Positions 1-64,000 of a stretch of 64,000 nt of DNA are shown one piece after another. The position numbers were made by a program, and so were the translations under genes. The DNA comes from Trachythela sp. YZ-2020 (Eukaryota; Cnidaria; Anthozoa; Malacalcyonacea; Clavulariidae). Below the pieces are notes generated by a model that saw only the letters and a program-made list of their open reading frames with translations, was not told the DNA's origin and ran no database searches. Where the stretch lies: positions 4,890,001-4,954,000 of the forward strand of contig JADLSH010000363.1 in the NCBI GenBank assembly GCA_016169945.1, read 5' to 3'. Numbering within the stretch: the stretch's first letter is position 1; each line of letters opens with the position of its first letter.

Positions 1-105
1 CCCATTTCAGCGTTTTATCCCCAATTCAGCGTTTTATCCCCATATCAGTTTCCGCTTTCAGTTTCCGTTTCCGCGATTCAGTTTCAGCGTTTTATCCCTA
101 CCCAC
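1..105. repeat. Short tandem repeat with CAGCGTTTTATCCC core
   Basis: The motif CAGCGTTTTATCCC recurs at about 8-21, 27-40 and 85-98, with degenerate TTTCCG-rich spacers between. The array runs off the left edge of the window, so its full size is unknown. From 106 to 317 there is only AT-rich sequence in which I see nothing. Confidence 0.5.
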
Positions 106-317
106 TATGACTATCATTGATTGTTTGTTGTTATAGGTATATTATTATATAGGAATAAAGCTCTTCAGTTTTGCATGTGAATTGCCATTTCTCACTATGT
201 GCTGTTCGCAACTTTAATCACTTTATGTCTTTATGTATTTTTATATAAATATAAATCAATCTTCATAGACTTTATATAAACAGTTAGTAATGCTATGTAA
301 AAATACCCAAGGTTTCA

Positions 318-1682
318 TTCTTTAATTGCCCGAATTTGCATTTCAAGTTTTTGCTTTTTCAATAACAAGACCTCTTCGTGGCATTGAAGGACTTCGGCTT
401 GTAATTGCAGAACGTCTTGGTTTGTTATTCGCCGTTGTTTTTCTTTCCTAGTGGGGCCAGGAAGGACAGGGTTAACTGTAGGAGGAACAGGCAATGAATT
501 GGGGATTATACAATTACTTTATGGTTTCCGTGTTTGGATGGCCTGATCCAAACACGCGGGAATGTTGCGAGAGTTAAGAAAAGCGCGCGAAATCTCGAGC
601 CGAAGGCGAGTGATTTTGCGAGCTTTTCTTAACTCGAGCAACATTCCCAAGTGTTTGAATCAGGCCATTCAAACACGGAAACCATAAAGTAATTGTTTTA
701 TAAAATAACAACAACACGATAGCCTTCCGTGTTTGGATGGCCTGATCTGAAACACGGGTTTCGACCAATCAGAGCACGCGTTATATACATGTTATTTTAT
801 AAATATATTTCAATAATTTCAACATGCAGCACTGATGAAGGTATTGGTCGAAGATCATCCTCGTCAATGTCGTTCCCAACTTCAAGCGCAGCTGAAACTG
901 TGGCTGAATGTGTATTCAGCTCCTCTGAAACTTTAAAGAGAACGATAATACGCTTAGTTTTAAAATAAATTTCATGGCTATTCAATGATGATAATAAAAC
1001 AACAAGTCGTCGGCCTTTTGTATTTGTACAGAAATATACTTATCTTAATTTTGTGTACATATATTGAATCATGAACAGTTACGGTCTGTACACGAAAGTA
1101 CTTTCAGTGTCGTACAACAATTTTATTTGTTATTGAATGAATACAGTCCAATTCAGCCTTACGTTGCCAAATTTAAGTTATATAAATACCGAAAATGCAA
1201 GCAAGAAATGCAAAATGACTGGGAGCTAGTTATGTCATAATTTGTAAAAACCTGCCCAAACTTGCCTGTGTAACGCATTTTATTTCATACCTGTTTCAAA
1301 ACCATCAAGCCCCGTAAAAGAGGAGTTTCTTTAAATAATTTTATTATTTTCTCCTCTGCCGGCGACGCATCTTTTGGCGGAGGACCACCTCCAGTTAGCA
1401 GTTCCTGTCCCCGTATATCACAGAACTTTTTCTTCGACGATGTCGTTAGGTTTTCCACTTCTCTTTCACTTCGTGCTGTGTCCTGTTCGCCACTCCTACT
1501 GCATTTACTTCGTTCGTTATTTCGTCCCAAATTTTGTTTTTCCGAATGTTTGTGACCGAGTTTGTCAATTTGGATTGTAAAATATCTAAATTTTCCTCAA
1601 CTTTATTTGTTAGGATATTTATCTCCGAAACAGTGAAGTTTAATTTTCTCTTCCTTTCCTTTTCTAACGAAACTGCCGCCAT
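318..1682 (-). pseudogene. Harbinger-type Myb/SANT-like DNA-binding protein, broken
   Basis: Read on the minus strand. From 1682 an ORF starts MAAVSLEKERKRKLNFTVSE and runs through a helix-rich Myb/SANT-like domain to VKEKWK. It then hits a stop, but the next segment (KKKFCDIRG, then TGGGPPP) continues in another frame, so a single-base indel lies in the A-run near 1452-1456. This order (basic N-terminus, trihelix-like domain, KKK, GGGPPP) is that of the Myb-like accessory proteins of PIF/Harbinger transposons and of the related NAIF1. A CAG|GTATGA donor at about 1290 and a TTTAAAG acceptor at about 921 suggest an intron. A further acidic exon lies at about 920-800. A C-terminal coiled-coil-like stretch (LQLQAEVLQ, KKQKLEMQI) ends in TGA at about 318. 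A palindromic element (510-696) interrupts it. The family call is good; the exon limits are uncertain. Confidence 0.6.
510..696. mobile_element. Palindromic foldback element, copy 1
   Basis: The outer arm ACAATTACTTTATGGTTTCC at 510-529 is matched by its reverse complement at about 677-696. The arms continue inward through GTGTTTGGATGGCCTGAT to a hairpin apex with CGAGCCGAAGGCGAG. The whole 187 bp is one imperfect palindrome with no coding capacity. The apex and the GGGA(A)TGTTGC arm recur in a diverged copy at 58384-58555. Confidence 0.7.
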
Positions 1683-1689
1683 TTTGAAA

Positions 1690-1883
1690 AAAACTTTTAA
1701 AACTCGCGCGCTTTTTAACCTAAAGTTAAGGAGCTAACCCAGGGTTAGTTAACCGCATCGCTAACTCTGCTTTGAACAACTCAACTTTAACCCAAGGTTA
1801 GTTAACCCAGGGTTAAGGATTTGTAACCCAGGGTTAGCGCTAATCCTGGGTTATGTTAACCGGCTTTTGAACAACCGGCCCCA
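1690..1883. mobile_element. Harbinger-like terminus with subterminal palindromic repeats
   Basis: The stretch contains several copies of TTAACCCAGGGTTA, itself a palindrome, and ends at 1860-1883 with a terminus that reads GGGGCCGGTTGTTCAAAAGC on the minus strand. The same GGCCGGTTG end occurs on the MITE at 14301-14443 and, diverged, at 16018. It lies directly upstream of the Myb-like gene, as expected for the end of a Harbinger element. The other end is not seen. Confidence 0.5.
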
Positions 1884-2612
1884 GCAAATTTATGAAGAAA
1901 GAGAGGCCACTGATGATAAATTCTTATCTATACAATATTTGTCCTTTCCCACCAATAACTAGAAACTTATAGAAGCTCTTTAAACATGTCTCTAACACGA
2001 CAGTAGATTTGTGGTGGTCACACCATTATATCCGCCATTGTCTTCATTTATGCATAGCAGATGCACTATCCAGTCCTTGTTTTCAGATCAGTGGTCGAGA
2101 CAGACAAAAAACAAAAGCACTTTATGAGTACAAAGCCATTCAACCCGTCTTGAGCGAGAAACGGATGGATAGGATGATCTACTCGATCGAAGTTCGTATA
2201 CGTGTCACAGCATGGGCAAAGAAAGACATGCGAAGAACCGGTCCACTAAATACAGACAAATTCATGACTTCCAGAAATATATGAGTGAAGAGATCGGGAA
2301 TTCAGAAAAATAATCACCCAGACATTCAGTCGCTGGGATGGAAATTGGAAGTGCCTATTGACATATATTTACGTGCACGGCTTCCAGAGCAGTTCATTTG
2401 GAAGTGACAAAGAATCAATAAACGGCAGAAGTCTTCAGAGAAAAAGTTATGTTTCTATTACCCGTAGAACGAGGCGACATATAACAATATGGGATAACGG
2501 AGTAGCGTTCAAATTTTCAAAGTTACAGCTGAAAAGCGACTTTTTAAAGTTGTAACTGTTATGTACAGAATTACAGTGATGTGTAGCCGGTCTCAAGCAC
2601 ATGACCTAGAGG
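1884..2612. other. Unassigned stretch
   Basis: The longest open frame (2009-2284, +, 91 codons) has no motif I recognise and no convincing splice context. It probably belongs to an old repeat. Confidence 0.4.
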
Positions 2613-3035
2613 TTAGAGTTCACTGGGCCTATAATAGCTAGCTGAGAGAGTTCCTTTTGAACTAAATAGAGCTGGAACGCTAGCTCCACCACAATGCATG
2701 GGCTCCACCACAATGGGTTCCACCACAATGGGCGGATCACTGATAGTTTGTGCTACAATGGGCGATTTATTAAAATTTTGTGTTTGAATCAGTTCTGTCA
2801 CAATGGTTTGAAAGAGTGGTTTAATGATATTTTCGGCCCCAATGGGCTCGACCAAAATTGGTAGATCACTATTAGTCAACATCAAAGGTGATTTAGTTGT
2901 TGCCTGTACAGGCAATATATTAATAATATTATTAAATGTGTCGATCGCAGATTGACATATCTCGTAAGAAAAGCTATTCGACATGTTCATACAACATGAA
3001 ACACAAACAACTGTTGCTAAGTTATCTATAGACAA
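2613..3035 (-). CDS. Hypothetical 140-codon ORF, doubtful
   Basis: The open frame starts ATG at 3035 and ends at 2613. It contains two imperfect copies of a Pro/Val/Glu-rich segment: TTKSPLMLTNSDLPILVEPI, then a related NKSPIVAQTISDPPIVVEP. The copies suggest internal duplication. There is no signal peptide, zinc-binding pattern or known domain, and no neighbour supports it. In this AT-rich transposon-laden setting it may be a chance or transposon-derived frame. I do not recognise the product. Confidence 0.2.
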   Translation of the reverse strand: MSIDNLATVVCVSCCMNMSNSFSYEICQSAIDTFNNIINILPVQATTKSPLMLTNSDLPILVEPIGAENIIKPLFQTIVTELIQTQNFNKSPIVAQTISDPPIVVEPIVVEPMHCGGASVPALFSSKGTLSASYYRPSEL

Positions 3036-3595
3036 ATGTGCTACACCTGGATCTGGGACTATTAAGCCATTTTTAGAGCTTCTAAATACATTTTATCTCC
3101 TTGTAAAACGACATTATTTAAGGTTGTATTTGACCACTCGATTAGCGGTTTATTTTGTGCTGTAAGAAGCGCCGATAAACTCATAAAAGCACATTGTTTG
3201 CCTCTACAATTTCAGTGCCTTACTGCCTTGACGTATATTACCAGAAAGAAATACACTCATACTTGCCTTTAAATTTCATAGAGTTTTCGTGATTTTCATC
3301 CAGAATTTGAGAAATTATATATCTTGAGTCGTGATCACATGGAATTCGAAGGGAAGATGCGTGCGCATTATACAATATATTTTTCGATGACCCCTTCACT
3401 TTACAAACGAACTTGAATGCTTAATTAACTCCCGGAAAACCGACATCCAGAATGGCACAAGTTGAGATTCTCGCAAATACATAAGTCGCGCGGAAGACTG
3501 GGTCAAGTGGACTCTGGGACAACTATCAGACGTCAAGAATTCAGTGACATTATATAGATAAATTAATGGTATTAATATTAGAGTTAATATAGTCA
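3036..3595. other. No gene seen
   Basis: AT-rich sequence with only short open frames and no motif. It separates the doubtful 140-codon ORF from the truncated PAN copy. Confidence 0.4.
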
Positions 3596-3778
3596 ATGAA
3601 GATACGACAGCGTTCAAAGGCTTTTTACCCGTCTTACAATGACTCTCTTTTTAGTATTTGCATTGCGCTAATTTTCGTCTGGAGAATACCCCAACTAAGC
3701 CAATGCTATATAAAGCATGCAGTGTTTCGTAAAAATGCACAAAAATACTTGGCGAATCATATGATCAAAACAAAATAG
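3596..3778 (+). pseudogene. Truncated duplicate of the PAN-domain exon
   Basis: The frame from 3596 encodes a hydrophobic leader (SICIALIFVW) followed by KHAVFRKNAQKYLANHMIKT and a TAG stop. This aligns with the start of the mature part of exon 1 at 4907 (KQAVFRKSVQKHLANHVIET). The homology ends at the stop, so the cysteine-bearing part of the PAN domain is missing. It lies about 1.2 kb upstream in the same orientation, so it is best read as a partial tandem duplication that lost its 3' half. A role as an alternative short secreted peptide is possible but unsupported. Confidence 0.6.
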
Positions 3779-4906
3779 GCAGAAATAGTAACCATTTAAT
3801 GTTTACTGCAAGAGAAAACAGGAGTACTCAAAAAGAAGAGAGAAATTGTAGGCACAAAACTATAGACCTTAGTACAGTCAAGGTTCGATTCCTGCCAGAG
3901 GGTCTGCAGTTGCTGGTTAGGTCTAAACAATATGTGCATAATATTCGCTCGAAATTTCCATCTGCAAACACCTCCAACAAATTGCATGCACGTGATAATT
4001 TTTCTCATGTTTTCGCTTTCATTCTTTAGTATCTTCTTCAGTATTTTAAGTACGGAAAACATCTTTCATGCTCACAAATATTCTGCAAATTTTGTCATCT
4101 AACATAGGTCTGTATATTATATATATCTCAAATTGTGTTGCGAGTTGCAGCAAGAATTAATAAATCCATATATTATTAAACGTGTTCTATACAAAACGGT
4201 TCTAAACGTGACCTATACAAAATAATTATATAATACATATTTAAATATGTTTGCAAAGTTCCATTTTTGTTTTAATGAACTTCTGTTGTAGGATATGGGC
4301 AGATACCGCGCTCTGCAAGATAGCGGATTAACTTAATATAGTTGTATAGGCTTTCATGGTTTTACAATCAAGATAATCCTCGAATAAAGCTGCAAATTGT
4401 CATTGAATTTGCGCAAAAAAAGCTTGCGAACTGACATTTAAAGCAACAAAAAACGCGAGAATGTTTTGGCTACCGAATGTAAATTGCGTGAATTTTTCTC
4501 CATGCGTCATTAAGACCGCCGGGGAGCGAATCATAATACCGAAAAAATAAGCAATGAATTCGAAATTGCTTCTTCAATTATGCTAAGCACTTTTAGATAA
4601 TTATAATATTTTCACAATAGTTGTAACGTATATTTGTCGGTATAAACATAACATCTCCGTTTTCTGGTCGCTATAATTTTAACTTTAAAACAATTGATAG
4701 CTGTTTATGTCCAAACAACTAGGCGCATAGACATAACTATATCCCATAAGTGGCTTGTTTGGTAATAAACTTTCAAAACGTTAATTGACAAACGTTCTGC
4801 AGATGGCATTTAAATGCACACAGAGCTTGTTCTATCGTCAGTTATCTTAAACAAGGACTTCGTGAAGTTAACATTGAAATCCTCTTCAACTATAAACTAT
4901 TATAAA
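3779..4906. other. Upstream region of the PAN-mucin gene
   Basis: AT-rich sequence with no gene. Any promoter of the large gene should lie at the right end, but I see no convincing TATA or initiator to name. Confidence 0.3.
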
Positions 4907-5230
4907 ATGGCTGTTTTAATAAGCATTTGGATGTTAATTCTCATCTCAAAAATCCCACAGCCAGGGGAAAGCTTAATGAAGCAAGCAGTTTTTCGCAAAA
5001 GCGTACAAAAACACTTGGCGAATCATGTCATCGAAACAAAACAGGCAGGCAGCGAACGTGAATGTGGTATGTATTGCGTTAGAGATGGATCATGTGCGTC
5101 AGTCAATTATAAAACTTCTGGAATCGGTAAAGGTCTATGTGAGCTCAACAGTGAGACACTTCAAGAGACATCTGAAACCGATGGAAGTGTACATAACCCT
5201 GAGTTCAATCATCTGTCCATCATTAAGAAG
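4907..5230 (+). CDS. Exon 1: signal peptide and PAN/apple domain
   Basis: Translation from ATG 4907 gives a hydrophobic leader MAVLISIWMLILISKIP, a typical signal peptide, which is why I prefer it to the in-frame ATG at 4814. Residues of about 24-108 form a compact PAN_1-like domain: AVFRK strand, the cysteine pair in ECGMYC, SCASVNY, and LCELN near the end. The C-E-L-N ending is characteristic of PAN domains in cnidarian secreted proteins. PAN modules bind proteins or carbohydrates. The exon closes ATTAAGAAG|GTAAGA at 5230/5231, a strong donor in phase 0. Reading through would stop a few codons on, so splicing is expected. It is the head of the mucin-like array gene; a degenerate copy of its first half lies at 3596-3778. 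Confidence 0.8.
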
Positions 5231-5316
5231 GTAAGAAAACAGCAAATATAAATCTTTTCTTTCGTGATCGATCTATGGAGAAATAATTTATTAGTGACGG
5301 AAAAGCCGGTAGTATA

Positions 5317-5610
5317 TAGGTTCATCCCGTTCGATTCCGTTTTGTGAGGGGGAGCACGGTGGAGCATGAGGGGGAGCATCATCATTAATATAAAAGGGAA
5401 AGTCGCACTCATTAGCATGTGAGGTGAGCATCATCATTAGCATATGAGGGTACACATTATATATGCAATGACGTCACGGGATAAGACCAGGCAAGGCGAA
5501 TTTTGCTGAGTTCAACATATTTTGTGGTTACATAATATCAAGTAGAATATGGCTTTGTTATCGTAAACATTTCGATTTATAAACTCCTTATTACTCGTGC
5601 TCCATGGGAG
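5317..5610. repeat. Dispersed repeat, copy A
   Basis: About 290 bp here align in inverted orientation with about 14735-14998. Shared blocks include CCGTTCGAT, GAGCATCATCATTAA, TTAGCATATGAGGGT, TTTGCTGAGTTCA and CGATTTATAAACTCCTTATT. Copy A lacks both the Polinton-like element and the TIR element that interrupt or bound copy B, so it acts as a paralogous empty site. Confidence 0.65.
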
Positions 5611-5754
5611 CGCGAGTCCAGTTCGCGTTGCTCAAAAATTATGTTTTGTTCGTGTTTTCTTGGTCGAGCTTTTGACTTTTTTGCCCAGAATGCGCTGCGC
5701 GTTTGTAATTGCTTCTGCCCTGCGTTGTACAACCTCGTCTTAAGGTTAGTTATT

Positions 5755-6143
5755 AGGGAGTTTACGATCTACGACGCGACTAGCTCGACGACGCGCCTGC
5801 AAAACAAAGATATACGTCATGCAAGACAAAAAGGATGAATAATTTGTGGTCTCAGGGGGTTCCTCAGCAGCGTTGCCATTCTCATGACATCGTCAAATGA
5901 GGAATTTTCACGTCTTCTGAGTAATGTGAAAGCTGGTTGCGTCGTGAGAGCTGTTTTATAACGTTGACCGAACGACAAATATCAGCTAAACATCGGAGTT
6001 TTTTCGCCTAATTTAAACGTTTGTAAGGTTGTTAAAACATGCTTTAGACAATTAAAGCAGTATAGTTACTTCCTGTGGCTTATGTCAAGCATAAATTGAC
6101 GTGGCGTCGTCGAGGTGACCGCGTCGTAGATCGTAAACTCCCT
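5755..6143. mobile_element. TIR element (MITE-like), 389 bp
   Basis: The left end 5755-5778 (AGGGAGTTTACGATCTACGA...) is the exact reverse complement of the right end at 6120-6143, and similarity continues inward through CTCGACGACGC. No coding frame of note. The flanks read ATT on both sides; if the element begins GGGAG, the duplication is TA. The superfamily is therefore unresolved. Confidence 0.7.
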
Positions 6144-6221
6144 ATTTATGTAGCCCTACACGAGTTATGTCTGTGATTATATATAGGGTTAGGGTTGGGG
6201 TTGGGTTAGGATTGGCGTTAA

Positions 6222-6711
6222 GGAGGCTCTCTACAGTTTTAATTCTGTAGCACGCAAATGTGCTCTAAGGCTCATTATTTGTTCATTTTGTAAGGTATGG
6301 TGACGAAACTTGGCCATCAGATTGCCACAATATTGCGGATTACGAAGAACAAAAAACGTTTCTAAATATTTACGTTGCCATGGTAACAACGCGATTTAGA
6401 GATTGTCGTATTTTTATCTTCTTTCTTAATTTTTTTTATTTTCCTTCGGTAAAACTTTTTTATTTTTTGCACACGAGTACCTAACGTACGAAGTATTGAA
6501 ATATGCGATTTTAAAAAAATTCCTCCTAGCCGAATTTTTTTTATTGCAAAAAAAACGTTTTTTTGAGATTTAAAAAAATTCGGCTCCGAGGAATCCGCCA
6601 TATTGTGGCAATCTGATGGCCAAGTCTCGTGACCATACCTTGCAAAATGAGCAAACAATGGACCTTAGAGCACATTTGCGTGCTACAGAATTAAAACTGT
6701 AGGGAGCCTCC
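6222..6711. mobile_element. TTAA-flanked foldback element, 490 bp
   Basis: The element is flanked by TTAA at 6218-6221 and 6712-6715. Its termini are GGAGGCTCTCTACAGTT and, inverted, GGAGGCTCCCTACAGTT. Arms of about 125 bp continue through CTGTAGCACGCAAATGTGCT and CATCAGATTGCCACAATATT around an A/T-rich centre. TTAA target duplications are the signature of piggyBac-type transposition. The 2.7-kb element at 9872-12560 has the same termini. Confidence 0.75.
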
Positions 6712-6715
6712 TTAA

Positions 6716-8364
6716 ATTATACATTTCGTGTAGGACTACATAAAGAGCCTACCCGTCTTAATACGGATTAGTACGGGTCACCATAGATTAGGGTCGTAAA
6801 TTAAAGGAAACTTATGGCGAAATGCCTCTGCAATGGAAGCCGTAATTATAACCGATGCACACGATGGAATAATATTTAGTGAAACAAGCACAGAAGACCG
6901 CAAAATCTTTGTTTTTCGCTAGTGAAAGCAAAATATATCATCAATGTTTTGAACGTACAGTGTTCAAAGGCTTAGATTAAACAATAAGGATACCTGAATA
7001 TGCACAAAATCGAACAATACAGATTAATCTTTCGTAGTTATGCTGCTACAACTGGCTTTTTGAATGGTTTCATCGAAACTTAAAATACCGTGTACACATG
7101 CAGGCACAGCAAATCCTACCACCCGAAATTTATAGTACTTTCTAATAACTGACACTAAATAATTATTGCACAAAATGAACACAGCATATTGCCATAATTA
7201 TATAATCAAGCACAGCTATAATCTTCAATATATTCAATCTTTGTGAGTTTCTCTTTTCCGTCAAATTGTCAAAACTGTTGATGCCAAACGAGAATCTTGC
7301 AGAAATGGTTTTTCGTTGTTGTGGGATGTGTTGGTGTAATAGCATATTTTAGCCAATTTACCGCAATGAAACAAGCTTGTCAATTTCATGAGATTTAGAA
7401 GACGTAAACAAAGGACGTTTTAACATAAATTTACAACTTAGAAACGAATATTGAGCGAATATTAAGTACAAATATTCAACCCTAGCTAAACGGCAAAAAT
7501 TGGCGTCACAAGTAACACTGAATACTCACAAAATAGTATATTTAAATTGTGTGAAATGCCGTGCACGTTTGACCTTGAGATCATCATTAATTATTTATAT
7601 TAATTATAATTATTTATATTCCGATTAGGATTTTAGCTGAACAGTTGAATACAATTTAAGCCCCGGGACAGGGGCATATACTCGGCTCCCACAGAAAATT
7701 TCGAGGATTTTTTTCTATTTTGACCGTCGATTTGGGAATACATTTCCTTGTGAGTTTTGAAATGAAGTTTGTGGTAACCTCGAATACCTCAAACCGCAAA
7801 CCGCTAGCGATCACGCGACTAGACTCCCGCGGTCGAATTTGCGGTAAATTTTCAGGTTTTCAACCTGTAGAAATTGTTTCCGCGCATGAATAATTCCAGA
7901 GGATCTTTCTCGAAAATATCAAACGATATTTTAGCATTACTAGAATAAATGCTTGAAACATCATCTTAGCCTCATATTGCACTTATTTTGAAACACAAAA
8001 AAACAAAAAACTAAGCTTGGAAAAGCTATAAAGCACGGCTGTCAAAACAAGATGGCAGCTTATACTCAAAAACATCTCAGAGTTTGTACTTCAATCTTAA
8101 TCTCCTCAAAATGTATTACCTCTGACATCTAACCTCACACTGCAGTTTGAGGTTTGAAGTAAAAATTTTAAACCTGAATCTTAAGGTCTCTAATTATCCG
8201 AATAATCCTTGAACCTGAGCGCTCATCTCAAGTTTTGTTTAATCACCAAACCAACCTAATTACATCTTGACTGTTTGGCAGTGCGTGTGATGTGTGTGCG
8301 TGTCTCTCAGTGCTAACTGCTTTTACCATGGAGCACGAGTGTACGCCAGAGCAGGCGTCTTGTT
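6716..8364. other. Intronic sequence, nothing identified
   Basis: AT-rich non-coding DNA inside the presumed first intron of the PAN-mucin gene. Short A/T tracts near 7590-7625; no coding frame, RNA gene or clear element ends recognised. Confidence 0.4.
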
Positions 8365-8618
8365 AGTAATAAATTCGTATCTATAATATCGCCTTATACG
8401 AAACAAACGGCTTTCTGAGACGACCAATATAGCGACGCTTACCTAATAAGATTACAAAGTTTCAAGCTTTTATATATAGCAAAGTGTATCCAAGGGAGAT
8501 TTCAACAAGTTTTACAAGCAGAGTTTTCATGCAAATATCGTATATAAACATAAACATTTTGCGGTTATTGCTTTTACAGACCGTATTATCCTTAAATGTC
8601 ATTACTTCCTGAGGAGTA

Positions 8619-9020
8619 TTAACTGTCCGAGTCATTCTCATCGCTACATTCTTCATCCCTTATCCTTCTTGTAGGCTCTCTATCCTCATCGTCCATATTG
8701 AAACACAGCGGTCTTTTCCTTTTGGCGGATGCTAGACTACCGCGTGAATTTCTTTGTCTCTTGTTTCCTCGCCCTGATTGTCGTAGTCCCTGTTCAGCAA
8801 AGTCTTTGACAACTTTCCGTCCACGAGACTTTATTGATTTTGACACATTTTTCCCATCGAGTACATCTTGACCAACTTCTGTTGCTGCTTGTGACTCTCT
8901 TTTGCCAACTGCTTGCGCTCCTTGTTTTAGTATAGGATCTAGCAAGGCTTTTGAAAATACCACCGAGTCCATAACCCCTCTGCATTCTTGCTCCATGAAA
9001 TCCTGCAATACTGCAACCCT
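8619..9020 (-). pseudogene. Adenovirus-pX/core-like small basic protein of the Polinton-like element
   Basis: On the minus strand a glycine/arginine-rich start (QRGYGLGGIFKSL, about 8985-8940) is followed in another frame by a helical, then Arg/Lys-rich segment with GKNVSKSIKSRGRKVVKDFA and a KRKRP cluster. It ends in an acidic tail (DSDS) at 8619. The pattern RG-G-GLGG-F-K-SL followed by an Ala/Gly helix and a basic tail is that of virion core or membrane-active minor proteins in Polinton-like elements. I know the pattern from cnidarian element sequences but could not verify it here. One frameshift near 8945 separates the two parts. Confidence 0.5.
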
Positions 9021-9135
9021 GTTGATTTCTTAAGTAATGTTGTGTTAATAGTTTTACGTCTGGGACCAGTAAACCTCTGTTTAGTTTTACGTGTGTCTTG
9101 ATCGGCTTCCAACGTTCAATCGATAGGAAAATGCT

Positions 9136-9780
9136 TCACTTGTGTATTTTATTTGGATCATAAAAGCGCCTTCTATTTCTGCGGACATTCAATATTTCAT
9201 CGCAACGAGAATGTGGACAACGCGCAATCGTATGTGTGAAATCATCTTTGTAAAGTCTACAATCACAAATCATACAGTGACATCCGGTACAACTCGAATA
9301 AAAATCTGTCCATGCAAAGATATGGCATGCACCCAATTGACATGTGTAAACAGTTTTCACAACTGTTACATCTTGTATCTTCAGACGAATGTGAATCCTC
9401 AGTATCTTCATCTTGCCGCGACTCATTCTCCATCCGTGCTAACATTGCCAGGACCTATATCAATTTCCAATGCCGCAAGACCTTTGAGAAATATATTCAA
9501 TCCATAAGGCTCTGGGATATATGGATGATAAGTCCTCGTGCAATATTTTAGAATGTTTACAATATCAGTTCTACGTATATCCCGTCCTCCGTAAATGATT
9601 TCTCCTTTTGTATCCCACGTCAAAATGTCCGTGGATGTAAGAATGGAGTGAAGAATTTCTTCAGCGCCATATATCTATATTCATTGTCAAGATATTGAAG
9701 AATGTCTTGAAGTCGCCACTGTTCAGATGGTGCTATCCATAGTTGAGATGAGGATGTGAATTTAATGTTGATAACTTTAT
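9136..9780 (-). pseudogene. Two decayed ORFs of the Polinton-like element (one Cys-rich)
   Basis: From about 9780 down to 9423 a frame with EQWRLQDILQYLDNEYRYMA shifts near 9675 to one containing ILTWDTKGEIIYGG and TDIVNILKYC. That W-D-x-x-G-E-I-x-x-G block recurs in uncharacterised cnidarian element proteins. A second ORF starts at 9445 with an acidic segment (DEDTEDSHSSED). After a frameshift near 9375 it becomes Cys/His-rich (CTGCHCMICDC, ARCPHSRCD) and runs to 9136, suggesting zinc binding. Both are broken. Functions are unknown; placement between the core-like gene and the small ORF at 9785 supports them as element cargo. Confidence 0.4.
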
Positions 9781-9871
9781 ACCAATTCTGCAAGTCCTTC
9801 TAAGATTGGGGCCAGTACCAATCCTAGGAAACCATCTCCGCGCTGAACAAGTATCTTCCTTTTCGTTTTAA

Positions 9872-12560
9872 GGTGGCTCACTACAGTTAGTACAGATTGG
9901 AACACAATCTATATAGATCAGACGTCATCCTCGCTTCCCACGCGTGGAATCTTCGTGACCCGGGCCACCCGGCAGAAATTTTGAAACAAGCCGCGGGAAG
10001 TTATTTTCGGAGACTTTATATCTGCGAAGAAACCACAAGTTTTTTCATTATAATCGTAAATCTTCGAAATTTAAACAGCACGTATGTTGTTAACCAGTTT
10101 CTAAGCTTTCTTTACTGTCGTTCCAATTGAAGTGTTCCTCAAATATTGATTCTATACATTACCTCGCGCAGACCAATTCATTTGTTCAAGTTCATCGAGA
10201 TATTCATACACTTCCTGTGAAAGTTGACCAATCACAATCCGTATGTGATTTGAATACGAATCAACTGACCAATGAGGAACTGATCCTGCATTGCAGGAAG
10301 TAAACAATATTCAAAAATCAAGAATCCGTTGTTTTCATCATTCATGTAACCGAAATTCTTCAAATGTTCTTCAAATGTGTTTACATTTGTGCTCAGAAAA
10401 ACGTTTAATTGAAATATTGCTTCAATTGTTGAAGATTTTCTAAATGGTTTAGAACCAGAATTGAATAAATATGCAAAGCCGTTGCGAGATCAAGGTATTA
10501 CTTCAACAAATATAACAAATATTCATTTTATTTTTAGAAACTATTAAGCGATCAAACGTGGGGGTTTTCTAATCTATATTTTAAAGGAAAATGTCACTTT
10601 CATCTGTTTACAATATATTTTCCCGTTAACTCTTTTAGTACAGTAAAGTGTATGACAAAAATGACAGGCGTCATTTTATAGTGCAATATAAAATGTCAGT
10701 GGCAAATTTTGGTTTATAGACCAAATAATTTATTGTAAAGGTACGAAGAAAGTTTTTCTAACTTTCAAATTTGTTCTCTGTATGAAATTGTAACAAACTT
10801 TACTGTAATAAGTAATATTATTAGAAACAATATATATTTAATAGTACAATTTTATAGTTTTAGAACACACACATATCACATATGTATTTATGTACTTGCT
10901 TGACATTTATGATTTTAATATTATCTATTCGTATTATATATCAGAATCGAACCTCAAATAGCGCCACAAAAATAAACACTGTCACTGTTTGTCTGATTCA
11001 ATATTACTATATTACAGTAAAGTTTGTTACAATTTCATACAGAGAACAAATTTGAAAGTTAGAAAAACTTTCTTCGTACCTTTACAATAAATTATTTGGT
11101 CTATAAACCAAAATTTGCCACTGACATTTTATATTGCACTATAAAATGACGCCTGGCATTTTTGTCATACACTTTACTGTACTAAAAGAGTTAACGGGAA
11201 AAATATATTGTAAACAGATGAAAGTGACATTTTCCTTTGTAAAATATAGATTAGAAAACCCCACGTTTGATCGCTTAGTTTCTAAAAATAAAACGAATAT
11301 TTGTTATATTTGTTGAAGTAATACCTTGATCTCGCAACGGCTTTGCATATTTATTCAATTCTGGTTCTAAACCATTTAGAAAATCTTCAACAATTGAAGC
11401 AATATTTCAATTAAACGTTTTTCTGAGCACAAATGTAAACACATTTGAAGAACATTTGAAGAATTTCAGTTACATGAATGATGAAAACAACGGATTCTTG
11501 ATTTTTGAATATTGTTTACTTCCTGCAATGCAGGATCAGTTCCTCATTGGTCAGTTGATTCGTATTCAAATCACATACGGATTGTGATTGGTCAACTTTC
11601 ACAGGAAGTGTATGAATATCTCGATGAACTTGAGCAAATGAATTGGTCTGCGCGAGGTAATGTATCGAATCAATATTTGAGGAACACTTCAATTGGAACG
11701 ACAGTAAGTGTGTTTTTTTTACATATATACGTTCAGTATTATCTTTTTTTAATGTTCAAAATCTTCGACTTGTTGCATTGACTATTAAAGATTCTGAAAT
11801 TATATTTTATACTTTGTTCAAGGCAGTCTAGAACTGTCAAAGTAATATAACAGTTTTTAAAGCAATTGAAAGTTTGAAACTTGTTACTCCTGTCTTTCAA
11901 CTTAATTCACAATTAGTGTATGACTTGCTAAACTAGCACATAAAACTACAATACAGACAGTGTAATACGAACTGTCTTATGAAAAATACATGTTTGGATG
12001 CTTTGAAAAGTTTTCACACCGATTTTAGCAAGAAAACAAATTGAAGAGACGTTGGATTAATAGTATTTCCATTTCTTAATATAATCAATCCTCCATTTTC
12101 ATCTCAAACAAGTAAATAATATTTGGCACAAGCCAAGAAGTCGGAATGAAAATACACAACAAAGAACCAAGAATAAAACTACACACGTTCCCTTTCATTT
12201 CGTGTTGTTCAGTGTTCACGCATTATAATTTACACGCATGCGCAAAATGTGATCATGTCGAGTCGATTTACATCAGCAACTTCCAATTTTTTAAAACTTT
12301 GGATAATTGTTAAACAAAGCAACACGAAAAACATATCCAAATTTCAAAATATTCTACAAATAGATTTCTCTGCAATCGAAATTCCAAAATATCTCGAAAA
12401 CCTATTTGTAAACTACCCGTCAAATTTTTATGTTATTCCTTGGTGGACCATTAATCTTCCAAAATAATTTCAGAAAAATTGACAAAGGAAAAAAAATATT
12501 GATTGAAAGCGAAATTTCCTGAAAAGTTCCCAACGTTTTACAGAACTGTAGGGAGCCACC
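9872..12560. mobile_element. 2.7-kb TTAA-flanked element with giant internal palindrome
   Basis: TTAA at 9868-9871 and 12561-12564 flank termini GGTGGCTCACTACAGTT and, inverted, GGTGGCTCCCTACAGTT. These are clearly related to the 490-bp element at 6222. Inside is an inverted repeat of about 0.7 kb. I see no piggyBac-like transposase. Short open frames (11512-11781 and 12249-12467, both +) have no recognised domain. It looks like a non-autonomous passenger-type element nested in the Polinton-like element. Confidence 0.7.
10112..11707. repeat. Inverted repeat with arms of about 700 bp
   Basis: Positions 10112 to about 10818 are reverse complementary to about 11002-11707, with a spacer of about 185 bp and the axis near 10910. 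Matched landmarks are GTACGAAGAAAG at 10741 with CTTTCTTCGTAC ending at 11079, and the reverse-complement pair around 10120 and 11700. Divergence by eye is very low (a few mismatches and single-base indels), so the palindrome is young or maintained by conversion. Confidence 0.8.
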
Positions 12561-12831
12561 TTAACACTTTTATTTTTGTTGGTTAGATCAATAATATCGT
12601 GTTCAAAAGGTCTACGTCTGGCCATTGTCTGTTTAGGAAGTGTGAGGTCCATAGAAACCAAATCACGATTACACAAGTACATAGAAACCGAATCTGTTAA
12701 TGAGACGCAGAACTCAACGAACAGAAGAGCTTGTTGTTGAGCTGGATGAGAACCACATAGAAGCACTATAAACGGCCTGTACTTGGGAAGGTTAATTATA
12801 TCTGCTCGACGGTCAACAACGTAATGAGGAT

Positions 12832-12965
12832 GACGGAAGATAAAGATAAGGAAGATAAGGAAGATAAAGATACGGAAGATAAAGATAAGCAGATAAAGAT
12901 AAGGAAGACAAAGATAAGGAAGATAAGGAAGATAAAGATAAGAAGGAAGATAATGAAGATAAATT
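12832..12965. repeat. Purine-rich microsatellite, GGAAGATAAAGATAA type
   Basis: A run built from AAGATA, GGAAGATA and AAGATAAG blocks, strand-asymmetric (purines on +). It lies just upstream of the C2H2/ATPase reading frames and opens spurious long frames on the minus strand. Confidence 0.8.
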
Positions 12966-13018
12966 GAGCGGATTAACAGATTTATTATCATATACACCTT
13001 GACGTTCGTGGTGTAAAC

Positions 13019-13240
13019 ATGTCGTTTGTATGCAACATATGTCCTAAAGTGTTTTCGACACGTGGTAACCTTAAACGCCATACCTTGAACATTCATGGAG
13101 ACGTTCGTATTGAACGAGTTAAAATCATAACAGGATCTACAATTCTGCAACACTCCTTTACTTCTCGGAGCAGGATGTACACAAAGTGGCAAGACTGCAT
13201 GGGTGAACACTCTGTTGGAGAATGCCCAGAAAACTATTAG
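13019..13240 (+). pseudogene. C2H2 zinc-finger leader of the element ATPase
   Basis: The frame begins MSFVCNICPKVFSTRGNLKR and completes a classical C2H2 finger: C-x2-C, F, L, H-x4-H. The finger ends about residue 27. It runs on out of frame with the ATPase that follows at 13160. A single C2H2 finger ahead of an A32-like ATPase is an arrangement I recall in cnidarian Polinton-like elements, so the two were probably one protein before frameshifts. An independent host zinc-finger gene is unlikely because no further fingers follow. Confidence 0.55.
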
Positions 13241-13935
13241 TCCGCCTCCTCAGCGTATCATTCGGTGTTATGGTCAATGGCAGCCATCCTATTTTTATAT
13301 GATGAGAACATTGCCTGGAATATAATTCAATGAAGAAATACCTGAAGATATCGACAAAGCAGATTACCTGGATGTGTCTCAACGGAATTTTGTCGTGCTG
13401 GACGTTCTTATGGCGCAATCTGGCAAGGGTAAGCGTAAAGCTGACCTTTTTACAAAGGGCAGTCATCACAGAAATTTGTCTGTCATCTACATTGTCCAAA
13501 ATATATTTCATTAGGGCAAAGAAATGAGAGATATTTGTCTCAACGCCCATTATATCGTGCTTTTTAAATCACCAAGAGATAAGCAACAAATCTCTATGCT
13601 TGCAAGACAAGGCAGAGTGCGAGAGTTTATGAGTAGTTATGAAGAAGTTACGAGTCTTCCTCGCGGGAATTTGATGTTGGATTTAAAACCTACAACGGAT
13701 GATCAACAACGACTCAAAACAAATGTACTACCAGGCGAAGCTGAGGCCATAGTCGAATATGTGCGGAAACAGTCCTATCACCAAACACCCCTTGCAAATG
13801 AGATGTATAACACCGAGCAGCGAATGCAAGAGATCATTACGCGTTTGAGAAAAGCAAGCTGTATTCTGAACAACTTAATCGATTTCTTACTTTTAAAAAC
13901 AAGATGTATTCTCCGGTCCACCGTCATACAATAAT
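13160..13935 (+). pseudogene. FtsK/A32-like packaging ATPase of the Polinton-like element
   Basis: In one frame from about 13160, a Walker A loop (CTQSGKT) is followed by a conserved CYGQWQPSYF block. Then come a hydrophobic strand where Walker B is expected (RNFVVLDVLM, the acidic pair reduced to a single Asp), TKGSHHRNLSVIYIVQNIF, and the RDKQQISMLARQ and DLKPTTDDQQRL blocks. This succession is that of genome-packaging ATPases (HerA/FtsK, A32-like) in virus-like elements. Two in-frame stops (TAA near 13318, TAG near 13513) interrupt it, so it is inactive. Downstream of about 13840 the frame shifts into low-complexity Pro-rich sequence. Some codons still look constrained, which indicates a fairly recent death. 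Confidence 0.65.
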
Positions 13936-14300
13936 TGAGGCCCCAGATATTGTTGAACCAACAACTTCTCCTAAATCTATGGAGATAACACTACCGATGC
14001 CTCCTACTCCTATGCCTGGGTTTCTCACACACCACCAACAGAAAAAGAAAGACCCAAACTCAAATACAACTCTTTCCACAATTGGGTAGACTCCTCAGAT
14101 TGGAGACCTAAAGATTTAGCAATGATGACGCCAGAGCAACGAGAAGATTACGAACAAAGACTACTTCACGAGAGACTAAAATATATTCCTATGCAAGCTG
14201 AGGATATTGCAAGATTATCACCCAAAGACGGACAAGAATATGAGAACACTTTAAAAATACAAACGACACCTAAACGATGCGCTCTTAGGAGAAGACCAGT
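13936..14300 (+). pseudogene. Remnant ORF downstream of the ATPase
   Basis: A Pro-rich segment (SHTPPTEKERPK) leads into an acidic, helix-forming stretch (MMTPEQREDYEQRLLHERL, from 14122) that runs into the MITE at 14301, where the frame is destroyed. I do not recognise the family. It follows the ATPase in the same orientation and is likely element cargo. Confidence 0.4.
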
Positions 14301-14443
14301 GGCCGGTTGTATAAAAAAGTAGTTAAAGTTAACCATAGTTAGTGCGAAAGTGAACCAATCAGAATGGCAAATTTTACAGTTAACTACCATTTAACTACAA
14401 AACGAGTAGTTAAAATGTAGTTAAGACTTTTATACAACCGGCC
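14301..14443. mobile_element. MITE with GGCCGGTTGTATAAAA ends
   Basis: 143 bp with terminal inverted repeats GGCCGGTTGTATAAAA at 14301-14316 and its complement ending at 14443. Internal GTTAACTAC and GTAGTTAA blocks extend the palindrome. The ends match those of the Harbinger-type relic near 1860-1883, so a Harbinger-driven MITE is likely. It truncates the ORF at 14122. A clear target duplication is not seen. Confidence 0.7.
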
Positions 14444-14734
14444 CCTGTGTTTTAAAAATGAATTCTTTGTGTATCTTTATTGACTAACAATGTACATTGT
14501 ACAATAATTCCCGGTCCTATCATTAAATATTCACTTTTATTCAAAAAAAATTCTAGATAATCTTAACTCACCGTTAATAACTTACTAATGAGTTACAACC
14601 TAACAACATATAGCAACCGCGAAATGTTTATGTCTATGTCTATTTTTGTAATATAAGCGTCGCTATATTGGTTGTCTAAGAAAGCTGTTTGTTTCGTATA
14701 TAAAGACGATGCTAAACAGGAATTTATTACTAAT

Positions 14735-14998
14735 AAGGAGTTTATAAATCGAAAAATTTGGGACAACAAAGCCATATTTCTACTTGTATATATATATAAC
14801 CACAAATTATGCTGAACTCAGCAAAGTTCGACAGTTGTATAATTAATGTTCTTAGCCCCATTTTATGCTAATGATTATGCTTACCCTCATATGCTAATGT
14901 GATGCTCCGGCTCATAAGTTATTGAGTGCGCCACCCCATTTTATGTTAATGATGATGTTCCTCTAATGCTTCTCCTCACAAAGCAGGATCGAACGGTC
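14735..14998. repeat. Dispersed repeat, copy B (inverted relative to 5317-5610)
   Basis: Reverse-complement match to copy A. The Polinton-like element begins at its left edge, and the TIR element 15007-15851 lies at its right edge; both are absent from copy A. Copy A continues past the Polinton junction with CTCGTGCTCCATGG, and the same 14-mer stands inverted at 8326-8339 on the far side of the element. Confidence 0.6.
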
Positions 14999-15006
14999 TG
15001 TATATT

Positions 15007-15851
15007 AGACAGCTTTAGCAAACACAACGCGACGTCAATCAGGACGTGAAAATGACCAAGTGTTCCTAATCATTTTCTAATAATATTCAATAGTTTTTTG
15101 CGGAAAAAATCGTATATTTTGTTGTTTTGAAAAAGTGAAATTTGCCGCATCATTGCGAATAACACACAAAAGCTGCAGGTATTGTTAACGAGTTAAATAT
15201 TTTCGTTTCTAGCTCATTTAATCTTCTTTCTAAGCCGTTTGGTATGAATATGCCTATCAGGGTTTATGTAGGTAAAATTTAATAATGTTTACGACTGTTT
15301 TTCATGTCGAAAAGTGTTTTTTGATTTGTTGTGCATTTTTACACTCTTGTGACAAAGCAACTAAAACGCATTCCATTTTTACTGATATGTGTGCTTTAAT
15401 TCTTATATATTAATGATTTTTTCTATATTTTAAAAACCTGTTGTTATAATTTAAGTTTTTGTGCATTAAAATATGTTTTTTGATGAAAATTGTAGAAATA
15501 TTCAAATGATTAACATTTCAATTATGGCGCCGAAAGTACTTGCCAAAAATCAACACGACCAAAATTCAGCAAAATACGAGAACAGGAAATTTGTCAATCA
15601 AAAATATTAAGCTACAGATATTAATGAACACATGGGTAACAGAATAGAATGGTTTTTGTGATGCATACTTTCATATTTTTTTCAATACAAGTATAAATCC
15701 GCGACGTTCTAGAGAGGACGTGAAAACCACCACAATGACGTTCTAAACAGAACGTGAACAACGTCCTAGACTAAACCGGAAGTAAAAATGCCTCTTGCCA
15801 CGCCATTTTTACGTCCTCGTCGAGGTCGCGTTGTGTTTGCTAAAGCTGTCT
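15007..15851. mobile_element. 845-bp TIR element
   Basis: Left end AGACAGCTTTAGCAAACACA (15007-15026) is repeated in reverse complement at 15832-15851. Similarity extends about 41 bp through ACGCGAC and GAGGACGT. Flanks read ATT on both sides (or TA if the ends are GACAGC). Internal sequence contains further inverted AACGTGAA/GACGTTCT blocks near 15700-15770. No transposase frame. Confidence 0.7.
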
Positions 15852-16015
15852 ATTACTACTCAACTTTTAAACCCGCGTGTTCTGTCTGTTTTCAGTTTGC
15901 CTCAACCAAAAACCAATGGTTTCTCCTGGTTTACTTCGATTGTCTCAATCCTGGGATTGCCCTATACTACTTCTACTATATAGCAAAATTTAGGCCAAAA
16001 AGAGAAATATCTGGA

Positions 16016-16260
16016 GCCGGTTGCTCAAAGCTCGATTATCGCTAAGACGCTAACCCTGCAGGATTAAATATTAACCTGCTGTTTGGATTTATGCATTTAT
16101 GTACGTCCGTTCAATTCAAACTTTGGAAAATAGATATTTTATTTGAACCAGTCAAAATTTCTGGAAATCTATTGCAAGATTATTCACAAGTTGTTATGAA
16201 GTTCGTTCTGACGTTTTACATTAATCTATTATCAGGCGAATCGCCTTTCGAACAATCGGC
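16016..16260. mobile_element. Possible degenerate Harbinger-type MITE
   Basis: Left end GCCGGTTGCTCAAAG at about 16018 and a degenerate inverted end (GAACAATCGGC at about 16249-16259) resemble the GGCCGGTTG termini at 1883 and 14301. CTAACCCTGCAGGATTA inside recalls the subterminal repeats at 1740-1860. Divergence is high. Confidence 0.35.
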
Positions 16261-16699
16261 GAAAAAATCCATGCATGGCCATACAATCGTTTCCTGAGCT
16301 GTACATACATTATCATAATATCGATTACTCCTTTCTAATATAGTTAAATACGGCTTCCGCCAGGTTGTTTATGGTAAGTTAGTTTGACTGAAAAGATTAT
16401 GTTTTTGCAATACATTGTTACCATAGTTACAAAGATATGACCCCAATTATAGGGAAAAGAGCGTATACATTTTTAAACATGATAACAAGGTTAATAATAA
16501 TGGTAAATACCTGAAATAACTTTTATTTTGGCACATATAACATTGTCTAGGAGATGAACTATTGACAAATTAGAGGAGCCATAATACAGCCTGAACACTG
16601 GAAATGTTTCCAATTAGTCTCACTAAAATTGTTATTGTTTCATAATATTGAATATAGTTCATCTGCAAAAGGAATGTATATAGTGTCCACCCTGATTAA

Positions 16700-16860
16700 G
16701 ATTACTTAGATATTTTTGAGATATCATGTGCGCAATTTGAGATATCATGGGTTTATACTAGCTGCACATGGGTTTATACCAGCTGGTACTTGTACCAGCT
16801 GATCCATAATTGCAGGATAAATAAATATATTATTATTATTATTATTATTAAAATCGGGAA
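16700..16860. mobile_element. 3' tail of an unidentified retroelement, (ATT)n
   Basis: Short internal duplications (ATGGGTTTATAC, CCAGCTG) are followed by GGATAAATAAATAT and at least six ATT units. AATAAA directly before a simple-repeat tail is typical of a LINE or SINE 3' end. No body recognised. Confidence 0.3.
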
Positions 16861-17226
16861 TCTGGCTTTTTGGCACTTGAAAAAGCTTACATAGAATGCA
16901 CAAAAAGTGAAACGGTTATACAAAATGAGCTATCTACTTATATAACTGCAGATTATACATATAAGCTGACCAATCATACGAAGCGAATTCAGCAAACATC
17001 ATTACCATGCATATATGCAAAAAGCGATCCATAATTGTATAGCCATATTTTTCAGATAGATTAATCCAACTTAACCGCAGTATTTCGTAAAGACACTACC
17101 TACACTGGCACCACACGTTCGAAATATAGCCATGCATGCAAACAGGAATTATGTCATTCTTGCATGGCTCTAATGGTCCAACCATGTGCTGCAGTTTTAA
17201 TTTTACTTTACTTCCAATTTTTAAAG

Positions 17227-17284
17227 AAATCTCCAGACCCCGTTACATCAAGCACTCCACCGACATCGGATAAAATTCCGACAA
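17227..17284 (+). CDS. Exon 2: Ser/Thr/Pro linker of the PAN-mucin
   Basis: The exon follows a pyrimidine-rich stretch and TTTAAAG and ends CCGACAA|GTAAGT, a strong donor. In phase 0 it reads KSPDPVTSSTPPTSDKIPT plus one base. Entry in phase 0 fits exon 1, and exit in phase 1 fits the repeat exons. Composition (Ser, Thr, Pro, Asp, Lys) is already mucin-like, and the closing KIPT resembles the repeat endings. The acceptor lacks a long uninterrupted tract, so the exact start is less sure than the end. It lies 12 kb after exon 1. Confidence 0.55.
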
Positions 17285-17589
17285 GTAAGTCTAATATTAA
17301 TACGTATATTAGAGAAATTCCCTAGATCTGTAAAGCTTTTCATGGCAGGGATTATTCTAAGGAAATTTTATCACTGCACAAAAGCGCGAAAAATGATAAA
17401 ATTTATATAAATTTAGCGACATTTTAGAAACCGTTCTGATTACCCTGCATGAGTGCATGTACTCTGATTCTGCAACTTAAAGTTTACCCCATGCATGTCA
17501 CTAATTATATGCAGGCAAATGAGGCAAAATCACCGCTAATGAGCCCAAATCTGCATTCTCCATATTCTATTTCATGCAAAAATATACAC

Positions 17590-17695
17590 ATTTTCACATA
17601 TCGCATTTTATCACTGCACATAATCTCATTTATCACTCCACAAAAACTCATTTATCACTGCACAAATCTCATTTATCACTGCACAAATTGGTTAG
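17590..17695. repeat. Minisatellite with TTTATCACTGCACAAA core
   Basis: About four copies of a unit of about 23-26 bp containing ATTTATCACTGCACAAA. An isolated copy of TTTATCACTGCACAAA lies at 17368-17383. It lies within the intron between exon 2 and exon 3. Confidence 0.65.
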
Positions 17696-17815
17696 CACTG
17701 CATCTTAGAATAATCACTGTTTCATGGGTAAAAGGTATGGGCTCCAGGGGAAAATGTTCAGCGTTTTTAAAAATGATAATATTTGTTAACTTGCAAAATA
17801 TTATCTTCCTTATAG

Positions 17816-17866
17816 CAGTTAAACCTATACAGACAAAAGCAGAAAGTTCAACAACCCAAACAACGT
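17816..17866 (+). CDS. Exon 3: first 17-codon mucin repeat exon
   Basis: Preceded by TTATCTTCCTTATAG and followed by GTAAGATC, this 51-nt exon in phase 1-1 encodes x-VKPIQTKAESSTTQTT. The upstream intron shows the same TGTTAAC branch-like motif and pyrimidine tract as the main array 6 kb downstream. It is therefore a displaced first unit. The Gypsy and LINE relics that follow were evidently inserted into what was a continuous array, since broken repeat exons lie at 20217 and 23890. Confidence 0.75.
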
Positions 17867-18129
17867 GTAAGATCACAATATATACTTGGTATTGCTGTTG
17901 CCAAACTGTAGTTCTTGCCGGCTAGCGCGAGACGCCTTCGCATATCATTATCCATCAACCAATCACAATCTTGTTTCTATATACTGATCAATTGCAATGA
18001 AATTTTTCGGTAATAATTTCAAGTCCTACTATACGCGAATGTAGAAGCGACAAACATTTTCCTTAACTTCATCGTACATCACTAGACATCATTACCCATA
18101 ATTATATGTCATTCTACATAGCTATATGT

Positions 18130-18420
18130 CATCATACATCATGATGCATGTATATCACAATATGACACGGTCTACCATCATCAGTATCATACAGCATCAT
18201 CTACAATCATCTAGCATCATTCAGCATCACCTACCATCATCTAGCATAATTCAGCATCATCTACCATCATCTAACATCATTCAGCGTAATCTACAATCAT
18301 CTGGCATCATTCAGCATCATCTACCATCATCTACTATCATCTACCATCATTCAGCATAATCTACCAACATCTAGCATCATCTAGCATCATTCAGCACCAT
18401 CTACCATCCTCTAGAATCAT
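18130..18420. repeat. Minisatellite of CATCATCTACCATCATTCAG type
   Basis: Roughly 10-bp units (CATCATCTAC, CATCATCTAG, CATCATTCAG) in alternating order, about 290 bp. It produces a spurious frame of Ser, Ile and His. Located in the transposon-filled intron. Confidence 0.8.
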
Positions 18421-18696
18421 CACGCCTGGCATAAAGTTAGTCAAAATCGCCAGAGGAAAATGTGCAACAATTTTGCTGGAAGTGTCAACAAATTTTGGGG
18501 GACTGGTGACGAATTTCGTGAGGTGAAAATTGGGTATTCATTTTATATTTTATAAGGGCCACAGTAATTGGTGTTAAACTGTTGTGGTTTCCCCGCCTTT
18601 TAATTTTTATTTTGCATGTGTTTGGGAGTATTTAATTTATTCCCTAATTTGCAATATTGTTAGCATAGGCGAAGCTAAATAAATAAATAAATAAAA

Positions 18697-19960
18697 CCTG
18701 GACCGATTGTCTTGTTTACCTGAACGATATTGCCATCTTCGCGAAAGATCTACCAGAGCATAACCGTCGTTTGGAAGCCGTACTTCGTGCTGGATTAAAG
18801 TTGAATGCCAAGAAATGTAAATTGTTCGAGGAAAGGACGGTGATATTGGGACGTGTAGTGAGTCGAGATGGGATCGCGACCGATCCTGAGAAAGTTAAAG
18901 CAGTGCAGCGATTTCCAGAACCCTGTAACGTGTCAAGTCTTCGAGCTTTTCTTGGCTGTGTTGGCTACTACCGGCAATTTATTCCCAATTTTGCGGAAAT
19001 TGCGGCACCCTTGTACAAACTGGAACAAAAGGAATCAATCTTCAAGTGGACAAAACAATGTCAGGACTCATTCGATAAATTTGGCATACCCAAGTTTTGA
19101 TCTACCGTTTATCGTAGATACTGATGTTAGCGATAAAGGCTTGGGCGCTGTGTTATCACAAATCCAAGATGGAAAACAGCCGGTGATTGCATACGCAGCC
19201 AAACCGAGTTTCTCCAAACCGCAACGCAACTACAGTAACACCAGGAAGAAGCTGCTCGTATTAGTATGAGGGATTGAGCATTTTGAAGCGTATCTACTCG
19301 GGAGAAACTTTCGAGTTGGCACAGACCATAACGCGTTGAAATGGCTGCGCAGTTTCAAACAACCCAAAGGACAAGTAGCGCGTTGGATAGAACGCCTAGC
19401 GGAATTTAACTTCACCGTGGAATTTACCTTCTGAACTGCAGTTATATCAACAAGAATATCCAGCCATTAGGCAGGCAATCACATGGGTTAAAGCGAAGAA
19501 TAGACTCGACCGTCGCAAGATAACCCGCCTTGAGCCCGAGATTGGCAGTTTATGGAGCCAGTTTAGTCGTTTCAAACAGGAGAACGATTTGTTATTCCGA
19601 GAGTACGAAAGCGAAGAAGGTGCCTCAAAACTTCTGTGGTTATATTTGCCAAGGAAACTTGTACCCGAAGTCCTGAGAATGCTGCACGATAGGTCTACGG
19701 CTGGTCATCTGGGAGTACAGAAAACTTCGCAAGGAGTGATATCCGCACCAAGATGCCAGGAGATTATCAGATGTGCCAACACTCTTGGAATCAAGGCTTT
19801 CTATGCCCTCCACGCCGTATGGAGACAGACTCATGCCAGGAAGTGTAGAAAGAATAGCCAGTACTGACAATGAAGTTGGACAAGGAACTAGACCAAGCCG
19901 CAATAGAAGGCAGCCTCCATGGATGTAGGATTTCGAACTTTCAAATAGACGTTAGGACAG
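18697..19960 (+). pseudogene. Gypsy (Ty3-like) pol relic, RT to integrase
   Basis: The sequence opens inside reverse transcriptase at TDCLVYLNDIAIF; the catalytic Y-x-D-D box has become Y-L-N-D. It continues through the RT thumb (SLRAFLGCVGYYRQFIPNFA), then after a frameshift through RNase H (VDTDVSDKGLGAVLSQ, TDHNALKWL). A TGA near 19432 follows, and then the integrase zinc region (MLHDRSTAGHLGVQKT). A large internal deletion joins this to a C-terminal tail (RPSRNRRQPPWM). The 5' LTR, gag, protease and palm N-terminus are missing. The left edge abuts an (AAAT)n tail at 18680-18695. Confidence 0.85.
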
Positions 19961-20006
19961 TTATTTATGAACTGTTCAAGGGACTTGGTTTTTGAGGAGG
20001 AAACGA

Positions 20007-20218
20007 TGTTGAGTTGAAGTTACTTATTTGCATGTGAATGTTTATAGTTTAAATGAAGCTTAAATAATCGTTATCGCGGGCACAGAATTGTGTGAGCTGA
20101 CGTTAGTTTTACTGTTTTTGTAGTGGATTTGGAGAGCTCGTTTTTGGACAATTAAGTTTATCTATGTTTAACTGTTCTATTCTATGAATAAATTATTTAT
20201 ATAACACAGTTAAACCTA
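20007..20218 (+). mobile_element. 3' LTR of the Gypsy relic
   Basis: A polypurine tract GAGGAGGAAACGA (19994-20006) is followed by TG at 20007, and the segment ends in CA at 20217-20218, just before GTTAAACCTACACC of a mucin exon. An AATAAA signal (about 20189) lies near the end. TG...CA boundaries and the purine tract fit an LTR of 212 bp. The matching 5' LTR is not in place, so the limits rest on one copy. Confidence 0.55.
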
Positions 20219-20256
20219 CACCAAGAAAAGAAGGTACCAGAGTCAAGGTATTGCAT
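20217..20256 (+). pseudogene. Broken mucin repeat exon at the Gypsy junction
   Basis: CAGTTAAACCTACACCAAG followed by AAAAGAAGGTACC matches the start of the 51-nt repeat exons, but the usual acceptor is replaced by the LTR and the 3' half has decayed. It marks the array as having once been continuous across this gap. Confidence 0.55.
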
Positions 20257-20769
20257 GTCCGCCCTAACACGTCTTAGTTTGGGATCCGTTATTTTCGTTT
20301 GTTTATGGCTGTCATTGACACTCTATAAAGTACAGGTGGACAGCTTTGCCTCACTAAAGCAAAAATCTGTGTGTACAGAAATTGGCTTTTATCAGGAGAA
20401 ATTAGTATTTAAAACGTCGATACGGGTTTCAACTTTGTCTTACAACTCGAGTTCAAGATCTGGGATCTACGCGTGTCCTTGGCTGTTGCAATGCAACAGT
20501 TCAACTAGTACAAATCGATAGTTGTGGCTTCCTGAAACCTATACTTTGCTCTCAGAAAATTATCAAATTTGGATAATCTGTGCCTTGGAAAGTCGAATTT
20601 TTTCTCATATTTAACTTTGCCTCGTAAACACGGGAAGATATTTGCATAACAAATGGCATATTTGACACGCTTGATAGATCCCCACCGCTGAAATTACCAT
20701 TCTATAGGCAAAAACAGTCTTCAATTAAAATTAATCATCAATGAAAAACAGTTCTTGCATCGTAAAATT

Positions 20770-23391
20770 AAAAGATCTGCTCGGCCGAGTTCAGCAAACT
20801 CGAGTGCAACACGCCAACTTTTGCTATGTGGCGGAGATATTGCTACAAACCCTGGTCCGTGCACAAATACAACAAAGCTTCCCAAGACCAAGTGCCCAAA
20901 ATGCGAAAAAACAGTTAGGAAAAACCAATAGAGCGTGGTGTGTGAGGTATGTTATGATCAATTTCACGTGAAATGTGCAGATCTGGAATGTCAAAAATGA
21001 AAAAGCAATTAAACGAAAATCAGTTAATGGTCAAATACTGGATCTGTTCTCGCTGTTTTCTCTCCAAGCTTCCTTTTTACTCCATGAGAACTATAGACCA
21101 GCAGATCGAAGGCACTAACCAAGATGACTCAATTTCAACTGACACTTTTAATGAACATCTAGAGGCACTTACCAGCTGTCCAAATCAGCTTAAGCTAGTC
21201 CACATCAATACACAGAGCATGGTTTCTTCATTTGATGAGCTCCTTCTCCTTATAAAAGAGTACCTTTATGACGTAATAACGACGAGTGAAACATCTTTAA
21301 AGAACAACTCCCACCTTTTGAATTATGTGACTATCGCTGGATATTCAAACATCTTCCGAAACCGTGATGATATCCGTGGTGGAGGTTTTGGAGTGTACCT
21401 TAGAGACGCAATTGACTTGAGCACATTTGGTTGGAGATTCCCGGACGTAACAGACACAGCAAGTTGGTGCTCGGTGTAATGCATTGTTCTGAACGTATGC
21501 AGAATTTTCAAACGTGGATGGACAAAGTCGAAAACCTATTAAGTCAATTGAACACGCTATGGGACGGTCTTATCGTAATTACAGGCGATTTTAACGTGGA
21601 CCTTTTGAAACTCGAGAGTCAGTCAATCTACATCAGCACGTACAACGCGCTAGCGGGTAACGTCAAGTTCCAAGACGCAGGGCCTTTTTTAAGAAATCGT
21701 TAGTGGGGGGGCCATCATCGAAAGGGGACGTAACAAGTAGGTGGTGTATTACAGGTGTGGGAAGCTGAAGGGGGGTCTGGGGGTCCTCCCCAGAAAATTT
21801 TTGTATTCTTGAGTCTCTGTGGCTTGATTTCCTGCATTTTCAGAGACAATTTTTGATATATCCCATCTAAACGGAGCCAGGTTTTGTTGTGAGAATACCA
21901 TAACTTTCCTCTAAACTCAGTTTTTTCCCCTTTTTTGCTTATATTTTGGGCGAAAGGGACCTTCACTGGGGGGGGCCAAAATAGCTTACTGGGGGGCCAA
22001 CATGGGGGCTGGGGGGGCCTTGGCCCATCCAGTACCTTAGTTAAAAAAGGCCCTGCCAAGACGATGATCGATCGCATTATTACGAACAAACCTAATCGTA
22101 TTACGTACTGTAATGTTTTACCTTGCCCTACAATCAGTGATCATTATGGCCCGTACGCATGTATAAATATTAGAATCAGCCGATTTCAATCGCAGTTTAA
22201 GTTTATTCAATACGAAAAGAAATTTGACAAAGAGGCTTTCATCAAGGATTTCTCATGACCTCCCACTTAACCTTGTATATAGCACTGATTACCTGGATCA
22301 TCAACTGGAAATTTTCAGCTCGTTGTTCAAATCATGTCTGGATAAATATGCTCCACTTCGCAGAAGAAAAATTGCAAGTCCTCCGGCACCATCGTTGAAT
22401 ACGGAAGATATACGGAAACTTCAAAATGAAAGAAATGAACTAAAGCCCGTTGCTCATCAGACGAATTCGGAGAGTGTGTGGAAAAGGTTTCGCGAAGTCA
22501 GCAATAGCTTAAAGACCAAAATTAAGAAGATCAAGCGATCCTTCTATCAGAAAGCCTTATCTTCAAGTAAGCCAAAAGAACTATGGCAAACAATCTACCG
22601 TATCATTCATCCCAATCCCCAACCAATTAAGGCTGATCCTGATTATTTGAACAACTACTTCAGCTCTACCTCCCAACGTCTCGTTGGTTCTACACCATCG
22701 ACTAAGGAAGACTTAGGAAAAATGGTCAACACTCTGATTGAACGTGGTGATTTAAGCTTATTTAACTTGCGTCAAGTTACTTATGCAGAGGTATTAAAGG
22801 AGCTTACCACAATGAGAAAAGACTGCTCAACGGGTCCAGCTCGAATACAAGCGAAATACCTAAAGCTAGCTGCTGAATATATAGCCTCACCGCTGACGCA
22901 CATCATTGACAGCTTTATAACATGCTAAAGGTTCCCAGATGCTTGGAAGTGTACCCGAGTTTCACCAATACCGAAGATAATCACTCCAATAGAGGCAGAC
23001 CATTTTAGGCCCATTTCAATTTTACCAGCCCTGTCTAAGGTGTATGAAAGATTAATGCTTCATCAGCCCACAGAATGTATTGAACACCAACATTTCTGGA
23101 GACCGTAAAGGACATTCGACAACGACAGTTTTATTACGGATACGGGGGATATAATACACGCAATGAAGAAAGGGCAGGTGACGATATTTGCATTTGCAGA
23201 TTTCTCGAAGACGTTTCATACTGTCGATTATTCGATAGTATTACGAAAGCTACATTCGATTGGTTTCCCAAGTTAATCTCTGAATTGGATCCTTAGCTTT
23301 CTAACCGGAAGATCACAATTTCAAATCAACAACAAATACTCTGACTTAGTTAACATCCAGTTTGGAGTTCCTCGGGGGTCAATTGTCTGTC
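20770..23391 (+). pseudogene. CR1/L2-like LINE ORF: 2A-like motif, PHD-like finger, endonuclease, partial RT
   Basis: In frame from about 20770: RQLLLCGGDIATNPGP, then a Cys/His cluster (CPKCEKTV, CEVCYDQFHVKC) resembling the PHD-like finger of CR1-group LINEs. Next is an APE endonuclease with LKLVHINTQSM, SETSLK, GGGFGVYL and, after a frameshift, VITGDFNVDLL. After a nested MITE (21678-22055) follow SDHYGPYA, a linker and reverse transcriptase (KIITPIEADHFRPISILPAL, FADFSKTFHTVDY, GVPRGSIV). It stops at about 23391 before the catalytic Y-A-D-D box. Several stops and frameshifts make it dead. Losing the 3' end rather than the 5' end points to a later deletion, not to truncated reverse transcription. 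Confidence 0.85.
21678..22055. mobile_element. hAT-type MITE with 8-bp target duplication
   Basis: Terminal inverted repeats CAGGGCCTTTTTTAA (21678-21692) and its complement ending at 22055. The 8-bp duplication CCAAGACG stands at 21670-21677 and 22056-22063. CAGGG ends and 8-bp duplications define hAT elements. The body is G-tract-rich on the + strand near both ends. It splits the LINE endonuclease domain. Confidence 0.9.
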
Positions 23392-23889
23392 ACTCCTCAT
23401 GATAAAACATCGCGGTTTTTATGTAAACAGCAATATTTTTATATATATATATATTTTTTGTGGATCTAAATTTATATGAACTATATATTTGTATTTTTAG
23501 TTCTATTAATACTAAATAGTTAGGGACCAGATGTATAGCTACTCTGTAGATAAGCTGGAAATAACTCATTATTATTATTATTACAATTATTGTTGCTGTA
23601 CGAAGGCTAACCGTCGCAAGAAAGAAAGATACAGACATCTAAGAGCTCTCAGAGCATCATAGCTCTGAGAGCAACAGTCTATATATTTTCGGCAGAAGAA
23701 ATAAGCCCAGGAATAATCCAGATTTATTGCATTTTTACTACCTGCTATCGATATGCAGTGTAGAGAATGGACCTATTTGTTTAATATAGTGAACTGTCTC
23801 TCTTATTTTCTCGATCAAATGGTAAATCCAATGTGATATTTGTCAAATTTATCATGTTATTAATAAAGATTTCTGTTGTTTAAATTATT
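23392..23889. other. Non-coding junction with a short hairpin
   Basis: AT-rich sequence between the LINE remnant and the array, with TTATTATTATTATTA near 23568-23582. A perfect stem-loop lies at about 23645-23672: arms GCTCTCAGAGC and GCTCTGAGAGC, 6-base loop. No gene seen. Confidence 0.5.
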
Positions 23890-23922
23890 ATATTAAAAGA
23901 AAGTTCAACAACTTAACCAACA
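23890..23922 (+). pseudogene. 5'-truncated mucin repeat exon
   Basis: AAAGAAAGTTCAACAACTTA followed by ACCAACAT and GTAAGATC preserves the 3' half and donor of a repeat exon. The acceptor and first half are missing at the junction with unrelated DNA. It marks the left edge of the main array. Confidence 0.6.
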
Positions 23923-24007
23923 TGTAAGATCACGATACAAACACTAATGTAAAGCGTTTATCAGTGTTTTAAAATTTTCCTAATTTGCAAAACATTATCT
24001 TTATTAG

Positions 24008-27000
24008 CAGTTAAACCTACACCGACGAAGGCAGAAAGTTCAACAACTCAACCAACATGTAAGATCACAATATAAAAACCAAAGTAACATTTTTAGTTTT
24101 TTTCAAAATGATCTTCTTTTTAGTTAACTTTTACAATATTGACTTCTTTATATAGCAGTTAAACCTAGACCCACAAAATCAGAAAGTTCAACAACTCAAC
24201 CAACATGTAATTTCACAATATATAAACCAATGTAACATTTTTAATTTTTTCAAAATGATATTGTTTTTAGTTAACTCTTATAATATTGACTTCTTTACAT
24301 AGCAGTTAAACCTACACCCACAAAATCAGAAAGCTCAGCAACTCAACCAACACGTAAGATCACAATATAGAAACCAATGTAACATTTTTAATTTTTTCAA
24401 AATGATGTTGTTTTTAGTTAACTTTCATAATGCTACTTCTTCTTTATAGCAGTTAAACCGACACCGACAAAAGGAGAAAGTTCAACAACCCAAGCAACAT
24501 GTAAGTTCACAATATAGAAACCAATGTAAAATCGTTCAATCATTTTTAGTTTTTTCAAAATGATGTTGTTTTTAGTTAACTCTCGTAATATTACTCTTCT
24601 TTATAGCAGTTAAACCGACACCGAGAAAAGGAGAAAGTTCAACAACTCAACCAACATGTAATTTCACAATATAGAAACCAATGTAACATTTTTAGTTTTT
24701 TCAAAATGATATTGTTTTTAGTAACTTTCAGAATATTACTTCTTCTTTATAGCAGGTAAACCGACACCGACAAAAGGACAAAGTTCGACAATCCAAGCAA
24801 CAAGTAAGTTCACAATATAGAAACCAATGTAAAATTGTTTAATATTTTCAAAATGTTATTGTTTTTAGTATGTTAACTTTCATAATATTACATCTTCTTT
24901 ATAGCAGTTAAACCTACAACAACAAAAGCAGAAAGTTCAACAACTCAACCAACATGTAATTTCACAATATATAAACCAATGTAACATTTTTAATTTTTTC
25001 AAAATGATATTGTTTTTAGTTAACTTTTATAATATTGACTTCTTTACATAGCTGTTAAACCTACACCCACAAAAGCAGAAAGTTCAACAACTCAACCGAC
25101 ACGTAAGATCACAATATAGAAACCAATGTAACATTTTTAATTTTTTCAAAATGATGTTGTTTTTAGTTAACTTTCATAATGTTACTTCTTCTTTATAGCA
25201 GTTAAACCGACACCGACAAAAGGAGAAAGTTCAACAACCCAAGCAACATGTAAGTTCACAATATAGAAACCAATGTAAAATCGTTCAATATTTACAAAAT
25301 GTTATTGTTTTTAGTATGTTAACTTTCATAATATTACATCTTCTTTATAGCAGTTAAACCTACACCAACAAAAGCAGAAAGTTCAACAACTCAACCAACA
25401 TGTAATTTCACAATATATAAACCAATGTAACATTTTTAATTTTTTCAAAATGATATTGTTTTTAGTTAACTTTTATAATATTGACTTCTTTACATAGCTG
25501 TTAAACCTACACCCACCAAAGCAGAAAGTTCAACAACCCAACCGACACGTAAGATCACAATATAGAAACCAATGTAACATTTTTAGTTTTTTCAAAATGA
25601 TGTTGTTTTTAGTTAACTTTCATAATGTTACTTCTTCTTTATAGCAGTTGAACCGACGTCAACAAATGCAGAAAGTTCAACAACTCAACCAACATGTAAT
25701 TTCACAATATAGAAACCAATGTAACATTTTTAGTTTTTTCAAAATGATGTTGTTTTTAGTTAACTTTCATAATGTTACTTCTTCTTTATAGCAGTTGAAC
25801 CGACACCGACAAAAGGAGAAAGTTCAACAACCCAAGCAACATGTAAGTTCACAATATAGAAACCAATGTAAAATCGTTTAATATTTTCAAAATGTTATTG
25901 TTTTTAGTATGTTAACTTTCATAATATTACATCTTCTTTATAGCAGTTAAACCTACACCAACAAAAGCAGAAAGTTCAACAACTCAACCAACATGTAATT
26001 TCACAATATATAAACCAATGTAACATTTTTAATTTTTTCAAAATGATATTGTTTTTTGTTAACTCTTATAATATTGACTTCTTTACACAGCAGTTAAACC
26101 TACACCCACAAAAGCAGAAAGTTCAGCAACTCTACCAACACGTAAGATCACAATATAGAAACCAATGTAACATTTTTAGTTTTTTCAAAATGATGTTGTT
26201 TTTAGTTAACTTTCATAATATTACTTCTTCTTTATAGCAGTTAAACCGACACCGACAAAAGGAGAAAGTTCAACAACGCAAGCAACATGTAAGTTCACAA
26301 TATAGAAACCAATGTAACATTTTTAGTTTTTTCAAAATGATATTGTTTTTAGTAACTTTCAGAATATTACTTCTTCTTTATAGCAGGTAAACCGACACCG
26401 ACAAAAGGACAAAGTTCGACAATCCAAGCAACAAGTAAGTTCACAATATAGAAACCAATGTAAAATTGTTTAATATTTTCAAAATGTTATTGTTTTTAGT
26501 ATGTTAACTTTCATAATATTACATCTTCTTTATAGCAGTTAAACCTACAACAAAAGCAGAAAGTTCAACAACTCAACCAACATGTAATTTCACAATATAT
26601 AAACCAATGTAACATTTTTAATTTTTTCAAAATGATATTGTTTTTAGTTAACTTTTATAATATTGACTTATTTACATAGCTGTTAAACCTACACCCACAA
26701 AAGCAGAAAGTTCAACAACTCAACAACACGTAAGATCACAATATAGAAACCAATGTAACATTTTTAGTTTTTTCAAAATGATGTTGTTTTTAGTTAACTT
26801 TCATAATATTACTTCTTCTTTATAGCAGTTAAACCGACACCGACAAAAGGAGAAAGTTCAACAACCCAAGCAACATGTAAGTTCACAATATAGAAACCAA
26901 TGTAACATTTTTAGTTTTTCAAAATGATATTGTTTTTAGTAACTTTCAGAATATTACTTCTTCTTTATAGCAGTTAAACCTACACCAACAAAAGCAGAAA

Positions 27001-30000
27001 GTTCAACAACCCAAGCAACATGTAAGTTCACAATATAGAAACCAATGTAAAATTGTTTAATATTTTCAAAATGTTATTGTTTTTATGTTAACTTTTATAA
27101 TATTGACTTCTTTACATAGCAGTTAAACCTACACCCACAAAAGCAGAAAGTTCAGCAACTCGACCAACACGTAAGATCACAATATAGAAACCAATGTAAC
27201 ATTTTTAGTTTTTTCAAAATGATGTTGTTTTTAGTTAACTTTTATAATGTTACTTCTTCTTTATAGCAGTTAAACCGACACCGACAAAAGGAGAAAGTTC
27301 AACAACCCAAGCAACATGTAAGTTCACAATATAGAAACCAATGTAACATTTTTAGTTTTTTCAAAATGATATTGTTTTTAGTTAACTTTCATAATATTAC
27401 ATCTTCTTTATAGCAGTTAAACCTACACCGACAAAAGGACAAAGTTCGACAATCCAAGCAACAAGTAAGTTCACAATATAGAAACCAATGTAACATCGTT
27501 TAATATTTTCAAAATGATATTGTTTTTAGTATGTTAACTTTCATAATATTACATCTTCTTTATAGCAGTTAAACCTACACCAACAAAAGCAGAAAGTTCA
27601 ACAACTCAACCAACATGTAATTTCACAATATATAAACCAATGTAACATTTTTAATTTTTTCAAAATGATATTGTTTTTAGTTAACTCTTATAATATTGAC
27701 TTCTTTACATAGCAGTTAAACCTACACCCACAAAAGCAGAAAGTTCAGCAACTCTACCAACACGTAAGATCACAATATAGAAACCAATGTAACATTTTTA
27801 GTTTTTTCAAAATGATGTTGTTTTTAGTTAACTTTCATAATATTACTTCTTCTTTATAGCAGTTAAACCGACACCGACAAAAGGAGAAAGTTCAACAACC
27901 CAAGCAACATGTAAGTTCACAATATAGAAACCAATGTAACATTTTTAGTTTTTTCAAAATGATATTGTTTTTAGTAACTTTCAGAATATTACTTCTTCTT
28001 TATAGCAGGTAAACCGACACCGACAAAAGGACAAAGTTCGACAATCCAAGCAACAAGTAAGTTCACAATATAGAAACCAATGTAAAATTGTTTAATATTT
28101 TCAAAATGTTATTGTTTTTAGTATGTTAACTTTCATAATATCACATCTTCTTTATAGCAGTTAAACCTACAACAACAAAAGCAGAAAGTTCAACAACTCA
28201 ACCAACATGTAATTTCACAATATATAAACCAATGTAACATTTTTAATTTTTTCAAAATGATATTGTTTTTAGTTAACTCTTATAATATTGACTTCTTTAC
28301 ATAGCAGTTAAACCTACACCCACAAAAGCAGAAAGTTCAGCAACTCTACCAACACGTAAGATCACAATATAGAAACCAATGTAACATTTTTAGTTTTTTC
28401 AAAATGATGTTGTTTTTAGTTAACTTTCATAATATTACTTCTTCTTTATAGCAGTTAAACCGACACCGACAAAAGGAGAAAGTTCAACAACCCAAGCAAC
28501 ATGTAAGTTCACAATATAGAAACCAATGTAACATTTTTAGTTTTTTCAAAATGATATTGTTTTTAGTAACTTTCAGAATATTATTTTTTCTTTATAGCAG
28601 GTAAACCGACACCGACAAAAGAACAAAGTTCGACAATCCAAGCAACAAGTAAGTTCACAATATAGAAACCAATGTAAAATTGTTTAATATTTTCAAAATG
28701 TTATTGTTTTTAGTATGTTAACTTTCATAATATTACATCTTCTTTACATAGCAGTTAAACCTACACCCACAAAAGCAGAAAGTTCAGCAACTCTACCAAC
28801 ACGTAAGATCACAATATAGAAACCAATGTAACATTTTTAGTTTTTTCAAAATGATGTTGTTTTTAGTTAACTTTCATAATATTACTTCTTCTTTATAGCA
28901 GTTAAACCGACACCGACAAAAGGAGAAAGTTCAACAACCCAAGCAACATGTAAGTTCACAATATAGAAACCAATGTAACATTTTTAGTTTTTTCAAAATG
29001 ATATTGTTTTTAGTAACTTTCAGAATATTACTTCTTCTTTATAGCAGGTAAACTGACACCGACAAAAGGACAAAGTTCGACAATCCAAGCAACAAGTAAG
29101 TTCACAATATAGAAACCAATGTAAAATTGTTTAATATTTTCAAAATGTTATTGTTTTTAGTATGTTAACTTTCATAATATTACATCTTCTTTATAGCAGT
29201 TAAACCTACACCAACAAAAGCAGAAAGTTCAACAACTCAACCAACATGTAATTTCACAATATATAAACCAATGTAACATTTTTAATTTTTTCAAAATGAT
29301 ATTGTTTTTAGTTAACTCTTATAATATTGACTTCTTTACATAGCAGTTAAACCTACACCCACAAAAGCAGAAAGTTCAGCAACTCTACCAACACGTAAGA
29401 TCACAATATAGAAACCAATGTAACATTTTTAGTTTTTTCAAAATGATGTTGTTTTTAGTTAACTTTCATAATGTTACTTCTTCTTTATAGCAGTTAAACC
29501 GACACCGACAAAAAGAGAAAGTTCAACAACCCAAGCAATATGTAAGTTCACAATATAGAAACCAATGTAACATTTTTAGTTTTTTCAAAATGATGTTGTT
29601 TTTAGTTAACTTTCATAATATTACTTCTTCTTTATAGCAGTTAAACCGACACCGACAAAAGGAGAAAGTTCAACAACACAAGCAACATGTAAGTTCACAA
29701 TATAGAAACCAATGTAAAATCGTTTAATATTTTCAAAATGTTATAGTTTTTAGTATGTTAACTTTCATAATATTACATCTTCTTTATAGCAGTTAAACCT
29801 ACACCAACAAAAGCAGAAAGTTCAACAAACAACAACATGTAATTTCACAATATATAAACCAATGTAACATTATTAATTTTTTCAAAATGATATTGTTTTT
29901 AGTTAACTCTTATAATATTGACTTCTTTACATAGCAGTTAAACCGACACCGACAAAAGGAGAAAGTTCAGCAACTCTACCAACACGTAAGATCACAATAT

Positions 30001-33000
30001 AGAAACCAATGTAACATTTTTAGTTTTTTCAAAATGATATTGTTTTTAGTAACTTTCAGAATATTACTTCTTCTTTATAGCAGGTAAACCGACACCGACA
30101 AAAGGACAAAGTTCGACAATCCAAGCAACAAGTAAGTTCACAATATAGAAACCAATGTAAAATTGTTTAATATTTTCAAAATGTTATTGTTTTTAGTATG
30201 TTAACTTTCATAATATTACATCTTCTTTATAGCAGTTAAACCTACACCAACAAAAGCAGAAAGTTCAACATCTCAACCAACATGTAATTTCACAATATAT
30301 AAACCAATGTAACATTTTTAATTTTTTCAAAATGATATTGTGTTTAGTTAACTTTTATAATATTGACTTATTTACATAGCTGTTAAACCTACACCCACCA
30401 AAGCAGAAAGTTCAACAACTCAACCGACACGTAAGATCACAATATAGAAACCAATGTAAAATTGTTCAGTTGTTTTTAAAAATGAAATTTTTTTTATTTT
30501 ACTTCCAAAATATTATCTTCTTTATAGCAGTTAAACCTACGCCGACGTCAACAAATGCAGAAAGTTCAACAACTCAACCAACATGTAATTTCACAATATA
30601 GAAACCAATGTAACATTTTTAGTTTTTTCAAAATGATATTGTTTTTAGTAACTTTCAGAATATTACTTCTTCTTTATAGCAGGTAAACTGACACCGACAA
30701 AAGGACAAAGTTCAACAACCCAAGCAACAAGTAAGTTCACAATATAGAAACCAATGTAAAATTGTTTAATATTTTCAAAATGTTATTGTTTTTAGTATGT
30801 TAACTTTCATAATATTACATCTTCTTTATAGCAGTTAAACCTACACCAACAAAAGCAGAAAGTTCAACAACTCAACCAACATGTAATTTCACAATATATA
30901 AACCAATGTAACATTTTTAATTTTTTCAAAATGATATTGTTTTTAGTTAACTTTTATAATATTGACTTCTTTACATAGCTGTTAAACCCACACCTACCAA
31001 AGCAGAAAGTTCAACAACTCAACCGACACGTAAGATCACAATATAGAAACCAATGTAAAATTGTTCAATTGATTTTAAAAATGAAATTTTTTTATTTTAC
31101 TTCCAAAACATTATCTTCTTTATAGCAGTTAAACCTACGCCGACGTCAACAAATGCAGAAAGTTCAACAACTCAACCAACATGTAATTTCACAATATAGA
31201 AACCAATGTAACATTTTTAGTTTTTTCAAAATGATATTGTTTTTAGTTAACTTTCATAATGTTACTTCTTCTTTATAGCAGTTGAACCGACACCGACAAA
31301 AGGAGAAAGTTCAACAACCCAAGCAACATGTAAGTTCACAATATAGAAACCAATGTAAAATCGTTTAATATTTTCAAAATGTTATTGTTTTTAGTATGTT
31401 AACTTTCATAATATTACTTCTTCTTTATAGCAGTTAAACCTACACCAACAAAAGCAGAAAGTTCAACAACTCAACCAACATGTAATTTCACAATATATAA
31501 ACCAATGTAACATTTTTAATTTTTTCAAAATGATATTGTTTTTAGTTAACTTTCATAATGTTACTTCTTCTTTATAGCAGTTAAACCGACACCGACAAAA
31601 GGAGAAAGTTCAACAACTCAACCAACATGTAATTTCACAACATATAAACCAATGTAGCATTTTTAATTTTTTCAAAATGATATTGTTTTTGGTTAACTCT
31701 TATAATATTGACTTCTTTACACCCACAGTTAAACCTACACCCACAAAAGCAGAAAGTTCAGCAACTCTACCAACACGTAAGATCACAATATAGAAACCAA
31801 TGTAACATTTTTAGTTTTTTCAAAATGATCTTGTTTTTAGTTAACTTTCATAATATTACTTCTTCTTTATAGCAGTTAAACCGACACCGACAAAAGGAGA
31901 AAGTTCAACAACACAAGCAACATGTAAGTTCACAATATAGAAACCAATGTAAAATCGTTTAATATTTTCAAAATGATGTTGTTTTTAGTTAACTTTCATA
32001 ATATTAAATCTTCTTTATAGCAGTTAAACCTACACCAACAAAAGCAGAAAGTTCAACAACTCAACCAACATGTAATTTCACAATATAGAAACCAATGTAA
32101 CATTTTTAGTTTTTTCAAAAAGATGTTGTTTTTAGTTAACTTTCATAATGTTACTTCTTCTTTATAGCAGTTGAACCGACACCGACAAAAGGAGAAAGTT
32201 CAACAACACAAGCAACATGTAAGTTCACAATATAGAAACCAATGTAAAATCGTTTAATATTTTCAAAATGTTATTGTTTTTAGTATGTTAACTTTCATAA
32301 TATTACTTCTTCTTTATAGCAGTTAAACCTACACCAACAAAAGCAGAAAGTTCAACAACTCAACCAACATGTAATTTCACAATATATAAACCAATGTAAC
32401 ATTTTTAATTTTTTCAAAATGATATTGTTTTTAGTTAACTCTTATAATATTGACTTCTTTACATAGCAGTTAAACCTACATCCACAAAAGCAGAAAGTTC
32501 AGCAACTCTACCAACACGTAAGATCACAATATAGAAACCAATGTAACATTTTTAGTTTTTTCAAAATGATGTTGTTTTTAGTTAACTTTCATAATATTAC
32601 TTCTTCTTTATAGCAGTTAAACCGACACCGACAAAAGGAGAAAGTTCAACAACCCAAGCAACATGTAAGTTCACAATATAGAAACCAATGTAACATTTTT
32701 AGTTTTTTCAAAATGATATTGTTTTTAGTAACTTTCAGAATATTACTTCTTCTTTATAGCAGGTAAACCGACACCGACAAAAGGACAAAGTTCGACAATC
32801 CAAGCAACAAGTAAGTTCACAATATAGAAACCAATGTAAAATTGTTTAATATTTTCAAAATGTTATTGTTTTTAGTATGTTAACTTTCATAATATTACAT
32901 CTTCTTTATAGCAGTTAAACCTACACCAACAAAAGCAGAAAGTTCAACAACTCAACCAACATGTAATTTCACAATATATAAACCAATGTAACATTTTTAA

Positions 33001-36000
33001 TTTTTTCAAAATGATATTGTTTTTAGTTAACTCTTATAATATTGACTTCTTTACATAGCTGTTAAACCTACACCCACCAAAGCAGAAAGTTCAACAACTC
33101 GACCGACACGTAAGATCACAATATAGAAACCAATGTAACATTTCAGTTGTTTTTCAAAATGATATTGTTTTTATTTTAACTTTCATAATATTACTTCTTC
33201 TTTATAGCAGTTAAACCGACACCGACAAAAGGAGAAAGTTCAACAACCCAAGCAACATGTAAGTTCACAATATAGAAACCAATGTAACATTTTTAGTTTT
33301 TTCAAAATGATATTGTTTTTAGTAACTTTCAGAATATTATTTTTTCTTTATAGCAGGTAAACCGACACCGACAAAAGAACAAAGTTCGACAATCCAAGCA
33401 ACAAGTAAGTTCACAATATAGAAACCAATGTAAAATTGTTTAATATTTTCAAAATGTTATTTTTTTAGTATGTTAACTTTCATAATATCACATCTTCTTT
33501 ATAGCAGTTAAACCTACAATAACAAAAGCAGAAAGTTCAACAACTCAACCGACACGTAAGATCACAATATAGAAACCAATGTAAAATTTTTAGTTTTTTC
33601 AAAATGATGATGTTTTTAGTTAACTCTGATAATATTACTTCTTCTTTATAGCTGTTAAACCGATACCGACAAAAGGAGAAAGTTCAACAACGCAAGCAAC
33701 ATGTAAGTTCACAATATAGAAACCAATGTAACATTTTTAGTTTTTTCAAAATGATATTGTTTTTAGTAACTTTCAGAATATTACTTCTTCTTTATAGCAG
33801 GTAAACTGACACCGACAAAAGGACAAAGTTCGACAATCCAAGCAACAAGTAAGTTCACAATATAGAAACCAATGTAAAATTGTTTAATATTTTCAAAATG
33901 TTATTGTTTTTAGTATGTTAACTTTCATAATATTACATCTTCTTTATAGCAGTTAAACCTACACCAACAAAAGCAGAAAGTTCAACAACTCAACCAACAT
34001 GTAATTTCACAATATATAAACCAATGTAACATTTATATTTTTTTAAAATGATATTGTTTTTAGTTAACTCTTATAATATTGACTTCTTTACATAGCAGTT
34101 AAACCTACACCCACAAAAGCAGAAAGTTCAGCAACTCTACCAACACGTAAGATCACAATATAGAAACCAATGTAACATTTTTAGTTTTTTCAAAATGATG
34201 TTGTTTTTAGTTAACTTTCATAATATTACTTCTTCTTTATAGCAGTTAAACCGACACCGACAAAAGGAGAAAGTTCAACAACACAAGCAACATGTAAGTT
34301 CACAATATAGAAACCAATGTAACATTTTTAGTTTTTTCAAAATGATATTGTTTTTAGTTAACTTTCATAATATTACTTCTTCTTTATAGCAGTTAAACCG
34401 ACACCGACAAAAGGAGAAAGTTCAACAACACAAGCAACATGTAAGTTCACAATATAGAAACCAATGTAAAATCGTTTAATATTTTCAAAATGTTATCGTT
34501 TTTAGTATGTTAACTTTCATAATATTAAATCTTCTTTATAGCAGTTAAACCTACACCAACAAAAGCAGAAAGTTCAAAAACTCAACCAACATGTAATTTC
34601 ACAATATAGAAACCAATGTAACATTTTTAATTTTTTCAAAATGATATTGTTTTTAGTAACTTTCAGAATATTACTTCTTCTTTATAGCAGGTAAACCGAC
34701 ACCGACAAAAGGACAAAGTTCGACAATCCAAGCAACAAGTAAGTTCACAATATAGAAACCAATGTAAAATTGTTTAATATTTTCAAAATGTTATTGTTTT
34801 TAGTATGTTAACTTTCATAATATTACTTCTTCTTTATAGCAGTTAAACCTACACCAACAAAAGCAGAAAGTTCAACAACTCAACCAACATGTAATTTCAC
34901 AATATATAAACCAATGTAACATTTTTAATTTTTTCAAAATGATATTGTTTTTAGTTAACTTTTATAATATTGACTTATTTACATAGCTGTTAAACCTACA
35001 CCCACAAAAGCAGAAAGTTCAACAACTCAACCGACACGTAAGATCACAATATAGAAACCAATGTAAAATTGTTCAGTTGTTTTTAAAAATGAAATTTTTT
35101 TTATTTTACTTCCAAAATATTATCTTCTTTATAGCAGTTAAACCTACGCCGACGTCAACAAATGCAGAAAGTTCAACAACTCAACCAACATGTAATTTCA
35201 CAATATAGAAACCAATGTAACATTTTTAGTTTTTTCAAAATGATATTGTTTTTAGTAACTTTCAGAATATTACTTCTTCTTTATAGCAGGTAAACCGACA
35301 CCGACAAAAGGACAAAGTTCGACAATCCAAGCAACAAGTAAGTTCACAATATAGAAACCAATGTAAAATTGTTTAATATTTTCAAAATGTTATTGTTTTT
35401 AGTATGTTAACTTTCATAATATTACATCTTCTTTATAGCAGTGAAACCTACACCATGTAATTTCACAATATATAAACCAATGTAACATTTTTAGTTTTTT
35501 CAAAATGATGTTGTTTTTAGTTAACTTTCATAATGTTACTTCTTCTTTATAGCAGTTAAACCGACACCGACAAAAGGAGAAAGTTCAACAACCCAAGCAA
35601 CATGTAAGTTCACAATATAGAAACCAATGTAACATTTTTAGTTTTTTCAAAATGATATTGTTTTTAGTAACTTTCAGAATATTATTTCTTCTTTATAGCA
35701 GGTAAACTGACACCGACAAAAGAACAAAGTTCGACAATCCAAGCAACAAGTAAGTTCACAATATAGAAACCAATGTAAAATTGTTTAATATTTTCAAAAT
35801 GTTATTGTTTTTAGTATGTTAACTTTCATAATATTACATCTTCTTTATAGCAGTTAAACCTACACCAACAAAAGCAGAAAGTTCAACAACTCAACCAACA
35901 TGTAATTTCACAATATATAAACCAATGTAACATTTTTAATTTTTTCAAAATGATATTGTTTTTAGTATATTAACTTTCATAATATTACATCATCTTTATA

Positions 36001-39000
36001 GCAGTTAAACCTACACCCACCAAAGCAGAAAGTTCAACAACTCAACCGACACGTAAGATCACAATATAGAAACCAATGTAAAATTGTTCAGTTGTTTTTA
36101 AAAATGAAATTTTTTTTATTTTACTTCCAAAATATTATCTTCTTTATAGTATTTAAACCTACGCCGACGTCAACAAATGCAGAAAGTTCAACAACTCAAC
36201 CAACATGTAATTTCACAATATAGAAACCAATGTAACATTTTTAGTTTTTTCAAAATGATGTTGTTTTTAGTTAACTTTCATAATGTTACTTCTTCTTTAT
36301 AGCAGTTGAACCGACACCGACAAAAGGAGAAAGTTCAACAACAGAAGCAACATGTAAGTTCACAATATAGAAACCAATGTAAAATCGTTTAATATTTTCA
36401 AAATGTTATAGTTTTTAGTATGTTAACTTTCATAATATTACATCTTCTTTATAGCAGTTAAACCTACACCAACAAAAGCAGAAAGTTCAACAACTCAACC
36501 AACATGTAATTTCACAATATATAAACCAATGTAACATTTTTAATTTTTTCAAAATGATATTGTTTTTAGTTAACTCTTATAATATTGACTTCTTTACATA
36601 GCAGTTAAACCTACACCCACAAAAGCAGAAAGTTCAACAACTCAACCGACACGTAAGATCACAATATAGAAACCAATGTAACATTTTTAGTTTTTTCAAA
36701 ATGATGTTGTTTTTAGTTAACTTTCATAATATTACTTCTTCTTTATAGCAGTTGAACCGACACCGACAAAAGGAGAAAGTTCAACAACCCAAGCAACATG
36801 TAAGTTCACAATATAGAAACCAATGTAAAATCGTTTAATATTTTCAAAATGTTATTGTTTTTAGTATGTTAACTTTCATAATATTACATCTTCTTTATAG
36901 CAGTTAAACCTACACCAACAAAAGCAGAAAGTTCAACAACTCAACCAACATGTAATTTCACAATATATAAACCAATGTAACATTTTTAATTTTTTCAAAA
37001 TGATATTGTTTTTAGTTAACTTTTATAATATTGACTTCTTTACATAGCTGTTAAACCTACACCCACCAAAGCAGAAAGTTCAACAACTCAACCGACACGT
37101 AAGATCACAATATAGAAACCAATGTAAAATTGTTCAGTTGTTTTTAAAAATGAAATTTTTTTATTTTACTTCCAAAACATTATCTTCTTTATAGCAGTTA
37201 AACCTACGCCGACGTCAACAAATGCAGAAAGTTCAACAACTCAACCAACATGTAATTTCACAATATAGAAACCAATGTAACATTTTTAGTTTTTTCAAAA
37301 TGATGTTGTTTTTAGTTAACTTTCATAATGTTACTTCTTCTTTATAGCAGTTAAACCGACACCGACAAAAGGAGAAAGTTCAACAACACAAGCAACATGT
37401 AAGTTCACACTATAGAAATCAATGTAAAATCGTTTAATATTTTCAAAATGTTATCGTTTTTAGTATGTTAACTTTCATAATATTAAATCTTCTTTATAGC
37501 AGTTAAACCTACACCAACAAAAGCAGAAAGTTCAACAACTCAACCAACATGTAATTTCACAATATATAAACCAATGTAACATTTTTAGTTTTTTCAAAAT
37601 GATGTTGTTTTTAGTTAACTTTCATAATGTTACTTCTTCTTTATAGCAGTTAAACCGACACCGACAAAAGGAGAAAGTTCAACAACTCAACCAACATGTA
37701 ATTTCACAACATATAAACCAATGTAGCATTTTTAATTTTTTCAAAATGATATTGTTTTTGGTTAACTCTTATAATATTGACTTCTTTATAGCAGTTAAAC
37801 CTACACCCACAAAAGCAGAAAGTTCAGCAACTCTACCAACACGTAAGATCACAATATAGAAACCAATGTAACATTTTTAGTTTTTTCAAAATGATCTTGT
37901 TTTTAGTTAACTTTCATAATATTACTTCTTCTTTATAGCAGTTAAACCGACACCGACAAAAGGAGAAAGTTCAACAACACAAGCAACATGTAAGTTCACA
38001 ATATAGAAACCAATGTAACATTTTTAGTTTTTTCAAAATGATATTGTTTTTAGTTAACTTTCATAATATTAAATCTTCTTTATAGCAGTTAAACCTACAC
38101 CAACAAAAGCAGAAAGTTCAACAACTCAACCAACATGTAATTTCACAATATAGAAACCAATGTAACATTTTTAGTTTTTTCAAAAAGATGTTGTTTTTAG
38201 TTAACTTTCATAATGTTACTTCTTCTTTATAGCAGTTGAACCGACACCGACAAAAGGAGAAAGTTCAACAACCCAAGCAACATGTAAGTTCACAATATAG
38301 AAACCAATGTAAATTCGTTTAATATTTTCAAAATGTTATTGTTTTTAGTATGTTAACTTTCATAATATTACATCTTCTTTATAGCAGTTAAACCTACACC
38401 AACAAAAGCAGAAAGTTCAACAACTCAACCAACATGTAATTTCACAATATATAAACCAATGTAACATTTTTAATTTTTTCAAAATGATATTGTTTTTAGT
38501 TAACTCTTATAATATTGACTTCTTTACATAGCAGTTAAACCTACACCCACAAAAGCAGAAAGTTCAGCAACTCTACCAACACGTAAGATCACAATATAGA
38601 AACCAATGTAACATTTTTAGTTTTTTCAAAATGATGTTGTTTTTAGTTAACTTTCATAATATTACTTCTTCTTTATAGCAGTTAAACCTACACCCACAAA
38701 AGGAGAAAGTTCAACAACCCAAGCAACATGTAAGTTCACAATATAGAAACCAATGTAACATTTTTAGTTTTTTCAAAATGATATTGTTTTTAGTAACTTT
38801 CAGAATATTACTTCTTCTTTATAGCAGGTAAACCGACACCGACAAAAGGACAAAGTTCGACAATCCAAGCAACAAGTAAGTTCACAATATAGAAACCAAT
38901 GTAAAATTGTTTAATATTTTCAAAATGTTATTGTTTTTAGTATGTTAACTTTCATAATATTACATCTTCTTTATAGCAGTTAAACCTACAACAACAAAAG

Positions 39001-42000
39001 CAGAAAGTTCAACAACTCAACCAACATGTAATTTCACAATATATAAACCAATGTAACATTTTTAATTTTTTCAAAATGATATTGTTTTTAGTTAACTTTT
39101 ATAATATTGACTTATTTACATAGCTGTTAAACCTACACCCACAAAAGCAGAAAGTTCAACAACTCAACCGACACGTAAGATCACAATATACAAACCAATG
39201 TAAAATTGTTCAGTTGTTTTTAAAAATGATATTATTTTTAGTTAACTTTCATAATGTTACTTCTTCTTTATAGCAGTTAAACCGACACCGACAAAAGGAG
39301 AAAGTTCAACAACCCAAGCAACATGTAAGTTCACAATATAGAAACCAATGTAACATTTTTAGTTTTTTCAAAATGATATTGTTTTTAGTTAACTTTCATA
39401 ATATTACTTCTTCTTTATAGCAGTTAAACCGACACCGACAAAAGAACAAAGTTCGACAATCCAAGCAACAAGTAAGTTCACAATATAGAAACCAATGTAA
39501 AATTGTTTAATATTTTCAAAATGTTATTGTTTTTAGTATGTTAACTTTCATAATATTACATCTTCTTTATAGCAGTTAAACCTACACCCACAAAAGCAGA
39601 AAGTTCAACAACTCAACCGACACGTAAGATCACAATATAGAAACCAATGTAACATTTTTAGTTTTTTCAAAATGATGTTGTTTTTAGTTAACTCTCGTAA
39701 TATTACTTCTTCTTTATAGCAGTTAAACCGACACCGACAAAAGGAGAAAGTTCAACAACGCAAGCAACATGTAAGTTCACAATATAGAAACCAATGTAAC
39801 ATTTTTAGTTTTTTCAAAATGATATTGTTTTTAGTAACTTTCAGAATATTACTTCTTCTTTATAGCAGGTAAACCGACACCGACAAAAGGACAAAGTTCA
39901 ACAATCCAAGCAACAAGTAAGTTCACAATATAGAAACCAATGTAAAATTGTTTAATATTTTCAAAATGTTATTGTTTTTAGTATGTTAACTTTCATAATA
40001 TTACATCTTCTTTATAGCAGTTAAACCTACAACAACAAAAGCAGAAAGTTCAACAACTCAACCAACATGTAATTTCACAACATATAAACCAATGTAACAT
40101 TTTTAATTTTTTCAAAATGATATTGTTTTTTGTTAACTCTTATAATATTGACTTCTTTACATAGCAGTTAAACCTACACCCACAAAAGCAGAAAGTTCAG
40201 CAACTCTACCAACACGTAAGATCACAATATAGAAACCAATGTAACATTTTTAGTTTTTTCAAAATGATGTTGTTTTTAGTTAACTTTCATAATATTACTT
40301 CTTCTTTATAGCAGTTAAACCGACACCGACAAAAGGAGAAAGTTCAACAACCCAAGCAACATGTAAGTTCACAATATAGAAACCAATGTAACATTGTTAG
40401 TTTTTTCAAAATGAAGTTTTTTTAGTTATCTTTCATAATATTACTTCTTCTTTATAGCAGTTGAACCGACACCGACAAAAGGAGAAAGTTCAACAACCCA
40501 AGCAACATGTAAGTTCACAATATAGAAACCAATGTAAAATCGTTTAATATTTTCAAAATGTTATTGTTTTTAGTATGTTAACTTTCATAATATTACATCT
40601 TCTTTATAGCAGTTAAACCTACACCAACAAAAGCAGAAAGTTCAACAACTCAACCAACATGTAATTTCACAATATATAAACCAATGTAACATTTTTAATT
40701 TTTTCAAAATGATATTGTTTTTAGTTAACTCTTATAATATTGACTTCTTTACATAGCAGTTAAACCTACACCCACAAAAGCAGAAAGTTCAGCAACTCTA
40801 CCAACACGTAAGATCACAATATAGAAACCAATGTAACATTTTTAGTATTTTCAAAATGATGTTGTTTTTAGTAACTTTCAGAATATTATTTCTTCTTTAT
40901 AGCAGTTAAACCGACACCGACAAAAGGAGAAAGTTCAACAACCCAAGCAACATGTAAGTTCACAATATAGAAACCAATGTAACATTTTTAGTATTTTCAA
41001 AATGATGTTGTTTTTAGTAACTTTCAGAATATTATTTCTTCTTTATAGCAGGTAAACTGACACCGACAAAAGGACAAAGTTCGACAATCCAAGCAACAAG
41101 TAAGTTCACAATATAGAAACCAATTTAAAATTGTTTAATATTTTCAAAATGTTATTGTTTTTAGTATGTTAACTTTCATAATATCACATCTTCTTTATAG
41201 CAGTTAAACCTACAACAACAAAAGCAGAAAGTTCAACAACTCAACCAACATGTAATTTCACAATATATAAACCAATGTAACATTTTTAATTTTTTCAAAA
41301 TGATATTGTGTTTAGTTAACTTTTATAATATTGACTTATTTACATAGCTGTTAAACCTACACCCACAAAAGCAGAAAGTTCAACAACTCAACCGACACGT
41401 AAGATCACAATATACAAACCAATGTAAAATTGTTCAGTTGTTTTTAAAAATGATATTGTTTTTATTTTACTTCCAAAATATTATCTTCTTTATAGCAGTT
41501 AAACCGACACCGACAAAAGGAGAAAGTTCAACAACGCAAGCAACATGTAAGTTCACAATATAGAAACCAATGTAACATTTTTAGTTTTTTCAAAATGATA
41601 TTGTTTTTAGTAACTTTCAGAATATTATTTCTTCTTTATAGCAGGTAAACCGACACCGACAAAAGAACAAAGTTCGACAATCCAAGCAACAAGTAAGTTC
41701 ACAATATAGAAACCAATGTAAAATTGTTTAATATTTTCAAAATGTTATTGTTTTAGTATGTTAACTTTCATAATATTACATCTTCTTTATAGCAGTTAAA
41801 CCTACACCCACAAAAGCAGAAAGTTCAGCAACTCTACCAACACGTAAGATCACAATATAGAAACCAATGTAACATTTTTAGTTTTTTCAAAATGATGTTG
41901 TTTTTAGTTAACTTTCATAATGTTACTTCTTCTTTATAGCAGTTAAACCGACACCGACAAAAGGAGAAAGTTCAACAACCCAAGCAACATGTAAGTTCAT

Positions 42001-45000
42001 AATATAGAAACCAATGTAAAATCGTTTAATATTTTCAAAATGTTATTGGTTTTAGTAACTTTCAGAATATTACTTCTTCTTTATAGCAGGTAAACCGACA
42101 CCGACAAAAGGACAAAGTTCGACAATCCAAGCAACAAGTAAGTTCACAATATAGAAACCAATGTAAAATTGTTTAATATTTTCAAAATGTTATTGTTTTT
42201 AGTATGTTAACTTTCATAATATTACATCTTCTTTATAGCAGTTAAACCTACACCAACAAAAGCAGAAAGTTCAACAACTCAACCAACATGTAATTTCACA
42301 ATATATAAACCAATGTAACATTTTTAATTTTTTCAAAATGATATTGTTTTTAGTTAACTCTTATAATATTGACTTCTTTACATAGCAGTTAAACCTACAC
42401 CCACAAAAGCAGAAAGTTCAGCAACTCTACCAACACGTAAGATCACAATATAGAAACCAATGTAACATTTTTAGTTTTTTCAAAATGATGTTGTTTTTAG
42501 TTAACTTTCATAATGTTACTTCTTCTTTATAGCAGTTAAACCGACACCGACAAAAAGAGAAAGTTCAACAACCCAAGCAATATGTAAGTTCACAATATAG
42601 AAACCAATGTAACATTTTTAGTTTTTTCAAAATGATGTTGTTTTTAGTTAACTTCATAATATTACTTCTTCTTTATAGCAGTTAAACCTACACCCACCAA
42701 AGCAGAAAGTTCAACAACTCAACCGACATGTAATTTCACAATATAGAAACCAATGTAAAATCGTTTACTATTTTAAAAATGTTATAGTTTTTAGTATGTT
42801 AACTTTCATAATATTACATCTTCTTTATAGCAGTTAAACAGTAATTTCACAATATATAAACCAATGTAACATTATTAATTTTTTCAAAATGATATTGTTT
42901 TTAGTTAACTCTTATAATATTGACTTCTTTACATAGCAGTTAAACCTACACCCACAAAAGCAGAAAGTTCAGCAACTCTACCAACACGTAAGATCACAAT
43001 ATAGAAACCAATGTAACATTTTTAGTATTTTCAAAATGATGTTGTTTTTAGTAACTTTCAGAATATTATTTCTTCTTTATAGCAGGTAAACTGACACCGA
43101 CAAAAGGACAAAGTTCGACAATCCAAGCAACAAGTAAGTTCACAATATAGAAACCAATGTAAAATTGTTTAATATTTTCAAAATGTTATTGTTTTTAGTA
43201 TGTTAACTTTCATAATATTACATCTTCTTTATAGCAGTTAAACCTACACCAACAAAAGCAGAAAGTTCAACAACTCAACCAACATGTAATTTCACAATAT
43301 ATAAACCAATGTAACTTTTTAGTTTTTTCAAAAAGATCTTGTTTTTAGTTAACTTTCATAATATTACTTCTTCTTTATAGCAATTAAACCTACACCCACC
43401 AAAGCAGAAAGTTCAACAACTCAACCGACACGTAAGATCACAATATACAAACCAATGTAAAATTGTTCAGTTGTTTTTAAAAATGATATTGTTTTTATTT
43501 TACTTCCAAAATATTATCCTCTTCATAGCAGTTAAGCCTACGCTGACGTCAACAAATGCAGAAAGTTCAACAACTCAACCAACATGTAATTTCACAATAT
43601 AGAAACCAATTTAACATTTTTAGTTTTTCAAAATGATATTGTTTTTAGTAACTTTCAGAATATTACTTCTTCTTTATAGCAGGTAAACCGACACCGACAA
43701 AAGGACAAAGTTCAACAACCCAAGCAACATGTAAGTTCACAATATATAAACCAATGTAACATTTTTAGTTTTTTCAAAATGATATTGTTTTTAGTAACTT
43801 TCAGAATATTATTTCTTCTTTATAGCAGTGAAACCTACACCATGTAATTTCACAATATATAAACCAATGTAACATTTTTAGTTTTTTCAAAATGATGTTG
43901 TTTTTAGTTAACTTTCATAATGTTACTTCTTCTTTATAGCAGTTAAACCGACACCGACAAAAGGAGAAAGTTCAACAACCCAAGCAACATGTAAGTTCAC
44001 AATATAGAAACCAATGTAACATTTTTAGTTTTTTCAAAATGATATTGTTTTTAGTAACTTTCAGAATATTATTTTTTCTTTATAGCAGGTAAACCGACAC
44101 CGACAAAAGAACAAAGTTCGACAATCCAAGCAACAAGTAAGTTCACAATATAGAAACCAATGTAAAATTGTTTAATATTTTCAAAATGTTATTGTTTTTA
44201 GTATGTTAACTTTCATAATATCACATCTTCTTTATAGCAGTTAAACCTACACCAACAAAAGCAGAAAGTTCAACAACTCAACCAACATGTAATTTCACAA
44301 TATATAAACCAATGTAACATTTTTAATTTTTTCAAAATGATATTGTTTTTAGTATGTTAACTTTCATAATATTACATCTTCTTTATAGCAGTTAAACCTA
44401 CACCCACCAAAGCAGAAAGTTCAACAACTCAACCGACACGTAAGATCACAATATAGAAACCAATGTAAAATTGTTCAGTTGTTTTTAAAAATGAAACTTC
44501 CAAAATATTATCTTCTTTATAGTATTTAAACCTACGCCGACGTCAACAAATGCAGAAAGTTCAACAACTCAACCAACATGTAATTTCACAATATAGAAAC
44601 CAATGTAACATTTTTAGTTTTTTCAAAATGATGTTGTTTTTAGTTAACTTTCATAATGTTACTTCTTCTTTATAGCAGTTGAACCGACACCGACAAAAGG
44701 AGAAAGTTCAACAACCCAAGCAACATGTAAGTTCACAATATAGAAACCAATGTAAAATCGTTTAATATTTTCAAAATGTTATTGTTTTTAGTATGTTAAC
44801 TTTCATAATATTACATCTTCTTTATAGCAGTTAAACCTACACCAACAAAAGCAGAAAGTTCAACAACTCAACCAACATGTAATTTCACAATATATAAACC
44901 AATGTAACATTTTTAATTTTTTCAAAATGATATTGTTTTTAGTTAACTCTTATAATATTGACTTCTTTACATAGCAGTTAAACCTACACCCACAAAAGCA

Positions 45001-45860
45001 GAAAGTTCAGCAACTCTACCAACACGTAAGATCACAATATAGAAACCAATGTAACATTTTTAGTTTTTTCAAAATGATGTTGTTTTTAGTTAACTTTCAT
45101 AATATTACTTCTTCTTTATAGCAGTTAAACCGACACCGACAAAAGGAGAAAGTTCAACAACCCAAGCAACATGTAAGTTCACAATATAGAAACCAATGTA
45201 ACATTTTTAGTTTTTTCAAAATGATATTGTTTTTAGTAACTTTCAGAATATTACTTCTTCTTTATAGCAGGTAAACCGACACCGACAAAAGGACAAAGTT
45301 CGACAACCCAAGCAACATGTAAGTTCACAATATAGAAACCAATGTAAAATCGTTTAATATTTTCAAAATGTTATAGTTTTTAGTATGTTAACTTTCATAA
45401 TATTACATCTTCTTTATAGCAGTTAAACCTACACCAACAAAAGCAGAAAGTTCAACAACTCAACCAACATGTAATTTCACAATATATAAACCAATGTAAC
45501 ATTTTTAATTTTTTCAAAATGATATTGTTTTTAGTATGTTAACTTTCATAATATTACATCTTCTTTATAGCAGTTAAACCTACACCCACCAAAGCAGAAA
45601 GTTCAACAACTCAACCGACACGTAAGATCACAATATAGAAACCAATGTAAAATTGTTCAGTTGTTTTTAAAAATGAAATTTTTTTATTTTACTTCCAAAA
45701 TATTATCTTCTTTATAGCAGTTAAACCTACGCCGACGTCAACAAATGCAGAAAGTTCAACAACTCAACCAACATGTAATTTAGTTATTTGCAAAATATCT
45801 CCATTATAGCAGTTAATTCTACACAGAGAAAAGCAGAGAGTTCAACAACTCAACCAGCAC
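24008..45860 (+). CDS. Tandem array of about 148 mini-exons encoding 17-residue mucin repeats
   Basis: Units of about 148 bp repeat without interruption. Each has an acceptor in a TTCTTTATAG|CAG context, a 51-nt exon, a GTAAG or GTAATT donor, and an intron of about 97 nt with a GTTAAC branch-like site about 30 nt before the acceptor. Exons are phase 1-1, so any number can be joined or skipped in frame. The commonest peptide is VKPTPTKAESSTTQPT plus a split codon (Ser, Pro or Thr). Other types read VKPTPTKAESSATLPT, VKPTPTKGESSTTQAT and GKPTPTKGQSSTIQAT. A 57-nt form adds Thr-Ser (PTPTSTNAESS). Thr, Ser and Pro make up about 60% of residues, the signature of a mucin domain for O-glycosylation. 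Total about 2,500 residues, estimated from array length divided by period. A few units carry frame-changing lesions. Confidence 0.75.
35439..35456 (+). CDS. 18-nt microexon variant, copy 1
   Basis: TTCTTTATAG is followed by CAGTGAAACCTACACCAT and GTAATT. A deletion has shortened the unit's exon to 18 nt while keeping acceptor, donor and phase 1-1, encoding x-VKPTP. The identical variant recurs at 43826-43843, showing that it spread by segmental duplication within the array. Confidence 0.6.
43826..43843 (+). CDS. 18-nt microexon variant, copy 2
   Basis: Same sequence and splice context as the exon at 35439-35456, 8.4 kb away in the array. In-frame and phase 1-1. Confidence 0.6.
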
Positions 45861-45957
45861 GTAAGTTCACAATATAGAAACCAATGTAAAATTGTTCAGT
45901 TTTTTTAAAATGATGTTGTTTTTTTATTTAATTTGCAAAATATTGTCTTCTTTATAG

Positions 45958-46011
45958 AAGTTAAATCTACACCTACGCCAACAAAAGCAGAAAGTTGTGA
46001 TTTCCCGTAAA
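45958..46011 (+). pseudogene. Last repeat exon, cut and capped by a LINE
   Basis: After TTCTTTATAG the exon reads AAGTTAAATCTACACC and on to GCAGAAAGT, then leaves the repeat consensus at about 45996 and enters LINE sequence. In the exon frame the LINE supplies TGT GAT TTC CCG TAA, so a transcript reading through would end in Cys-Asp-Phe-Pro. The normal donor is gone and no further repeat units follow downstream. The original 3' part of the gene is either beyond the window or lost. Confidence 0.55.
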
Positions 46012-46735
46012 CCAGAGGTATTAATTCCCCTGTACAAGTCTTTTGTGAGGCCGCACTTAGAATATTGTGTTCAAGTGTTGTCCCCTGTTACCAGACTTGG
46101 TAACTTTGGGATCATTATGGAAATCGAAAACTGTCAACGATATCTTACAATTCACGGTCACGGTAATTATAATCAAAGATTGGAGAGGCTTAATTTGACA
46201 ACTTTGTTGGAACGAAGAATGAGGGGAGACTTGATTGAAACTTTCAAAATTCTAAATGGACTTGTACAGTATGGAAGTGATATGTTTAGTCAAATGAGTC
46301 AATATAACACCCGTAATTTGAGAAATATGCAACATCAATCAACGAGAGCTGCTTCCGACTTTTTTAGCATAAGGGTGATTAAATACTGGAACAATCTTCC
46401 GCTTCATGTGAAACATTCAACTTCTGTAATGGCTTTTAAAATTGGCTTAGAGAATTTTAAGAAAAGTGTGCCCGACTCCCCAAATGGTTTTTGGCAGGAG
46501 ATTTTCAAGAGGATACCTGATAACAGTAACCACGTAAACCTTTTAATTAACAATCCGGAGGTTGCTATACGGCAACGTATTTCTATCTAATCTTTTTTTT
46601 ACATTATATTTTTCAGAAAATTATGTATTTTTTAGCATATTTAAGGATTAATGTATTTTTAGTGATTATTATATATTTGTAATTATTTTAAAATTTGAGA
46701 TACCCAGGGTGGTATAATAAAGTTTATCATATCTT
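45996..46735 (+). mobile_element. 5'-truncated LINE, intact ORF2 C-terminus
   Basis: An open frame to 46590 (VISRKPEVLIPLYKSFVRPH, EYCVQVLSPV, then FFSIRVIKYWNNLPLHVK and SVMAFKIGL) is the C-terminal region of CR1/L2-like ORF2, downstream of the RT palm. It has no stop over about 197 codons, so it is young. The 3' UTR ends near 46735 at AATAAAGTTTATCATATCTT. The 5' truncation falls exactly in a mucin exon. It is not an independent gene: no catalytic domain remains. Confidence 0.85.
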
Positions 46736-47100
46736 ATCTTTTCACGAATCGGTGAAAAAGTCTGAAATAGTATTCCACTCAAAATACGTAAACTGTCAAA
46801 AAATAATTTTCTAAAAGAAAGGAAAAGTGCATTGTTTGACATTCTCTTCCAAGAGGATTCATATCTAGATATACCCACAATTCTCCAAAAATTATGTAAT
46901 CAGCAAAATTGATATAGACTAAAACTTGAGGATTCGGTAGAACTTCATATTTTCATTTTATTTTATTTGAGATATCTTATTTTACTATTAATAATCAACC
47001 AACCGTCTAGAATAGCTTTTGCTACCTGCGGTTTAGTGTAATTTCTAGATAATTAAATATTTAAATAAATAAGAATAATCTGTAATCTGTAATTTCTCTC
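46736..47100. other. Unassigned, ends in an A-rich retroelement-like tail
   Basis: No coding frame recognised. AAATAAATAAGAATAATCTG with tandem AATCTGT near 47060-47095 looks like the 3' tail of another retroelement. Confidence 0.35.
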
Positions 47101-47117
47101 AAGAAATTGTTGTTGTT

Positions 47118-47428
47118 GTTGGTTGTGTCGAGTCTATGATTAATGCAGTAGATAACAGTAATATGTGGTACGAAACCTCCCCCGTTTCGAGTGCTGAAAC
47201 CTGTAAAGAGCTTAATTTAGTCACGAGAGTTCATGGAATTTCGCAGGAAACCACCCATGAACAGTCCAAAAAGTTAATATCACTTAAATATAACTATTCA
47301 GAATTGTGCAAAGGATTGGGCTGTCTTCCCAGGGAATACCATATCAAGCTACAGCAGGGTGCTATCTCAGTAATTCCTCCACCTTAAAAAGTCCCCTTAG
47401 CTTTAAAACATTCCATTAAAGCAGAGCT
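47118..47428 (+). pseudogene. Gypsy pol fragment, start of RT
   Basis: The frame contains YSELCKGLGCLPREYHIKL and, after one stop at 47385, KVPLALKHSIKAEL. This is the conserved entry to Ty3/Gypsy reverse transcriptase, where the usual arginine codon before K-V-P is here a TAA. It is cut by the GATACTAT minisatellite at about 47430. It is not contiguous with the Gypsy relic at 18697, which starts further downstream in RT. Confidence 0.75.
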
Positions 47429-47429
47429 A

Positions 47430-47957
47430 TACTATAACAACTAGAGTACTATAGTACTAGAGCACTATGATATTAGAGTACTAAGATACTATGATACTAT
47501 GATACTATGATACTATGATACTATGATACTATGATACTATGATACTATGATACTATGATACTATGATACTATGATACTATGATACTATGATACTATGATA
47601 CCATGATACTATGATACCATGATACTATGATACCATGATACTATGATACTATGATACTATGATACTATGATACTATGATACTATGATACTATGATACTAT
47701 GATACTATGATACTATGATACTATGATACTATGATACTATGATACTATGATACTATGATACTATGATACTATGATTCTATGATACTAGGATACCATGATA
47801 CTATGATTCTATGATTCTATGATTCTATGATTCTATGATACTATGATACTATGATACTATGATACTATGATACTATGATACTATGATACTATAATACTAT
47901 AATACCATGATACCATGATACTATGATTCGATGATACTATGATACCATGGTTCTATG
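47430..47957. repeat. 8-bp minisatellite (GATACTAT)n, block 1
   Basis: About 65 units of GATACTAT with GATTCTAT and GATACCAT variants. The 8-bp period makes all three frames of one strand open for long distances; these frames are not genes. Confidence 0.95.
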
Positions 47958-48051
47958 AAACACATTAAAAGCCCTATTAGTTTCCTTCCACATCGAATTT
48001 CCTATATTATTTCCTTTTTACTGATTTTTATGCCGTTGTGGGTTACACACT
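47956..48051. repeat. Spacer between minisatellite blocks, directly repeated at 48547-48613
   Basis: TGAAACACATTAA is followed by TTTCCTATATTATTTCCTTT and GCCGTTGTGGGTTACACAC. The same sequence with a short deletion stands after block 2 (48547-48613). So minisatellite plus spacer was duplicated as a unit. Confidence 0.85.
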
Positions 48052-48546
48052 ATGATACTATGATTCTATTATACTATGATTCTATGATACTATGATACTA
48101 TGATTCTATGATTATATGATTCTATGATTCTATGATTCTATGATACTATGATTCTATGATACTATGATACTATGATACTATGATACTATGATACTATGAT
48201 ACTATGATACTATGATACTATGATACTATGATACTATGATACTATGATACTATTATACTATGATACTATGATACTATGATACTATGATACTATGATACTA
48301 TGATACTATGATACTATGATACTATGATTCTATGATTCTATGATTCTATGATTCTATGATATGATATTATCATACTATGATATGATATGATACTATGCTA
48401 CTATTATACTATGATACTATGATACTATGATACTATGATACTATGATACTATGATACTATGATACTATGATACTATGATTCTATGATTCTATGATTCTAT
48501 GATACCATGATACTATGATTCTATGATACTATGATACCATGGTTCT
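48052..48546. repeat. 8-bp minisatellite (GATACTAT)n, block 2
   Basis: About 60 units of GATACTAT with GATTCTAT interspersed, same orientation as block 1. A short disrupted patch (ATATGATATTATCATACTAT) lies near 48359-48378. Confidence 0.95.
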
Positions 48547-48849
48547 ATGAAACACATTAATTTCCTATATTATTTCCTTTTTACTGATTTTTATGCCGTT
48601 GTGGGTTACACACATGGCGTGATAAGTGGCGCCTTAACCCGCGGCTTAAGTGGCGGCATAACTGGAAGTGTGCGGTTCGAAACTGAAAGTTTGGCTGATA
48701 AGTCGCGTGATAACTCAGAGCGTGGCCGGAAAAAAGAGAGCGTTGGCCCTTCGTACGCGTGACTTGCAGGGGATGACTTATAGCTCTACTCAATGCTCGA
48801 GATGCCCAACAATCCATATTATACAGCGGCCCGCGCGCTGGCTCAGCTT

Positions 48850-48925
48850 ACTAATGATCTCTATATATTAGGTTAGCGCGATTTTCCTCTAAAGCGCCTG
48901 GGTTCGAGGCTGTGTGCCCAGTATG
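48850..48925 (+). repeat. tRNA-like segment, possible SINE head
   Basis: GGTTAGCGCGA at 48870-48880 resembles a pol III A box, and GGGTTCGAGGC at 48900-48910 a B box, about 30 bp apart. The intervening GCGCG...AAAGCGCC can pair weakly. The acceptor-stem halves do not pair convincingly, so this is not a functional tRNA gene; a tRNA-derived SINE or pseudogene is possible. Confidence 0.3.
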
Positions 48926-50203
48926 TATATTTTTGCCAGTAACACATAATCTGCAAGGTGATTGTCTGATTGGATGAAATAGTGCCAAAACTTTCGACGA
49001 GTTGACATATAAAGCAAAATCAATAAAGAAAAAAACCCAAATAAAGGTAATAAATAAAGGCAATCTCGTAATTTGGGTGTATTTTGACAACACTAATAAA
49101 TTGTTTCTAGACCAATAATAAATGCTAATCGCTTTTGTGATTACTTAATTAACATATATCGATCTTAATCGCTGGATATAACGTACTCTATTGTTCACTG
49201 GTGCAGAGAATGAAACCAGTTATACATTGCCAGACTATAGAAATCCACCATTACTATGGGACCAACTATGCAGGACAACGTGCCCTATTTCTTTTTAAAA
49301 CGTGCTCAGTTTCTAAAAAAAACAGATTGCCACATTATATATAAAGCATCAAATGAAGCATCATTATATGAAGCATCAAATGTATTTCAAGCAATAATAG
49401 TAATGGCTGACTTCCGGCTTCACTGTTAACACAATAGGCCACAATAGATCGATATTAAATCCAGTATTATTTCCAGATCAGTGATCCCGAAACATACCTG
49501 CTGTCTGAGTTATTATTCTGTGAATGAGAGTTTCATTAATCGGTTTTAGGGCCGCAAGGAAGGGTACAATTATTTTACTGTAATTACGTACCCTGTTTAA
49601 ATAAAGTGTACCTACCTACCTAAATATTTTACCTCTTTGGCACATCTTCATCTGGGCGATGTCATAACGTAATGGCTAATGCTATCGACGTATCGTAGGC
49701 AGGAAGAAAAACCAGAAGTTTTACGCTATAGGCTTGCATGAAGTACTTTTTATATTATTTGCCAAAAGCCGAACAGTATGTATATTTGTTATATACTCGA
49801 AAATTATGTGCGAAGACTTGTGATTTTAAGGTTTCCTTAATTTTTTACAAGGCAACTTCATTAAACATTGACTGTCGGTTCCCACCAAGCCAAGGCAGCC
49901 TAACCGGCGTCATCGCAACTTATTGCATGATATGTAAAAGTAACGAACCGGATCGGATATAGAATGGAATTATATAAACTTAACTACAAAAACTATCACA
50001 ATAATAACAATAATAATGCGCATCAAATTACAATTAACTAATTAAGTATTCTTTACATTCGTGGAAATGCAGTGAGGATAAAATTTTACTACAATTAATT
50101 TTACAACACCAACTAAAGCATTTAGATAGTTCGATGACAATTTGATCAATTTCCTGTCTTCACTTTATGCCACCAACGAATCGGTCAATGCAAATTGTTC
50201 CTA
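48926..50203. other. No gene seen; one retroelement-like tail
   Basis: AT-rich sequence with short frames only. CCCTGTTTAAATAAAGTGTA followed by CCTACCTACC at about 49591-49620 looks like a polyadenylation signal plus simple-repeat tail of a LINE or SINE. Confidence 0.4.
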
Positions 50204-50792
50204 ATGCTTCAGTCATTTGAAACCACGCCCCCCCCCCACACCCGGGACATAGTGGGGGATTAACAAAATTTAGCGGGGATTTAACGCTATTTAACAACGT
50301 GTTATGCCCCAGAGGGGGGTGGAATTAACTAAATGTTTTTATAACCGGGGAATTGACCCGGGATTTAACAGCCGCTATATATAAATACACCGGGGATAAC
50401 CGGGGACTTATGAAACATTTTGCTCGATCGTTTTCAGATCGCAGTTTTTCTTTCGCTCCTTAAAAACCTCACAACAAGCTGAGGCAGACTTAATTGGTGA
50501 CTAATCTGTAGGTAGGGCCATGTAATTGATAGGTATAATTATACAGTATTTAAACACTGACTTCGAATACTTGACGGAAATTCAATCTGGAAGTTGCGGA
50601 AGACAGGTAACTCAAATGCATGCATGATGCGGAATTTGTCTTGTATTTATAGTTTAGGTATACTGAACTAGGTAACAGACCAGTTTGTCCCAGGGGTGGA
50701 GGAATTAATGTTTTTTAACACTTGGTTAGTGTTAAATTCCCCGCTATGTCCCGACGGTGGGGGCGGGGCGTGGTTTCAAATGACTGAAGCAT
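50204..50792. mobile_element. 589-bp TIR element with G/C-tract ends
   Basis: ATGCTTCAGTCATTTGAAAC (50204-50223) and on through CACGCCCC is exactly inverted at 50765-50792. C-tracts follow on the left and GGGGGCGGGG on the right. Internal GGGATTTAAC and CCGGGGA blocks repeat. No coding frame; target duplication not evident. Confidence 0.7.
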
Positions 50793-51799
50793 AAAGTCAA
50801 GTCGTTTTCGGATCAGTAAGGTTGAGCCTTCAGGTGTCGTCCATTCGTCTTCGTTTATTCATTGGTCTGTAGTTGCTAGACAACGCATCCCTTAATTTTC
50901 CTACTTCACGTTTGGCCAATTCCTCTTTCAGTTTGCCTAAAAATACATGTGCGTTAACGAGAAAGCATTTGCACCACCACCTATAGAACTGCCTGCATTA
51001 ACGGCACATTAGATGTCAAAAACTAACTCACATAAGCGACTCAGATACATGGACACACACATGGTGTATAAATACGAAGTCACTCGCATCTAGACTGCGT
51101 ATCTATAAAAATATATGTGTGTGTGTGTCCATGTATCTGAGTCGCTTATGTGAGTTAGTTCTTGCCCTGTAATCAATTTAGTTACAAATTGAAACTAAAA
51201 TTAAAGTGTATATCAGTGTTAATTAAATTTATTATTTCGTTAATATTGTGCAAGGTAGCAGCACACTTTGGAAAACCAGTAAGACCGTTTGCGTAACCTA
51301 CATTCTATCTATATATCACATCACATTTCAATGTTATAAACAGACGGTTTGTTTCTACGCTTTCGTTTTGCGATGTGCGTTTGTGGAAAACGACCAACCC
51401 TCTCTTTGTCCAAACATTCAAGAAAGTGAGCTCTCATTTTCGTCTGGTCAACTTTTTCTGGTCGACCACCACCAGCTAATTCGACAGCCCAAGCCATTGC
51501 AAATAATCCACAATCCGTTAATTGACCCAGTTTGGCGTTGACTTGGAAGTATCTTCACGTCCAACACGTGGCTTGTCCAAGTACTAGTAAGAAATCACGT
51601 GATCGGCTTTTTGCATGCTTGCATTACTGTTGACCCGCAGATATATATAAATTATATGACTTTCTAGACAACGTTCAAAGCCGCATATCGACATTTCAAC
51701 GAATCTATAGACAGTGATTAGAAAAACACACAGTGGATAAAATGAGAAGACTCGGAAGATTACATTCATTAAAATGAGAAGATTACATTCATTATCATT
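50793..51799. other. No certain gene; contains a perfect hairpin
   Basis: Apart from the inverted repeat at 51021-51160, there is a short frame (51248-51541, +, ending IIHNPLIDPVWR) of no known family. It may be a decayed upstream part of the transposon gene that starts near 51800. Confidence 0.35.
51021..51160. repeat. Perfect 40-bp inverted repeat with 60-bp loop
   Basis: 51021-51060 is the exact reverse complement of 51121-51160 (40 of 40): the left arm begins AACTAACTCACATAAGCGAC and the right arm ends CGCTTATGTGAGTTAGTT. The loop is 60 bp. It could be a small foldback MITE or, if transcribed, a long hairpin RNA. Confidence 0.9.
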
Positions 51800-54700
51800 T
51801 TGTTTACAATAATTAAGCAAAAGTCAACTGCCTATGAGATTAATGAGTTCGCCATCAAACGTATCCATTCCGCCACAAAAGATGCTGACATGACGTACGA
51901 TGTTGACCACATTATGGATCCGCCTGAAATAAGGTATGACGTATTCCCCAGGTTGGACGAGACGTGGATAAATGATCCAAACTCATATTGCGTTCTTCCG
52001 TATATTCTTTTCGACCCGCTGTGTCAATTCAATGCTCTACTTGAAGGGAATGTATTAACTTGTCCTAAATGTAAAACAGACGATAAGTCGCGTGAAATAA
52101 ATATGCACGGTCATCTAGTCAATACGAGAGTCTGGAAAAACGGACGGTTGGAAAGGCTAAATCCTCGGATCATATTTGATCTTCCTTCTCCCGTAATACT
52201 AGTATACAAACAGTACTCCTGTAATCTAGGGCATCATGAAATAAATGCCGTAGATGTAGACGTTTTAAAACAGATTAATAATTATAACGTGCCATTCACT
52301 ATAAGTCACAAGTCAGGTTTCACAAATAGACTTGTCGACTACTTAGAAGAGTTACTGGACACAAGTCTTAGGCCTGTCAGATTGGCCAGATGATACGGCG
52401 CTGTTACAAAAAAGCATTTTACGAACGAGCATTTTACGAAACGCAACGTTATTACCACGACCATAAAGTCGCGAAACATATTGGCATAACAAGTGAGCAA
52501 GTGAAAAAAATTTCCCTACATTCCAACAGATGGACTTACCTTGTGTAGGACATACTCTGGTTGGTGGTGCAATAATCTCAAGATTTAAGTCAGAAGAAGT
52601 ACTCTACCAGCAGTATTTTTCAACAATCCCTGCGAGGTGGATTAGTTGTGATCACACTTTTCAATCCGTTTCAAATATTGGGTATCTACGCAAAAGCGAT
52701 AAAAAGTGGGTGAAATTATTTCAAAGCCTATTTTGTGTGTTAAATGAGAAGGGTACAGTGATACAGTGGAAATTTACTAAAACAGAAGGTACAGCAGAGC
52801 TAGAAAATGTATTTCGACAACTTTCACAACGATTTATGGAACAAAATATAGTTTTAGAAGGGATCTTCCTGGACAATTGCTGTAAATGGACACAATTTTT
52901 AGGCAAATATTCCTCTGGCGTTGACGACTAGTACGGAAAATACCCAAACGCTCTAAATATTCGTCTGATATGTCTAAAGAATACGGCTTGATTTTTCGCC
53001 AACCAGGAGACATTGGGAAAAAAAGGTCTTCACCATCGCCTCCAGCTGACGTGATTTTGAAAAATCTAGACAAATTTTGCCTAAAATGGGAGTCTTTTAA
53101 AACTCCAGCATGTGCGAGTGTTCTCACAAATGAAATGCTGAAAGAAATACGGAATATTAAGGTTCACATCAATAGGGGCTGTTTGTCGGATATACCAATC
53201 GGGTGCGGAACAAACAGAAGTGAAAGGCTGCATAGAGATATGAAGAAAATCGTTGCCACCAATCGGATAGGGCTGCCGTTGTTGTACGCAAAGATGTTCA
53301 GAATGCTTTACAGGTTGGCTCACGAGAACGAGAAAGGAACGCCATACAAAAAGGAATGCTAAGAAATGAGAGGCAAAAGTTAGAGAACTTCGGAGTAGAA
53401 ATATCTTTAGAGGAATTAGAGAGGGGTGAAGACAATAAAGAAGAGTTCAAGGTCAAGGGTCTTGAAGACTTTTCACGTGAAGAAATAGATAAACTTTTGG
53501 ACGGACTTGCCTCTTTACAAAAAAACATCGAACGTAACTGGGTTGATTCTGAACACGATTATACACAAAAACGGGATAAAGAACAATACGACTTATTGAA
53601 CTTCTTAAAGCAAGGACTCTCACAGTGGAGATCATCAGAAGCCATAAGAAAAATAGTAGGGAAACGAGAAAACGTTTACGGACGAACTCTGTTAACAGAG
53701 AAGCCCAGTGATATATTCACGACCAAACCATTACAGAAAAATACCTGTGTGGAAACAATCGAGCAAGAAATCAATTCAGTTGCAACCCAGTGGGGCTTCG
53801 AGGTTGTCAGGATTACAGGAGATGGAAACTGTTTTTTTAATTCCGTTGCATTTCAAGTCTCGCAGTTGTTAACTAGGTCTGAATTGCAGACACATGTGAG
53901 GGAGCATCTTTACTCTTTGGGGATCTTACCAGAAGTTTCAGTTTCCGAAATTGGCGATATTTTGCGAAGACACGTGGTAGCTGAGTGGACAGGTCCGTTT
54001 ACAGAAGAATACCAGTAATTTGTAAGCGAAGATGTTGACTTTCAACAACAGGCCCACGGATTCTTGACTTCTGGTACTTTTTCTTCCACTATTGGGGACC
54101 TGATGCCACTTGGCTTGTTCAACGTCTTGCAGCTACCCATATTAGTCCTATCAACGCAAAATATTGTTCCGTTCACTGAAATATATCCCCGCTCGTCCAT
54201 TGGGAATGGAGAGGCAATATTACTTACTTACAATCACGTCGGACCTGGTCATCATGATGCTCTAGTTCACAGAACTCGACCAAGTAAACTTAATAAAGTT
54301 GAACTCCACAACGAGGCCAGCATTGTTAATGAACAACAAAAAATCGCAGTCAATACAAGGGGAGGGTCCGATGGTGTCGCTGTGGAATAAACGCTAGGTT
54401 CAACAACGCTGGACAATGCAATAAAAATGCATATAAAAGCCGGTGTAAGTGCATTCCGCGGTATGGGAGTTGCTGGTACAAATGTAGGTGGAATGACCAT
54501 TGCGGTGAGAGTGGTAACTGCAGAAATATAAACGAAAAGGTAAAAGAAAAGCGCAAATCAAGCAAAAGAAAACAACAAGAAATTGAATCATCACCATTTA
54601 AGACCTCTCGCATTTTCTACGAGGAACGGACAAATTCCAAAATTGAAGAACCATTCAATCGACTAGAATATATAATACTTATGGTGATTTATGTTGCAAT

Positions 54701-54854
54701 AAAGGAGGATAAGTTACATGATTATAGCAGTGATGTTTGGGCAATATACAACAAGATAATTGAACTTGTTTTGGAACACGATTTTTTGTGCAATTTGCCA
54801 TTGTTCAACAAAACATTGCAACAAGTACAAAAGATTATAAAGAAGAATAAATAG
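51800..54854 (+). pseudogene. Broken multidomain transposon gene: zinc N-terminus, DDE-like, OTU, CXC-like
   Basis: Consecutive frames on one strand form one ancestral protein. 51800-52393 has CPKCKTD and a later CNLGHHE (zinc-binding type). After a frameshift comes a helix-turn-helix-like stretch (HIGITSEQVKKI). 52530-52931 has ARWISCDHTFQSVSNIGYL and FLDNCCKW, which fit first and second acidic residues of a DDE-type transposase. 52970-53362 has GCGTNRSERLHRDMKK, a candidate for the third. 53356-54390 holds an OTU-type cysteine protease core, GDGNCFFNSVAFQ (Cys) to YNHVGPGHHDALV (His), interrupted by TAA at 54016. 54408-54854 is a Cys-rich CXC/TSO1-like segment (YKSRCKCIPRYGSCWYKC) and a helical tail ending in TAG. 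At least five lesions make it inactive. I recall similar proteins in marine invertebrate genomes but cannot name the superfamily. Confidence 0.7.
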
Positions 54855-55033
54855 TTTAACAAATTTCACCAAAACTATATCATTAATTCGATATATAATG
54901 TAAACGTATTAATAGTCTGGTAAGATTGCAAGCTGGCATGGTATATAATGAGTATACAAATGTATATATTTGCTCTGCTATACGTTTGGTACTGAGCACT
55001 CTAATATCTTCCACAACAAACACATTTTCGTTT

Positions 55034-55170
55034 ATTCAAAAAAGGTTGTCCTTTGCAAACCTTAAACTCTAAACTTGAAACTAGCATTAAATTACCATTG
55101 TGCTTTGCGCGCTTAAAGTTTAAGGTTTGGTGTTAGAGTTAAGGTTTGCAAAGGACACCCTTTTTTGAAT
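55034..55170. mobile_element. 137-bp palindromic MITE-like element
   Basis: ATTCAAAAAAGGTTGTCCTT and TGCAAACCTTAAACTCTAA on the left are mirrored on the right by TTAGAGTTAAGGTTTGCAAA and GGACACCCTTTTTTGAAT. The centre carries TTTGCGCGCTTAAAGTTTAA. Few mismatches; no coding. Confidence 0.7.
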
Positions 55171-55264
55171 TAGCTTGAATTATTTCAAATATATATACCG
55201 GGTGGCGCAAAAAAAGTACGACTGTTTGATAAAGACTGAAAGAGCTATTTATACTAAAAGTTTC

Positions 55265-57010
55265 ATAGTATCATAGAATCATAGAATCATAGTATCATAG
55301 TATCATAGTATCATAGTATCATAGTATCATAGAATCATAGTATCATAGTATCATAGTATCATAGTATCATAGTATCATAGTATCATAGTATCATAGTATC
55401 ATAGTATCATAGTATCATAGTATCATAGTATCATAGTATCATAGTATCATAGTATCATAGTATCATAGTATCATAGTATCATAGTATCATAGTATCATAG
55501 TATCATAGTATCATAGTATCATAGTATCATAGTATCATAGTATCATAGTATCATAGTATCATAGTATCATAGTATCATAGTATCATAGTAGCATAGTAGC
55601 ATAGTATCATAGTAGCATAGTAGCATAGTAGCATAGTATCATAGTTGCATAGTAGCATAGTATCATAGTATCATAGTATCATAGTATCATAGTATCATAG
55701 TATCATAGTATCATAGTATCATAGTATCATAGTATCATAGTATCATAGTAGCATAGTAGCATAGTAGCATAGTAGCATAGTAGCATAGTAGCATAGTAGC
55801 ATAGTAGCATAGTAGCATAGTAGCATAGTAGCATAGTAGCATAGTAGCATAGTAGCATAGTAGCATAGTAGCATAGTAGCATAGTAGCATAGTGGCATAG
55901 TGGCATAGTGGCACAGTAGCATAGCAGCATAGCAGCATAGCAGCATAGTCGCATAGTCGCATAGTAGCATAGTAGCATAGTAGCATAGTAGCATAGTAGC
56001 ATAGTAGCATAGTAGCATAGTAGCATAGTAGCATAGTAGCATAGTAGCATAGTAGCATAGTAGCATAGTAGCATAGTATCATAGTATCATAGTATCATAG
56101 TATCATAGTATCATAGTATCATAGTATCATAGTATCATAGTATCATAGTATCATAGTATCATAGTATCATAGTATCATAGTATCATAGTATCATAGTATC
56201 ATAGTATCATAGTATCATAGTATCATAGTATCATAGTATCATAGTATAATAGTATCATAGTATCATAGTATCATGGTATCATGGTATCATGGTATCATAG
56301 TATCATAGTATCATAGTATCATAGTAGCATAGTATCATAGTAGCATAGTAGCATAGTATCATAGTATCATAGTATCATATTATCATATTATCATAGTATC
56401 ATAGTAGCATAGTAGCATAGTATCATAGTATCATAGTATCATAGTATCATAGTATCATAGTATCATAGTATCATAGTATCATAGTATCATAGTATCATAG
56501 TATCATAGTATAATAGTAGCATAGTAGCATAGTAGCATAATAGCATAGTAGCATAGTAGCATAGTAGCATAGTAGCATAGTAGCATAGTAGCATAGTAGC
56601 ATAGTAGCATAGTAGCATAGTAGCATAGTAGCATAGTAGCATAGTAGCATAGTAGCATAGTAGCATAGTAGCATAGTGGCACAGTAGCATAGCAGCATAG
56701 CAGCATAGTCGCATAGTCGCATAGTAGCATAGTAGCATAGTAGCATAGTAGCATAGTAGCATAGTAGCATAGTAGCATAGTAGCATAGTAGCATAGTAGC
56801 ATAGTAGCATAGTATCATAGTATCATAGTATCATAGTATCATAGTATCATAGTATCATAGTATCATAGTATCATCGTATCATCGTATCATCGTAACATCG
56901 TATCATCGTATCATCGTATCATCGTATCATCGTATCATGGAATCATGGAATCATAGTATCATAATATCATAGTATCATAGTATCATAGTATCATAGTATC
57001 ATAGTATCAC
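55265..57010. repeat. 8-bp minisatellite (ATAGTATC)n, block 3, inverse of blocks 1-2
   Basis: About 1.75 kb of ATAGTATC, the exact reverse complement of GATACTAT. Variant domains occur: ATAGTAGC (55740-56070 and 56510-56810), ATAGTGGC, ATAGCAGC, ATAGTCGC and ATCGTATC. The order GTGGCACAGTAGCATAGCAG then TCGCATAGTCGC appears twice, about 780 bp apart (55906 and 56677), a higher-order duplication. Long open frames of Met, Leu, Cys, Tyr, Ala and Thr on the minus strand are artefacts of the 8-bp period. Confidence 0.95.
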
Positions 57011-57055
57011 AGTATTTCACAGTCCAGGCCATATAAATGAGGTAATCATTGCCAA
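57007..57055. repeat. Direct repeat, copy 1 (partner at 58584-58636)
   Basis: ATTTCACAGTCCAGGCCATA followed by TAAATGAG and TAATCATTGCC is repeated with one change about 1.58 kb downstream, each copy immediately after ATAGTATC-type repeats. The intervening LINE, minisatellite and foldback element lie between the copies. Confidence 0.85.
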
Positions 57056-57085
57056 CGTATCATCGTATCATCGTATCATGGAATC

Positions 57086-57880
57086 ATGGAATCATGTCTC
57101 GAGATTATCTTAAATCGTGAACTGGCAAACCTAGATGTTTGGATGAAATCAAACAAATTATCTGTAAACATTAGTAAAACTAATTATGTTATCTTTAAGA
57201 AAATTAAATATAAATTTATGTCTCAGTACGACAATCAAACCTTAATCCAGTATCAATGTATCAAATTCTTAGTATCATTGATGAGAATTTATCGTGGAAG
57301 ATTCACATAAATAATATTTGTAGAAGATGGCGAAATCTGTTGGAATTATCTACAGGTCTCGCCATCTTTATCACCTACAACTAAGTTATGCTTATATTAT
57401 ACTCTTATATATCCTTATCTAACCTATTGTAATATTGTATGGTCCTCACTTATGTAACTAATCCTGAATGTTTTGATAACTTATTTATCACAAACAATCA
57501 AGTACATAGTTATAACACCAGATCGGCTACAAATTACAGATAGAATCAATTAAATTATAATGTCGCATAGACGTCGAAATCGACATGTTTTAGTTATTAA
57601 CTTGTATATTATGTAGTAATGTATGTGTACAAAGATATGGTCTTATTTTGAATTATCACAGTGAACTAGGGGGTCTCATGACTACTGCCATTGGGCCTCC
57701 TCTTCTCTAAATTTACTTATTATAATATTATTTTAGTTGACGAGATGGCCTCTTAATATAAGCCTTTTAGCTTCTTGAGGTCTTCTCGCTACTGCTCAGC
57801 ATTGATATTCAAATTATAATTTATGTAAATATCTATACTCTTGTTGTGTTGTGGCAAATAAATGATTGATTGATTGATTG
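57086..57880 (+). mobile_element. LINE 3' fragment, decayed
   Basis: Frame 57086-57310 contains LANLDVWMKSNKLSVNISKT, the post-palm region typical of Jockey/CR1-like RTs. It continues out of frame with remnants of the INNICRR and YPYLTYCNIVW type. The 3' end is AAATGATTGATTGATTGATT at about 57859-57886, a simple-repeat tail, directly followed by more ATAGTATC units. So the LINE landed inside the minisatellite. Confidence 0.75.
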
Positions 57881-57885
57881 ATTGA

Positions 57886-58025
57886 TAGTATCATAGTATC
57901 ATAGTATCATAGTATCATAGTATCATAGTATCATAGTATCATAGTATCATAGTATCATAGTATCATAGTATCATAGTATCATAGTATCATAGTATCATAG
58001 TATCATAGTATCATAGTATCATAGT
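57886..58025. repeat. 8-bp minisatellite (ATAGTATC)n, block 4
   Basis: About 17 uniform ATAGTATC units, the continuation of block 3 across the LINE insertion. A few more units lie at 58565-58590. Confidence 0.95.
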
Positions 58026-58564
58026 TTATAAAATAACTGAAGTAAATAGAGCGCGCTGATTGGTCAATACCCATGCAGGATGAGAGAATCATGCACGGGA
58101 ATTTTCCCGCGCCTGAAATTTTAAAAATGTCGGGCGATAATGGTTCAACTTTTGACTTTGACAAAGAAACTAATGGCAAAAAAAGTAAACAGAGGTTCGT
58201 CTTAAAGTCGGATAAATGAGTTGACAAGTTGGTGGATAGCGTACAAGCAGAAAGCAGAAAGCACAAAGCACAAAGCATAAAACAGTATACGCTGTTGTTG
58301 ACGTTTTTGGGGAGAATTGCAATGTACATCAAATATATTAATAAACCTTTTTTATATTTCTGAGTGGTTATTTTATAAAACAAATACCGCATTGATTTCC
58401 GTGCATGATTCTCTGTTTCTTATACTTGGGATGTTGCTCGACTTTCGTAAAGCTAAAAAACTCGCCTATCGGCTCGTTTTTTTTACGCTTTTCGAAAGTC
58501 TCGCAACATCCCGCGTGTAAGAAACAGAGAATCATGCACGTAAATCAATACGGTATTCCTTTAA
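58026..58564. mobile_element. Insertion in the minisatellite containing foldback copy 2
   Basis: Between ATAGTATC units lies about 540 bp beginning TTTATAAAATAACTGAAGTA. It contains GATTGGTCAATACCCATGCA and, at 58384-58555, a palindrome: ATACCGCATTGATTT is mirrored by AAATCAATACGGTAT, and GGGATGTTGC by GCAACATCCC, with an apex of CTCGCCTATCGGCTCG. The GGGATGTTGC arms and the CGAGCCGA/AGGCGAG apex match the element at 510-696. Both copies lie next to a TTTTATAAAATAAC stretch and a GATTGGTC/ACCAATC box, so the mobile unit is larger than the palindrome. Confidence 0.6.
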
Positions 58565-58623
58565 TCATAGTATCATAGTATCACAGTATCACAGTATTTC
58601 ACAGTCCAGGCCATATAAATGAG

Positions 58624-61066
58624 TTAATCATTGCCAAAAAGAATAAGTTTATTCAGCTTTGGCCTCCGGGATGAAATTCCTTCACGGACAACTCGATCTG
58701 AGTAAACCTTCCCGAAACGATACACGAATATGTTGATGTACAAATCAACTATCTTCTTGACGATGATGGTGATATGGTCGTCACGAAATTGCTTGTCGAG
58801 GAGATGGCTTTCACGTGAGTGCTGCTGCAAGTTTTGGAAACAACTGGCTTTCACTTCTTGCAGTACGTTAGACTTCAGGCTGGATATTGCCGTTTTCTTC
58901 ACAGAAGTCCAATCACCAACTAGTTGACGCAGATTCCGGTCAGTAGCCTTAACCACTTTGACGACTGATGGCGATGGTGTTGTCAACTTTCCATAGCTTT
59001 TGACAGTGATTAAGCTTTGCGATTCTGGCTTGGAATTTGAACTATAGCTATGATCATCAGGTACCGCTACATCTACCTGGCTTTTGTCAATTGCTACCAA
59101 AGCAATTGCACATTCTGGACACTTGATACAGACTGTATCTTCTTGACAATGTACCCAGCAATATAAGCCAGGACATCATCTCTCCAGATTGTTGAACAGG
59201 TCAAAGACATGATGATTTTAGAGTCAACATGGCGCATCTCCTCATCCATTTTCTCTTCTTCAATGACAGCACAGTTTGCTTTTTCAGAAGCTGAGATTTG
59301 GTTCCTTTGAAGTAGTGCACGGGGGGCCCACTTGAACTGAAGTGCATTCGGATTGTTATTCCAGCCAAAACGACCTCTGATTTTGCTGAAAAACATTTCT
59401 ATTTGGTCTTGAGAAAAGAGATAGGTAAGTACATGCTTAAAGTTATTGTGTTCCCTACTCAGCAGATTTTCCGCTATTGCTAGAATTGAGTTTGCGGATA
59501 GAAGCAAACCCGAGGATAAAAGTCTTTCGTGGTCCATCAACAAGTTCGTCCCATTAACATCCTTCAGTTCTTTCAAGTACGAAATGACGTCAAGTAGATG
59601 GGCTCTTAACTCAGCATAGTTCTCTAGCTTTAAAGGACTCTTAAATCTCTTGCCAAACTTACTCTTTGTGTTAAGAATGTCAAAGATGTCATTAATGTTT
59701 TGAATAAATTCAGCAGTTTGCTCACACTTTTCGAACTGTTTCACGTTTAGGTTGCGGAGATAAATCATGCCAGCTGCTACAGAACTGCTTAATGTTTGGA
59801 CTGCAACTGCAACCTTCATCTTTTGATTGTGCCATTTAATGTGAACATTTTATAACTTGTTTCCAAGGTGCAGGATATCGGATTGTTGGACATTGAATAA
59901 CTCCTTTATATAATACCAGCTGATTGTTTCTCCACCCGAGGTATAAAATATCTCCTTGTCTCCTAATGGATTGCGAGCAAGTTTTAACATATGGCATATG
60001 TCCAAGATGACATAAAGAGTTTTGCCTGGTCGGGTAGGATGTTGGAAGGAGCCATCAAAGCTGTCTATCTTACATCCAAGACGTCTAGCTGTTGCCAAAT
60101 TCTTCGAGCAGCCATCAAAAGTCACAGCATGCACATCAAGCCCTGCATCAGTGAGTAAGTTAATCGACTCTTTTATAATCTGTGCTTGCATGTGGTTAAC
60201 TAAAAAGTAAGCAATAGGATAACTCCATGGTTTTTGTAGGCCTACTGCCATAACAACCAGTGCATTATGAGCAATTGTATTCTGGTCTTCTGCTAAGATT
60301 GGCCCATAGTCGGTATTGCCAACAAATTTCTGCTTTTTAGCATCCCACAGAACTTCTTTTTTTATTGACATTTCATCGACCAATATGATGCAATCTTTGT
60401 TATCATCCTCTAGAGTGTTTTGAAGATTTTCGATAACGTTACTCAAAAACCCAGGTTCACATTCAACTGATGAAGCCCGTGACCGTATAGTAGATGGATG
60501 TGGTAAGTGGAGGGGTTTGCGAACAAACTTGTACGCCTTTGGACTGTAAAAGTGCAAAGATATAGCGAATTGTCTTATTTTTTCACTGTATCTAGACCCA
60601 GTTGTATTAGCTTCATTTTTCTGCTCATTTGTGAATAGATCTTTAGTCATATGACCAAAATTTGACATGAGATGTTGGCTTTGTTCTTCTGATATAGCCT
60701 TAATTTCTTCTAATGTTTTCACAAGACCCTTAATTGTTTTTTCTTTGCGTAGATTTAATTTTATTTTTCAGGGTTTTCTTTAACTTTTTCATAGCCGTTG
60801 TAGGTGACTTAGTGCAACTACCATGATCACTTTTTACAGATTCTGAACTCTTTCTTTTCTTTTTTGCAGGACTTTGGTCTTCTGGTGGTGGGGGTGCTTC
60901 TCTCTTTTTAGGAAGAGGTCTGGATGTACGTAGTTGTCTTAGCAAGGTGCTTAGGATAATCAAAAATAGATGGGACGGCATCTTTTTTCAGATATTTCTT
61001 GGATTGGCCTTCTATTACTTGCTCTCCCTTACTAATATAGTCGTCGGGGGTAAAGTGTTTCTCACA
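58624..61066 (-). pseudogene. P-element/THAP9-like transposase, broken
   Basis: On the minus strand an exon starts after TTATTCTTAG at 61066 with the second half of a THAP finger (CEKHFTPDDY, KKDAVPSIFDY). A Lys/Pro-rich linker and coiled coil follow with two frameshifts. From 60722 the RNase H-like core is readable: VDEMSIKKEVLW, VTFDGCSKNLATARRLG and ILDICHMLKLARN carry the expected acidic residues. After a TAA at 59850 come an insertion-domain-like helical region and FSQDQIEMFFSKIRGRFGWN, diagnostic of P-element transposases, then IAGYIVKKIQ. A frameshift near 59100 leads to ECAIALV and a helical tail ending at 58624. The first half of the THAP finger was not found upstream. It is nearly complete but inactive as it stands. 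Confidence 0.85.
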
Positions 61067-61380
61067 CTAAGAATAATAAAATAATAAAATTTAAAACACA
61101 ATTAATAGTTATAAAACCTACCTCCAAAAAAAATGGCAATAAAAATTCATTTGTTTTGGATTATTTTAACGCCAAAGGCAAAGAAAAGTAAGAACATCCC
61201 GCTTGAAGATTTGAATCCAGATATAGATCTGCAAGCTCAGATTTGCGACTCAGTTTTCCGACGTTCCGTGTGTTTCATTATCCACAGAAGTGAGCGAAGA
61301 CATTGAACTGGTCGAAACCAGATAGATTGAAAACTCTGAAACAAAAAATGACCACGCAAAATTCGGAGGAAACGTAAGAA

Positions 61381-61938
61381 ATGTGGAAAACGAATTGGGC
61401 GAATCCAGCTCTTCTGGTTTTCCAAATGCGAAGGACTCCAACGAAGTTCTGTACCCTTGTGAACCTTCATCTCAATCCTGTGCGCCATTCTATTGGACTG
61501 TTAAGCAACAGGAATATTTTACTCTGTCGGGAATGTAGAAACGTTGACACTCTTGGATTGCATGCTGAACAAGGAAGCTATATGAGTAAAGTGTGGACCG
61601 AGTGTAAAGTTTTTCCATGCAAAACAAGGAGTCGTGAAAATTCTGCCGCTCAAAAGTACTTAAGAAAAAAGATAATCAAGCATGTCAAGAGTAATGCTCA
61701 CTTAACCGCAAGCAATATACTAAAAGAACGACAAGAAAGGAAACTTCATATTTCAACTGGCTTGTCTCTTGCACAACGTAAATTGGCTACGGAGAAATGC
61801 CTCAGAACTGCTTACTACATTGCCAAAGAAAACAGACCATACACTGACTATGAGAGTCTTGTAAAGCTCCAACAGGAAAATGGAGTAAATCTCGGGGTAT
61901 CGTTGCACTCTAGGTGGTCATGCACGAAAATGTTATAA
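61381..61938 (+). pseudogene. N-terminal fragment of a hAT-like (ZNF862/KIAA1586-type) transposase
   Basis: The frame holds a TTF/BED-type zinc segment (LLCRECRNV, then IIKHVKSNAHLTAS), followed by LRTAYYIAKENRPYTDYESL and LQQENGVNLGVSLHSRWSCT. These blocks are familiar from ZNF862/KIAA1586-like proteins of hAT origin. The part before about 61540 reads in another frame (FYWTVKQQEYFTLS), showing a frameshift. The sequence stops just before the catalytic core; instead a 3' UTR-like stretch with an AAATAAATTTG signal and an (ATTG)n tail follows. It is a fragment. Confidence 0.7.
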
Positions 61939-62113
61939 TAATTCAAGCGAACTCCCACATGGCAATCTTGTAAACCAGTAGTAGATATTTTCTTATATTG
62001 CTGTGTGTATAATTTGTTATAGTTAGGGTATCTATATACTGAAGATTTTACCGTGTTTAAATAAATTTGAATTGATTGATTGCTTGCTTGCTTGATTGAT
62101 TGATTGATGACTA
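61939..62113 (+). mobile_element. Retroelement-like 3' tail, (ATTG/CTTG)n
   Basis: CCGTGTTTAAATAAATTTGA is followed by ATTGATTGATTGCTTGCTTG and more ATTGATTG. It resembles the tail of the LINE at 57086-57880. The body between the hAT fragment and the tail has no readable frame. Confidence 0.45.
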
Positions 62114-62773
62114 TGTCACGTATTTTTTATGAAAAGCGCTAAAAACTTAAAATTTCTTTGGCGTACCTGTCAAAATCACTTTCTTTGTCTAGTTTGTAGG
62201 GTATGTTAGCTACCTTTGTAAGTATATCTGGCGGTTGAGAAACAAAATAATTTGAAAATTTGTAAAATGCAACTATATTATTTGTGCAATAATATTGAAG
62301 CCTATATTTACAGAAATATAAGGCAAATTTGCTGAATTTCAAACATCGTTTTCTCTCTATATTTTAACATTATTTTATTGGTTATGCACTAAACTACTTT
62401 TTAAATTTGTTTGTCAACTTAGACCTAACGAAGTGGCATTACTGATTAGTTTTGAGCGCTTGTTACGTAACAAATCGATTATTATAGATTTTGGTTCAAT
62501 TTGGATTAAAATTAAATGAGAAATTTACAAAAGTTTGTCTTGCTATCCCCGGCTAAACAGAACCGAATGCGTAGTTAGCACATGTAAAATTTATGCATGA
62601 ATACTTGACTTAATTTGCAGGCGGAGGTATGCAGTCTCTGAGTGCCCTCTAGTTAATTATGTTTTTTCTGCTGTTCTCACATGTAGACTCCCTTTAATAC
62701 TGCGCTTCACGCCTACCGTTCAGAAAGAGGTCAACTTCAACGTTGTATGTAAAGTAAAAAAGAAGACAGTCCA
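62114..62773. other. No gene seen
   Basis: AT-rich sequence. A minus-strand frame (62342-62139, 67 codons) has no motif and is not supported. Confidence 0.4.
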
Positions 62774-62892
62774 TTGACGTTGAACGTTAAAGCAGAAGGT
62801 TTCGCCATGAAAATTTGTTTGCTTTGCGAGGATTCCGCTGGAAATAAAGTAGAACTAACATCATCCGGTTCTAACAGAATACAGTTTGGTGA
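62774..62892 (+). CDS. Possible first exon, unknown gene
   Basis: From an internal ATG at 62807 the frame reads MKICLLCEDSAGNKVELTSS and on to IQFGE, closing GGTGAG|GTATGT, a good donor. The C-x2-C start resembles zinc-associated N-termini of transposon-derived or ZAD-like proteins, but I cannot place it. A TTTTGTTTTCAG acceptor at 63111 lies downstream, yet no frame beyond it is recognisable. Confidence 0.25.
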
Positions 62893-64000
62893 GGTATGTA
62901 TTGAGAGGCAGCTAGGGTTGAAAAAATGGCAGATTACGCGAACAGCGCAAACAGGAAGTTTTAACCAACTGCAGGAAATTTATTAGGTTGAAGATTTGTA
63001 ACTTGAAAATTTGAAGAACACGCATGCTTGAATAGACAGTACGTATGGGCTCTGTGGCTAGATTTAGGACAAAAATACTCTTACAAGTCTGCAGGCACAT
63101 TTTGTTTTCAGGCTGTGCTGTGCGGGGCTTTCCACTCCTATCTCTCCTCTGCGGAGCTTTCCGCTAATCATAAGCGAGAGACGAACGCAGGCGCGGAATG
63201 TGATGAAAAAGAAAGCTCTGCCAAAAAGCGGTTTAATAAGCTCTTGGGCATGGCTTTTGGCAGAGGTTTGAGCAGTCACTAACACTGCCTCCCAACGGGA
63301 AACCTTACGGTGGAGAGAGAGCACATTCATCGAAAAGTATTAATCGTACGCGAGGAGTTGATATTTATCAGTTATAGACCCAGAGCGATGGGGATTCGGC
63401 AAAATATTGCCAAAAGTGATCATATTTCCCGTGGGCGAAGCTCCTAAGACATTTGAAATATTTAAAAATTATATTAAACAAGAGTTTATAGTTAAATAAG
63501 CCAGTCTAGTAGGACAGCGATGTTGGAAATTAATGAATGTAGAAAATTGACATTAGGTGTGCCCATTGTGGTGCAGACCTAGAAAAAAGTGGGACCTCGA
63601 TATCCTAGATCCTGAGGAACATTTACCTTTTGGAACCTCTTTATGTTGTGAAGAAGCTCAATTATGCAGTCAACAACCTGGAAATGCAGCGTTAAACTTC
63701 ACTTCTGTTGTTTGGAAAGTGCTTTTGCACTAAGGATTGAGGAATATTCAGTTCCTCATTATACAATGGACTTTCCTGGCTTTCTTTTGTGTATAATTGT
63801 GTATATTAAAAATAATTAAAGATGGCGTCTCAATATAGATTGAATGGGGAAACTGCCACAACTTTATTGTTGTACACGTAGTGCACGCTCAACTTTTTCA
63901 TTGTTCTTACGCACTTTTGAGCCGAATTTGAGGAACATTTGAAAAAGGAAAATTTAGGATCCGAGGAACATTGAATACTTTTTCCAGGTCTTTTGTGATG
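62893..64000. other. Unassigned right edge
   Basis: A frame to 63282 ends KKRFNKLLGMAFGRGLSSH and a short CAHCGADLEKSG stretch lies at about 63555-63590. Both are too short and too isolated to call. Repeated direct phrases (TTGAGGAACATTTGAAAAAG, CCGAGGAACATTG, CCTGAGGAACATT) occur in the last 400 bp. Confidence 0.3.

Follow-up and report, generated by a model that had tools for sequence, protein, structure and literature searches.

Does a row of about 150 mini-exons behind a single PAN exon encode a giant secreted mucin, or has it grown out of another kind of gene? The question is raised by a stretch of 64,000 nucleotides from Trachythela sp. YZ-2020, referred to here as the window. A first-pass annotation had described the locus as a giant PAN-mucin gene with an array of separately spliced exons. 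The features discussed below are:

4907–5230, + strand: exon 1, with a signal-like N-terminus, the PAN domain (PAN_1, E = 1.7e-7), and a phase-0 donor
17227–17284, + strand: linker exon, entered at phase 0 and left at phase 1, donor GTAAGT
17816–17866, + strand: first mini-exon, cut off from the array by transposable elements
17867–23897, no strand assigned: intron-like long stretch with a reverse-transcriptase piece (18687–19097) and a LINE-like region (about 20.7–23.9 kb), recognized from open reading frames and weak RVT_1 and Exo_endo_phos matches under the Pfam cut-off
24008–45860, + strand: tandem array with 148 phase 1-1 mini-exons, most of them 51 nt long; the units measure about 147 bp
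45958–46010, + strand: last exon, a mini-exon front fused to LINE sequence, in-frame stop at 46008–46010
45989–46743, + strand: 5′-truncated LINE copy with AATAAA at 46716, sharing 8 bp, AGAAAGTT, with the array exon; recognized from its dispersed copies

Exon structure and predicted product

The first two exons were recovered as annotated. Exon 1 opens with an ATG at 4907 that is followed by a hydrophobic N-terminal start, the Pfam search returned PAN_1, and the phase-0 donor GTAAGA begins at 5231. The linker carries the reading from phase 0 to phase 1, and linker-like exons were present at five other loci (L011, L013, L019, L024, and L025).

A splice-site scan gave 149 mini-exons with standard splice sites, all on the strand of the PAN exon and the linker, which agrees with the roughly 150 phase 1-1 exons noted earlier. 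Their lengths are 51 nt (135 exons), 57 nt (8), 18 nt (2), and 48 nt (1), and the remaining three break the frame (50, 49, and 10 nt). The extent of the array had to be revised, as one unit stands alone at 17.8 kb and the array proper begins at 24.0 kb. Tandem repeat analysis (TRF) gave a score of 29137 across 23998–45778, which excludes chance, with a period of about 147 bp and further periods of 299 and 446 bp. In one further unit, with its core at 31749, the first AG is lost and a second AG would yield an in-frame exon of 48 nt. The first array copy (23898) lacks an acceptor and the exon front, and the intron at 45775–45809 measures 35 nt only, which is probably too short for splicing. An acceptor at 20406 was discarded as false, since no donor goes with it, and seven low-scoring anchor matches outside the units were left out. 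The 148 units comprise 53 distinct exon-plus-donor sequences; no series of at least five exon types is repeated exactly within the array, which therefore does not demonstrate any recent duplication of large blocks. A stray two-unit fragment of the array lies elsewhere on the contig.

Conceptual splicing of the 146 in-frame mini-exons gave a product of 2,619 residues that after the linker consists of 28.6% T, 15.8% S, and 15.6% P, i.e. the tandem Ser/Thr/Pro-rich repeats characteristic of mucins. If all 149 mini-exons are included the frame shifts and a stop follows at residue 724. The three frame-breaking exons would need to be skipped if the array is transcribed. The suggestion that length is adjustable by exon skipping is compatible with the phase 1-1 arrangement, which is predicted to permit dropping any number of in-frame exons. 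When 910 residues of the predicted product were searched, 7,983 candidates were scored and none was a homolog at E ≤ 0.001; limits on candidate number and query length make this a weak result, as the PAN part does have relatives.

A family of PAN-stalk-lectin genes

The genome contains at least 143 matches to the PAN exon and at least 150 to a C-terminal exon. In all 16 paralogs examined the PAN exon was followed on the same strand by mini-exon candidates (1–11) and the C-terminal exon; these loci had been picked by their match to the array unit and are a non-random sample of the PAN matches. At six of 20 fetched loci (L009–L013 and L024) no PAN exon passed the filter. Among the 16 paralogs, L022 has an inner stop and L026–L028 gave partial or broken-frame matches, leaving a set of 12 for dN/dS analysis. 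Several mini-exon candidates were low-scoring, and those of 24 nt look more like the end of the PAN exon than like separate exons. From our reading of the candidates, ordinary paralogs would carry about one to ten mini-exons, and clear arrays of six and ten units occur at paralogs in this genome.

Because 16 paralogs show the same order of PAN exon and mini-exons on a single strand, and five loci have linker-like exons, the PAN exon, linker, and mini-exons of the window were taken as one gene. Exon 1 is 65–79% identical to its counterparts in intact paralogs, and the mini-exons behind it are S/T-rich and phase 1-1 as in those genes. The paralog order, the octocoral relatives described below, and the predicted fold together identify the mini-exon as the module from which the stalk is built in a family of PAN-stalk-lectin genes. 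The predicted structure of the C-terminal domain matched intelectin-1 (E = 1.9e-7, with low TM-scores of 0.35/0.43), FGL1 (4.8e-5), and FIBCD1 (1.5e-4), suggesting a domain loosely like intelectin and fibrinogen-like domains. No Pfam domains were found in it, and a PDB sequence search returned angiopoietin-2 only (E = 0.012).

Loss of the lectin end

The C-terminal lectin exon is absent from the window and the next 30 kb, and none of the matches listed lies on the contig past 4,285,082. Since the intelectin/fibrinogen-like domain was not found, we describe the window copy as truncated and family-derived rather than as a complete member. A stand-alone mucin gene was rejected because the paralogs carry the C-terminal domain and the terminus of the window copy is LINE-derived. 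Homology to the array stops at 45996, and both the stop codon and the AATAAA lie within the LINE, which has dispersed copies in the genome. The in-frame stop is at 46008–46010, which corrects the first-pass annotation, and the last exon was dismissed as a native terminal exon because it is LINE-derived.

Selection on the PAN exon and on the array

The reading frame of the PAN exon is open. On its own branch, in a dN/dS analysis with the 12 paralogs kept, it showed 15 nonsynonymous and 13 synonymous changes (ratio 0.30, P = 0.002), indicating constraint. Such constraint may be older than the truncation; judged from the sequence, the open, constrained exon may also mean that the window gene still works. 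About 500 bp upstream of exon 1 are conserved with the paralogs.

Mucin-like sequence is normally under weak constraint. Inside the array, purifying selection was not detectable from the rare variants counted across 146 introns and 134 of the 51-nt exons. Counted as occurrences rather than as independent events, these were 24 nonsynonymous changes over 36.3 sites, 7 synonymous over 13.7, and 45 over 96 intron columns, with diversities of 0.119 in exons and 0.100 in introns (P = 0.69 and 0.23); 6 of the 31 rare exon variants came from one diverged unit at 45810. Stop codons did not occur among the rare variants (P = 0.18 by chance, based on a hand count of 8 in 150). Compared with 25 paralog units, the array gave an identity of 0.81 for exons and 0.78 for introns, with the exon value higher in 19 of the 25. 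This slight excess, the missing stops, and the fact that only 3 of 149 exons are out of frame count against a satellite-like array. Selection within the array was rejected as proof of function, as none was seen, and we infer that the array evolves mostly as a satellite and not as a selected mucin.

Origin of the array

The locus is probably a truncated family member in which the tandem amplification of one stalk exon has run away, the array now being mostly satellite-like. The source is an octocoral-type gene family whose secreted products combine a PAN domain and a Ser/Thr/Pro-rich stalk with an intelectin/fibrinogen-like domain; the window copy is truncated at its 3′ end. Its exon-plus-intron stalk unit has multiplied to some 150 copies, for which unequal crossing-over between units of near-identical sequence is the likeliest cause, and a 5′-truncated LINE joins the array at the 8-bp microhomology. 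The rest of the gene is missing, lectin exons included, and the frame is closed by the LINE-derived stop and AATAAA. With its lectin end lost to a jumping gene, the window copy may no longer be a working gene. If it is transcribed, phase 1-1 units could be kept or skipped to give secreted, PAN-headed stalks of variable length.

That the locus is a pseudogene whose array is never transcribed and owes its homogeneity to unequal exchange alone is possible, if somewhat doubtful. The lost lectin exons, the LINE at the gene end, the neutral variant pattern, and the stray two-unit fragment would all fit a dead satellite, but the open PAN exon with its ratio of 0.30 and the conserved upstream region would not. 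The latter two observations, with the 2,619 residues obtained by in-frame joining and the stop and AATAAA provided by the LINE, instead favor a working giant PAN-mucin. Splicing and translation of the array would then yield a secreted S/T/P-rich protein of at most about 2,600 residues that ends in the LINE-derived exon and is under selection for its length, not for its precise sequence. We consider this unlikely in view of the three frame-breaking exons, the 35-nt intron, the array without detectable purifying selection, and the lack of a named homolog of the array product in a search of limited reach. Similarly improbable is the bolder version in which a lectin gene became a new giant secreted PAN-mucin through the LINE. 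It would have dropped its lectin end and taken its terminal exon, stop codon, and polyadenylation signal from the LINE, and some 146 symmetric stalk exons would allow stepwise changes in product length through skipping and through differences in array length between individuals. Long near-identical tandem repeats are difficult to assemble, and the array could in principle have been over-expanded or misjoined. An assembly artefact is nevertheless very improbable, given 53 distinct sequences among 148 units, no exactly repeated run of five types, and shorter arrays of the same kind at paralogs.

Amplification of the stalk exon in a truncated copy makes the window array a striking natural case of exon amplification. 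As sister genes carry the exon in roughly one to ten copies and the window gene has about 150, the route from an exon to a mucin-like array can be traced. A large family of PAN-lectin genes with modular stalks is also revealed in Trachythela sp. YZ-2020. If expressed, the array would pose a stringent test of the spliceosome on some 150 near-identical consecutive exons, and of whether array length alters a secreted protein.

Comparison with known systems

At E ≤ 0.001 there were 153 homologs, and among the best 120 of them the best named relatives are octocoral proteins annotated as uncharacterized 'skeletal organic matrix protein 5-like' (USOMP5-like). The closest of these anthozoan proteins among the matches listed are from Dendronephthya gigantea and Paramuricea clavata. 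They share with the family a PAN domain, a short linker, and a C-terminal domain with SCKEL...GGWTLVMK.... A long repeat stalk was present in none of the 15 sequences examined; the window copy, by contrast, lacks the C-terminal domain and carries about 150 units.

Schistosome micro-exon genes likewise combine a signal peptide with short exons that are mostly multiples of three, but have 10 to 20 of them, long introns, and no single homogeneous array (PMC10526429). Modular spider silk genes also encode protein repeats by tandem exon and intron repeats and are under concerted evolution; they encode silk, with no lectin stalk (PMC2576457). The title of a 1988 schistosome paper concerns tandemly repeated exons. 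Nearest in architecture are the polymorphic mucins of Schistosoma mansoni (SmPoMuc), a multigene family in which each repeat unit is a short exon of its own within tandem repeats of exon plus intron, with a 27-bp exon, units of about 1 kb, up to 20 units per gene, and transcripts with up to 100 repeats (PMC2576457). The window array has this organization too, with 51-nt exons in about 150 units of about 147 bp, but it encodes another protein; the likeness is one of architecture only, the relatives of the PAN and C-terminal parts being anthozoan. The initial statement that no described system is exactly like this one went too far, since SmPoMuc already provides tandem mucin exons that are spliced one by one; the window array exceeds them in unit number.

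Structure of the mini-exon array

The window lies in a 578 Mb genome (contig C332, positions 4,890,001-4,954,000). The PAN-encoding first exon and the linker exon described in the first-pass annotation were both found, with the splice phases proposed there:

4907-5230, exon 1 with PAN domain, phase-0 donor
17227-17284, linker exon, phase 0 to 1

A partial copy of the start of the PAN exon is present upstream of exon 1 (3668-3775), and similar pieces occur 5' of many paralog PAN exons.

Between 24.0 and 45.8 kb the sequence repeats in tandem with a unit of ~147 bp; 299 and 446 bp were reported as further periods. Each unit carries a short exon with an AG acceptor on one side and a GTAA donor on the other. 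A splice-site scan identified 149 mini-exons, one at 17816-17866 and 148 within 24008-45860. This matches the ~150 exons expected initially, but their supposedly uniform length of 51 nt applies to 135 of the 149; eight are 57 nt, two 18 nt and one 48 nt long, and three break the frame. One extra array unit has lost the first AG and retains a second AG in frame. The acceptor reads TAGCAG in 134/149 mini-exons and is a tandem acceptor of the NAGNAG type, at which the exon start could shift by 3 nt with the frame kept.

Exon-plus-donor sequences fall into 53 distinct types among the 148 array units, a few of which are common. Since no run of five or more exon types is repeated exactly within the 148-unit array, large recent block copies were not seen at that level. 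The array most probably arose by unequal crossing-over.

If all exons are joined the frame shifts at the unit at position 26680 and a stop follows at residue 724. A product close to the ~2,500 residues suggested earlier is predicted (2,619 residues) when the three frame-breaking exons are omitted. Splicing of the 35-nt intron at 45775-45809 is probably impossible.

Paralogs and the C-terminal domain

A 501-base piece of the array gave 57 matches in the genome, and the PAN exon at least 143 at E<=0.001, including that of the window itself (150 of 273 candidates scored). Twenty 10-kb loci were fetched on array-unit matches, and are thus not a random sample; the filter retained 16 paralog PAN exons. 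All 16 have between 1 and 11 mini-exon candidates downstream of the PAN exon on the same strand, and likewise a C-terminal exon. The clearest arrays are those of L020, with ten units of 48-57 nt and one longer candidate, and L017, with six units; linker-like exons occur in L011, L013, L019, L024 and L025. The C-terminal exon of L020 has at least 150 genome matches (150 of 161 candidates scored). The ~500 bp 5' of exon 1 are ~79-88% alike in many paralogs.

On another contig, seven PAN-exon matches with ~2 kb spacing (C346:2848409-2862085) score nearly equally against the window exon. A stray two-unit array piece, 92% by DNA search, is found ~1 Mb upstream on the window's contig (L009, 6992-7282); the sequence before it resembles the end of a GPCR gene. 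No PAN-exon match was found in L009 or L010.

A search with the joined L020 protein gave 153 homologs at E<=0.001, of which 120 were listed. The top-ranking ones belong to the octocorals Dendronephthya gigantea and Paramuricea clavata, and many of these carry the name uncharacterized skeletal organic matrix protein 5-like; lower ranks include stony corals, anemones and a sponge. These affinities suggest that the source animal is an octocoral. A long repeat stalk is absent from all 15 homolog sequences inspected. A structure model of the C-terminal domain (P0003; 33 sequences, mean pLDDT 87.7) matched human intelectin-1 (E=1.9e-7, TM 0.35/0.43) and also fibrinogen-like domains, e.g. FGL1 and FIBCD1. 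Because the TM-scores are low, the predicted domain is labelled intelectin/fibrinogen-like, with "-like" used loosely.

Absence of the C-terminal exons

No C-terminal exon was found in the window or the next 30 kb, and none of the matches listed (150 of 161 candidates scored) lies between contig position 4,285,082 and the contig end at 5,207,032. Array homology stops at 45996, at a dispersed element:

45989 to ~46743, dispersed element with copies in the genome

Eight further copies cover >700 bases at 87-93% identity. Its reading frame resembles the last part of a LINE-encoded reverse transcriptase; Pfam gave no significant match. Array and element overlap by 8 bp (AGAAAGTT), a microhomology, and both the stop at 46008-46010 and the AATAAA at 46716 lie within the element. 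The sequence beyond the element is non-array, so the element did not simply insert into an array that continues on its far side.

At the other end, 6 kb containing retroelement-like frames separate the first unit (17816-17866) from the array, the first copy of which has lost its acceptor. At 23890-23930 and again at 45989-45999 a mini-exon is broken by a LINE-like element, and the two breaks fall at almost the same position in the exon (GAAAGTT), which may reflect coincidence, target preference or a single rearrangement.

Other features of the window are:

10112-11707, nested inverted repeats (outer arms 432 nt, 99% complementary, 732 nt apart; inner arms 193 nt, 99%, 199 nt apart)
47464-48550, 8-bp satellite, ~136 copies, orientation opposite to the other two
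53236-54015, open frame, otubain-like (Peptidase_C65, E=1.2e-4, slightly below the Pfam cut-off)
55259-57015, 8-bp satellite, ~220 copies
57885-58025, 8-bp satellite, ~18 copies
59094-60767, minus strand, P-element-like transposase pieces (TNP-like_RNaseH_N, E=2.8e-39; Tnp_P_element, E=6.7e-23)

Selection on the PAN exon and the array

Changes unique to the window PAN exon, counted where 12 paralogs are unanimous, comprise 15 nonsynonymous and 13 synonymous substitutions (per-site ratio 0.30, P=0.002). Pairwise dN/dS against these paralogs was 0.27-0.48; between paralogs the median was 0.62 (n=59 pairs). The constraint on the PAN exon may be older than the truncation.

Rare variants in the array comprise 24 nonsynonymous changes over 36.3 sites, 7 synonymous over 13.7 sites and 45 in introns over 96 columns, and diversity is 0.119 in exons vs 0.100 in introns. 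No departure from neutrality was detected in the rare-variant or exon/intron comparison (P=0.69, 0.23), and stop codons are absent among the rare variants (P=0.18). In 25 paralog units identity was 0.81 for exons vs 0.78 for introns, the exon being higher in 19, a weak sign of past constraint. On these results the array is regarded as a coding exon by descent in which present-day constraint was not detected.

Comparison with known systems

Literature searches on tandem exon duplication in mucins, and on cnidarian mucins with tandem repeats, exons and the PAN domain, returned no title on a comparable array. The parts of the red coral skeletome report that were covered name a mucin-like and a fibrinogen-related protein and no comparable array (PMC7853314), and USOMP-5 appears in the Acropora millepora skeletal proteome (PMC4043741). 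The polymorphic mucin (SmPoMuc) genes of Schistosoma mansoni carry a 27-bp exon inside ~1-kb tandem repeats, with at most 20 per gene and up to 100 repeats in transcripts (PMC2576457). A 1988 paper cited in PMC10526429 refers in its title to 81-base S. mansoni exons repeated in tandem. Of six papers retrieved on exons of this kind, three name schistosomes in the title. Within the literature searched, the scale of the array and its setting in a lectin stalk appear to be new.
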